From Isoetes taiwanensis (lineage: Eukaryota > Streptophyta > Lycopodiopsida > Isoetales > Isoetaceae): DNA of 64,000 nt. Below are positions 1 through 64,000 of the stretch, piece by piece. The position numbers were made by a program, and so were the translations under genes. Below the pieces are notes generated by a model, which saw only the letters and a list, made by a program, of their open reading frames with translations, was not told where the DNA came from and ran no database searches. Positions within the stretch are counted from its first letter, which is position 1; each line of letters begins with the position of its first letter. Location of the stretch: NCBI GenBank assembly GCA_021234155.1, contig JAJEKV010000033.1:8298635-8362634 (forward strand), written 5' to 3'.

Positions 1-2300
1 AAACTCATTCCTATCTTGCTTGTTGCAAAACCATCAAAGCGAAATCATTTGCTTTGGATCGGGTTATCTCAATCAGCCACAGCGGTAGAGATTGGCGAAG
101 CCATGGCGTTACCATGCAATAAAGGCGCATCGCAGCTCTTATCTAACTTTCGACCGGCCAATGACAAAATCTGACTTCTTCCCCAAGCGAGGTTGCCGGT
201 CGACTTTCTATCCACTGAATTTCGAATCGTTAGCTATTAACAATCTTAAGTTATAAACATCTCGCAGACGGTCGTGCCAACATTATGAAGTCAAATATGG
301 CATTCACGATGCTGTTAACAACAATAGATGAATTCCATAGACTCTACTTTGTATGCATGGCCTATACCTACACTGTCGAAAAAAGTAGATTACTTATGGT
401 TGTTCCCAAAAAGTAACTTACCTAAAGGAACCTAAACATGGGGGAGGGGTTGCCCTCCATGGCGGGAGGATGAAGTGGCTTAAATCATAATTCAAAGGAA
501 TCATGTTTTGACAATCAATTCAAATTGTACTTCAAGACAATAGAATACTTGATATTCAATAACATATGAAACAATATGAAGAATCAAATAGAAATAAGAA
601 GAAGGGTTGCGATTGCATGTCAATTTGTTTAGGGTATGAAGGAAGAACTCCATATTTTAAATTGAAGAAGGTTCAAAATTTAATGGCGAAATACATGGGA
701 TTACTGTGCTTTAGAAATGCAAAGGTATATCTTTTGTTGCTCAATAGTTATGGGTGGTGTTAAGGCCTAAGGCCTGTCGAAGGCAATGATTTGGTCTCAG
801 TGGTTGAGCTCTAGTGCATTTACACCGAAGGCCGATCATCACCGATCATTGTTGTCACGTTTGATAAACTTGTGCTTGAAGAAGTCGAGCAAAAAGACAA
901 TGGTGGTGGTTTTGACAAAGATCTCTTGCAGCCACATGTGCAGGAGAATGGAGAAAATAACATTGCCAAAATAATCATCGGTGACATGGGGCACCCTTTT
1001 TCTTCCATTAGCCTTAACAAGCAATTTTGTTTCAACATCTTCGTCTATCCCCTAACGTGGTTATGCACTTCAGAAGTCGCGACCACGAATGTCGAATTAG
1101 TCGATCTCCTTCGATCATCCCCTGTTTTGGCAGCTTGTTTTTATCTTCTTCTTCAACGCATGTCAAATGAAGTTTCTTAACTGCTAAGGGGAGGGAGGGT
1201 ACTCAGGCTGGACTGCATTATTATCTTTTGGAGGTAGTCTTCTATATTATTCCTAAGTGCTCAAACTTTTGGCTGTGTGGTGCTTGGATCTTTAGCCATC
1301 TCAGATTTATCATGCTCTTGACCCGGTTGGAATATCTTAAGCCCCTAACAGTACTTCAGCCCGTAATGCATTCATAAAAAGCAGCAGCAGCTTCTCCATC
1401 TGCTGATGATGCTGCCTTGCAACTCAATGTGGTTATACACCTCCCACATGTAAATTTCGTTACCTGCAGTTTCCCGTAATCTGGTAGAAGATCATCAAAC
1501 CAATGACTAAAGACATGTTTTGGCATTCATACACGCATTCCTTCACTCTTTTCTGCCACTTCCACTGGAGTGATGCAAAATTAAAACCTTACTAGATGAT
1601 AAGCGATTCGAGGAACTCCCGCGATTATAAAAGGGACCAAATCAAAAACAATAGAGAAAAGGCATCACGGCATCCTCCAAAGTAGACAAGACACATGTGC
1701 AAGCTGCCAGAGTTGGATTTGCATTTTAACTCACTTTAAACAGTATTTTAGCGCGATCCACGGCCTGCACTGTACAATATAGAGTCAAGACTTAAATAAA
1801 TTAATTATACACAAAGATAAAGAGAGTATCCAATTGTCACAAAGTATGAAGACACTAAAACATATCCAGATGATGCACCTCACTACACTATGGTATACAG
1901 CTTGTTTATGTAGTAAAAGAATCGAAGCTCTGATTCACAGCAAAATGCAAGATATATACACTACACGATGCACCAATAAATAAACATAAAATGCACTTTT
2001 TCTCATGTTTCCACAACATTAACAATTTAAGACCCAAATCTTTATTCTGTTTTAAGACCTAAAGCTTTTTATTCTGTTGTAGCTTCACGATGAATAAGGC
2101 ACACATAGAATGCATCCATACTATAGAAACTGCATCTCGTGGCGTTCTACCATCTTAGAGACTAACGAAGCTATAAACAAATTATGATCTGATCATACAA
2201 AAACTCCATGCAGAAATTTTGTCAAAGCTTTTGTTTGAAGAGCAAATCAACATAGAATAATAGAATTTTCAAATTGGACTAACCTATATAAAAATCATGC
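1..2300. other. Intergenic DNA, no gene supported
   Basis: Mostly AT-rich sequence without a convincing coding stretch. Short open frames near 570-1,180 on the plus strand (for example a 102-codon frame at 872-1,180) show no recognisable domain or splice context. I read them as chance frames or decayed repeats. Confidence 0.5.
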
Positions 2301-2801
2301 GAAGACCATTCTGGCATTTGCACTTGCATCTGCACCCTGATGATCAACAGGTGAAATAAGCACAAGAAATAGAACAAGCAATCATAAGGAGATACAATCT
2401 CCATCTTGAATAGGACCAGAGGCTCTAAAACCTCCTACAGGGGCTTACATGTAATCGGAGGAGAAGGCTAAGCTGTGTATCACTGCAACAGAATACTCCT
2501 GCAAATACCAAGTGCAAAATCTGTATAAGCAAATCATCGGGAAATAAAAATGTTAGCTTTTGTAGAAGTAAATAAAGAGCTACTCTTGCCTCCGTCTGAA
2601 GCAATGATCAACCTAAATGATAAACCTTGGAAACACTGGCGAAAAACTCCGTTATCTTCAAATCGTTGGCGAAAACTTGCTGCTACATGTGGTGGCGGCG
2701 AAGTGGAGGCTTATAGCTATGGCATATAATCGTTTTGTTACGTATAGAGCTACTCTGGTTCGCTCATAACGGACCGGCCAGACGCTTACGAACACATGCC
2801 A

Positions 2802-3395
2802 TCAATCTTCAGTATCGTCTCTGTCTAAAGATTCAACATCAAAAGCATCGTCTGCATCATTGGCCAGAAAGAGAGAAAATGCATTCAAATAAATACCTTT
2901 ACCACAAGTAAATTTTGTTGCATTAAGCTACTGTCCAAAGGGCTTTCCTAATAATAAATCATCCATCAACACGTACATAGTTCCATCTACATGCCCTAAA
3001 ACGGATTAGAAGGAAAATTCATTCACAATTTTTGGATCCGGTCTTCGAGGCTATTTGAATAAGATCAAGCAAATTGGTAAGTTATGCATTCTGCTGTATA
3101 CAAATCCATGCCATTGTTCATGCCTTAAAGCTAGTAACGAACAAAGGAAGGGTGAAACCTCAACAATTACGAGGAGATGCGGACCAAGGACTGATACGGC
3201 ACGAAATTCTGAAATATTGCGACAAACAGATTTGAACATATTATTCAAAGAGAGCAATAACGTACATCATTGCAAACCTTGAGGTTGCAGAGAAAGATCT
3301 GGAGCTGAATCTAACAACCTTGTTAGCTTTATGAACATCCTTTAGTCTGGTAGACTTTCCAACAGGAGGGTTTGGGGTGCAGCATATTCACAATG
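2802..3395 (-). CDS. Possible 3' exons of an unrecognised minus-strand gene
   Basis: Two short coding-like stretches lie on the minus strand. One (about 3,278-3,380) reads TPNPPVGKSTRLKDVHKANK and continues in an open basic frame up to a plausible splice donor, AAG followed by GTTTGC. The other (2,802-2,851) reads DAFDVESLDRDDTED and then a TGA stop, preceded by a plausible CAG acceptor; it looks like an acidic protein C-terminus. The exons between them and further upstream are not visible, and I do not recognise the protein. If real, the gene would extend right of 3.4 kb into repeat-filled introns. This rests on composition and splice-like signals only, so confidence is low. Confidence 0.25.
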
Positions 3396-3639
3396 AATGA
3401 AGATGAAGATGCCAATGGCTACACTAATGTCCGTTGATTTTAATAAACTTACCAAAATCATGCTCTCATGAGGAATTGGACCTTCCATGAAAGCCCTTCA
3501 TGTGTCACCTAGCCTTCATTTATAATTTCTAAACAATCACTATTAAGAAGGGAGATACTTCATGCACTATGATCATTAGATAAGAGAATATTTTTCTTTG
3601 GTGATAATGTTTTTCTTTGCTTCTTCTTTGAGGTGCTTG

Positions 3640-5105
3640 AAAACATTATCAGACGATCTCCTTAACAAATATCTCTTATAAATTACTAGCTAAAATTCTA
3701 GCTAGTAGGTGAAGGAGATCCTAAACAAGAGGATAGCCATGTTGGGTTGCATTGATGAGAATGTCTAGTCAAGGCTGTATGCTACTAAAAAGATTCCGAG
3801 AAAAGAATTGATACCATAGGTGGGACTTTCTTTACAAAACAATACTTCTTGAATTCTTGGACGAGGATAATTCGGAAGGTTTGCAAAGATTCAATATTTG
3901 GGGATGATGCTCGGCCGATCATAGTTAATGGTGCTCCTTGAATTTGTTTGGTAAAGAAGGGAATAAGATAAATCTCCCTTGCACCATACCTCTTCCTAAT
4001 AGTTCCATAAATGACCAACAAAGGGCTATCTTGTTTTTAACTAAAATGGAGCAATCAATGTTTAGGTCTTCCTAGGAACCTAGGCACCTTGTCAATATGC
4101 AATACCACCTTGTGCCTAGGGCCGATACTGTATTCTTCTTGAAACAGGTAGAAGCTGGCAAAGAACCACGGTGTCTTCTTTGAATAGGAGAAGCGCCTTA
4201 ACATCATATGGCGGATTGACTCTTGAGTTATTAGGGATTAAATAACAAGGCACAATTTTGCAACAAAATTTTAGGCCTCCCCTTTGTCCCTTAACATGAC
4301 TTTCCATGGGCTTTGGAAACAGGTTGTTACCTTGACGAAGAAAAAATATAAATTATCAAAATCTCACATCTCTTCTTTGCAGGATAAAGGTAAAATAATA
4401 TCTTTGCCCGGCCACACATGTTTTTCTTCTCTTGGGCCATCATTGTTGATACCAGGTCCTACTGAATTAAAGTAGCTAAAAAACTTCATTTGGCAAAATT
4501 TCGTCTCATTATCATGGGGGAATCGACTCTCCTAGAAACCTTGAAGGGATGGAAGCAAGATTTGTTCCCGAAGCCCAAGTTTTAGCGACTAAATTGGTAT
4601 GGAGGGCTTTGACTTCATCTCCCTCTCGACTCGAAAACTTATCAAATATTGGATTCAAAATACCCCTCATTTGGGTGCTCCATCTTCACCCCCATCGACT
4701 CTTGGACTCAACTTTCTTTTAACTTAAACTTTGGTCCGAGGGGTATCTAATCTAATGACTAGGATTATTCGAGCTTGGAACAAGCTCTATATATGCTTCA
4801 AGGTCCATCTATACATGAGGGTATCGAGCTTTTTTTTTTTACAGCACCTGGGATTACGGTGGAAGAGGAAGAGGGGTGCTTGGCTTTTCGAACACTATCA
4901 AGTACAAAGAATGGGAAGGCCGGTCTTTTGTACAATGTCCAGTAATGTTAGAACATCTTTGGGATGGAATGGGATCGAGATACCTTCCCAATCGACAAAG
5001 GAAATATTACAATCGTCGGCTGAAAAACTTGGAGTCCAATTCACCGAACTCCTCATGATCATCAATTTCTATTGGTGGTGGCGTGAGAGATCAGGAGGAA
5101 AGTGA
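3640..5105 (+). pseudogene. Decayed LINE reverse transcriptase remnant
   Basis: Plus-strand frames, broken by many stops and shifts, carry the ordered landmarks of a LINE reverse transcriptase. At about 3,656-3,710 the frame reads ISLTNISYKLLAKILASR, the classic finger motif. At about 3,850-4,010 it reads IRKVCKDSIFGDD, then VKKGIR and APYLFLIV, the motif B region where QGCPL would normally follow. Near 4,120 there is DTVFFLKQ, the trace of the catalytic YADD box with its first residues lost. From 4,480 to 5,100 the frames resemble the region downstream of the RT palm. No 5' ORF, endonuclease or poly-A tail could be placed. This is an old dead copy, more decayed than the LINEs at 22-40 kb. 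The RT assignment is firm from motif order; the element's limits are not. Confidence 0.7.
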
Positions 5106-8100
5106 TTAGTGTAGGGCTCAATAGAGAAACATAAAATCTTGGATGGAGCCAGGCAATTTGGGAGGGGGCTTCGAGCGAATGCCCCATTCTTTGGTCGAGC
5201 CGTGATCACGTGGGACCAAGGCACGATGGTGAGTCAAAACACTTGTTGCGGGGGCGTGAGGTAGGGAGGTCCCCTACGAAGCCGGAACAAGGTCACCAGC
5301 GTGAAATTTAGGAGCTTCTTGTCAATGCAAATTAACATAATGCCGATAACGTTCATTACGCGGTAAAGTGATGATCTTGAAGATCGATTGAAGGTATGGG
5401 TTTCTCAAGTCGAGAGGACTCTACGCATAGGTTAACGAGGAAGTCACCTAAGCGATACTAAGGGAACCAACGAGGATGTTGACCGAGGAGTTCGAGAAAG
5501 GAGATAGATGCAGCCCGGTGGAGCATGGGCCGGAGGTTATTACCAGGGCCAGAGCTTCGGTAATGGAATGTCGATAAAATCATCACGGTGATAGCCCGAT
5601 AAAACTTTGCTTAAATATTGCTCGGGAGAGTCGTTAGTGGCTCACGTTACGCCCATTACTTCGGGGATGATGACTGGAGATGTCGTGAGTGGTCGATATG
5701 CAATAACTCCAAAGTGGCTTCCAAAACCTGCGACGGTAGTCGATCAACGCGAGAATGGTGAGCAGGCATGAGTCTGCGCTACTTCCGCGAAGAAGAAGGT
5801 CGAGTAGTTCCCTCAACGGTGATGGTGATGGTGAAGATCTTAGAGATCAACAACAGTGGCATCATATAGCCAGGAAGTGGCATTTCGAGGAAATAAAGGA
5901 ATCTATAAAATATACCAGTCCATCTATGCTTTGGCGTTAATTTGAAGAAGGCCATGAGGAAGATGCAGCAAAACCTTGGCCCGGAGCATGAGGATGTCCG
6001 GAGGGGATCGAATAAAAGCCCGTGGAGGCGCGAAGCCAGGGCCACCAATACTTTCGACTAATAAGGTTCAAGAGCCTTCACTACTCAAAGTGTCATTATG
6101 GGTGAATCATGCTTATCACTAAATCCACGGCGCCGGTTGAGAACTAAATATCAACTATATAAAATTTGAATACGATAATAATGGGTCAACCTTAGTAATT
6201 TCCTAACCAATACCGGGGTTTGCAAGAACAATCTCTAAAAGCTATTAAAATTTTGCTCCCCAAGAATCAAACACGAATAATTCCACTAAGCATCAAAAGC
6301 GAGGATTGCAAATTAAGCGAGTGTTGCATCACTCCGTTCAAAAGATTCCCATAAAAAACACCGAGGGATTTAAAAATGATCATTTTCAAAAAGTTGGGGA
6401 TTTCAAGTGAAACAAAAATTTTTATCGTGCATTTCGGGCTCTTTTGAGTGATAATCTTGCATTTGTAGAAAAGAGCACTTGGAAATGGCAAAATTCGAAC
6501 ATTAATACACCGGGGAATATTACTATGAATTCGAGGACATCGAAAAAAGCATTAAAAATAATTTTTTTTTTTTAATAAGTTTTTGATTACATCAAATATG
6601 GCATTATTTTATAGCCCCGTTAGTAAATAATTTAGCAAAAACTAACTTTCGGAGGTCTAAATCGAAGTCCTCGGTGTGTGGTTTGCTCATCTCACCTTTT
6701 TCTATCTCTACAATTTGCTCCTTTGTAGCTGTCTTATCTTTGTTGGTGTTGATAGTCTCTTGGGGAATAGTAGCTAGAGCTATACGTGAGCGCTCTGCAA
6801 AGGTAGCTTCATCTTCGGAGAGCTTGTGAAAGGAGGTTGTATCTCGAGGAAGATGTCATTTTGGCAAAATCGATGATGATTTGGCTCCCAACTCTTGATT
6901 TTCATCTGGTAGAGTTGGTAGAAGCGGTTCAACCGCATCTTAATAAAATCCTGAGACTCTCTATCAATGTCATGACAACACAATTCGGCCCTTTTTAAGT
7001 GCACATGCTATTGTTTGAGCGGCATCTAGAACCCAATCTCACGGTGGTGAAAACATATCGAATATGGTTAATTAGCTTTGTGGCTTGCGGTAATGATTCT
7101 AATTTTGCCTTGTGCACTTGGGTCACTGGAGACTTGTATCTTCTTTGGGAACTCGGGACATTAGAAAAATTTTGGCGAGACTCTTTGTGTTAAAAGTGCT
7201 CCATGGTATGCTTCGAGTCGAAAACTCGATGGCTACATGGAATGCTCAACTTCTTTCCTTCGTGACCTCGGTCCTCCCACCATGGTAGTTGATATTAGTT
7301 TTGTGCAAGTCGTATTCGAGAATAGTAAATCGTATTCGAATAGAGATTAATGATTACAAGCTGCAACAATGACTCAAAACTTGAAAGAAGAGCGTGTCCA
7401 AGCGCACTCAGATTTGAAGACTCACCGGACCATATTTTCCTTAGGCACGCGGGAGGCAAAGTGGTTCTTGAAAGTAGCTTCCACAAGTCGGATTGCATCT
7501 TTGAGTGGAACACAACAAGGCCTTGATGTTTCTTTGTGGTAACACCTTAATTATTCGTGGAAAGCATTAAAGTGCGAGTTTTTGAATGGGATGATCGTCG
7601 TTGCGGCTATCAACCGACTTAAACCCATCGCGGCCGTCTGCTATGACCAATGTAAAATCTTGTGGCTTTATACTTCCAACCAACTTGTGCAGGTCCCATG
7701 AGCGATAAAATAATAGTTATTTTGATCAAACATGGAAAACCTCGTAGTCCGGGCGGCTCAACATCAACAATCGCTATCCGTAGAGGTCCTCTCTCTTCTC
7801 TGGCAGTCCTTACCAGGGTGCATAAAACCTTACGGTAGGTCATTTTTCTTCTTGCTCTGTTAGTAAAAGATGTTAGGCGGGCATCACAAAGAAAAACATT
7901 AAAAGCAGGAAAAAGGCGTGCCGGCCCTCAAAATTTGGGCGTATTGGGTAATCGGCTTCGTCGGGAAGTTGCTATGGGATAGAGCTCTTTACATCATCCG
8001 GTGTCCACGTTCCATTGCTCCATTAAACATGTTTGTACGTAATAACATTTTTTCTGGCTGAAGTCAAGAACAATTAAACAAAGGGTGGTATTGTTTTACG
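5106..8100. other. Unassigned repeat-like DNA
   Basis: No gene is supported. Short open frames occur on both strands (for example 7,619-7,843 minus), and 6,640-7,000 read on the minus strand is acidic and lysine-rich over about 100 codons with stops. The stretch probably consists of decayed mobile-element bodies, but I see no diagnostic motif. Confidence 0.4.
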
Positions 8101-8120
8101 GAAAGCGAAAGCGATAAAAA

Positions 8121-8396
8121 AACCCGCGGTGTATTAGGAATACCTATTGTCTTACAAGCCAAAAGCAAAAAGTGTATGCGGAATACACCTAGCTTTCGTT
8201 TGAAGCAAAGTGTATTCAGAATACTTTTTGCTTTAAGTTCAAAAGCAAAAGTGTATTAGAATACACTTTTTCGTTTAAAAGCAAAGTGTATTAGGAATAC
8301 ACTTTTTGCTTTAACTTAATAAGCCAAAGTGTATTCGAATACACGTTGGACTACCACTTGAAGCCAAAGTGTATTCGAATACACCTTGGCTTCCCA
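8121..8396. repeat. Palindromic repeat cluster 1
   Basis: About six copies of an inverted repeat built from aaagtgtattc and its reverse complement gaatacacttt, separated by 0-2 central bases. The better copies extend outward with gcaaa/tttgc. Copies are spaced about 40-60 bp apart, and the spacers are not conserved. The same unit recurs at 10.4-10.7 kb. Confidence 0.85.
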
Positions 8397-10390
8397 AAAA
8401 CATTTTTCTTGCTACGGAAGGAAAATTTAAATGAAAGTTACATCGTTCTTACTTATGCAGTTCCTTGGACATCTCTTGGTAAACTCTTTCTCGGCGACCT
8501 TCTGGGTAGCCTTTTTCTAGTATGTCGGCGATGCAGCCAAGCTGCATTTCTCTCCGGGCCAGGTGATGCGTCATTTCCTTCTTGAGGACGTGTGAGAACC
8601 TTTCTTCTTTTCGGGACCTTCCCTTTACTTTTTTTTTTTTTTTTTTTTTTTTAATTCCTGCCTTTCGAACATGGTAAAAATTTCATTTTGTAGGTCCCAT
8701 GTGCGGTAACAAACAAAGGTTAGTTTACGCATGGTTATTCGAATACTGAAAGAAACTTACCATGTCGTCTCGAAGGCTAGTTGAAACCCGGTTGTCATGC
8801 GGTATGAGAGCGCGTTTATTAGCTTCGCTTCGTGCCAAAGGCTGACACTCCACAGTATAGCGCGCCTTCAGTTCTAACGAGGTATCTTAGGTTTCTTCAA
8901 ATCTTCTCCATATTTTTCCTAAAAATCATGTGTACTCCCATTGTGCATGAATGTCGGATCTTGTCGTGAAGCTCATCTTTAATTTGTACTCGTTTTAGCC
9001 GACATTATGGGTGTTGTAGCATTTTTTTTCCTCGTCGGTGAGACCCACGAAAGCCCCAGCACAAGAGAAAGTACACAGGGTTTTCTTTTCTTTGTCTGGT
9101 GCCTTCTTGCCTTGAAGCTATGATTTCCTCCCCAAGATGTAGTGTGTGTATGTTTACCTGGTTTTTTCTCCGTCATATTCACGGGGTTTTGCATTGCTCC
9201 CCGTCAACAAGGACAACTATTGGGGGCCACATGGCATTTGGATTGCTCCTAATTACGTCCTTCAAGTTCCTTAAGTGGTCGGCATAAATTTTTGAACTTG
9301 AAGCGGCCTTTTGGAGACTCATTCTTTGGGGGCAGACCTCATGCTAGTCACAGGAAGATAAATTACCCTTGTACAAATTTTCTCTGTTAATAACCTCCAT
9401 TCTTTCGGAGGTCTTATCAACCTTCTTCTCCTTTATTTTTGGGGAGGGAGCTTTTTCCTTTTCCCTTTTGTTTTTGGGCTTTCCTGGGACTTAGGATTTC
9501 AAATTTCTTTGTACTTTTCGTTTCTTTGGTTCTTTAGCTATATCGTTGCCCTTGGCTTGCTAAGTTTCTTTGGCCGCCCGCGGGGGTTCTTCCTCGTCTT
9601 GTTCCTCGAAACCTCCATCCCGATGACCTCCACGAAGAACTAGCGGAAGGTGGTGATTGTGACCTTTCTCCATCGATTGACTCGGACTGACGAGGGAAAG
9701 TCCACGCGGCATCTTTGGAACAAACCCGCCTAATACATGAAACAGGCTTCGTTTTGGCGGTAGTGTGAAAAGAATTTGTCTGATCTTAGGTGGTTGCACA
9801 CCGACAATTTTAAAGAATCGATGTCCACAACAATGAAGCCTTGGGAGGTCTTGAAGGATAGCCTCCCACGACCTCCTTGTCCGGCAACCTCGGGAGACAT
9901 CTTTTTGTCCCAAGGTTCCAAACTTCGGAGTCGGCGTACCTTTTTGTTACCCGGCACTTTTGCTGGGGCGTACAAAAGCGTCGGTGTCTTTGTATTTTTC
10001 CATCTGCACCCTTGTCACGAACCATTGCGTTTGAAAGTTCTCGTAAATAGCGGGCTCGTGCGTATCGTGATTGTGTGCTTACAGGGTGTGGGCGCTTAGG
10101 CTTCTAAGATTTCTTTAATGCCCTCTTGCTTCCTTCTTCCTGCCTAGCGAAGCGTTTAAAACAACCATGTTAAGGCAGAAATTCAAAGCGAAATTTGTAT
10201 TCGAATAACATTTACTAATCTTGTGCCCTAAAGGCGGGAAAAAGACGGGAAAACAAGCTAAAATATTGTCACTCTAAAGTCAATTTCTTGTGCCTTAATT
10301 GGACTCGAAAAGAGTAATTTCTAACCTAAAAAGTTATGCATTGCAGCTAAAAAGTATGTTATTTAGTGCAAAAAGCAAGCGTTCTCAAAA
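8397..10390. other. Interval between the two palindrome clusters, coding-like on minus strand
   Basis: This 2-kb interval has no recognised gene. Minus-strand frames from about 10,000 down to 9,400 are long for this region (117 codons at 9,560-9,913) and read as a charged protein: an acidic EEQDEEEP patch followed in broken frame by a lysine-rich stretch. A run of about 24 T lies at 8,629-8,652. It may be the body of a non-autonomous or decayed DNA transposon whose subterminal repeats are the flanking palindromes. That is inference; no transposase motif is visible. Confidence 0.35.
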
Positions 10391-10394
10391 ATAC

Positions 10395-10672
10395 AAGCAA
10401 AATGTATTAAGATACACTTTGCGGCTGTTACGTAAAAGTGTATTCGGAATACACTTTAGGCGAGAAAGTGCAAAGTGTATTCGGGAATACACTTTTGCCC
10501 ATCTGAAGACGAGCAAAGTGTATTCAGAATACACTTTTGCCCTTGACGTATAAGTAAAGTGTATTAGGAATACACTTTGCACTTCGCCCGATGAGCAAAG
10601 TGTATTCAGAATACACTTTTTGCTCTTCGCCAGAATGGGCAAAGTGTATTACGGAATACACTTTGGCCTCTG
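10395..10672. repeat. Palindromic repeat cluster 2
   Basis: Seven copies of the same inverted repeat as at 8.1-8.4 kb (aaagtgtattc followed, after 0-2 bases, by gaatacacttt), spaced about 40 bp. Loose relatives with gtattc/gaatag occur at 10,900-10,990. The minus-strand open frame at 10,385-10,642 is only the repeat translated and is not a gene. Confidence 0.85.
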
Positions 10673-10999
10673 ACAAATCGTCAAGGAAAACAAAAAAGGC
10701 GTACTATGTACTTTACATGCTTACACATCCATTGTTTTGCTATGTAAATCTGACAAATGTATATTGATCGGGAATTTCGGTGGCGACTAAATCTCTGGCG
10801 AATACATGGCGAGGGTATTTCGAATTTTCCTTTTAAAGGTAGGCCCTTTCCGGTTGTGTTTTCTATGTGATCACGGAATCGTTTTGTCCAAACACTACGG
10901 ATAAGTGTATTCTGGAATAGCATTCTTACACACCACGACAAATGCTGCACACAAAATACTATTCGAATAGCATTTGTATTGTCGAATATCATTAGTCAA

Positions 11000-13330
11000 T
11001 CGACTTGTGAGTTAGTAACAAGACCACAATTTTTTTGCGGTTGTTTGACATGGTTAACCGCCCGTGAACAAACTTCCACCACCATTTGTTTGCCCAAGTA
11101 CCTACGCCCGGATGGAACACAAGGCGGAGATGCTTCTTCAACACCTACCTCGACAAAGGTCTTTGTTGCTTCGAAGACACTCCGAGTCCGGTAACTAGTA
11201 GACTGCCACCACCTTCCAACCCCTCTCCAAGTCCGGTAGAAAACGGTGCCACCACCTTTCCAACCCTCACATTTGCCGTAGCAATCTTCCACCACCATTT
11301 GTACCATCCCCACACTACAATGGCTCGACCTCAGCAAATTTTCGAAGACGGACTACCTCATGGTTTGTTGTTTCTCCATCTTCATGATCTTCACTTACAT
11401 GCGGAATCTGACCGCGTTAGAAGACTCGAGATTCTCCATCGTTTCTCCCACCACGATTTCACTACAAATGAAGACAACCCTCTGACATCTACTCCTCTTC
11501 ACACAAACGTGGTGACACATGGGTTTGCAGAATTTCGGTCTGCTATAAGAGGGATGTTTGATTGAACTCCTGTGAAGGCGCTACAACAACTTTATTTGGC
11601 ACATCATATTTGGACCATCTCCTTCATTCAACCTTTGCACCTCAGCCTTATCCGGGATGCGAGCTTCCGTGGTTTATTCTCCTCTACAAAGCACACCACT
11701 AAGGGCCGGAGGAGGTCACCCCAGTAGAACTCTCTTGGAAGATGAAGACACCAGCGAAGTGCAGCGAGATTACACGTTTCTAACGGTCCACCAAAGAAAT
11801 TCAAGGTGGATTATGGTGTGAGCATGCTCCTCAGAAGAAGAAGAAACCTTATGGACGAGCATAAAATGAGAAGACTTTCCAAAAGAAGTAAATCTTTGCT
11901 CATTGGGTTGCATCAACAAATTTAACATGTCTAAATTACGAGCAATTAGAGAACAACTCACGGTTCAATGACATTGGCTGACCCGAACGCCTACTTGGCC
12001 TATCATGTAAGGCAGGCCAACACCTTCTTGCACTACATTAACCGTCAAAAAGTTTGCCGAAGAAATGCTTTATGGTTGTCCACCGTTTAGGGTCCACCAG
12101 AATGTCTAGAATACCAAAAGGCGGACAAAAATCCGACAATTGATGATCATTGTGGACCAAAGAGTTGTAACCATGCATGCCCTTCTGCTTTGTGTCATGG
12201 ATGGAGAAATATTTTAGAGAAACATGTGAGAAGCGCCTACTGACAACATGTATCATTTAGCTGATAACATCACCAAAAGATGTTTTTAATGAGTACAAAG
12301 GAGACTTTGCACTCAAACTTGACACATCTCTTACTCACACTTCACCAGGGTATTGGAAAAGTGAATTCGGTTTAGTGAAAATTGGGAGACCGGAGATATA
12401 CATTTTGCTCAAGGTGTGCGAGAATTAAAAAGTCAAAGAAACGCAAAAGACGGAGGTCGAAAGAAGTAAGCTCATGTTCTTCAATCTCTCACTTGTTTTA
12501 AAAAAAATGCTTTTGCCCGAGGGAATGAGCCTCAAGGTAATATCCACAAGAAATTACCAAGGGTATGCTAATTGCTCTTCCAAGCGGGGAGGATGACAAA
12601 GGTCGACCTTCACGGATAGCAAAAAGTGCGACCACGGTCAAGGAGGAAGGCTTAGTCACTAAACTCAAGATTCATTGGCTTGCAACACTTCGAGAAAATG
12701 CTTTTGAAGGTAGATATGAGTTAGAAATGAGAAGCCAAGGAAAAGGGAGAAAGTCAAGAAGGTGGGTTGTAGGGATGGTGATCCTTAATGGCTTTGACTA
12801 TATTGTGCTATGATTTTAAATTGAAATCGACAATCGTCTACGCTTGAGAGGACTATCAATTTGCTTAAAAAAAGCTTGTAATTACGAAGAAGAGGATGAA
12901 GAAGGTGGTGGCAATGCTACACCATGCTGTTGATAGTGATGAGGAAGATAACTCAAGCACTTCCTCTAGTGGCAGTGAAAAGAAGTGAAGGTGATGAGGA
13001 TGGCATAAATGAACATGATGGCGTCTGGATCCCTCCTTCATCACTCCTCACACTTTTGCACATAGCGAGGTCTTAGAAAAAAGGCGCAAATTTTGCATGT
13101 GAATATGAAGATTCTATCTTTAAATTTTGAGAATACTACAGTTTCGATTCGGACTAACTTCAATTTTTTGTTAAATATTTTATCCTCACGAAATTAGGGT
13201 TTCTCTCGTAAAAATATACTTCAAGAACATTCTATTTGCTAAGAAAAATGACACTTTAAAAAGTCAATTCTTTCGTTGCAAAAAAATTAATCACTTTTGG
13301 GGGTCAAAATAGAATTTCATGCATCTTTTT
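11000..13330 (+). other. Unassigned stretch with one proline/histidine-rich ORF
   Basis: The longest open frame is 159 codons at 11,086-11,565 (+). It is rich in proline, serine and histidine, and its second half from MARPQQIFEDGLPHG looks more protein-like than its first. Downstream, plus-strand frames carry acidic serine runs (SDEEDNSSTSSSGSEKK near 12,930) interrupted by stops. Short coding-like fragments without an intact frame suggest a decayed mobile element or gene fragment. I do not recognise the product. Confidence 0.3.
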
Positions 13331-13430
13331 TTAACCTCGTTTACCCCTTTTGTAAAAAAGGGGAATCTTTGAGGAATATTCCTTTTTCGCTCTCGTTTGA
13401 TGATTTGCTCCGTTTTTCACGCAACTTTGT

Positions 13431-13520
13431 TCAAACACAACATGATATATAGCTATAAATTCATAGCTATAAACACAAATATGATATATAGCTATAAACA
13501 CAACATGATATATAGCTATG
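13431..13520. repeat. Short AT-rich tandem repeat
   Basis: Three imperfect copies of a unit of about 30 bp containing gatatatagctata and aacacaa, with internal self-complementarity (tagcta). Confidence 0.7.
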
Positions 13521-13879
13521 AAGATGGATGACATATTGCACGAGCACTAATACATCAAGTCTACGAGCTTACCTTGGAGGTCAATTGTGGTACTAGCTTG
13601 TCACGGCCGGAAGTGATAGAACTTGGAAAACATAAGGTGAAGAAAGCAAGGAAGAGTTGGAAGGAAGTTGAGATGGAGGCTTCATGCAAGGCACCATGAT
13701 TCCCAAATTTTGGGCCTGAAACATGACTACGGATCCAACTTGTATTTCTCAATCTTCGATTGCAATGTCTGTGCATATCACTAAATGTAATGTCTAAATG
13801 TAATGTAATGGTAAAGTATATCCGGTGATCCGGAGGAGCATATCCCCTCACGATAACTTTCCCTAGGTTGTAAGGTTCC

Positions 13880-16345
13880 ATGGTTTTAATTTTGTTTTAT
13901 TCTAAGGTTCCAAGGTCCCTGGTTTTAAATTTTTACCGTCCGCGGTGGTGATCCGGGAGGGGCGGGATCGTGTGGTGATCCCCACCTCAGGGATCACGTG
14001 GTGATCCCCACCTCGGGATCACCATCGAGGTGACGGGTTTTCTTTAATTTTTTATTCCAAGGTTGAAGGTCCCATGGTTTTAGATTTCTTCAATAAGATT
14101 GGTGATCCGGGAGGGCGGGATCACGCGTGTGGTGATCCCCACCTCAGGGATCACCCACCCGGTCCGACGGGTTTTTTAATTTTTTAATTCCAAGGTTCTA
14201 AGGTCCTATGGTTTAAATTTTTTTCCCGTCCAGTCGTTGGTGATCGGGAGGGGCGGGATCGTGTGGTGATCCCCACCTCCGGGATCACCACTCAGGCCGA
14301 CGGGTTTTCTTTTAATTTTTTTTTATTCCAAGGTCCGAAGGTCCTATGCCTTTAAATTTTTTCCCGTCCGCGAGCTAGTGATCCCGGAGGACGGGATCAC
14401 GTGTTGGTGATCCCCACCTCCGGGATCACCATCAGGCGCCAGAGGTTTTTTTTTAAATTTTTTAATTCAAAGGTTCGAAGGTCCTATGCCTTTAAATTTT
14501 TTCCCGCCGCGAGCTCGTGATCCCGGAGGACGGGATCACGTGTTGGTGATCCCCACCTCCGGGATCACCATCCGGTATGGAGGTTTTTTTTTTTTTTAAT
14601 TCAAAGGTTGAAGGTCCTATGCCTTTAAATTTTTTCCCGTCCATTTGGTGATCCGGAGGGCGGGATCCGCGTTAGTGATCCCCACCTCGGGATCACCATC
14701 GGCGCCGAAGGTTTTTAATTTTTTTTAATTCAAAGGTTCGAAGGTCCTATGCCTTTAAATTTTTTCCCGTCGGTGGTGATCGGGAGGGGCGGGATCCATT
14801 GGTGATCCCCACCTCGGGATCACCATCAGCGACAGTTTTTTTTTATTCAAAGGTTGAAGGTCCTATGCCTTTAAATTTTTTGCGTCCATTGTTTGGTGAT
14901 CCGGAGGGCGGGATCATGTGTTGGTGATCCCCACCTCCGGGATCACCATCGCGCTAGAGGTTTTTTATTTTTTAATTCAAAGGTTGAAGGTCCTATGCCT
15001 TTAAATTTTTCCCGTCCGCTGGTGATCCGGGAGGGCGGGATCGTGGTGATCCCCACCTCAGGGATCACCATCAGCACGCCAAGGTTTTTAATTCAAAGGT
15101 TGAAGGCCCTATGCCTTTAAATTTTTCCGTCCATGGCTGGTGATCCGGAGGGCCGGGATCGCGTGTTGGTGATCCCCCACCTCCGGGGATCACCATCGAG
15201 CCGGTTTTTAATTTTTTTTATTCAAAGGTTTGAAGGTCCTATGCCTTTAAATTTTTGCCATCGCGGTGGTGATCCGGGAGGGGCGGGATCACGTGTTGGT
15301 GATCCCCACCTGCAGGATCACCATCGGGCCAGATTTTTAATTTTTTAATTCAAAGGTTGAGAAGGTCCTATGCCTTTAATTTTTTCCGTCCGCGGTGGTG
15401 ATCCGGGAGGACGGGATCACGTGTTGGTGATCCCCACCTCGGGATCACCATCCACGACGGGTTTTTTAATTTTTTTATTCAAGGTTGAAGGTCCTATGCC
15501 TTTAAAATTTTTTTGCCGTCATGGCATTTTGGTGATCCCCACCTCGGGATCACCATCGGTATTAGGAGGTTTTTTTATTTTTTAATTCAAAGGTTGAAGG
15601 TCCTATGCCTTTAAATTTTTCCGTCGGTTTGGTGATCCCGGGAGGGCGGGATCATTGTTGGTGATCCCACCTCGGGATCACCATCCCGAGGGTTTAATTT
15701 TTTAATTTTTTTAATTCAAAGGTTGAAGGTCCTATGCCTTTAAATTTTTCCGTCCATGCGGTGGTGATCGGGAGGGCGGGATCGCGTGTTAGTGATCCCC
15801 ACCTCGGGATCACCATCAGCGGACGGGTTTTTATTTTTTTTATTCAAGGTTGAAGGTCCTATGCCTTTAAATTTTTTGCGTCCCGTCCCGAAATTTGGTG
15901 ATCCGGGAGGGCGGGATCACGATGTTGGTGATCCCCACCTCGGGATCACCATCGGCGTAGAGGTTTTTTAATTTTTTTAATTCAAAGGTTCCCGAAGGTC
16001 CTATGCCTTTAAATTTTTCCCGTCCGTTATTTGGTGATCCGGGAGGGGCGGGATCCGTGTCGGTGATCCCCACCTCGGGATCACCATCGGCACCGAGGTT
16101 TTAATTTTTTTAATTCAAAGGTTGAAGGTCCTATGCCTTTAAATTTTTCCCGTCATGAGCTGGTGATCCGGGGGCGGGATCACGTGTTGGTGGTCCCCAC
16201 CTTCCGGGATCACCATCCAGGTGGACGGGTTTTTTAATTTTTTATTCAAAGGTTGAAGGTCCTATGCCTTTAAATTTTTTGCGTCCGAGTGGTGATCCAG
16301 GAGAGCGGGATCACGTGTTGGTCCCAAGGTCTTTTTAATGGTTGT
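13880..16345. repeat. Tandem satellite, about 19 units of about 130 bp
   Basis: Each unit runs: AT-rich arm (ttcaaaggttgaaggtcc, atgcctttaaattttt), a short variable stretch after cccgtc, then ggtgatccgggagggcgggatcac, which can fold as a stem of gtgatcc with ggatcac. Next comes ggtgatccc, cacctc, gggatcacc, a second perfect 9-bp stem with a 6-base loop, followed by catc and another variable stretch. Unit starts are spaced about 119-155 bp apart. The first three or four units on the left carry ccatggtttt or similar where the later ones carry cctatgccttt, so the array has at least two unit types in blocks. No coding potential; the open frames across it are repeat translations. Confidence 0.93.
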
Positions 16346-16354
16346 TTTATTGTT

Positions 16355-16500
16355 TGGCTCCATGGGGATCCGGAGGTGTTCAAATTCCGGGATCGAGCTA
16401 TTCAAGTTCGGGATCGGAGGTGTTCAAATTCAGTTCAAATTCAGATCCAGGAGGTGTTCAAATTCGGATCGGATGTGTTCAAATTCGGTCAAAGGTTGAA
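16355..16500. repeat. Short tandem repeat at the satellite's right edge
   Basis: Four to five copies of ggaggtgttcaaattc alternating with gatcgg/gatccgg, directly after the last satellite unit. The gatccgg element may derive from the satellite core. Confidence 0.7.
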
Positions 16501-16590
16501 CCCGAATAGAAAGCCAAAGGAAAGCAAGTTTCCACTTCAATTAACCTGAAAAGCGCCATATTTAGATACATAGCGGTGTATTTACATGTT

Positions 16591-16812
16591 TTACAAGGAA
16601 CAACATTTTTCTGTTTTTGGGGAGACTTGGATCATGGACCATTCATTCATCATCAGGGTCACGGGGCGTGCGAATTGGTTGCTACCCTCGGGCAAGTAGA
16701 AGGTTGATTTTCCTGCATTTACACAGTCACTTAACTTCTGCAGCATCACCAAGAAGCCTGTCCTCAAATTGTCCATGTCTTCTTTGGCAAACCAGTCCCG
16801 GTTGATCACCAT
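16591..16812 (-). CDS. Unrecognised 73-codon frame, possible exon
   Basis: The minus-strand frame begins MVINRDWFAKEDMDNLRTGF and ends at a stop at 16,591. Its composition is protein-like (balanced charged and hydrophobic residues, no low complexity) and better than nearby chance frames. No domain is recognised and no confident splice partners are seen. It may be an exon or a mobile-element fragment. Confidence 0.25.
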   Translation of the reverse strand: MVINRDWFAKEDMDNLRTGFLVMLQKLSDCVNAGKSTFYLPEGSNQFARPVTLMMNEWSMIQVSPKTEKCCSL

Positions 16813-17553
16813 TTGAAGAAATGAACATTACATAAATTTGCTAACCAAAAAGACATAAGATAAGACAATGATAACTCACATCTGTCTCCTTGTTGTAGAC
16901 TTCACGATGAATTTCGCACACAACCAATGACATAGATGCCACAATCACCGGTTGTTGTCTTTCTTTGTGGAGCTTCCATCAACATAAGCGGTGCATTATG
17001 CAATCTTTGATGCCTCGTGCCTCCACCTCTTAATACATCACTTAAAAACACCGCAAGTCAAGGCATTAGAAAATAGGCATGAATGTATAGTTAGCAAATG
17101 CTACACTCACAAAGTGATGAACAGCGTATTGGAGCATGGAGGGGATCAGGAATCGAAATGCAATATGCATGGGCAAAGGCTTATTGAGTTTCGGCATGCC
17201 AAAGGATCAGCCACCAAAATGAGCAGGGCTCGAAATGGCCCTTTGCAAAGGACAAAAGCCGCAATCAATTCAAACCAATGCAACAAAAATTCCACTTTCC
17301 AAATCCAATTTACCTTAGTAGGCTGGCATCTTGGATTTTCCACACGCCTTACCAAAGGGGATCGGAATTAGCTTCTACAAAGCGCTCGTAGGCACCACCA
17401 CGGGCTGGTTTGGTACCATTCGAGAAACGAGGCCAAAAGCGGACGGGGTGGAGGAGAACATGGTGACATGTCGTTTATGGGGCGGAATTGAGTGTGCAAG
17501 CACCACAGAAGCAGGTGAACTTAGATTCGGTGGAAAAATAGATCCTATATGAG

Positions 17554-18750
17554 CTACACACTTACGATTAAATACGCCCTAAGCAGTCGCCATCGATCTG
17601 AATCCTCGGAACGGGGGCACACTGTGATGGAGAATTTGGCGCTTCCCGACTCAGGATATGGAATTCTACGTCGGTTGATTTTTTGCCCACCTTCAAGAGA
17701 GGACTCGACCACAATTGGATAATTTAAAGACAATTTGAACTGCCAAAGATCCCTTACGATCCCTCTGTCATAGGATAATACATTCTCAAAGAATAAGGGT
17801 TCGGCGTGCATACAAATAAAACAATTTGATCTTCTTTGAGGGAGGGGACCCAATTCATCTTGGATGCATCCTCTTCTTTTTTCTTGCTCCTTGTCCTCTT
17901 CTTCGTGAATAATATGGTTAAGGGCCATCGAGCAAAAATCCCTCTTTCGGACCACCTTGCATCGGCTTCCTAGGGGGCCTGTTGCCAGTGAGGGGTAATA
18001 GACTTTCGGGGTTTTGGGAGGAGGGGAAATAAGTCAAGGGTCCCTGCTGACCTCTAACTCTTTGCTCACATCGTCATCATCAATTTGGCGCCGCCGGAGC
18101 TCAGATTCACCAAACAATTCCTTGCAGTAAATTGCCATCGCCGATCCTTTCTTTTTTATCTCCGGATCCGCTCTTCCGCATTTCAAGTTCTTGGGCCTCC
18201 TTTTTCGCTTTCCTTGATTAATGAACTCTGTCCCAGAGCCCGTTTCATCAAGAAGTAGAGCTCGATTTGGTCATCGCCATGCGTTTCATTCTTTGCCCTT
18301 GCCCTTTGGAGTTTCTGGTGAGATTGTGGCTGAATTTGAAATCTGGATCAAAGAGACCTCTACGTCGATCTTCCCATAGTCTCTTACCACGACCTCACTT
18401 TTTTTTTGGGAATTCGCCCCTTGGTGCATACGGAACCACAGAAATTTTCATATATAGCATGCACGGGAACTGTGATTCTCAATTCAACCTTCACTGCTAA
18501 ATGTTTTGGGGCTAATCGCCCTTGGCAAAACCATCTTCTCTGAATCTGATCATACCTGAATCTTTCAGATTCCTCATTTGGATTTACATTGAAGCATTCT
18601 ACATTTTTTTGAAGGCCTCCCTGCATCCCGTGCCCTTTGTGGCACCAAGTTCTCCATTTTCTTGATCCCTGTCTCCTCCTCCCTTGCCCGTCCATAGAAC
18701 CCCTCTAGAAATGGGAAACCTTCTTTGGCCCGAAACCCTTTGGCTTTGGC
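17554..18750 (-). pseudogene. Unassigned coding-like region, interrupted
   Basis: Minus-strand frames from about 18,750 down to 17,554 appear to form one decayed protein. There is a basic glycine/lysine-rich part, then LFGESELRRRQIDDDDVSKE, then an open stretch of 133 codons ending at 17,554 that contains HEEEDKEQEKRRG and LWQFKLSLNYPIVVES. Stops and frame changes separate the pieces. The pattern suits ORF1 of a LINE or another mobile-element accessory protein, but no diagnostic motif (CCHC knuckle, DUF4283 core) is clear, so I leave it unnamed. Confidence 0.3.
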
Positions 18751-19099
18751 CCTCTGCCCTTAATTTTCTTTTACGTTGGGATTGAACCTCTTGGTCAGGA
18801 TCCAACCTCTTTCAAGCAATCAGGCATCTTTCGGTGAAGTTTTTCTTCTAATGCACCATTCAGGTTCTCGTTAATAGGCGTGTTTAAAATTTGATTTCGA
18901 GGTTAATCGACTCTTCCATGTAAAAAAAAAAACGTGAAGGCTTAAAATAAGCTTTGAATACAAAAAAGCGAGTTCGATGGCGCTAGCTCTGTTTACCTTA
19001 AACTAATCGGCCGAAGTCAAGCGCGAATGGCTAAAGACTTCGGCGATTGAAAAATGGCCCTTCCGCTCGTGAGTCGGCCGGGAAGGGAAAAGGATGATG

Positions 19100-19880
19100 G
19101 CGCAAATGTCGGGACTTAGCCACGCTGCACGAGATTCCCTTCCTCCTGATCCCAGATCGCGTGGCGTCTCCCTGGTAGATCAGCGTGCGGAGATTAGGTT
19201 TCGCCCTCACGGAATCCGCGTTCATTGGCAATGCGATTGTTTTATCCGTTATTTAATCCGGAATGCTCTGGATTCAGCGAGGCCCGATGTCCGCGTGGGC
19301 GCTCAGATATATCGTCGTGTGGTGATCCGGAGGAGGAATCCGGATATGTCGAACCGGTGCAGGCGGCATGGTCCCACGGCCCGGTGTGGTGATCGGGCGG
19401 GATACTTAGCGGCGATATTATTGGATCGCCGTCTCCGGTATTACGGTGTGATCACAGGAGGCCGAGGGGATACTTAGCGAGGCGTCTGGATCGCCGTGTC
19501 CGGTGGAAGATCGCGTGGTGATCAGGAGAATCCGCGACCTCGGTATCCCGGTGATCGAGGCGGGGATCTCCACGGCTGATTTCGCATCTTTTGTTATACG
19601 ACCGCTGCGAAGCGGTGATCCGAGGCGGGATCTCCATGGCCGACCCGATACGGGTTATCGGCCCGCGGGGATCCGAGGCCGGGATCACAAGATGGTGATC
19701 CCGGGCGGGAACACACGGGGACGGCCCGGATCGTCGCATGGGCGGGCGGCCCCCAATTCTGCGAGCCGCCTCACGCGTGTGTCGATGCGGTGGCGGGGGT
19801 CCTGAAACGGATTCCGTCGAGCCCTGGTGGTGATACCGGAGGCCGGTATTTTTACCTCCAGGATCCCCGAAACCAGGGTA
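19100..19880. repeat. GC-rich island sharing the satellite core motif
   Basis: This stretch is clearly more GC-rich than its surroundings. It repeatedly contains gtggtgatccggagg, gtgatcgggcggga and ggtgatcc/gcgggatc, the same paired gtgatcc/ggatcac core as the satellite at 13.9-16.3 kb but without its AT-rich arms and without regular spacing. Several overlapping open frames are a by-product of the GC content. Confidence 0.55.
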
Positions 19881-20459
19881 AGACTATCCTGAGCCTGATT
19901 GGACCCCAAACCAGTTTGGCGTCTCTTTTAAAGAACCTACGAGCTATTCTAACAAAGCCCCAATAGATTTTCTCTTAAACCCACGTCCTTGCAGGTTATG
20001 TCCTTGCATAATCACTCTGAATATGTTTTTCGAAGGAATATTTCAGATTTTATTGTTGGGTTTTCAGCAAATATTCCAAAGATTATAAGGATCGTTGCTC
20101 TGTTCTCAGCTTCATTCCGGCAGTTCATCTTCATTCCGGCATCAGATCGCCCTCTGGAGATCAGAGATTACCTCTGCAGATCACCATCTTTCTGGCATTC
20201 CGCAGCGTTGCCCAAACTCTGCATCTTTGCCCTCTTCAAGGGTTGTAGCATCCTCTGCGCAAAACTCTGCTGGCACAGATATTTCCTGATAGATCCGGTG
20301 GAGGTCCTTAATGGGATTGTTCCAGCCAGTGCCGCAGGGTAAGCAGCTAAAATTTGCCAGCATTTTGTCAGTGCTATTTTTTATTGAGTTATCAGTATTC
20401 CGGCCCTGAGCGATCCGAGATATTAGGTTGCCACTCTCCAATTTTAGAGTAAGCTATTT

Positions 20460-21074
20460 ATGGGAGGGCCTTTAGAAGCCTGTGCGATGATCAGAAGATG
20501 CAAGTTCGAAAAGCAAACTAAGGAAGAAAGATGGATAGGAAGAGTGCGGGGTTCGAAGCGTGTGCTGGGTGGCGATCTGGGCAGCGATTCTGTGGAACAT
20601 ATATGGAGTAGTGGTGGCCATAGACTACGGCCAAAAGCCCACCACTTCGCAGGCTGCGGTCCGAAGATATTAGTGAAGATCTTAATATTGATGGGAGTTT
20701 GCGTAGCAGGCTGCGGGCTTTCGAACGTCTTCATATTCGTCTCTGTTTGTTGCCCCAAAAGCATCGCATCCAGGCTAGATCTTCCACACCAGTCCTCCTC
20801 GGATTGCTCTGGCTTGTATGGATCCTCTCTTTTATTTTTTGTCCTTCTGCCCTCCCTTGTTGCTGCCCTTTGTTCGGATTTCAACCTTTTCGCTCGGATT
20901 TTGCTTCCTTTGGTATTCTACTTCAATCTGATGGGATCTTATGCTACTTTGTATTTATTTTGGGTCCTCTGTGAGCCCAGTCTGATCGAACTTTTCGAGA
21001 CAACAACCACCGGCTATAGCCCATTAGCTACAGCCCCGGCCAATGGGGTAGACAATGGGGTAGATACATGTTAA
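20460..21074 (+). CDS. Hypothetical 204-codon ORF, doubtful
   Basis: This is an uninterrupted plus-strand frame ending at 21,074. The middle has hydrophobic stretches (ILVKILILMGVCVAGCG, LLFFVLLPSLVAAL) that could be read as membrane segments. There is no recognised domain and no splice evidence, and the opposite strand is also open (20,444-20,884), which suggests low stop density rather than selection. I would not build on it without transcript evidence. Confidence 0.2.
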   Translation: MGGPLEACAMIRRCKFEKQTKEERWIGRVRGSKRVLGGDLGSDSVEHIWSSGGHRLRPKAHHFAGCGPKILVKILILMGVCVAGCGLSNVFIFVSVCCPKSIASRLDLPHQSSSDCSGLYGSSLLFFVLLPSLVAALCSDFNLFARILLPLVFYFNLMGSYATLYLFWVLCEPSLIELFETTTTGYSPLATAPANGVDNGVDTC

Positions 21075-21625
21075 AATTATGAACTAATTACTAATACTTT
21101 ATCGATTTTCAATATGAGGGTAGATATAATGTTAAAACTATGAACTAATTACGAGTACTTTGTCGATTTTCAATTTGAAAATCCTTGTTACTTAATGGTT
21201 TTTATAAACAAATTTATTACCACTTTTGCAAAATGCCCATTCATGCTTCCGAGTATTTTGAGGCTATCCATGTTGCAACCAACAGGTTTATCCATGTTGC
21301 ACAACTTGGTTTTAGCATATGGATAAAATAAGAGAAGTTAGAAGTTGGTTATGCAATTGGGGGAGTTGAGTTCTTATAGCCAGGATTTGGATTTGGTAGT
21401 TCATCCATACTTTTGATACTAAGGGATTTTTCTTGTAACATTTGCTCTTATTTGGTAGTTCGTCCATACTTTTGAAACTAGGGATTTTTCTTGTAACATT
21501 TGCTCTTGTTGATAGTAACTCTTTCGGACTACAATTAACAAGGAAGGTATCCATTGATTAACAGTCTAGCGACCTTTATCCGGGGATATTTGGAGCCTTT
21601 ATCCGGGGATATTGGGGCCGTTGTT
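21058..21625. repeat. Three two-copy tandem duplications
   Basis: Imperfect direct duplications in tandem: 21,058-21,117 with 21,118-21,177 (about 60 bp, containing gaactaattac), 21,392-21,450 with 21,451-21,508 (about 59 bp, containing tttggtagttc), and a unit of about 27 bp (cctttatccggggatatt) near 21,570-21,620. A further pair of about 45 bp (gatttaatatatgctatttt) sits at about 21,823 and 21,934, just left of the large duplication. Confidence 0.8.
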
Positions 21626-21999
21626 TTCGATCATAATTTAAATCCAATTCTCCTTCCAAGCATGTCGACTTTTTCATGTTATCGGGGATATTGATCATAA
21701 TCTATTCTAGCTTCTCGCCATTCCATTGCTTCAAAGAGTTGATATCTCTCAGAATAAGGATGCATATTAAAGGGACTTTATATAACTCCTTATCCTGAAC
21801 AGCCATTTTGTGGGTTCAATTCATGGTGATTACAATTTAATATATGCTATTTTAGCCCATTTTTAATTTTTACTGCTGCATCAACATATCAAACACTTGA
21901 GATGGCAATTCTAGGGGTTAAGTTCAAAATATTAAGGTGATTATGATTTAATATATGCTATTTTAACTACTTTTAAATTTGTAATAACAAAAAAGAGGT

Positions 22000-24900
22000 T
22001 TAATTGATCGAGAGGAAGAAGATGTCGGTGGGTTGGTGGACAAACCACTGTGGTAATCCAAGAATAAGGAAAACCCCATGGTAGCGCATCAGCTAAAACC
22101 CCACAGCGTGACGGCCCGTAAGAAGATCGCTCGAGCCCCTCCTAAGTATTGTCACGACTCGACCGCAATGGGGCTTGTTGCGGGAATGTAAAAAATCAAG
22201 AGCAGAGGAGATAGACCGACAGTTTGGGGCTTACAATGGAAGATGTAAGGGAGCTGCACGAAATGGCTTTGGTGAGGCGTAATGAAGCGCTATAGTGAAG
22301 AATGGCATGATTGCAGGAGAAAGAACAACGCCGAGGAGATAGACTGTAAGTTCGGCAAGGATAAAAAGGGGTAAGTAATTCCAATCGATTTTTGTACCGA
22401 TGGTAAACACGCAGGGGCTGGAAAATTGTGGAAACATGGATTCCACCGTAAGCATAATGAAAATAAAAGATTTAACTAACGGGAAATGTGGCAATACTTT
22501 TTAGAAAGAATTATAAGACCCTGCAGGCTTTCCCATCGGATTAAAAAAGGAGTCCCAAATAAATCCAGTAGCGTAAAGCAGAGTAGAAGAGGCCTTGAAT
22601 TCCTCGCCTCTCTAAAAAACTTGTCCGCCAATCTAGAATAGCTTCAAGCGTGAAACAGTATCAAAACCGTATCATGGCAATCTTAAAGTAACAAGAGATA
22701 AACCCTCAAGGCATAATGTGAATATGGAAAAATTTAATTTCAAAGGCGGTGGTGGGATTATTTACTGGAGGTTTTGACTACTGGAAACTACAAAACTGCT
22801 CATTCAAAGGCATCTTGATGCTCTAAATATGCAGTAGCCCAGAGCATCAAAGCTATTGGGATAATTTTTTTCCTAATATTATTTGATGATAAAGATAGTT
22901 TGGGAGTAGATTTCGCTGGGAATTTGTGTTATATCAATACTATACCCGTGTTTCACCCTGGATAAATTGTCCTGGATGTTAAACTTCCTTGTTGGCTTGA
23001 GATAGAACGGCTCCCAATGGATATGCTTGACTCAGAATTTTAATTGCCATAGCAAAGAACCTGGGGACATACATAACTCATTCATTGCAAAGGGGCCAAG
23101 GATTTGTGGGCATTACAAAGAAGATGGAAGGCATTCCACAATTCCACTCTCGTCTTGAGGACATACTATTCCTTATTTAAGTTAAGACTCATAAAACGGA
23201 TGGGAGATTAGAAGGATGTTTACAATGGAAATTATGGTCCTAAAGATTGTTTTGTATTGAGAGAGTCACAAGGCAAATGTCAAAAAGCAAACAAAAAAGA
23301 CAACCAAGCCGCAGACGACAATGTCAAAGTAGCGGATGAAACCAAGAATAGAGATAAATGGGGCAAAAAGGGAAAGGATCATCTAAATCCGGTGAAATGG
23401 AATGTGATGTTTTTCACCATCTAAAGGAAACCCCAGAATCGACAAGAAGCAAGAGCGGGAGGTAAACATCGAAAAATAGAAAGGAACGGTGAATGAGGAT
23501 GGTGAATTAAAATACAACCAAACACGTAAAATGGTGGCAGAATTAAAAATCGATCAGAAAGAGGTTGCCTAATACAGAGGTATCATAAAAATCTCACAGT
23601 CATAACTATTCCAACAAAGTAGAAACCGTGAGAGAATCCCAAATGAGGAAGAATCAATTGAGTATATGGCAAAGAGAATATCAAAGTCGCTAATGAGGAG
23701 TTTCCAAACATATAACAATGGATGGGTTTGATTTGCCAATGGATGAAAAATATAGATCTCATTGATGGAATGCCAAGAAAAGAGGGTTATACCAAGATTG
23801 GGAGAAACAGCTATGAGACAACACCATCCAATCAATCAAAATGTGCTCTAATGGAATATAAAAATCCTTAGCCGGAATATGGGGTAAAATCCTCCTCCTG
23901 AGGCCAAGCGCGTGAGGGTTATCTCTAGCGTTGCAAAAAATTTCGGGATATCGTTTGTTTTCGAGGGAACATAAATGTAAGAAGGAAGAAGTTGGGGTCC
24001 TGCTTAACTTACTTGGAAAAGATTATATGGGTAAGCGGAACTTGAAGTCATGTATCGTTTGTTTTCCTAGTGAAGAAGTTGGGGGCTTAACTTCTAGTGT
24101 CGTCTAGGAACTTTTATTGCATGGAGAAAACAATTGAAACTTCTATCGAATATACAGATAATTTTGGGAGGTGCGCAATAGTAACTTGGTATGCTCATGG
24201 TAAAAAAGTGGGAGTGATAAATATTTATGCACATAATTGCCGCACAAAGAGCTTCCTTATGGGGCCAATGTGAAGAATGCATGAAAAACTATGACAGAGA
24301 TACAGTGGATTGCGGTTGGGATTTTAATATGGTAGAAAGTAGTAAAATGATAGATATGGAGGTGGATCAAGTTGTGCATGGATTTGAAAGGAACAATGGT
24401 CGAGCATGCTTAATGAATTGGGATTCACCTGAACTATTGAGGAGGAGGCTTCACATGGTGTAATGGTTGGATTGGCGATGGCGGGGCATATGCACGCACG
24501 GCCAGTGCTATGTAAGCTCGTCTTGCAAGAAAAAAACATGTCACATGCACTGTCAGAATCTTCAGGGAGAACTCTATTTTCAGATCATAATTGCAGATTA
24601 TATGCTCCTCTAGAGTTAGTACCTCTAAACCATTAAAGGCGATCTAATTGAACCCCAATTCCTCGAAGGATCACGATTTTTAATGATCAATATAGCGAGA
24701 TTTGGACGTAAGCTAGTAAATAAGCAGGGGAATGGAAGCAATGATTAAGTCTTTAGCAAAAGAATTAAAAATTTTGCTAAGGTGTGGGGGTCGTAATATA
24801 AGGGTGGTGAGGAAAATGTCTTATTGAGTCACTCTACAGAATTGATAGAGCTTAGAAGAACTGATATACTAGGGTGAAAAGGGAAAAAATAATTTCGAGA

Positions 24901-25130
24901 AAATTAAGAGAATAGAACAAATCAAAATTAAACAAGCTAAAGTTAAAGCGGACTCCATATGGATCAAGGAAGGTGACAAATGTCTGGGTTTCTTTTTAGA
25001 GTTGCAAAGGAGAGGGAAACAAGCAGCCATATTGTCCTCCGACGGTGGAGGATGGATCCATTATCCGAAATCCACATTCTCTTGTGCAATGGGTGATTGA
25101 CTTCTTCAAAAATCTTTGTATCCAATTCCA
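22000..25130 (+). mobile_element. LINE 1 (copy A), 3'-truncated
   Basis: Plus-strand L1-type LINE. ORF1 traces (about 22,030-23,380) include the counterpart of the DUF4283-like segment that is clearer in unit B. The endonuclease region (about 23,850-24,600) and the linker into the reverse transcriptase (about 24,720-25,100) are recognisable only in broken frames. The element stops before the RT catalytic core, where it meets LINE 2 in opposite orientation. It has more frame breaks than copy B, many at CAG/CTG positions. Confidence 0.75.
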
Positions 25131-26870
25131 TTAACATCTTATCTTGATGTGCATGTTTGACTTTTTTTTCTTGTCGGGCCATTTTGCAATACTTCTTCAA
25201 GCCACAAGCATACGGTATCCACTTGCTCTTGCTTCTTTTAGTTCCCGATCAAACCAGCATTCCTAGGTCAGCTTGCCATGTCCACCACCGATTTCCCATA
25301 TACTGGCTATTACACTTGTTACTTTCATGATTATTTAGCACTCGTCGCCTTCATTATGTACATTAGCAAAGGAAATAATGTAATGGATATCTGGGCTTCA
25401 ATCTCACTTTGAAATCGTTCCTTTATGTCCAGATCTTATAATCAAGTCTTGAAGGTGCTTCCTTACCATTTTGGGTTTAATACCCAATTCAAAAATGAAT
25501 GCAAGCATGATCAGTCTCAGGATGGAAAACATCTATCTCAAAGTTCGAGTCATCCAAAGCATGCAAGATGCTTCCAATTAAGTAATCTACTCTGAGAATA
25601 TGCAAATCGACTGCATTTTCACCTCGATGGGTAAAAGCCCCGAGGAGTTCGAGGGCAAACCCATTGAAATGATCAAGTCCAATGATTCGCAGAGATGTAA
25701 TAAGTGGTGTCTTTCATTAACTTCCCCCCATGGTCGCTCCTCCTAAGAAAAATGTTCTATTGAACAGACTTCCGTTAGCGGGTGATCCGTCAACATATAT
25801 CGTGATTTGCAATCCACATCCAACAGCTAAAAATCTCCAACAAGCAAAACATTTGAATTGTTCTTCCATCCGATAGAAAAGAACCAAGTCTGAATATTGC
25901 TACCAATTGTTGTTCTTTATCACTGGGAGGGATGTAACATCCTACTACTATCGAGATCTTTATCACTTGTGATAATGGAAGAGGCTATACGGATTGCCAC
26001 AAAGTTCTTATCTTCACCCATCCTCCCACTCCAAGCTAGCAAAACTTAAGACCGCTATGCACATAACAAGCTATGCCCCTTGCGTCGTGGTCCCCGTGTT
26101 GGTTTCTTGTTCCGCATCGAAAAAAGATTGATAACCCTTGACACTTGGTATCTGTGTGTTTTTCGTGGTTCCCATGTTTCTACCGCCAAAGAAAATGTCC
26201 ATCGGCGACTATCTAGCATGTTAATATAATGGTTTAATCCTTTTTGGACCTCTAACATTTAGGCATCCAAAGCTAATTCGCGGGCAGCCCCAATTTTTGC
26301 ACGGGGAATTCCCCTATTCCTTTTGATCTCTTATGATAACCTTTGCCCATTCCGCGTAAACAACCCACTTTCCTTCTTCTCTTGCTTCTTTAATGTCAAT
26401 CGCCGGGATGGTTTGCAAGTTGGAAGCCAAGTTAAATCTTCACACACCCGTAAACTGATCCCTTTAAATTTGGCCCCATCTTTGGAGCATTTCTACTCTT
26501 CTTGATTCATCTCTACATTTTACTAAAATATGTCTATGCTTGCCTTCAATCTTTTTCATTCTCCATGCATCTAGCACGCATGATTTGTCAACTGAGTTGT
26601 TCATCACAAAATTTATTTGTGACCATCCTAACTTTGTCTTCCTTTTCCCCTCCGAATGTCGATTATTCTAACTTGGGGAGGCCCTTTTCTTTCTCTCTTT
26701 CTTCTTCCAAAATTATACGCACTTCTTCTTTAAATTTGCTTCTGGTCCTATTCCCCGAACTTCTTTCTTTTCAATTCTTCTACGTCTTTGTTAATGCCTC
26801 TCACCGTGCTTTGAAGCCGGGCAACTCTATCCAATAAAGTTCTTACCGTAACTTCTACGTACCCCTTAAC
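25130..26870 (-). mobile_element. LINE 2 (copy A), minus strand, truncated
   Basis: Counterpart of 34,490-36,240. Minus-strand frames include the endonuclease start (KGLNHYINMLDSRRWTF near 26,220) and the post-endonuclease linker (frame at 24,964-25,200 reading KKYCKMARQEKK). ORF1-like sequence lies near 26,330-26,800. No RT core is present. Confidence 0.7.
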
Positions 26871-26879
26871 CATGGTAAT

Positions 26880-29600
26880 AAAAGCTCCTCCCGTGCTGAT
26901 TTAGATGGGACGAAGGCATCCGGATCTCTTTCTGGTTCGCCGCGACGCCCCTCCGACCATCGTGACTCTACCGGACCTCTCGGGATGCAAACCGAAGGCA
27001 TGGCTTTCTATCCTCAACAAACCCCCAGCTGGCAACACCGACAAAGCCGGGCTCCGCGCGGCCTCTCCAACCCACCACCCGCCTCCTAAGTCAAGATGGT
27101 GGGTCCTCGTTGTCCTCAAGGCCTTCATGGGCAACCGAGAAATCAGAGTAGAGCCAGGCCTCAACCATGTGGGTGGGGTTTATGTGTTGTTTGTAGTGTG
27201 CCACTTTTACCCCGCTCCGCAGCATGGTGGTCCCGCAGCTTCCCAGAAACAAGAGTCCAAGTACCCCTCACCTTATCCCTACGGCACTGGGCACCGGACG
27301 CACCTATGTAAGGCCTACTGCCCAAATAACTTAGCCAACCGGGCTCTCTTTGTCCTTCCAACAAGCCCCCGAGTCGCTATGGAGCCCACGCCACAACAGG
27401 CTTTCGCGCGCGGAGCCGAGTGTCGCCCATGCCGCCACCTCGGAAATAAACAATGTCTATCGAGGGTCGCGAGATGTCAGCAGGGGCATGAATCCCCGCC
27501 TCCGCAACAAGATCCCGATATGGAACCGGTGGGTCAACCCCAAGTGCGTACGCCAAAAATGCCTTCCGCAACCTCTCTAAGTCGCTCCAAGTCGCCAAAA
27601 GACACCATTGGGCCCCACACTCGACCCATACGTAAGAACGGGCTCCACTAGTGCCCGAACAAAATGTGATTTGGTGGCCCCATCATCTACAGCCTCGGCC
27701 TGTGGACTATTGTTTTGCATTAGCGCATGATGCCTTCCAACTGCAAGGGTCACCAAGGCTTAATGGATGCATCCCAATACATTGAAGATGTAATTCCACC
27801 CCCGTGTACTTAGGCTGGGTGCGTAACCCTCTACTAGCCCCGATAAGTGAAGGAGGTGCCGATGACATGAGGAGGATATGAGGGACCACCTTGTCTTCAC
27901 AAAGTTGACATGCATGTCCGTTAGCTCGGGGTATCGTGTCTAGGCATCTAGGTGTGCCTCGCATGCCCCTCCCCGGTGTATGGGCCAAGAGGTCCACATC
28001 ATCCACATAGATGAGTCACGGATGACTGGTGCAAGAGTATCTGATCCACCCCATTGCGGTAGCCCGGGCTTCCAGCCCCGGTGTAAGTCAAAGAGTGTAG
28101 GTGAGAGGACAATGGCCTTTGCCTAACTCCAATGCTCTGCCCCGGCAAGCGGCGTCGCTTAGGTTGCATGCGGCTGTCGATGATACGATGCGGTACGCTG
28201 CGTTTAGCGGATCATAGGAACCCATGGTGCAATCTTAAGCACAACTTTTCGAGATGCGTGTCGAGAAAGCTTTTGCAAAGTCCACAAAACAACGATGCAA
28301 AGTCCTCGGCGGTTCCTGGCGTCACCGATCATGGCCACGATTGTGAAGATGTGATCAATGAAGTCGAATGTTGGGGTCGGAAGCACGCACTGGGTAAGTG
28401 CTCGACTTCGGCGCCTACGCCCATGCGATTTTCGGTATTCGAGAATGCGCACAACTTGGCAAACGGTGACCATGATGGTTGGTGCGGGCTGGGCGGTGTA
28501 CCACATACCAGTTCCGGGACAATACGCGTGTGTGAATTGATTGGAAACCTCTTGCGGTAGCCACTGGTGAACAACAATCTGACAAGGGCACCATGAACAT
28601 CGCCCATGAACAGCACTGGATTTGAGGCCGTCAAGTCTGGCGCTGCCCAGCCTTCGATCGCCCATTTGCGACCCTCTTAAACATCTTTACGTGATTACGG
28701 TGATTGGGCCATATTCGCGGGGAGAACATCTGTCGAGTGTTCGGGGATCATAAAAGGCTGTTCGCAGTCTTTGCTCCCATTGCCCGTGATGTTCCGGTAA
28801 GAAACGTGGCGGCGCAGTACCTAGCGCCCGAGAAAGAGGATATTCGGTGAAACGTCGATAGGCGAACATTTCTCCCTTGGCTACCTTGCCTTTGTTTCAG
28901 CGAGAGAGAGCGAAGTAGTAATGGTGGCTGATGGCACGGTTTCAGCGTCATCCTGATCCGCGGTGATGGGGGCGGTGCGTTTCTTCATACACTCGACATC
29001 AAACCATCATTCTGGCGGGAAGGTTAGCGACCTCTACGATCTCACGAAGTGGGGGAGGTCTCCCAAAGCACATGCATGATTCACGAGGAGACTCCAGCAG
29101 ATTAATTAGGTTTCGCTCGGTAGTAGTCCGTAGCGGGAGGCTTCGCGAGCATGTCCGTAAAGCCTCGCCTCATAATCAAAGCGCAGAAGTGCGGCAGAAA
29201 TCTTCGAGGTATGCAGCGGTATTGACTTCGCATAGAGTGGGGTATTTGAAATTGACCTCCTGCGTCCGTATCGAATGTAGACGCGTGAAAATGGTGACAA
29301 AGGTGCATCTGCGCCAACCACTATGACGCAATCCACGCGACACTAGTTCGCCCGTAGTGATTGTCACATGCACCCGAAATTGTACGGTGGGAAGAGATTG
29401 TGGTAGGCCATTGCATATGGCGAGTCAAAGATACACATCCGGAGCAATTGTTCACCGCTGGCAGACCGGGCCGCCATCCGAAAGTGCCGGTGGTGCAAGC
29501 CGCTTTTCCGGGCGGACGCAACCGCAAAGACGCCATCCGCGAGGGGTCGGCGTGGCTGTTCCTGTTCCACCCCGCCCACGCATGGAGGAAGCGTTTGTTC
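26880..29600 (-). mobile_element. LINE 3 (copy A), endonuclease-RT-zinc finger
   Basis: Counterpart of 36,250-39,390 without the insertion. On the minus strand the catalytic box reads DDVDLLAHT near 28,000, the RT motif A region lies near 28,260-28,290, and endonuclease-like frames lie around 29,100-29,560. The target sequence caagagtccaa is single and uninterrupted at 27,250-27,260, so this copy shows the empty site. The 248-codon plus-strand frame here is antisense shadow. Confidence 0.7.
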
Positions 29601-30146
29601 ATATTTGAACAGATAATGCTAATGCAGATCCGCATTCATCACGATGGGTCTATAGATTTATTGAGAATTTGTAGCTATATATCATGTTGTGTTTGATGCT
29701 TAGTGGAATTATTCAAGTTCGATTCCTGAACGCAGCTCATTTTAATAGTTTAAGAGCATTGTTCTTGCAACTGTCATGCAACTAAGGTTGACCATTATTG
29801 TGTATTCAATGCATAAGACTATTTTGTTGGGCGTTGATAGTTTCTAGTTCTCGCCCGAAGGGGCTGGGGATTTAGTGATAAGGATGGACTTAGCGATAAG
29901 GATGGTCTTTATACAAGCCAATGCCCCACGCAGATCCTCGGAAGTCGACCCAAATGCAACTCTCAAGTGGGGGTGTCGATGAATTCAGCGTGGCATAATG
30001 AGTAATTGCAAGATAGCCAGTCTCTATGAAAGAGAAAAAATTAAAAACCCTCATTAAATGGAATCTTAAATGCTAAAAGAATGAATGATATATATTATAT
30101 GATGATAGAAATATATATGAATGCCACGACGGGCACAAGAAAAACG

Positions 30147-30241
30147 AATTTGTTGTGGAAGTTATATTTGTTTTTGAAAAACGAATTTATTGTGGAAGTT
30201 GTATTTGTTGTGGAAAACGAATTTGTTGTGGAAGTTGATAT
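30147..30241. repeat. Minisatellite in unit A
   Basis: Three copies of a unit of about 30-40 bp containing aaaacgaatttgttgtggaa and gtt with variable tails. It is matched by the same array at about 39,934-40,030 in unit B. Confidence 0.8.
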
Positions 30242-30619
30242 TTTAAGTTTGAATCTTCATTGACATGCAAAATAAGATGAATTGAATTTTCATAGACATG
30301 CAATACAATGATGATATCGGTGTAGTATGTCCAATTAATTTAGGATACTTAAGTTCAATTTAAACTAGAATATTCAAAATACACCACTTTTCTTCCATTG
30401 TAAAGATTGAATTCAAAATGCAATGTCTCCAAACTCCCCTCTTTCCAATCTTTTTACATTAGATGATACACAATGCAATTTGCTTACAAGGCAATAATCT
30501 ACTACATATATACATCACATTCAATACAATTTGGAACATAGGTATTGGAAAGTAAATCTTTAGTACAACCGTGGGTTGTAAAATAAGCAAGAAAAGTTGT
30601 AGCCCTGGTAGGTCTTCTT

Positions 30620-31250
30620 CTATTGGTAGAATTTATAGGTTGAGGCAGCCACCACGATATTTCTAAAGCCTCCAATTGTGGCAACGGTCATAAGGATGCA
30701 ACCTAATATAATGCATATACACAAATAAATTCAAACCTCTACTTAGATTGAGTAGTGAGAAACTTGATATATTGTATATAGTATTAAGAGTGAGAGGAAC
30801 GTACCCAATTTGCCAACCATGACAACCCCATAACCCTAGGTTTATAGATAGCTAACCACATTATGCACCTTAATTGATAAATAACTCAAATTATTAAAAT
30901 ATTCAATGGACGTGCCAATGAAAAGAAAATATCAAACTTACGAAGTATGTGGTTGGTGCAAATGCAAATCCTCCAAAGGGTAAACAAGTCTCCCAAAGAA
31001 AGGTATTGTCATCCCACAAAACATTGTAAACCCTAGAAAAGAGAAAGAAAGAATGAATGAATGATTTTTACCATCCACGAGAGAGTGGCGGTTTAAGTAG
31101 AGGTGAAGTTTCATAAAATAATAAAAAACTAATTTACTTACCCATATATATAGTCCTAGTAATAAGCCATAATGGTCTACCCTTTGAAGCTTAACCTTCT
31201 TAACAAGTCTCGCCTCTCCAAGCATATCAAACACGAGGTATTGCATAGAT
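30620..31250 (-). pseudogene. Orphan exons 5-8 of the amino acid transporter
   Basis: Duplicated 3' end of the transporter gene at 40.4-42.8 kb. Exon equivalents are 31,142-31,250, 30,942-31,032, about 30,805-30,868 and 30,620-30,718. No exons 1-4 or promoter exist upstream: the duplication junction at 31,374 cuts within intron 4 and LINE 1 of unit B follows. Exon 6 is frameshifted (the equivalent of [10 protein letters not shown] is altered). The CAG acceptors of exons 7 and 8 read cacctta and tacac in plus orientation instead of the ctgca/ctgcc seen in unit B. The stop is TAG rather than TAA. Either the orphan decayed or these sites are miscalled; even with perfect sequence it could not make a full transporter. 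Confidence 0.88.
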
Positions 31251-31377
31251 CTGAAGAAATAAATACAAGAATTATATATCAAGTGCAAGTTAACAATAAT
31301 CTATATTTGAAACATATAGAAAGTTTAAGTATGAATGAATAAAAGAAAATATAACTAGGATCATCAAGTAGACCGTA

Positions 31378-34300
31378 ATAACAAAAAGAGGTTTAATTGA
31401 TCGAGGAAGAAGATGTCTGGCGCAGGAGGGCGGCCAGCCGGGTAATCAGGGGGAAAACCCCATGGTAAGTGGCAGCATCGGCGAAAACCCCACAGGCGGC
31501 CGGCTCGTAAGAAGATCGGCTCGAGACTCTGAGCGGGTATTTAGGATATTCTTTGCATTCGGAACAATGTGCTACTGTTATGGAAAGAAAAAAATCAAGA
31601 GCGTAGAGATAGACCGAGGCAATGTTTGGGGCTTCTGATAAAAAGATGTATGGGAGGAATGAAATGGCTTTGGTGAGGCAGAATGAAGCGGCTATAGTGA
31701 AGAATGGCATGATTAGGGAGAAAGAACAACGCTTATTTGGAGGAGATAGACCAAGTTCGGCAAGGATAAAAAGGGGTAAGCATTCCACTGATTTTTGTAC
31801 TGATGGTAAACACGAGGGGCTGGAAAATTGTGGAAACATGGATTCTACCGTGAAGTGTAATGAAAATAAAAAGATTTAACCACTTTGGAAACAGGGCAAT
31901 ACTTTAGAAAGAATTATAAGACCGGTTTTCAATGGATTAAGAAAAGGAGTCCCAAATAAACCCGTAGCAAAAAAGTAGAGAAGAGGGCCTTGAATTCTCC
32001 CCCGCCCCTCTAAAACTTGTCCGCTAACACGGAATAGCTTCTTCAAGCAGCAGTATCAAACCGTAATATGGCAATCTTAAAGTAAAGGAGATAAACCACT
32101 CAAGGCATATCGGGAATATGGAAAATTTAATTTCAAAGGCAGTGGTGGGATTATTTACGGAGGTTTTTGGATTACAGGAAACTACAAAATCAGCTCACAA
32201 GGCATCTTGATGCTCTAAATATGCCGCAGTTCCAGAGCATCAAAGCTATTGGGAGTAATTTTTTCCTAATATTATTTGATGATGAGAAAGCGGTGGAAAA
32301 GATAGTTTCCAGGGGAGTAGACCGCTTCGCGGGGGAATTTGTGTTATATCAATACTATACTCCAGGTTTCACCCCGGATAAATTGTCTGGCCGTTAAACT
32401 TCCTTGTTGGCTTTGAGATAGAATGACCCCAATGGATATGCTTGATTTCAGAATTTTTTAATTGCCATAGCAAAGAACACGGGGACATACATAACTCATT
32501 CGATTGCAAAGGGGCCAAGGATTTGTGTGGGCATTACAAATAAAGGGAAGGCATTCCACAATTCACTCAGAGTGAAGTGGGACATACTATTCCTTATTTG
32601 TTAAGACTCATAAACGGATGGGAGATTAGAAGGATGTTCCCCACAATGGAAATTAAGGGTCTGAAAGATTGTTTTGTATTCGGAGAGAGTCACAAGGCAA
32701 ATGTCAAAATAGCAACAGAAAAGACAACCAAAGCCGACAATGTCAAAGCGGTATATGAAAAACAATAGAGATAAATGGGGCAAAAAAGGGAAAGGATCAT
32801 CTAAATCCGGTGAAATGGAATGTGATGTTTTTCACCATCTAAAGGAAACCCGTAATCGACAAGAAGCAAGAGGGGAGGTAAACATCGAAAAATAGAAAGG
32901 AAATGTGAATGAGGATGGGTGGGCCACAAGACAACACGTAAAATGGTGTGGTAATTAAAAAATCGATGAGAAAGAGGTTTGCTAATACGGGAGGTATCAT
33001 AAAAATCTCGTGTCATAACTATTCCAATGTAATAGAAACCGAGAGAATCACAATGAGGAAGAATCAATTGAGTATATGGCAAAGAGAATATCAAGTCGCT
33101 AATGAGGAGTTTCCAGCATAACAACAGATGGGGGATTTGCCAATGGATGAAAATATAGATCTCATTGATGGAATGCCAAGAAAAAGAGGGTTATACCAAG
33201 ATTGGGAGAATGAGGCATATGAGACAACACCATCCAATCAATCAAATGTGCTCTCTAATGGAATATAAAATCCTTAGCTGGGAATATGGGGTAAAATCCT
33301 CCGAGGCCAAAGGCAAGAGGGTTATCTCTAGCGTTGAAAAAATTTCTCCGGATATCGTTGTTTTTCAGGAACATAAATGTAAGAAGGAAGAAGTTGGGGT
33401 CCCGCTTTTAACTTACTTGGAAAAGATTATATGGGTATCATGTCGCCTAGTGGCAATTGGCGGGTTCTAGCGGAACTTTTATTGCATGGAGAAAACAATT
33501 GAAACTTCTATTAATATACAGATAATTTTTGGGAGGTGCGAATAGTAACTTTGGTATGCTCATGGTAAAAAGTGGGAGGATAAATATTTATGCACATAAT
33601 CAAGCCGGACAAAAGAGCTTCCTTTATGGGCCAATGTGAAGAAACGGATGAAAAACTTTGACAGAGATACACGGTGGATTGGTTGGGGACTTTAATATGG
33701 TAGAAAGTAGTAATGATAGATATGGAGGTGGGACTGAAGTTGTGCATGGATTTGAAAGGGAACAATGGCTGAGCATGCTTAATGAACTGGGATTCATGGA
33801 ACTACAGGGAGATCCAGGCTTCACATGGTGTAATGGTTGGATTGGCGAAGGCAGGGCATATGCACGGCACGACAGGTGCTATGTAAGCTCTCAGGTCTTG
33901 CAAGAAAAAACATGTCACTGCATCATTGCAGTAATCTTCTAGAGAACTCTATTTCAGATCATAATTCGCAGATTATATGCTCCTCTAGAGTTAGTACCTC
34001 TAAACCATTAAAGAGCAGTCTTGATTTGAACGTTCAAGGATGCAGATTTTAATGATCAATAGTGGCAGTTGGATACTGCTAGTAGAAACAAACAGGGAAT
34101 GGAAGCAATGATTGCGTCTCTAGCAGCAATTAAAAATTTTGCTAAGGTGTGGGGTCGTAATAAGGTGGCCGAGGAAAATTCTCTATTGGAGTCACTTTAC
34201 AAAGAATTGATAGAGCTTAGAAGAACAGGTACTGGCTCAGGCGAAAGGGAAAAAATAGTTCTAGAGAAAATTAAGAGAATAGAACAAATCAAAATTCAAC

Positions 34301-34490
34301 AAGCTAAAGTTAAAGCAGGACTGACATGGATCAAGGAAGGTGACAAATGTATGTGTTTCTTTTTAGAGTTGTAAAAGCAGAGGAAACAAGCAGCCATATT
34401 GTCCTCAGTGCGGTGGAGGATGGATCCATTATCCGAAATCCACATTCTCTTGTACAATGGGTGACAGCTTCTTCCAAAATCTCTTTGTAT
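31378..34490 (+). mobile_element. LINE 1 (copy B), ORF1 + endonuclease + RT start
   Basis: This is the clearer copy of a plus-strand L1-type LINE. ORF1 starts near 31,407 (MSGAGGRPAG, then broken). At 32,167-32,397 it reads SNFFLILFDDEKAVEKIVSR and onward, the DUF4283 core of plant LINE ORF1, continuing in shifted frames to MGHTIPYLLRLINGWEIRRM and a CFVFGESHKANV segment that resembles a CCHC knuckle with missing cysteines. The endonuclease begins near 33,252 (MEYKILSWEYG, IVVFQEHKCKKEE) and continues to GDPGFTWCNGW at about 33,820. The RT linker (LTWIKEGDKCMCFFLEL) ends near 34,374. Sequence identity to a LINE ends near 34,490, before any RT catalytic motif, so the copy cannot retrotranspose itself. 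Confidence 0.85.
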
Positions 34491-36240
34491 CCAATTCCAT
34501 TAACATCTTATCTTGATGTGCATGTTCCCAGCTTTTTTTCTTGTCTCGGGCCATTTTGCAATACTTCTTCAAGCCTGCTACAGTATCCACTTGCTTTCTT
34601 GCTTCTTTTAGTTCCTGATCAAACCAGGCATTCCTAGGTCTGCTTGCCATGTCCACCTACCGATTTCCCCATATACACACACTTGTTACTAACAGCATTA
34701 TTTTATTGCGCCGTCAGATGTACATTAGCAAAGGAAATAAGGAATGGATCTGGGCTTCAATCTCACTTTGAAATCGTTCCTTTTATCCGGTCTTATAATC
34801 AAGTCTTGGAAGGTGCTTCCCTTCAGACCATTTTGGGCTTAATACCCAATTCAAAATGAATGCAAGCATGATGGGTCTCGTGGATGGAAAACATCTATCT
34901 CAAAGTTCGAGCTGTCCAAAGCATGCAATACTTCCAATTAAGTAATCTACTAGGGAATATGCAACCGACCGCATTTTCACCTCGATAGGTAAAGCCCTGA
35001 GGAGTTCCAGGGGCAAAACCCATTGAAAATGATCAAGTCCAATGATTCGCAGATGTAATAAGTGGTGTCTGCTTCATTAACTTCCCCATGGTCGCCTCCT
35101 CCTAAGAAAATGTTCTATTGGTCAGATTACTTCCAGATTATGTGTGATCCGTCAACATATATCCGATTTTTTGCAATCCAATTGGCCCAACAGCTTAAAA
35201 TCTCCAACAAGCAAAACATTTGAATTGTTCTTCCATCCGGATAGAAAAGAACCAAGTCCGAATATTGCGCCAATTGTTGTTTCTCCGATTCTTTGGAGGG
35301 ATGTAACATCCTACTACTATCAGATCTTTATCACTTGTGATAATGGAAGAGGCTATAACGGATTGCCACAAAGTTCTTATCTTCTACATCCTCCCACTCC
35401 AAGCTAGCAAACTTGCTAAGATCCATCATGCACATAACAAGCTATGCCCCGCACGGTCTCCCAGGTGTTGGTTTCTTGTCCCAGATCGAAAAGATTGATA
35501 ACCCTTGACACTTGGTATCTGTGTGTTTCGTGGTTCCCATGTTTCTACCATAAAAGAAAATGTCCATCGACGACTATCTAGCATGTTAATATAATGGTTT
35601 AATCCTTTTGGACCTCTAACATTTAGGCATCCAAAGCTAATTGGCCAGCCCCAATTGCTCGCCTCGGGAATTCCTATTCCTTTCGATCTCTTATGATAAC
35701 TCGCCCATTCCTCAGAACAACCCACTTTCCTTCTTCTCTTGCTTCTTTAACTTTGTCTCAATCTTTCAGCGGGATGGTTTGCAAGTTACACCAAGTTAAA
35801 TCTTCACACACCCGAAATCTGATCCCTTTAAATTTGGCCCTGCTTTGAGCATTTCTACTCTTTGCCGATTCATCTCTACATTTTACTAAAATATGTCTAT
35901 GCTTGCCTTCAATCTTTTTCCTGTTCTCCATGCATCTAGCACGCATGATTTGTCAACGGAGTTGTTCATCACAAAATTTATTTGTGACCATCCTAACATC
36001 TTCCTTTTCCCCTCCGGAATGTCGATTATTCTAACTTGGGGAGGCCCTTTTCTGTTTCTCTCTCTTTCTTCTTCCAAAATTATGCGCACTTCTTCTTTTA
36101 AATTTGCTTACGGTCCTATTCCTGAACTTCTTTCTTTCCAATTCTTCTACCCGTCTTTGTTAATGCCTCACCGTGCTTTGAAGGGCAACTCTATCAATAA
36201 AGTTCTTACAGTGTAACTTCTACCTGTACCCCTCGAACCA
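34490..36240 (-). mobile_element. LINE 2 (copy B), minus strand, truncated
   Basis: A second, different L1-type LINE on the minus strand. From its 5' side: ORF1 end (frames at 36,089-35,758, charged, with VRIIDIPEGKRKM and HRHILVKCRDESAK), then the endonuclease start WPISFGCLNVRGPKGLNHYI and VETWEPRNTQ at 35,650-35,540, broken endonuclease frames to about 34,700, and the linker RPRNAWFDQELKEARKQVD at about 34,640. It stops where it collides tail to tail with LINE 1 near 34,490; no RT core is present. Frame breaks are numerous. Confidence 0.78.
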
Positions 36241-36249
36241 TGGTAATAA

Positions 36250-39200
36250 GCTCCTCCCAGGCTGATTTAGATGGGACGAAGGCATCCGGATCTGCTGCTG
36301 GTTCGCTGCGACGTCCTCCAGCCATCGTGGCTACTGGACCTCTGGACAGCTCTGGAAGGCATGGCTTTCATCCTCAACAAATCCCGGCGGGCAACAACGA
36401 CAAAGCCTGTCTGGTAGCTCTCTCAACCCACCGACCCGTCTCAAGCCGAAGATGGTGGGCCCTGTGCTCTGCGCTTCTTCATGGGCGGCCCGAGAAGCCG
36501 CCGAGGGTAAAATTTGTGGGCCTCGAACCATGGGTGGGGTTTATGTGTTGTTTGTAGTGTGCCACCTTTACACGTTCGAAGCATGGTGGTTTGAGCTTCC
36601 CTGTGAAACAAGAGTCCAATGTTGTCATTAAAATGACGCTGCATTAAAACGCGTTTGGGACGTATTTTTTTGAAAAATACGTATTTTATACAATACGTAC
36701 TTAAAAGCTTAAAATACGTTTTTTTTTTTAAAATTGAGAAAATGCTTAAATATAACAAATTATGCAATATAAACATAAACAATTGTTGGAAAGTTGGTTA
36801 GCATGTTTGTTTTTGCTATTTGGGAGGCCCAGTTCGAATCCTAGTGGGTGCAAATTGAGTCCTGCTTTGAGAAAAGCGGTTCATTTTTTTGAAAAAGCAT
36901 TAAGCGTATTTTTAAAAATACGGTACCGTATGTCTGACGTGCGAGAATGCGTATGGATTTTTAAAAATATCGTATTTGAACAACATTTTGCAAGAGTCCA
37001 AGTACCCCTCGGCCCTATCCCCGGGCGCTGTGTGCACACCGGACGCACTATGTGCCGCTTTACGCTCCAGTAGCGCTAGCCAGCCATCGGGCTCTCTTGT
37101 CCTTCCAACAAGCCCCGAGTCGCGCGGGCTCACGCATACAAAAAGCGTAAAGCCAAGTGCGGGGGCCAGAGTGTCGCCTAAGGCGGCCACCTTCCTCGAA
37201 ATAAACAATGTGTCTATCGAGGGCGCATCTTTGCAGGGGCATGAATCACATCCCTCGCAACAAGATCCGATATGGGGCGAGGGCTTGACCCCCAGGGTAC
37301 CCGTCAAAAATGCCTTCGAACCTGCTCTAAGTCGTTCCAAGTCGCCAAAGACACCATTGGGCCCCACACCTCTAACCCATCTGAAGAACTGGCTCCACTA
37401 GTGCTCGGAACAAATGTGGTGGTGGCCCCGATCCATACTGACTTCGGTCTTTTGACTATTGTTTTGCATTGCGTACATGCCTTCCAACTCTGGGGTCACC
37501 AAGGCGGGAATGGATGCATCCCAATACATTGAAGATGGAAATTCCACCCCTGTGTACTTGTAGTGGGTGTAACCTCTACCACCCCGATAAGTGAGCCGGA
37601 GAGTCTTTGGATGACATGAGGAGGATATGAGGACCACCTTAGTCTTGGCCAAAGGGTTGACATGCATGTCCGTTTGCCGAGAATGTGTGTCCAGTGGCAT
37701 CTAGGTGTGCGCGATGCCCCCTGACGTGTATGGGCCAAGAGGTCCACATCATCCACATAGATGAGCCACGGGATGACCCGGTGCAAGAGCGATACCGTCC
37801 CCATTGGCAAACAAGCCGGGCTTCCAACCGTCCAATGTAAAGTCCAAAGAGTGTAGGTGAGAGAGGAAAACCTTGCCTAACTCCAATGCTCGCCGCAAAC
37901 GGTATCCGATTGCATGTGGCCGTGCGGCTCCGTCAGACGGCCTGCATTAATCGCTGCTCGGCAGATCCATAGAGCCCCATGGTGCAATCCCGCCCACAAC
38001 TTTTCCCGGTCGCGCGGTCGAAAGCTTTTGCAAAGTCCACAAACAACAAGCATAACGTCCTCCTCGGCCGGTTCCGCTGTCCTCGATCATGCGGTACGAT
38101 TGTGAAGATGTGATCAATGGTGAATGTCGGGCTCGGAAGCTGCTGGTAAGTGCCGACTTCATTTGCCTGCGCCCATCTGGTTACCTGGCATTGCTCGAGA
38201 ATGCGCGCACAACTTGGCAAAACCGGTGACCATGATGGTTGATGGTGAATTGGGTCGATGGATGGTTCCCCGCCTTATAGTTGGGGACAACCACGCTTGT
38301 GGTCACAGGACGAAACCCTCTTCGGCGCCACGTTGAACAATGCGGCAGGGGCCGGGCACCATGGGCTGTCCCCGCCTAATTTGAGCAACTCCGTTTTTGG
38401 GCGATCCAAGTCTGCCGCCTTCCCATTAGCCGCCTACTTGACCCTCGCCGACATCTTCTTACGTGATTACGGCGATTGGGCCGTATTCGGGGGCACATCC
38501 GTCCGTGTTCGGGGGATCATAAAGCTATTCGCCAGGTGTGTACTGCCCCATTGCGCCCGTGATGTTCCCGTGAAAGGCCGTGGTACCCAGCGCCGCGAAG
38601 AAGTTCGCAAGGCGTCCGGTAGGCGAACATTTCTCCTTCGTGCCTTGCGTGCCTTGCCTTTGTTTCCTTGAGGAAGGCACCGTAATGGCTGGTGGCCCGA
38701 GCTGGCGGTCCTGCGATCCGCGATGAAGGGCTGGTCGCGGCGTTCCGTTCCTTACCCGACATCCGAACTTGCATACGTGCAGCGGGGTTAGCGACCTCTC
38801 TCCGATCACGAAGAGTAGAGTCTCCCAAAGCACTACATGCGCTGCCCGGTTAGAGGCTCCAGCGTTGGTCGGTTCTTTTGCTCCGGTACGTGTGGTCATG
38901 AAGCTGTCGAGGAGAATACGAGCATGTCGGCGTAAAGCTCAGCCTACTCATAATCCAGCGCGGGTCGTCTTTCGAGGGGCCGTAAAGCGGTGCCGGGCCC
39001 GGCTTCACATAAGTGGGAGGTGATCAGAGTGGCCTCCTCGTCCGGCTTGTCCGTACGTGGCGTGAAAATGGTGACAAGGTGTACATCCTGGCAACCACTA
39101 TGACATAATCCACGACACTGGGTTCGCCCGCCCGTGATTGTCACGTGCGCAAGTGTACCCGTGGGAAGAGGGGCCATTGTGGTAGGCCATTGCATTATGA

Positions 39201-39390
39201 GCGAGGTCAAAGATACCGCGACATCGAGCAATTGTTAATACGCCGGCGGGTGACCTGGCCGTCATCGAGTGCAGGTGCAAAGGCTGCCTCTGCGGGGCGC
39301 AAAGCTGCGCCATCCGTCATCGTCGAGGTCAACCGCATGGCTGTTCCACCCAGTATCCACGCATGGAGGAAGATTGTTCATGTTTGAACA
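36250..39390 (-). mobile_element. LINE 3 (copy B), endonuclease-RT-zinc finger, interrupted
   Basis: Third LINE, minus strand, more GC-rich than LINE 1 and 2. An endonuclease segment near 39,060-39,120 resembles the VDYVIV motif seen before the catalytic SDH of such nucleases. RT motif A (FVDFAKAFDRA) lies at about 38,017-38,047 and the catalytic YVDD box (LIYVDDVDLLAHT) at about 37,742-37,770. Downstream, LCRCCPPGFVEDESHAFQSC at about 36,340-36,400 resembles the zinc-binding domain that follows plant LINE RTs. A 371-bp insertion at 36,620-36,990 splits it. Many frameshifts. The type (RTE- or CR1-like rather than L1) is inferred from motif spelling. Confidence 0.8.
36620..36990. mobile_element. 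Short non-autonomous insertion with 11-bp target duplication
   Basis: Present in unit B only. The flanks are caagagtccaa at 36,609-36,619 and again at 36,991-37,001, while unit A has one copy (27,250-27,260). The ends carry a short inverted repeat (aatgttgt at 36,618-36,625, acaacatt at 36,980-36,987). Internally tggttagcatg (36,795-36,805) and gttcgaatcc (36,832-36,841) match RNA polymerase III A and B boxes at tRNA-like spacing, suggesting a tRNA-derived SINE. The AT-rich arms contain repeated aaatacgt/acgtattt. The inverted ends and target-site length would also suit a Mutator-type MITE; I cannot decide between these. Confidence 0.85.
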
Positions 39391-39933
39391 GATAATGCTA
39401 ATGCAATCAATTCATCCGCGATGGGTCTATAGATTTCTGCCGCAGAATTTGTAGCTATATATCATGTTGTGTTTGATGCTTAGTGGAATTATTCAGGTTC
39501 GATTCCTGGAACGCAGCTCATTTTAATAGTTTAGAGCATTGTTCTTGCAACTGTCATGCAACTAAGGTTGACCATTATTGTGTATTCAATGCATAAGACT
39601 ATTTTTGTTGGGCGTTGATATTCTAGTTTCGGCCCGGCGGGGGATTTAGTGATAAGGATGGACTTAGCGATAAGGATGGGTCTTTATACAAGCCAATGCC
39701 CTACGCATCCCTGGAAGTCGACCCAAATGCAACTCTCAAGTGGGGGGTGTCGATGAAGCATTCTGTGGCATAATGAGTAATTGCAAGATAGATTGTCTCT
39801 ATGAAAGAGAAAAAAATTAAAACCCTCATTAAATGGAATCTTAAATGCTAAAAGAATGAATGATCGATATATTATATTATATTATATGATGATAGAAATA
39901 TATAGAATGCCACGACGGGCACAAGAAAAAACG

Positions 39934-40030
39934 AATTTGTTGTGGAAGTTATATTTGTTTTTGAAAAAACGAATTTATTGTGGAAGTTGTATTTGTTGTG
40001 GAAAAAACGAATTTGTTGTGGAAGTTGATA
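39934..40030. repeat. Minisatellite in unit B
   Basis: Same three-copy array as at 30,147-30,241, with slightly longer A-runs. Just upstream, an AT repeat is longer in unit B (about 39,863-39,892) than in unit A (about 30,085-30,103). Confidence 0.8.
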
Positions 40031-40412
40031 TTTTAAGTTTGAATCTTCATTGACATGCAAAATAAGATGAATTGAATTTTCATAGACATGCAATACAATG
40101 ATGATATCGGTGTAGCATGTCCAATTAATTTAGGATACTTAAGTTCAATTTAAACTAGAATATTCAAAATACACCACTTTTCTTCCATTGTAAAGATTGA
40201 ATTCAAATGCAATGTCTCCAAACTCCCTCTTTCCAATCTTTACATTAGATGATACACAATGCAATTTGCTTACAAGGCAATAATCTACCACATATATACA
40301 TCACACATTCAATACAATTTGGAACATAGGTATTGGAAAGTAAATGCTGTAGTACAACTAACTGTGGGTTGTAAAATAAGCAAGAAAAGTTGTAGCCCTG
40401 GTAGGTCTTCTT

Positions 40413-42778
40413 TTATTGGTAGAATTTATAGGTTGAGGCAGCCACCACGATATTTCTAAAGCCTCCAATTGTGGCAACGGTCATAAGGATGCAACCTAAT
40501 ATAATGCATATCTGCCAAATAAATTCAAACCTCTACTTAGATTGAGTAGTGAGAAACTTGATATATTGCATATAGTATTAAGAGTGAGAGGAACGTACCC
40601 AATTTGCCAACCATGACAACCCCATAACCCTAGGTTTATAGATAGCTAACCACATTATGCACGGAAGCTGCATTGATAAATAACTCAAATTATTAAAATA
40701 TTCAATGGACGTGCCAATGAAAAGAAAATATCAAACTTACGAAGTATGTGGTTGGTGCAAATGCAAATCCTCCAAAGAATCCCAACAAGTCTCCAAAGAA
40801 AGGTATTGTCATCCCAATAAACATTGTAAACCCTAGAAAAGAGAAAGAAAGAATGAATGAATGATTTTTACCATCCACAGAGAGAGTGGCGGTTTAAGTA
40901 GAGGTGAAGTTTCATAAAATAATAAAAACTAATTTACTTACCGACATATATAGTCCTAGTAATAAGCCGTAATGGTCTACCCGGTCGAAGCTTAACCTTC
41001 TTAACAAGTACTGTCTCAAGCATATCAAACACAGGCATTGCATAGATCTGAAGAAATAAATACAAGAATTATATATCAAGTGCAAGTTAACAATAATCTA
41101 TATTTGAAACATATAGAAAGTTTAAGTATGAATGAATTAAAAGAAAATATAACTAGACTGTCAAGTAGACCAACCAACATAAAATTTATTTACCTGGTAA
41201 CTCCCTATTACATGAATGACCACCATTAGATTTGCCATTGCAATCAACCATCTCGGTTTTCCAAGTGACTCCAAGATGTTATCTTTGACATTGTTGCCAA
41301 AGGCCCAATATCCAACCAAAGCCACTGGAAAATAACATAATGCGACAACAATATAGGCTACTACAACTCCTCGCCACATTGGAATCTTAGAAGGTTTTCC
41401 TTCTTTAGATGGAATTGTTGCTTGAATTTCAAGAACGACGTTATGTCGCATAAGCAAATGCAACTTCCCAAGAGCATTGAATACATTAAAAAATAATTAC
41501 TGCAGACTTTCGTTGCTTATAATCATAACTCGACATTTGAAATTCTCGCCTTGATGGTGAGCCTACCCAAGCTATTGTTGAATAAGCGCATGCATGCAAC
41601 AAACACGTTATATACTAATATACATTAACAAATTTCCACACATCTAAATAGATTTAATACACACCTGAGGGACATGATAGCTGCAGATAAAGAAACTCCG
41701 GCAATTGAGTTGAAATTTGGGAGTTGTGCTAGGAAAAAGTGGACAGATGCAAAAATAAAGATCCAGTAGGTCAACTTTATGTTTTGGCATTGGCCATATT
41801 GGCCATCTTTTGTACAGACCAATTCATAAAATCTTCTCAAGGACTTTCCTCCAGTAACCATGTACACAATATCAACACCAACTTCGACAATTAATTGTTG
41901 TGGAACAACAATCCATAGCCCTAGTTTCTCTCCAAAAGCATGTTGGCCAAGCTCATGGTAGCGATCAAATCGTTTTCCAGGAACCATCTCATGCATTTCA
42001 ACCATTTGCCACAATGTGTACAAAGTGATAATCCATGACAACACCAACACTATTACTCCTGGACCCCTATTTACCAAAGAATTGAATTGTTTTTATCAAA
42101 AGAGCTTTGCAAAAAGAGGAAATCACAATACAAACCATTAATTGAAAACATTAGAAAAACATACCATCCGAGATAAACCATTGCATGTGGAAGGCTGAGG
42201 ACACCAGCACCAACCATAGCTGTGACATTGTGAAATGCCGAGTACCACCATTTTGCATTACGTGATCCAGTGACAGGCAACCACTCATCCACTTTCTTGT
42301 CTTCATCCTAAAGAAGTGAGAAAGCCAACGTTTCAACTTACCGACCAAATACAAAAAATTGAACACACTTCTTACTTATAGCCATAATACAAAAAAATTG
42401 AATACATTGGTAAGAATTAGTAATGAGGTCAGCTTTAACCACAGAGTGTTTTTCAGATGAAGAATTGCTCGTAGTTAAGCTTGAAGACAATTTCGAGGAA
42501 AAAAATCATAACTAAGAAAACGTATAGATGTACACACAAATTTAAATATGGCCGATTGGCACTTTTAGACGATTTGCATTTGCTTAGAATGCAAAAAGAT
42601 AAAATATAATCTCGGTTAGCATGCAAACAGACCTCTCGATTAGCATGCGAAGAGACTTTTGAGACTTTAAAAAAGCTCTAAAAGCTCTAAATCAATTGTT
42701 ACTCACGCTCTTTTTGGAAATCCACCTTAAAGCTTCACCTGGATCTTCCCCAAATCCTCCTCCTTCAACTCCTGCCAT
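40413..42778 (-). CDS. Lysine/histidine transporter-type amino acid permease (LHT family)
   Basis: Proton-coupled amino acid uptake carrier of the plasma membrane, AAAP family. Eight exons with GT-AG borders: 42,707-42,778 (start ATG), 42,165-42,307, 41,665-42,066, 41,194 to about 41,585, 40,942-41,047, 40,741-40,832, 40,599-40,667 and 40,413-40,511 (TAA stop), giving about 450 residues, normal for LHTs. Diagnostic stretches are [109 protein letters not shown] and a terminal YKFYQ. About ten membrane segments are expected. Exon 4 has apparent lesions: its acceptor lacks AG (gcgctt), and FAYAGHN is spelled with gcgacat where gcaggacat is expected. Both fit loss of CAG. Exons 5-8 lie in duplication unit B. 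Confidence 0.93.
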
Positions 42779-45700
42779 GGCCGAATTACTACGCCTCAAA
42801 TCTGCTCTGCATGCTGCCTTTCTTCTAGTTTGACTTTTTAAGACGTCCTTTTTAGGGACGCATCTATTTGTGGAAAAAGGAAAAGAAATATCCGAAATTT
42901 CGATCTTTCAAGGTTCAATCAAATATTAGATAATTCGCACATGTTTCGGTACTCTCTAAAACTCAATTTCATGAAATTCTCATTTGTTGATTCTCAACGC
43001 GTTTGTTACTCTTGTTTCACACAACCACTCATTTTGCTCTTACCCATGATCCTAGCATTCTTATATTAATCAAATATGGCATGATTAAAATACTTGTGGT
43101 GCCCTATACGTTAAGATTCCCTTGTCTTTAGTCAATGATTCCCACTACGCCACTACGCCCTTAAAATATATGGTCTCAAATTCCAACTACAATGTTGAAA
43201 TCTATGGTCTCAAATCATGCATTTCGCATTGAAACACATATACACTCAAGAACTTTTTTCTAAGATAAAAGAACGAAGTTTGACAATTTAAAATGACCAC
43301 TACAATATCCTATGGTACTTTTAAGTATATATAAAATGTAGATCAAGTGTAGATACAATGCTGCAAGTTGACTAAGAATTTTCTAGCTACAGTCCAAGTT
43401 AAGCTAGAGATGGCATTTTGAAATGCAATAGGCCATTTTGGCATTGCAAGAGGGCAAATGAGCGAGGTTGGAGCATGGGGTAATGGCTTGTTGAAGGCCA
43501 TTCCAACAATGCAAAAGTTAGATAGGATTTGATCTTCCAGCCAACAGAGAGCCATTGGATGGAACAAGCATGGAAAAGAAGCCCAAACAAGAGAGCACGA
43601 TGGAAAGGGCAATCAAACAGAATAAGATTATCTAGACATAGCAAATCCAGAGGGTAGAGGTTAGAGGTTAGAAGGCCAGTGGTCTAGTTGTTGCTCCCTT
43701 ACTATTTCTTTTTTATTGAGGCGACTCAGAAGATCGTGCATACATTGTGGAGCGAGAATTCAACGAATGAGGCTCCCTCCCCCTCTTCTTTGTTGAATCA
43801 ATATACATCTTTGCTTAAACATGATGCGGAATTGGTCAAAGGAGATGTGGGCCAATGAGAAATTGCCAGGTAGGAACAGATCTGAGAAACCGGAAACGGC
43901 ACGTATATTGGGATTCAAAATCCCAAATTTGGAACCCAAAAACATGTGTACAGAAGTGCATGCAATCGAGCTGAAAAAAGAAGGGAACTAAGGCTTACTT
44001 TGGAAGTGCTATATACAGCCGATTCCGGTGCGTGGCCTTTTTTGCTCGTATTCGCCCATTCTGTATCGCCTTCTCCTCACCGCATAAAATAAACGCCCCT
44101 TTCAGATCGATAAACAGTTCTGTTGACCACCTATAAATTCTTGCACCTTCCAATGAGTTTCCTTTTTCCGCCTTCTTTTGACTATTGTCATCTCAACGTC
44201 TTGCCAGGTACTTACCATATTTTACTCATTCTCCTCCTAGCTATATTTCATCTAATTTACCTCAAGGACAACTGTTCCAACATGTCACTGCCTTTGAAAT
44301 TAATGGCTTGGAACTCCATCTACACTCATGAATTATTGCATCCCAAACTATAACTTTTTGCAACTTGATCAAAAGTTTAACTCCCAATGAAGATCCATTA
44401 GGAGTTGTTGGTTCTTCATTCCACAAACTGTAATGGATGTAACCCAATGGAATGCCGCTTGTGGAAGTTGGGATAGGAGTTTTGGTGCTCAAGACTAATC
44501 CCTAAGTGTTCAATAGGGTTTTGCACATTGAGAACAATGTGCAATCTTGGACTTGTACAATGTGAATGGTGCACGTTAGATTATATGGCCAAGATAAAAA
44601 TGTTCCAAAACTCCTAGAAGTTAACCTGGTTAGATTATTATATTTCCTCTAAGCTATTGAGGATTAGACCTAGCTTGTTTTCCAAAAGGAAAAATCTCCA
44701 ATTTCAGCCACAAGGGGGTTAAGCCACAATATTCATTTAATTCAATTCAATTCTTATGGATGCCAAGAGCAAACAAATAGGAAACTGATATTTTATGCAC
44801 TTATAAAACTTGGGTCAAATCCTTTGTTAGACATATACGGGTACTTTACTTCATGACCCTTTTTTTTAATTGTTTTAAAAGGCCCATGACCTTTGGCCGT
44901 CAACAACTATCGTCCAGCTACAAACTTTTGAATATAAGGTACAAGCTTTTGAATATAGTTATTTCTTCCTGCCTAACGTCAACTTGCCACATTGACAGCC
45001 CCATGCACATGGCGCATTCAATGTGTGCCCATCTTTCCCCATCTTAAAAAGTAAACAGTTACTCGCCTCCAAACTTTTGCAAGAAGATATTGCAGCTTGC
45101 AAGTCTCTTAAAAATTATTTTACTTTCAATTGCAAGGAATCCATCCACTCAACTTCTTTTTTTTAGCTATTTTATCCAAGTTTTTGTCCATTTCTATTGT
45201 CCTCCTTGTTGCCTAATACCTCGTTTAGCTTCAAAAGTGTCTAGGGCTACCCCCACACTTGCATACATGCTTTACAAGATTGTAATTTCATAGAGGCTAT
45301 GTAAGCACTAGATTAAATGTCCAAAGAAGACTGTTGTGTGTTAAGCATGTGCACATTATCGATTTGTGTGCAATTCGTTCATTATACACTCAGCTTATAC
45401 TTTTTAGATTCAGTCAACATGATGAGTTGGGAAAATGAAGTTTGAATCATGTGCAAGAGCAATGAATTCACTTGGTCTAAATTATGACACCCTCATATGC
45501 ATTGGTTCATTTTCAAAGCTTGCAAGGTGTTACATATTAACCTATACTCAAGCCATATACGTGAGAATGAACCACACAATGTATTAACCTATACTAAAGC
45601 CATATACGTGCTGAATGAAGCCACGCAATAACGTATTAGAATGTTAGTCCATGGCTACCAATGGTTCTATATGTGGTGACCACACAAGCTTATCAACAAA

Positions 45701-48700
45701 ATATATACCATGGTGCTGATGTTGAGTGTGAGGCCTTGTGTTTTTGGGACTTTTAGGGATGCTGCCAATGTGGAACATCTAAAACTAATATCGATAACAA
45801 TCATAAGAAAATGGCCGCTTCATACCTCCACTTCCGTTCTATATAGTTGGAGGTTATAAGAAGAACTGAACAGAACGCTACGAAAAAAAATCTTGGTAGT
45901 GCAAAGGACCTAAAGCTCTGTTTTTTGGGCTGTGTATATTTGCATCTTTCTTAACGTAGAATCTGATTAAGAAATAAATTGTAGAATAACTTAGAACTTA
46001 CGTTGTGCGCTTCTGTCGCGCCTTCTTCTGCGTATCCCGTCATTCTGCTTCGCCTTCTCACCACCAAACCAAAAACACTAATTTCGGCCTTTCTCTGTAT
46101 CCCGTACTTACCATTTTTTTGATAATTATACCATTTATGTCCTCTCTGCGACTTCCATGAAATGATCCACCTAGTCGACAAACTTTGACTGCCCCACCAA
46201 AAAGTCTTAGATGCATCTTCTTATGCGCTTACGATGCTTGACCGACCAAAATTTGACAACGATCTTAATATGTCCCTTTTAGATTATTCCTTCCTTACGA
46301 CTTCTCTTTCTCGCATCTTGCAATTATGGAATAGCAACACATTTAATAGATTTTATACATCTTCTCACAATCTTCATTTGGATGCGGAATTATGTCGTTT
46401 TTGGAAATGGCCCGATAAAAACCCGAAATGTAGTGAACGCACTGCGCAGTCAAAGTCGTCGATTTCAGCCGCTCAAACTTTGTGACTTCGAGGAAACTGA
46501 CTTTGGGCTCCAAAGGCGATGGACAAAGTGACTCCATGAAATTTGTCCACATATCTCTATAAAGTAGATGACTCAGCCAACAATAAAGTTTGTCACGCAT
46601 GCAATGTAAGGCCAACATAGGCATGACCAATGAGCACTCTCGGCTGGTCAAATGTTGGACCAAGAAAGCAAGTGAATGGGTTAAGAGTCATTCATTTCCA
46701 TCTAAGATGAAAAATATTATTATCCTACTAGGCTAGTCCCTTACATGAGTAGTTAATAATGGGATGAATCATATTTGGCCCTATATTAGCTAGTTAATGT
46801 TGAGATGTAAAATACAACAATTAGTATATGCTTTCACACTTCTTGCCTTGTCACCCAATATCCAAAGAATTATTGAATTACATACTTTTTATTCCCTTTT
46901 TGTCCATAGATTACTCAAAGTGTGCTCTTTATAGCTCACAACAATGACCAAATGCTAACATCTTTTATTGGTAAAGAATGTGCCCCTCTTTATATCACAA
47001 GCAACATGCCTTGATTGACGAGATAAAAGTCAATTCTGATTAGCAAAATGCACTTTGTCATATAAGATGATTTGGCCTCCATGAAGACACGTCACAAGTA
47101 GAAAATGTCTTTAGAGTCTTTAGAATAAGGAACATTTTGTAAGACTTTTTGAAACTTCTAGATATTTGATTAGATGGACTATTTAAGAAACTCAAGAAGA
47201 TTAAGGATTGGGTTAGCTGTTGATGAGTTATAACTTACTCTTATGGTAGAAGTAGGCTATTAGGCCATAATTGACGGCACAATCACAACTAATTAGTTTG
47301 CATTGCCTACAGAAAGTCTAGAATCCAAGTTCAAAATTCATAAAGAGGGAGTTATAGGGCGTAGATCTTCACAATTCAATGGTTTTTCCTTGCTCCAACA
47401 CATTTTAATGCATTTTCATACGCCATCAGACGGCCTGCATGTTTTGCAGCATGGGAGTCGCATTTTGTTGTGCAAAATCTCTCCCCTCTGCAGTTGTCTA
47501 GAAGGCATGAAGAGTTGTATAAGTCGGAGAAGATCCAAAAGAAGTGGGCAGTATATAAAGGTGACACAACTATTATTCGCGACCGATAGCCTTTAGAACC
47601 CCAATTTGGGTTACCTCTACTTGCCTGAACAAGTATAAAATTCTATTTCTATTAAAAAGATGTTGTTTATTTGGGCTTCGAGCACTTGATTGAGCTCTTG
47701 CCCGGGTCCATAACTCGCTTATATCCCCATGGACGTAAAAAATACATCTGTCTATCTATCTTATTCTGGCTTTAGTAATGAATTTAGTTCAACGCTTGAT
47801 AGAAATTCTAATACAGTTATACAAGCCACTTTTTCTCTATCATCATCATCTACATCTACATCTACATCTATAAGAATTTGTTTGTCCAAATATAGGTTCT
47901 AACAAATTTCAGTTAAAGAAGTACAAGCATTTCTCAAAGCAACCCCTCCCCCACCCGTGAGCGGTTTACCCCCCCCCAGTTAGTTGATTCCTGCAAAAAA
48001 TAACAAGTTTGAGCAAAATATACTCACCTGGTTATGAAGTTCTGATGCCTCCATGTCTTGTTTATGCTTGCATCCTTGGCATTGATATATATGATGATAA
48101 TAAATAGTTCAAATAAAGCTTTTTCTATGACTTCAGCAAGATGCATGAACCTTCCTTGATGACTTGCATCCTTGACACAATCAATATTCTTGCTCCTTTA
48201 AAGTCATCAGGAAGATGAAGAGGAAAACACATAGAATCAACTCTTGTCTATCATCCCACAATGGATGCAAGAGGCGAACATATACAAGGCCTCCAAATTT
48301 GAATCAGTATTTTTATTGTAACGATTTATTAGTAAAAAACCAATCTCAAAATCAATACGTGTTTGTGGGCCAAAACGTTTATAAAACATATCTAGTTCTA
48401 ATATAGTTTATACAACTCCATCACATGATAAACAAGCATTGCTTTTTGACATGCTACTAGAACATGATAGTTGTAGTTGATCTTTATTAACAACTTTAAA
48501 TATGTGATTACTAATGATTAGATTGTCCAAAGTTAATAGAATGATATTTGATTACATCTATTTTTCTTGGTGTTTTTAAGTGCTATATCATGATAATTGA
48601 TGGTATGCACTTTAAGTGCTATATATGATTTTTATCACCATTATATACTATGATTGATCCTATCACCACATCATGGTAAAACGTAGTTGATTTTCTGCAT

Positions 48701-48793
48701 GATACCAAATAGTTAACCAACATTACTCAACACATTACAACAGTTCACAGACAGCATTACTCAGTAGAATACAACAGATGAAAGCATAATACC
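42779..48793. other. Intergenic region
   Basis: Six kilobases of AT-rich DNA upstream of the transporter gene. No coding region is supported. Minus-strand frames near 43,343-43,644 and 46,343-46,663 lack domains. A pair of direct repeats of about 46 bp (tattaacctatact ... ccatatacgtg) lies at 45,536-45,630, and a (catcta)n microsatellite at about 47,846-47,872. The transporter promoter should lie just right of 42,778, but I cannot define its elements. Confidence 0.5.
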
Positions 48794-49400
48794 TTTTGAT
48801 GTCCCCGTTGTTGGTACCTTCATTCCAACGAGTTGCGAATTCACAGGCATCAACAGCACCCTTAAATCTCACTCCATCATATTTGAGCTGCTCTCTAGTG
48901 AATGCCCCCTTAAGAACTGCCCCTTGTCCATCGTGCTCTTCCTTACCATGGGCTGTCCCAAAGGAATTCCACACTATTTCCTTCCCTAGCTCATTGTGAT
49001 ATCTTGGCAGGAAATAGAATAGCCGGGCAGATTTGAATTGGCTAGAACAACCATCTGACCAAACTATATGCCTGAAGAATTCTACTCTATTTGATACCAG
49101 CCATGAATTGTGCTTTTTAAGACAGTGCTGCACAAAAAGAGTGTCATGAATTTTGTAAAAATGAGTTATTTTCAATAGCTTTCTGATCCCAGAGCTTTTG
49201 TCTATCCTATACGTGACGTGGACGAGAATTGTTATTTGGTCATTGTGCTAGCGCTGGCTCTGAACCTCCCTTTGTATTTTCATGCTGTAATTCTCTGCAA
49301 CATCAATTACAGAAACAACAGTGCCATCTTGGATATTGTCCAAGGAACTCCGAATTGCGGGGCGCCATCTAATTGCATGTTAGGGCCTACGCCATCTAGC
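48794..49400 (-). pseudogene. Lone exon of the SDGCSSQFK gene family, with stop codon
   Basis: Related to the gene at 60.9-64 kb. The minus-strand reading starts at RLDG after a GAG acceptor at 49,400, runs through ITILVHVTYR, HDTLFVQHCLKKHN, IVWSDGCSSQFKSARLFYFL and WNSFGTAHGKEEHDGQGAV, and ends at GDIKR before a GTATTA donor at 48,793. An in-frame TAG sits at 49,248-49,250, and a frame change lies near 49,350. The 62-kb relative has a 69-base intron exactly between HGK and EHDG; this copy has none. No neighbouring exons were found. It may be a partial retrocopy or fragment. I do not know the family's function. Confidence 0.75.
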
Positions 49401-49716
49401 CTCAGTAAATATTTAAAGTACAAATAATGCCAAAAGAAAACAAGAGTAGGTGATGGATATAGCAAACCAAAGTAGCTTCTTCCAAAAGCACATCAGTGGC
49501 CATAAATTATTAATCCTATTATTAGAGATTCCTCCAATAAACTATGCTTCCTTTAAGTAGCATTGTAATCAATGCTCCCATTTTGCATGCAACTAGTGTG
49601 CCACTGTGAAGACCAAGCATGCAACCATGCAACAAAATGGCTTCCAATTGTTGGCGCCTCTGCAAGTGCCAGTTCAATCACCTCTCTATCTGATCAAGCC
49701 TTATCATATAATGCCA

Positions 49717-49744
49717 CGGTTCTATTGCGACAGCAATAGAACCG
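49717..49744. repeat. Perfect 12-bp hairpin
   Basis: cggttctattgc, a gaca loop, then gcaatagaaccg. The stem is perfect and stands alone in otherwise unstructured DNA, about 320 bp upstream of the lone exon at 48.8-49.4 kb. Confidence 0.8.
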
Positions 49745-49950
49745 ACATTCCTTGGATGGGGACGTCCCTTTGTCACTCCTCCTATTTATTCAGCCTCTCT
49801 TCATTGTTCTATCATCGGCGTTCTCTTGAGCTAGATTTCCTTCTTCTCTATCCTATCAGTTTCCCTCACCCTCCCTCCCTTAATGGTTTTTTCATTTGAT
49901 CGTGTTTGTTATTTCTTTTTCCATGTCCTTTATATTTACATTCTTTATTT

Positions 49951-50270
49951 CCTCAGCGTGGCTTTGTAGCCTTTTGAGGCATACTTATTGGTTTACTCTT
50001 TCTTGGCATGGCACTAGTATTTTATTTATTCATTCATGTTTTCTCTCGGTGTGGCTTTGTAGCCTTTGAGTCAATATTTATTATTCATGTTTTCTCTCGG
50101 CATGGCGCTGTTGCCTCCGAGATCATATTTATTGTTTTTTTCTCGGCGTGGCGCTGTAGCCTCCGAGGCAGCACTAATCGGTTGTTTTTTCCCGCGATGG
50201 TCATTCCGCGGCCGGTTCCCGATTGGTCGGCTGTTGTTTCTTTCTCGGCGTGGCCCTGGAGCCTCCGAGT
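49951..50270. repeat. Tandem repeat with ctcgg...ccgag ends
   Basis: Five to six copies of a segment spelled tctcggcgtggcgctgtagc plus ctccgag in its best form, separated by 20-50 bp of T-rich spacer (ttattcatgttt). The ends ctcgg and ccgag are complementary. Copies become GC-richer from left to right. The open frames here are repeat translations. Confidence 0.8.
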
Positions 50271-50931
50271 CTTCTTGCCTATGGCATCTGACTCATTGAC
50301 GGGTTATTTTTTCTTTCAGCCTTGATTCTGCAGGATTGTTTAAGGCTTTGTGGTTGCCATAGTGCGTGGGGTCGTGCTTCAACTCTTTGCTTGGGTTTCC
50401 TCAAAAACCTAATTAGGCGTGGTTCTTCTTCCCGATGAGGAGCAGTCACCGTGTCTTCTCACCTTTGCATCGATCAAGTGACGGATTAAACATTTTTATG
50501 TTGTATTCTTCAGTTTCATCATGCTCTCGATGATTGTCTAGTTTCGGAGCATTTAAAGTTCATATTTCCAAGTTTATCTATCCCTAGTGAGGGATCCATT
50601 TGTACTCAATGTTTTACAAAGCTCAATGAGAACACCACTTCACTTCGGCCAGTATATGCCTATCATAGGACCCATTCTAGGAATACCAGTAATATCCGTG
50701 TCATCACTTGATAGAAATAGACATGTTACCGACAAAATATTCTAGATTAGAATGTACACAAGAGTAAAGTCTCTGTCCATGCCAAAGTCTCCAGCTTCTG
50801 TGTTGTTGGACTTTACAAAGACTTGAGCTTTTCTCATTACAGACATTTTGCAGCATAGATAATTGATGCTACTTCCGTCTTTCTCATCACCCATCTCATC
50901 ACCGAACTAATAGTAACTCGATCCTCACATT

Positions 50932-51085
50932 GGCAGAATTCTCTTGTTTATGTTTTAAGTCCGTGTGCTTGATCGGATTCCAACAAAAAGTAAATCTATT
51001 TGGCAAATGACAGAATTCTCTTGTTTATGTTTTAAGTCCGTGTGCTTGATCGGATTCCAACAAAAAGTAAATCTATTTGGCAAAT
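50932..51085. repeat. 77-bp two-copy tandem duplication
   Basis: The segment beginning cagaattctcttgtttatg and ending atttggcaaatga occurs twice head to tail with a 77-bp period and almost no differences, so it is recent. The short open frame at 51,042-51,281 begins inside it and shows no domain. Confidence 0.9.
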
Positions 51086-52102
51086 GACAGTACAAACAGG
51101 GCTTAAGTACATGACTCCAGCAAATGTAGAACTACACAAGTTCTATCTCTCAAACAAATTAGCCTGGGCAACCCGTAGTGCGCAACCACCTTGTTTTAGA
51201 CAAATAAGCAATTCGGGTATTCATCTAGAAGAAAACCTGACTGATGCCTTTTTGATCCCAAGTTCCGTATCCATGTTTTGATTGTGTAAAATATTATGAA
51301 TTCATGTCCTTTTGTTCCTTGTATACAAGACTAGAATGATGTCACTGCAAAAAAGAGAAATTAAATCCAAATGCATAAAGCACATAGGCTTGTTGGCGCT
51401 CAAATACCTAAGTATTACCTCTAATGAGCTTTTGCCTGTGATGATGACGCGCAAATATAAATTGACACTATCTCACATGCGACAGAGCCGAAGACAACAA
51501 TTTGGAAGGTTCTAGCCAGACGCTTATCTCATATCCAAAATATGAAACCTCTGATTAACTTCCGTGGAAAAATTGTGACAGAAAGTTACACTTAAAATTT
51601 ACCATCTATAACAACGTGATGCACGTAATTTTTATCAAGAGAGGTTGTAATTGCATGCAACTGCCCAATATTCTGAGATATCCATCTTGGTTCAATTTAA
51701 AGTTACTGTCCTGTTGCTGCCATTTCAGTAAGCATTTTTGCTAACTATCTTGGCATTTTATGGACTACCAGAAGCCATTTATTTGAGATGAGTAGACCAA
51801 ATGCTAACATCAGTTATATGGCACAAGAAGGCAAATATACAGTTCAGTCAAACAGCACAGTTTTGCTCCACAATATTAAGATTGAATAGCGAGCTGTAAC
51901 TTCTGATGGAAGACGCATTAGCAGCAATCCTACATAACGATTTGCTCTGTCTTTGCTGAATGGACTTGTAAATCTATACAAAATATAACTGCCGAAGATT
52001 TCAACTCCTTAATAGAGAACCCTTCAGAGAGACATATAGATTTGAGGTGAAAAAATTTGAGAAAGAAACACGATAGAGAACCCTCCAAGATGATACATAG
52101 AT
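51086..52102. other. Intergenic DNA downstream of the F-box gene
   Basis: A kilobase of AT-rich sequence on the 3' side of the minus-strand F-box gene. It presumably holds that gene's 3' untranslated region; no poly-A signal can be assigned with confidence and no other gene is seen. Confidence 0.5.
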
Positions 52103-53347
52103 TTAAGGTGAAAACAAAGTGGGAGATAGGAACATTACCGTTTCTTCTTTATGTAAATGGACAGGGAGGAAGCAAAGACCATATAGCATTTCAAATGGTT
52201 TCCAAAAACATCTTGCCAGGTCATATTCAAGCAACAGACTGGATTCCCTGGTGTCACTCTCATCGTCAAAGTCTTCCTCCGCTTTTGTAATAGCAATAAC
52301 AATGCTGTCATCTTTTCCCTGAAGAACCATTGGGTTCCACCTTTCTCGGAAATAGTCAAGAATCCAATCTGCTTTATTTGTTTGTCTCTCAACAAACTCA
52401 ATCATTGCTGCCATATCAAATGCAGTCATCAATGTCCACTTCAGAGCACCATTCGATGCACTTCCACTCCAAAGTTGAATTTCTGGCAGTGTTAGAGCAA
52501 GGGCAACTAATACCACTCTATTTCTGTTTTTCAACATGTATAATGAATAGTCTCTGTCCTCATCTAATGGAGAATCAAATGTCATCCAATTGAAGTGATT
52601 CTGCTCGTAATCATAAGTTGCCACTCGCATATTGTCTTGGCTGAAAAATACTTTAGAGGTACCAATAAGTTCATTGTGTGGGACGCCATCCCAATCCAAT
52701 GTTCCTCCCTTCCTCCATAAATTCTCCCTTGAATGGAACACCTCTGCATGAAATACATCTGCATCTGATTCTGGTCTTACAGCCAAAATCGTATAATCAC
52801 CTGATAACTTATCTACTATCATGTCTGTTGGAATAAAATCATCGGAAGGATTAGGTATAGTCTTCCATGAATTGATCAATGGATTTCCAACCTCATATTT
52901 ACGCTCATCTTGCATTTCAGAAATGCATACTAGTCCCCCATCAGTGACAAAAACAAGACCTGGATTATAAAAAACCAAGATTGCCGTTTTGCTAATATGA
53001 AAATGTTCAATGCTAGGATATATACGATCAGGCGCAAATATAGACTCCCATGAAGGGTCATACTCTGCATGATAAAATATATATTTTTGGGCCTGGCAAA
53101 GCCTGGAATGAAGCTTCTTAAAGTACTGAGAAAACAAAATTGTATCCCTCCAATTCTTGCATACTAGGCAAAACCTAACAAGATCCCTCACCTGTAGAAA
53201 CGCTAAGATGCGCATGCCAACCTCAGGGGGAAGCAGGTCCCATTCCATTATTGCAGGAACATGCTTGTGAATCCCCTTCAAGCGTTTGTACACCTGCCAT
53301 TTTGTAGGTTTAGGTCTTCTTTTGCCCTGTGATCGCTTCTCGTGCAT
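52103..53347 (-). CDS. F-box protein, single exon, 414 residues
   Basis: Intact intronless frame from ATG at 53,347 to the stop at 52,103. After a basic N-terminus (MHEKRSQGKRRPKPTKWQVY), an F-box spans about residues 35-78: WDLLPPEVGMRILAFLQVRD, then LVRFCLVCKNWRDTI, with the LP, the V..W and the spacing of the family. F-box proteins bind Skp1/ASK through this segment and select substrates for SCF ubiquitin ligases. The remaining 330 residues (for example HISKTAILVFYNPGLVFVTD, PIPNPSDDF-like turns, NRNRVVLVALALTLPEIQLW) look like the beta-propeller region of plant F-box/kelch proteins, without clear kelch repeats. No frame breaks despite abundant CAG/CTG codons, unlike the repeats nearby. 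The substrate is unknown. Confidence 0.9.
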   Translation of the reverse strand: MHEKRSQGKRRPKPTKWQVYKRLKGIHKHVPAIMEWDLLPPEVGMRILAFLQVRDLVRFCLVCKNWRDTILFSQYFKKLHSRLCQAQKYIFYHAEYDPSWESIFAPDRIYPSIEHFHISKTAILVFYNPGLVFVTDGGLVCISEMQDERKYEVGNPLINSWKTIPNPSDDFIPTDMIVDKLSGDYTILAVRPESDADVFHAEVFHSRENLWRKGGTLDWDGVPHNELIGTSKVFFSQDNMRVATYDYEQNHFNWMTFDSPLDEDRDYSLYMLKNRNRVVLVALALTLPEIQLWSGSASNGALKWTLMTAFDMAAMIEFVERQTNKADWILDYFRERWNPMVLQGKDDSIVIAITKAEEDFDDESDTRESSLLLEYDLARCFWKPFEMLYGLCFLPVHLHKEETVMFLSPTLFSP

Positions 53348-53468
53348 TTTCGAGTATGAACTAGGCTATGGAGGAAGAAGCAGCAGGTCACAATAAATCA
53401 ATGCATATATAGGGGTATGGGCGCCCCCTTTCGCGCACTTTTAAGGAACCTCACGTACCAAAATGTCA

Positions 53469-53510
53469 CGGACCGTTGGATCCTGTTCTTAAAACGGGCA
53501 ATCCAATGGG

Positions 53511-53540
<30 letters not shown>
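53469..53540. repeat. Imperfect inverted repeat ending in a 28-A run
   Basis: ccgttggatcctgttctt is followed by an imperfectly complementary aacgggcaatccaatgg and then 28 A residues (53,513-53,540). It lies about 120-190 bp upstream of the F-box start codon, so it may fall in that gene's promoter or 5' untranslated region. It could be the poly-A end of a small retroposed element on the plus strand. Confidence 0.5.
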
Positions 53541-53543
<3 letters not shown>

Positions 53544-53819
53544 AGCAGAAGTGCAGGGTTGGGAAGAAGGAGATGGATTTGAGTTGGTATTTTAATTGTA
53601 ATAATGCGAATTTCAGCGGCATGCTAAGAGAATATGTATTAATATATGAATCTTACATTGTGCATCCCTTATTGTGCTGCCATATGATATCATTTATAAA
53701 GAAATTTCTATGGATGTTCAATTGATTACCATGCTGAGAATTTGGATCTAGGGTTGTGTCTATTAGACAAAGAAAAAGTTAATAGCCTAGAAGACTGAGT
53801 CATATATATGCATCTTGCT

Positions 53820-54250
53820 CTATCCATCCTCCACGTCTACTTCTTTAGTTATATAATCCAGCGATTTCATGTCATTCTCACTAGTACATACAAGCCCCTT
53901 ATCTTTTAGCCCCTCTCCATTGGGCTTTAATTCGAATATAGAAGTGTAGATGAAGGTGAATAAGAAACATATTGACAAAATACAAGCATTAGCAACAAAA
54001 GGTATAGCCAAACTCGTCCAATTGAGTGATACATCTTCATTTGGTTGCATACCAGTTTTGTGATAGTGATATAAGCCAACAAGCCTTTCAACATTCTTTT
54101 GGTGGTGTACTGGTGGTAGTGGCTGTCATTTGCAGTTGCTTGTAGTGTGCGTGCTTCATGATGTTTGTTGAGTGTTATTTTTCTTCCAACCTCAACTATA
54201 CAAAGAGCGCATCTAAGTACGCCGCAAAAGAAGCAATAAAAGGAGAGCAT
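53820..54250 (-). pseudogene. Fragment resembling a membrane protein C-terminus
   Basis: The minus-strand frame 54,050-53,820 reads NWTSLAIPFVANACILSICF and continues hydrophobic (one or two membrane segments), followed by a hydrophilic tail ending VDVEDG and a stop. Upstream, another frame carries LKGLLAYITITK, which joins it after a 1-base shift. It looks like the last exon of a membrane protein, but I cannot name the family and no other exons are seen. Confidence 0.3.
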
Positions 54251-54309
54251 TTTGAAGATGGCCTTTTAGAACTTGAAATAATATATAAAAAGATGGTCCA
54301 TGTGCAACC

Positions 54310-55509
54310 AAGACAAGAACAAATCTATTGGCAAGACATTTCTCTTTTTTGATAACATATATATGTACAACAACAAATCATCATACTATTGCACAAGACA
54401 AGAACAAATATATTGGCAAGACATTTCTCTTTTTTGATAACATATATAAGAAATTTATCGCGGCGGCCAAGGCCGCCGCGAACATTTCACTTTCCTGACC
54501 TCGTGTATATAGAGGTGGGTGAATGATAAATGCTTATGTGAGTACTTAATTAAAGTATGAATCTGCATTTCAAGATGCTTATGTACTAAAATAGGGTACT
54601 AACAAAGTAAGGGTTGTCCTTCGAATGCTTTAGGCAAGTTAAAACAAATGAAGATTTTAATTTATGTAGCAACGTTGATGTTGTAAACATTCATCTTCAC
54701 TTGAATGCTTTCCCTTGAATCCGATTATAACTCAAGTTTCTTCTTCTTTTTCCTAATAGTTGTGTGCTTATAGTGGTGCGAGGAAAGCCACGATGGTAAC
54801 TCAAGTTTCTTCTTCTTTTTTCCTAATAGTTGTGTGCTTATAGTGGTGCGAGGAAAGCTACGATGGTGTACAGTCCAGGACGGTGTTTCCATTCAATATA
54901 TGTCTTGGTAATGGCCACATTTTAGGCAACGATTTTACCCCAATTCTTTAGATAGGTACAGACCACTACTAAGGGAAAAGGCCTTTATTTATTTCTTTAT
55001 TAATTATTTTAGTGTAACAATGATAAAGCAGCCACATGCAACTGCCTCTGAGACCGGTCTTTAAGGGCCAAGAGAAGATCTCCAGTTTTGTTGGTGCCAG
55101 ATTTAGGTAGCAACAAAGCACTCGGCGCCCGTCGACATTTATGGTGATCTTGAAAAAAGTGACCACAATTCATGTGAATGATATTTTATGAGATGAGAAA
55201 GTTAGATGCATGAAGACCATTTTCTTGGAATACCATATCATCTAGTGGAAAAAAAAAGGGAACACCATATTCTGAAAGACCTAGAAGAAGAAGGATATAA
55301 AAGACCATACATAATCTTCGAAAAAGGAAAGGAACTAAAAGGCCATAGATAATTTGTACAAAAATAAAGCAACAATAATAAACCTTCCTGTTTCTCATCC
55401 CTTTATGTAGCTTTTGTCCTGTTTGAACAGAGAGTACCCTCTTCTAACTTTTGTTACTTAAATCTTATGCAGCCTTTGTACTGTTTGAACAGAGAGTACC
55501 CTCTTCTAA
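54310..55509. repeat. Three two-copy tandem duplications
   Basis: 54,310-54,365 with 54,395-54,447 (aagacaagaacaaat ... gataacatatat, 85-bp period, second copy ending at the GC palindrome); 54,728-54,796 with 54,797-54,866 (69-70 bp, containing ctaatagttgtgtgc); and about 55,409-55,447 with 55,469-55,509 (tgtttgaacagagagtaccc). No genes are supported between 53.4 and 56.0 kb. Confidence 0.85.
54449..54489 (+). repeat. GC-rich palindrome, left copy
   Basis: cgcggcggcc (54,459-54,468), aa, ggccgccgcg (54,471-54,480): a perfect 10-bp stem, extended imperfectly by gaaatttat on the left and aacatttc on the right. The same sequence occurs in opposite orientation at 60,859-60,902. Confidence 0.9.
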
Positions 55510-56413
55510 TTGTTTACTTTTGTTGCCAAAAAAATCCTCTCAACAGATGCAAGCATAGAACAGTGGACAAACAATTCCTTGATATGTCTCTACTTTGAGC
55601 TTCCTAATCAATTTCCCAAGCTTTCTTCTTCAATCCAACCTGCCAAATGCTGTCGGTACAACACCTTTTTCTTTTCTGCTAGAAGCCAACTGTAGCCCTG
55701 TCTACTGGAAGAGCCTTTTCTTTTGTCCGCCTCTCGTCAACCCATTCGTTGGCGTATTTTCCTTCTTGTTTTCAATTTTTGCTTTAGTATATTGAATTGA
55801 GTTTTGCTTGAACATAAGAAATTCGATTGCATTTTGGATTTCCAGCTCCGGTGGGGTCTCTTCTATAACCTAGTACTTGAAGAAAAGACGTGAATCTACT
55901 ATTCTACCATCGGGTCATTTTTTATTGGTGGTGTACAAAAAAGCGAAATATCAGCACGTCGTAAGCACCTTATATGAACGCTGCTTTTTTTCGCGAGACG
56001 AGCCGTACGGGTGTAATGAAGTCTGGCGACGGGCGTAATGAAGTCTGGCGACGGTCATGATGAAGGGGGCTTACGAGCTCCGGAATGCGCGCCAAATGAT
56101 TTGGGGTCCGATTCCTCCCAAGCTTCCCAAATTTTTCGAAACTTCAAGCTCTTTGGCTCACGAAGAAAGGCGCCCTTTGAAGCTCTTTTTTCGCTCTTCA
56201 AGCTCTTTTTCGTTCCGTCTAATTCAAGTGATGGAGCCCAACTTCAAAACAGTAACAATGTTGAGTTTTTTCGCCTCGATTTATTACAGAGATTGAATTT
56301 AAAGCTTTTCCATTTTATTTGCGATTCTTCGGTTGCTAGAACAGAGCGTAAATTAAGCTACTTGCCGTGGTCCGCCGATTGGGAAAGAAGCCCAAGCGGT
56401 TGAAGCCCGGAAG

Positions 56414-58226
56414 ATGTTTCGGAAAATGAATGGTTCTGAGGTTTGGAAGTGTCCACTTGAATGTGGGAAAATGAAGATCAAGGATGTCCCGTGTTTGGGG
56501 GGCTGAATTGATGATTTGATTAACAAGGTATACCGGAAGAAGCCGGGTTAATCACGGTTCGAACTCAATTTGCAAGAGCTTTTCGCGATGGCAAAGCACA
56601 CCAACAAGGCTCTTGCAAACCCAAAGGAGTATTTAGTGAACTGGGCTTCTTTTGCTGCAGACTCGCACAAGGATTCCGTGAAGAAAAGGTCAAGGAAAAA
56701 CCCTGTCAATACTTTTGAGAAGAACATTCAGATTGTGATGGGCCGGGTAAGAAAGCTCAGGGAAATGAAGGGTGAGGCTGTGAACAGGCTAATCAAAGTT
56801 GAAGAAGAGGTGCTGAGGATGGAAGGCAGCCTGGCTGCTTCTGAAGTTGTGTGCAACAGATTAGCAGATTCTGTTGCAGAGAAATACAAATACAGATGTG
56901 ACTTGCAACGAGATTTTGATGATGATGCTGAATATCAGAAGACAGCTGCTATCTTGAAGACAGAGGAGGACTTGTTAAAGGGTCTTCTCCAATGGACTGT
57001 TGAGCATGGATAAGGGCAAGTACAACTCTTTGGTTGATGAGGTTTTTCACATGAAAACGAGACATAGCAGCATTTGATGTAAGTATTGAAAAGTGGCATT
57101 CAAAAGCAACTCAAATTTCTGTGCTACAGAATAATAAGAAATTTCAGGCCATCAACATCAACATGGGTATTTATAACTTTCCTCTATCTTCTACTTCTGA
57201 AGCTTGTGTCTTGTGTGGCCTTGATTTTAGTGATGAATACACCATGCATGTTCAATTTGAAGTGCGACCATAAGTGGCACTTAGCTTGCTTTTCGTCTGT
57301 GCTGGATAGCATGCAGTGTTTAGGTGCAGGTTGTGATGAATCAGTGCCTTATGCACTTTTGGTTGAGCTTGGGCTTATGAGTGATCAGACAAGTGCTCAT
57401 GAGGATGATGCTAGCCATGATGAGGAAGAGTCTGGGGAAGAAACAGAAACTGATGAACCCAAGAGTGGTAAGATCCAAAAAGAAAAATTTGTAATTGATG
57501 AAGAAGGTAGCACTCTGGACATGACAAAGTGCCTCGTGAGGACAATGAAGAAACGCATGACGAGGAGTGCAAGAAAGAAAATACTTGAGAGTAAGTTTGT
57601 GCTTATTGACTTTGTGCTTATTGAGTCTTTGGATTCTAATTGACTATGACAGATGATGAGATGAAGCTAAGCGAGCCCAAAGTCTCCCAAACATGTAGTA
57701 AATAAAGGTGAGTGTTTTCATATTGTGATGCTATTATTGTCTCATATTATGTTGATGTTTGTTCTTCTTCAGCTGTGAAAGACATCAACATGCAATTCTT
57801 AATGGATGGACTATGTGCTGATGAAGGTGAAGAAGCTTTTGGCAGTCCACTCAGTAGCAAATCCAAAGGTATTGTATGTTTGACCTTCATTACTTAGATA
57901 GTTAAGCTGCTGACTTTAAATCTTTCTCTTTAAAGTTGTTTCAGTAGCAACAGACCTTAAGGAGCCAACAATTATGCCAAGAAACCTGATGAAGGATTTG
58001 CCTGGTGCTGATGTTCATGTTGCTGATGTTCATGATGGAGCTGATGTTCATGATCTTTGGGGTTTGAAATGTTGAACATTGGTAAGTCCACGAGAACATG
58101 TGGTTCTTTGGTTGTTTGATTATGTTTTCTCGATGTGTTTCCTTTTTATATCGGTTAAAAGCAACGACATTGTCCAAAAAGGAAGATGTTATTTCTTCTC
58201 TAGACAATGAGGAGGAAAATGGGTGA
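56414..58226 (+). pseudogene. Coiled-coil and RING-like zinc-finger gene, interrupted
   Basis: Possible exons: 56,414-57,166, 57,203-57,590, 57,653-57,707, 57,773-57,868, 57,945-58,081 and 58,162-58,226 (TGA), most with GT-AG borders. The N-terminus reads MFRKMNGSEVWKCPLECGKM, then TGA (56,504) and TAA (56,549) in frame. Then comes an open helical stretch: a charged segment with RKNPVNTFEKNIQIVMGRVR, a probable coiled coil to about 57,000, and a shift near 57,010. Exon 2 gives ACVLCGLDFSDEYTM, a 1-base shift, then CDHKWHLACFSSVLDSMQCL and GAGC: paired cysteines and histidines in RING-like order. An acidic tail and ADVHVADVHDGADVHD follow. The function could be an E3 ligase or chromatin reader, but this is inference. 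Whether the breaks are real or sequence errors is open. Confidence 0.6.
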
Positions 58227-58584
58227 CTCTTTGCAGAGGCATATATCTTTGCAAAAGGTTTAAAAAGAAAAAAATTAAGTTGTATCTTCTGACTGTGGGA
58301 ACTTCTAATCTTCTAATATGCTATCATACCTATGAAGTGATTTAAGTTATTGAAGATGGGATGCAATTTTGTCTGCTAAGCATCCTCCAATTTTGTACTT
58401 GGTTCAATTTTGTATACGGGTTACTGAATCAATATATTTATATATCCACCTTGTTGATGTTATGTGAGATCATTGATGTTATGGCTGAAAATTAAATTTA
58501 AGATCATTGGATCGATTCTGATACCATTGAATTTCCACCATTGAAGTGGATAATCATAGACTTAGATGACCATTAGATTTAGAT

Positions 58585-58820
58585 AAGCATAGAATTAACC
58601 AAACCCATTTGCATTAACCAATGGTTTTATTTTGATTAACCAATGATATTAACCAATAGTTTTATTTTGATTAACCAATGATATTAACTCATTTGCATTA
58701 ACCATTTGCATTAACCAATGGTTTTATTAACCAATGGTTTGCACCCATTTACATTAACCAATGGTTTGCACCCATTTACATTAACCAATGGTTTGAACCC
58801 ATTTGCATTAACCAATGGTT
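58585..58820. repeat. Tandem array of ttaaccaatggtt units
   Basis: About ten copies of attaaccaatggtttt or near variants, alternating with gcacccatttac or tattttgattaaccaatgat. aacca-a-tggtt is itself palindromic. Located just downstream of the RING-like gene. Confidence 0.85.
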
Positions 58821-58829
58821 TTATTTTGT

Positions 58830-60850
58830 TCTTGGCATTTACAAGTTTAAATTGTCAATGAAATTGTTGGAATGAAATTGTCAATTGTATGGTTTTTCTT
58901 AACATATATAATTATTAGGGGGAAGATGCATTTGGCATATTCGGTTGATTCCTGCCACGTATTTCCGGAGGGAAAAAATAGAGAAACAAGAAAAAATGCC
59001 GTAAAAAATGAAATCGGAAAAAAAAATGCTGGGATGTGTCGTTCGAAATGCTTTGTGGAGCAATGCCGAAATGCTTTGTGGAGAGCAATGCCGAAATGCT
59101 TTGTGGAGAAATGTTCGAAATGCCGAATGCTTTGTGGAAAATCCCCCTTCAAGCTCTGGATTTGGGGGCAACAAATGCTCCTGCTCTATATCCGGATCAA
59201 ATATTGAAAGACAGGAGCCATTGGCAGAGATTTTGATCGCTGGCGCTGGATTCGAGGGCAGGGAGATGCGGATTTAATGGCAGATCGCCATGCCCGATTT
59301 ATGCAAGCAGCAGATCCGACGTTCGGCCATGAAATTTTTGGCAACAGATTGTGGAGCACTAGATCTGTGGAGCTCGATTTCCATTGTGTAAGAATGAAGA
59401 ATTAGTCTAGGATGCATAAGCGCTTTTATAATGCATTCCGTAATGTCGAGGAAGTCGTCCCTAATCTGCCTGGGTCGTATGCAATGCCGGCCCCGATTTT
59501 AGTCCATCTTCCTTTCTATCCTATTCTTATCTATCTATTCTATTTTAGGGCACGGTATTTCCTTGGCTAAAATTTAACTGCTTGCTACTTTCAAACTTTT
59601 TCAACAACCCGCGTAAATATTGGACTACTTACTTACTATTCCATCATGGACTAAACTTTTTGAACCATCCGTGTCAATATCGACATGGTCACGTTTACAT
59701 CAGCCTTAAATTACAAAAAAATTCGTTGTAAGAACTTTCCAACAAGTCCAAGATGTTGACACGTGTCCCCTTGAAGGGTTGGCAAAAACTTGGCTCAGAT
59801 GGTCCCATGAGCCGATCTACCATTGAATATGATTATTTGTGGTAGCTACACTACTGTAGATTATTGAGGGCCCTTTTTTTTTAAGCCTTTTTATTATTTT
59901 CACATGTTCCAAATTCATCCATGGGTGTTTTACAAAAATGACTATTGAACTAGGGAAGAACGCTTTGAGAACCTCACCACATAGTAAACTAAGGGATTCA
60001 GCAGCAGAGGGCATGTGCTGGACACCGAAGGGAATTAATGCTATTGACTTATAAACCCTGAGTCCTTCGCTTCCATTCTATAAAACACCAATAGCTCAGA
60101 TCAAGTTCAAATGCTCAAGTGCAAGTTCAAGTAAAGCTCAGGCTCAAGCTTAGCTATGGTGTCCATGCAAGTTCCTGCGGCTATGGTATTGCTGCTGGCC
60201 ATGGCTGTGCAAACTGCATATGTTTGACTGCCCTCTAAAGTGCAACTTCAACTGCAGAACTTGCAAAAGCAAGTGTGGTCACATATTACGCAACCTCCTT
60301 ATGTTAGCTCATTCTAACCTTACTGAGTGAAGGTAAGGCATATCAACAAAACTAGGTTACAAAAGTAAGACAATTCTTTCAAGCAAACCCAAATGTTAAT
60401 ACACTCCAAGACTTTAAAATGCATCTAAAATACATAGGTACTGCTTGATGTTAGTCAGTTGACCTGTATGCTTAGGTAAATGTTTAGCTATACTGAGTTG
60501 ATGCCTAAGATGTTAAATGTGATGTTTAATGTATTGTGAACACGTGAACCTTCAATAACAAAAGGTAATGATCAACGATGTTAAAGTAAAAGACTAAACT
60601 AAATAAATATTGTACTGCATAATTTCTAAATAAAGGTGAGAACTGCACAAGTTTTGAACGAAAGATGTTCGCGTTCTTATAATAATTTGTATGTTAATCC
60701 ATGGTAGTCGATTATAGCACCTATCTATCATATGGGCGCAAAACTGATGGCAATTGTGCAGGTTCGACTCCTGCATGTTCTTTCGCATCCCAAGAATGTC
60801 CAGAATTGAGAACTATTTGACTTCGCACAAAACTTCTTTTTGCAGCAGGT
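58830..60850. other. Intergenic DNA with a short minisatellite
   Basis: No gene is supported. At 59,035-59,145 there are four copies of gaaatgctttgtgga with agcaatgcc spacers; the open frames on both strands across it are repeat translations. Near 60,758-60,775 gcaggttcgactcctgc resembles a tRNA T-arm, but the rest of a tRNA cannot be folded. Confidence 0.5.
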
Positions 60851-60858
60851 TGGAGGAG

Positions 60859-60902
60859 AGAAATGTTCGCGGCGGCCGTAAGGCCGCCGCGATAAATTTC
60901 TT
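60859..60902 (-). repeat. GC-rich palindrome, right copy (inverted)
   Basis: cgcggcggcc (60,868-60,877), gtaa, ggccgccgcg (60,882-60,891), with gaaatgtt on the left and ataaatttctt on the right. This is the left copy at 54.45 kb in reverse orientation, so the taaatttctt side faces outward at both ends. It lies about 20 bp past the stop codon of the minus-strand gene at 60.9-64 kb. Confidence 0.9.
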
Positions 60903-60921
60903 GTATTGTTAATTGAGTTGG

Positions 60922-63900
60922 TCACTTGTCTAATCTTTTGGTTATTTTAGACTTGGATGACTTACGCCATATTGCCCCGATGACTTGGTACGTTGACTTG
61001 GCTACTGATTTGCCTGCCACCTTGTCTGCTGACTTGTCAGTTGACTTGTCTGCTGACTTGGCTGTTGACTTGGCTGCCACCTTGCCTGCTGACTTGGCTA
61101 CTGATTTGCCTGCCACTTTGTCTGCTGACTTGTCTGTTGACTTGTCAGCTGACTTGGCTGTTGACTTGGCTACCACCTTGCCTGGCCGACTTGGCTACCG
61201 ATTTGGTTCGCCACTTTGTCTGGCGACTTGTCTCGTTGACTTACCTGCCGACTTGGCTATTGACTTGACCGCCACCTTGCCCTGCTGACTTGGGCTGACT
61301 GACTTACGTTGTTTTGTCTGTTTGGATTGCCGCTAGCAACATCACATTGTGCTAATATATGTGAGCAAGTCTGCAAACTTTCAAGTATGTTTTCATGGAC
61401 ATCAGCTTCCAATTCAAACATATTACATCCCACATCTTTCATTTCAAAATTGCATGAAACAACTAGGTGACTATAAACACTGCAGTCTGGCTCATATTCA
61501 AGTAGCTCATATTTGTTGTCTCCTACCAGTTTATAAAACTTGCCTGTCACAACGACTTCCCTCCTCCCAAATTTTTGGCCCCATGGGTCTTTGTAGGCCT
61601 TCTCTACAACATGCTTAGGTATAGTGCACTTTAAGATGTAGAAGTCAACCTTTTTCTTTTTGTTGTCTCGCTGGAGCAAACCACCGCAAAGTTCTCCCCT
61701 ACATCAATAATATCGATTTCCACTTTCAAGATCCCCCTCATAGATGGCCCATCCACAAGCTGCGGTATCATCTTGAATCGGTCTTAATTAAAAAAAGTCC
61801 AGCTACCTATTCTATCTTTGTTTATGCACTTAACTTGTACTTACCCAACCAACAATCATGACAAAAGCACGAAAGTAATTCATATGTGCAACTTGAGTAG
61901 CATCCTTGGAGTTTCTTGGCGATGCTATGGAATTTACTAGACCACGATAAAGTAGCACAGTCAAACCGCTCAACTCTGCTTATTTCATCAATCTTTATCT
62001 CCCAAAAGTACCTAAAAACAATTAATAGAACTTGTTACAGTTAGTAATGTTTACCACAAAGAAGACGGCGTGATTAAGTACGGTACAAAAGAGTTGGGCG
62101 TTAAAGACTTGGTACAACAGTCTTCATTAACATATGCGGTACCTATGTTTGTCGGGAATCTTTGAAGTGCTCTCGTGCGGGGAATTGAACAACATCTCGG
62201 GCATTTCTTAAAGGTTTGGAATTTCTTTTCAACATTTCATGGGTGAGTGCTCTCTTTAGAACAGCACCTGCCCCATCATGCTCCCCTGCAAGGTAACAAA
62301 CAACTATCTTTAATGTTTTGCAGATTCCAGCCTTAATGAGACATTGGAATTTACCTTTTCCATGATATGATGCAAAGTAGTTCCAATTGAATTGGAATGC
62401 GATACCTTATAAAATCTACCAAGAAAATAGAAATTTCTTGCACCCTTGAACTGAGATGAGCAGACCATCGACCACATTATATGGTTGTTGTATTTGACTT
62501 CCTTGTTGGCCAAGTAATCGGCATGCTTGTTAAGACAAGTCTTTGGACAAACAAGGTGTCATGCTCCCTATCATCCGAAATGTAAAAGTGTGTCTCCTTG
62601 ATGATATTCCTATCACCTTTGCATAATGAATTATCCTCCACCTCTTTTGCGGTTGCATGCCTATAAGTGATGTGCACAAGTATTGTGCATTGGTCATTCT
62701 CCAATGTAAGCTTTGGATTTCTTGTTGTATCTTGAAGGTATAGTTTTCAAATGAAATCAATGACCGGATACCACTTGTGTTTTTCGGGAAAGTGCCTAAA
62801 CAATCTCGAATTGTTTTGCCCGCCATCTAGCCTCATAATTATGGGGAATGAATTCAGTTAAAATATTTTTAGCATATGACATCACATCTGTTTGTTGAAT
62901 TAGTCTTGTATACCAAACTTCACAACAGGGCTTTGGAACCACCTTTGTCCCACCTTTGCCATCGGGTTCTTTTTTTGATTCATAAACCTAAAAGCAAAGC
63001 AATGATTAGTTTAATAAATCACAAAATCAAAAAAGGAAATGCACATCACCCACCCTATCAAAAGTTTTCCAATCTACTAAATGCCCTGTGACCTTGCTTA
63101 ATTCTTTTTGGACACATAGGTAACTTAGATGGGCCACAAAACAAAGTGCATTTCAAAGAACATGCAATTATGAGTATACCACTCATCCGCAATGTCCTTG
63201 GAACATACAATTGACCTCCACAAATCACTTGAAGATTTGTAGGTCTTAGTATTAGCTTCACACTTTGCTCCAAAGACCACAAAGCGAGAACAAGTACAAC
63301 TACAATCGGCACCATGAATCTTTGTATCCAACCTAATCTTGTTCGATGCTTGTCTAACATAATCTAGTCTCATATGATACACACAACAACAAGTCTCCAC
63401 GTCCTTTACTTTTTTCGAACAAATGGAGGTTTCAAATTACCTAAAAGCTGAGAATGAAACTTGAATTTTGGATATTCTTTTAGAAAACTAGCATAAAAGA
63501 ACACTGCATTAAAAGTAACAAGCACATTAGCATTGTAAACAAATGAATTATAAACTTAAAAGAATAAAACCAACCTCAGTTTCTTCCAAGAAGTGTAGAG
63601 CATGCATTATCTTCTTTCCTTTGCCAAGCCTAATCTTAATAACATGTTTCTTGCATGGTGACACTTTCGGTCCGATGAGTCCAAAATCAATTACTAATTT
63701 AGCTGTTTTTACGCTTAGTTTATCGATCCGGTTTCTTTTTGAACATTGACCATAAGCCATCACCAATTTTCTGCTTTTTTCTCCTCACGAGCTGCTGTTG
63801 TCACATATCTTCTATTCAAGTTTAGGCACTTGGAAGTTCCCAAACAATTAGTGCCTGGGACAACAGCATATACCATGGCTGAGGTCCTTGCTGTAAGTAC

Positions 63901-64000
63901 ATCAGTAGATCTGGCATGCTTATGGTTTGCAAGAGAATTCTTGAGGTTGTTAACTATCTTTCTCATTGTGTCTACTTCTTTCAATTTTAACATTTCAAAT
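60922..64000 (-). CDS. SDGCSSQFK-family gene, 3' part, multi-exon
   Basis: The 5' end lies beyond the window. Exons by homology and splice signals: about 63,570-64,000, 63,050-63,405, 62,355-62,832, 62,143-62,285, 61,849-62,015 and 60,922-61,783. Landmarks in order are GTNCLGTSKCLNLNRRYVTT, RNRIDKLSVKTAKLVIDF, a cysteine-rich part (CVYHMRLDYVRQASNK, DCSCTCS, IADEWYTHNCMFFE), DQCTILVHITYRHA, a damaged SDGCSSQFK block followed by KGARNFYFLGRFYK, WNYFASYHGK joined across an intron to GEHDGAGAVLKRAL, YFRAFVMIVGW, VDFYILKCTIPKHV, and a tail of lysine-based tetrapeptides. Frame shifts occur near 63,760, 62,475, 61,960, 61,680 and 61,190. The spaced D, HGK and DG motifs would suit a transposon-derived nuclease, but I cannot assign a function. 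It is related to the exon at 48.8-49.4 kb. Confidence 0.7.
60985..61320 (-). repeat. 12-bp minisatellite coding a lysine tetrapeptide tail
   Basis: On the plus strand, gacttg followed by gctgtt, gctgcc, tctgct and similar, repeated every 12 bp. On the minus strand, in the frame of the gene's last exon, it reads KSTAKSADKSTDKSADKVAG and similar units, placing lysine every fourth residue for about 100 residues before KITKRLDK and the stop at 60,922. The plus strand is also open (ADLSVDLSADLAVDLA), but it has no gene context. Confidence 0.8.

Follow-up and report, generated by a model that had tools for sequence, protein, structure and literature searches.

The question raised by this locus is whether the many differences that gather at CAG and CTG (together CWG) between its near-identical repeat copies are mutations in the DNA of Isoetes taiwanensis or errors in its sequence. 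The window analysed is a stretch of 64,000 nucleotides, in which an earlier note had observed such a concentration and attributed it to long-read base-calling errors at methylated cytosines. The concentration was confirmed and lies far beyond chance, and the comparisons given below make it very probable that the excess consists largely of uncorrected sequence errors in the long-read assembly of this plant.

A 9.4-kb tandem unit, LINE-like in its 5′ part and with a transporter gene as its 3′ part, was compared across five assembled copies (A, B, C, E and F). Unit A (21980..31374) is the most damaged of the five and its tandem copy B (31375..41170) is less so; in the 3′ part of A (29283..31374) the backbone is nearly identical to those of B and F and is interrupted by short scrambled bursts. 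An alignment-free count gave CWG densities of 14.4, 18.8, 20.8, 27.7 and 28.2 per kb for A, B, C, E and F respectively (o/e.55,.71,.75,.90 and.96), with CG o/e at.80,.78 and.73 in A, B and C versus.62 and.68 in E and F. The longest stop-free runs of the five copies are, in the same order, 248, 161, 270, 355 and 418 aa.

Site-by-site comparison locates these differences. In the A–B alignments, CAG/CTG were the most often differing triplets (78% of 273); next came CCG/CGG (70% of 322) and then those triplets that contain CG in another form (52–65%), with 15–42% for triplets of every other kind. Such per-triplet rates vary with aligner settings and the triplets overlap, as an artefact of aligning repetitive, gapped sequence would require; almost no credence can be given to that explanation, however, since the per-copy CWG density and the pattern search reported below are both alignment-free. 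With F as the yardstick and E as the clean comparator, A, B, C and E were found to have lost 226, 177, 153 and 101 of the 277 CWG sites of F, with reverse losses of 84/135, 84/184, 74/198 and 87/263. The loss is one-sided in A, B and C (two-sided binomial p of 3.5e-16, 8.7e-9 and 1.7e-7) and symmetric in E (p 0.34). The CWG excess over E is.45 in A,.27 in B and.19 in C, with block-bootstrap intervals that exclude zero, while outside CWG there is no excess above zero in B, one of at most.04 in C and one in A that is smaller than its CWG excess. The errors thus concentrate at CWG, the putatively modified motif.

This is not the whole of the divergence. CCG/CGG and the other CG triplets differ in every pair (47–74%), E included (48–53%), and E differs from F at 101 of 277 CWG, 40 of them with CG products, so neither E nor F is error-free. 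In the 3′ part of B the CWG clusters are symmetric against F (9 versus 9). Two of the five examples on which the earlier note relied also fall outside CWG. The first (gaagcgctatag in A, 22284..22295, plus strand; gaagcggctatag in B, 31685, plus strand, by word search) sits at a CGG present in four of the five copies, although a CAG-to-CGT change found only in A lies about ten bases upstream. In the second, likewise located by word search on the plus strand (tttactggagg in A, 22761..22771; tttacggagg in B, 32154), C, E and F read CGG and it is the CTG of A that is the odd one. Given these two examples and the CG triplets that differ in all pairs, real divergence is mixed with the errors. The third example, a putative splice acceptor (30712..30730, minus strand), is at a CWG, the plus strand reading CTG in B and E and CCG in C and F, with the site lost in A.

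The products of the lost CWG bear on real mutation, namely the C-to-T decay that silenced repeats would undergo as their methylated cytosines, in CHG and CG, are deaminated. Plants methylate cytosine in CWG as well as in CG, triplets with CG vary in every pair, as deamination would allow, and in a more divergent set of 21 copies CAG has often given rise to deamination products (CAA 52, TAG 11). In A, B and C, however, only 11/226, 13/177 and 6/153 of the lost CWG of F show the C-to-T (or G-to-A) product, whereas 90/226, 68/177 and 75/153 have become words that contain CG, compared with 24/229, 17/129 and 15/137 for the CAH/DTG controls. Altered CAG/CTG triplets acquired a CG in 171 of 402 cases versus 25/203 for CAA, 26/171 for CAC and 16/109 for CAT, and 105 of the 160 new CGs in A adjoin a CWG of F, against a background of.15. 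Nor was CG hit as much as CHG in these three copies (with CCG set apart, the CG excess relative to E is.08 in A, −.02 in B and.01 in C). Decay should also be symmetric between copies of similar age, which holds for E alone, and it does not account for an approximately twofold spread in CWG among copies of one sequence. Deamination is therefore a very unlikely source of the excess.

Biological indels were considered as well. DEMETER/ROS1-type glycosylases excise 5mC, and faulty repair after such excision could leave insertions and deletions; among 124 clean private events, indels (45) and multi-base changes (63) do exceed single substitutions (16). Excision explains neither the CG-rich products nor why loss is symmetric in E yet one-sided in the other three copies compared with F, and contigs that are otherwise 99.25% identical would have to sustain such events at a very high rate locally, all of which makes it extremely improbable. 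It should be noted that 88 of the 124 clean private events lie near neither CWG nor CG, the filter being one that discards most CWG sites.

That sequence error is the better reading is also indicated by a gene exon. An amino-acid transporter exon (41440..41600, minus strand) is broken in the window, and its counterpart on a second contig (C970; 99.25% identity to the window) is an open 81-aa frame matching positions 161–224 of the Aa_trans profile. Five of the ten difference clusters between the two are CWG lost in the window and none is CWG gained. The fourth example of the earlier note (tatgcgacat, 41443, minus strand, by word search) lies here, and at this CWG the C970 frame carries the Gly codon that the window lacks. 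The open exon, together with a CWG o/e that ranges from.55 to.96 in five copies of one unit, marks the CWG errors as specific to the assembled copy and not inherited by descent. The neighbouring transporter ORF (Aa_trans; 41625..42077, minus strand) has a 155-aa stop-free run identical in the window and in C970, and across 41601–45375 the two contigs agree without a single CWG-type difference. The low CWG of 41.6–45.4 kb is thus common to two contigs, as deamination would predict, and is genuine. Homopolymer-length differences between the contigs are compatible with native-DNA nanopore reads and are no proof of them.

An F-box gene (52103..53347, minus strand), with an open frame of 414 aa, served as an internal control. 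The earlier note, which took it to be probably unmethylated, had described its CAG/CTG as intact, and they are (30.5 CWG per kb, o/e 1.01), with no CWG bias between its alleles on two contigs (3 versus 5 of 39). Its density exceeds those of A and B, as had also been predicted; this contrast alone is confounded, because 41.2–48 kb is low in CWG too (o/e 0.53).

The same damage recurs at unrelated loci. In the 5S rDNA array, 9 of 84 copies are identical to the reference copy (itself counted), and in 57 of 60 damaged units (three were dropped for low score) one CAG reads CG in 35, and one CTG of the spacer is intact in 53. Three divergent 5S copies on another contig (C1041) carry substitutions only, unlike the damaged array, which again speaks against deamination. 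A high-copy repeat (61340..63236, minus strand) compared with another copy (L069) gave 63 difference clusters, with CWG lost from the window in 35 and gained in 1; comparison with a further copy (L070) was less one-sided (19 versus 7). Across the whole set of cluster comparisons, those of the transporter exon, the F-box gene and the 3′ part of B included, one cluster of more than 25 columns was excluded. The fifth example of the earlier note lies in this repeat (tggtcgatgg, 62465..62474, minus strand), where a base is missing from a CAG, leaving CG, when compared with the majority of copies in the genome. Its pairing with tggtcagatgg (49051, minus strand, by word search) proved sensible from minus-strand frames and from 47 exact-flank genome matches obtained by pattern search, of which 38 read CWG, 3 CCG, 5 the shortened CG and 1 CAT.

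An assembly artefact in which methylation plays no part might also be invoked here, paralogous variants having been mixed when repeats collapsed or when short reads were used for uneven polishing, given that perfect 5S units are interspersed with damaged ones and that 78 of the 124 clean private events fall in unit A. Paralogue mixing should strike all variable sites, however, and the excess sits at CWG; similar words moreover recur at unrelated loci, TCAGA becoming TCGA in both the 5S gene and the repeat at 62.47 kb. As the origin of the errors this is very unlikely, but polishing or collapse may well decide where they survive.

The signature is not genome-wide. CWG o/e is.80–1.02 at six well-scoring Copia loci,.90–1.09 at five tubulin loci and.78 when pooled over 14 random genome samples (of 16, two all-N samples being excluded), and a whole-genome loss of CWG was rejected on these values. 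The best-scoring 150 of 13,951 RVT_2 candidates, a selected list, are nearly all stop-free over the part that was matched, and open frames exceed 1,400 aa in some of them, so many transposons are unscrambled. CWG o/e and CG o/e are not anticorrelated across loci, either in the window (rho −0.10, n=32) or in random samples (rho −0.08, n=28), and cross-locus CWG density was dropped as evidence, the fall in CWG with a rise in CG being found only between copies of one sequence. A plastid-like contig (C840) was tried as yardstick for nuclear plastid insertions and was unusable as the original, since it is 34.6 kb long and its nuclear copies mostly match at 70–88%.

Taken together, the earlier interpretation was upheld in part. 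All seven words quoted in support of it were found at or near the places given, and three of its five examples are at CWG. Error in place of mutation is well supported by the unequal and one-sided loss in near-identical copies, by products other than those of deamination, by the recurrence in 5S rDNA and the high-copy repeat, and by the open exon; two examples and the density test do not carry it. The likeliest candidate for the cause is methylation acting through a nanopore basecaller. CHG cytosines, chiefly those of CWG, would carry methylation both inside the repeats and along their edge, and a basecaller trained mainly on 5mC before G would misread the shifted current at methylated CWG, often as a CG-containing word and sometimes with a base gained or lost. 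Being systematic at each site, the error would survive consensus, and polishing would repair only some copies or regions. Near-identical copies that lose CWG unequally, with CG-rich products and broken frames, are what is observed, and the F-box gene and 41.6–45.4 kb are free of such damage. The CG-creating miscalls appear to be a new detail, to be expected if the basecaller had learnt 5mC only before G. A stricter rule, that such a basecaller writes G after the methylated C of CWG and so archives spurious CGs, is put forward tentatively and is possible rather than probable.

No reliance should be placed on broken genes or old-looking repeats in this region before other reads have been consulted. 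If the error reading is right, the repeat-rich parts of such assemblies would carry a predictable bias that extends to pseudogene calls, the ages of repeats, divergence between copies, splice sites and estimates of CG depletion, and much of the apparent A–B divergence (identity of ~84–90% by segment) would be error. A copy-to-copy CWG count offers a simple alignment-free alarm for any assembly with near-identical copies. Were the CG-writing rule true, a local CWG deficit with a CG surplus between copies of one sequence would show, from the FASTA alone, at which places the sequenced plant carried CHG methylation, a fossil record legible wherever polishing failed to reach.

No description of a CHG-to-CG product pattern was found in the literature searched, which left subscription papers and most preprints outside. 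For native plant DNA, methylation has been proposed as a cause of lower basecalling accuracy, which species-specific models raise (Ferguson et al., 2022, PMC9749173); the searched main text of that paper contains neither CHG nor CHH, and neither a motif nor a spectrum of products could be found in it. Listeria genomes sequenced by ONT similarly show recurrent consensus errors from modifications outside the training set (PMC10687267), but there the organism is bacterial, the modification of a novel type and the demonstration made with amplified (demodified) DNA. There is also a close likeness to the Dcm-motif errors of Enterobacteriaceae (Wick et al., 2019, PMC6591954), where the consensus likewise goes wrong systematically at a 5mC motif whose core is CWG: with the ONT basecallers then current, ~70% of consensus errors in K. 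pneumoniae were put down to CCAGG/CCTGG, blamed on models untrained for the modification and corrected partly by polishing. The present errors differ in that they occur in a plant, affect CWG generally but only in certain copies and regions, come from a platform that we infer, and often yield products containing CG.

Two tandem copies of a 9.4-kb unit with a LINE-like 5' part and a transporter-gene 3' part, A (21980-31374) and B (31375-41170), lie in the window (C1038:8298635-8362634). A search of the genome holding it (1.66 Gb, 1110 contigs) added copy C, which also lies on C1038, upstream, as well as copies E and F on contig C970. Stop-free stretches of F match DUF4283 (E 6.5e-11), a domain associated with LINEs, and together with an Exo_endo_phos match just below the cut-off (24.3 vs 24.5 bits) fit a LINE. 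Over 4 kb downstream of B, the window and C970 are 99.25% identical. The F-box gene is present on C970 too (C970:194333-195783 vs window 52000-53450), inverted and farther from the tandem units, which suggests rearrangement between the contigs; C970 is thus either an allele or a recent duplicate.

The words quoted in the earlier note were all located, and its observation that differences concentrate at CAG/CTG (CWG) was borne out. In the A-B alignments 78% of 273 such triplets were altered, the highest value among triplets, followed by CCG/CGG (70%), the remaining CG triplets (52-65%) and other triplets lacking CG (15-42%); the differences comprise substitutions and gaps, including 298 one-base gaps. 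Five copies should have near-equal CWG density, but the values per kb were 14.4 (A), 18.8 (B), 20.8 (C), 27.7 (E) and 28.2 (F), roughly tracked by the longest stop-free runs (248, 161, 270, 355 and 418 aa). CG observed/expected (o/e) in A (.80), B (.78) and C (.73) exceeded that in E (.62) and F (.68).

From the 277 CWG sites of F, 226 were missing in A, 177 in B, 153 in C and 101 in E. Reverse losses (A 84/135, B 84/184, C 74/198, E 87/263) indicate that F is not free of error. CAH-type controls were far less one-sided, with forward and reverse values of 419/1965 and 481/2027 (A), 262/1965 and 338/2041 (B), and 258/1965 and 265/1972 (C). Using E as the baseline for real divergence and shared error, the CWG excess was.45 [.36,.55] in A,.27 [.13,.41] in B and.19 [.05,.34] in C. 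No non-CWG class rose above zero in B or beyond.04 in C; smaller excesses in A (CCG.20, other CG.08, all other.13) show that it is also generally noisier. One result does not fit the one-sided pattern: loss between B and F was symmetric in the 3' part (9 and 9).

The products at lost sites bear on mutation as an alternative. Those containing CG, shortened without CG and resulting from deamination numbered 90, 66 and 11 in A, 68, 58 and 13 in B, 75, 38 and 6 in C, and 40, 22 and 11 in E, with CG in 24/229, 17/129 and 15/137 control products (A, B, C). New CGs adjoined F's CWG sites in 105/160 (A), 77/127 (B), 90/138 (C) and 47/85 (E) cases, against a background of ~.15. With the five-copy majority as reference, CG appeared in 171/402 altered CAG/CTG, compared with CAA 25/203, CAC 26/171 and CAT 16/109.

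Among 84 5S rDNA copies from four stretches, 9 matched the reference copy exactly, a count that includes the reference. Of 60 damaged units, 57 were tallied by position. The CAG at position 39 read CG in 35 and CAG in 17, that at position 15 CAG in 19 and CGG in 14, and the CTG at position 78 was intact in 9. Counter to this pattern, the spacer CTG at position 164 was intact in 53. Three divergent copies on C1041 differ solely by substitutions and have the appearance of ordinary decay. In arrays on C13 and C907 (L035, L036, L037), perfect units stand singly or paired amid heavily altered ones; uneven polishing or unit-by-unit methylation could each suffice. Elsewhere in the assembly, C840 (34556 bases; L028, L030) is plastid-like, with GC 29% and psbA-rbcL spacing of ~7 kb, and its rbcL shares 89.5% identity over 1454 bases with an open rbcL in the nuclear-sized contig C1052 (L029); it may be own, foreign or rearranged plastid.

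Further damage was found in the 61.3-63.2 kb repeat, where comparison with copies L069, L068 and L070 gave 63, 60 and 72 difference clusters, with CWG lost in the window in 35, 32 and 19 and gained in 1, 3 and 7. A 12-base tandem repeat (TGACTTGNCTGC-like, 60958-61302) adjoins it. The exon at 41440-41600 differs from C970 by 10 clusters (CWG lost 5, gained 0; no single substitutions), and its counterpart there is an open frame of 81 aa matching Aa_trans positions 161-224 (E 1.2e-8). The control at 41601-45375 had 9 clusters, none losing or gaining CWG. The F-box gene, also a control, showed no CWG bias, in keeping with the contrast drawn in the earlier note: its alleles differ by 40 clusters over 3164 columns, and the 39 classified include 3 losses, 5 gains and 26 single substitutions.

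Other observations do not favor error throughout. Intact Copia frames are present, real deamination was seen in more divergent copies, and an anticorrelation of CWG and CG across loci was looked for and not found. CWG o/e is low (.53) at 41.2-48 kb, yet window and C970 agree over 41601-45375; because of such points the density comparison with the F-box gene, proposed in the earlier note, would mislead if used alone. The window's lowest CWG o/e values, at 6001-8000 (0.32; CG o/e 0.94) and 12001-14000 (0.27; CG o/e 0.68), come from the window copy alone and reflect error or real depletion. A ~130-base tandem repeat array with poly-T stretches and GATCACC motifs occupies 13880-16330.

The errors in the unit copies are copy-specific, centred on CWG, one-sided and CG-producing. 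They would be explained by CHG methylation in nanopore reads, called by a basecaller probably exposed to 5mC mainly before G; uneven polishing would then account for the perfect 5S units amid damaged ones and for the clean E and F. CHG errors are not addressed in the available excerpts of PMC10962732 or PMC10095996. Excerpts of PMC6591954 describe consensus errors of nanopore basecallers in the bacterial Dcm case, and those of PMC9749173 indicate that species-specific models raise accuracy in plants.
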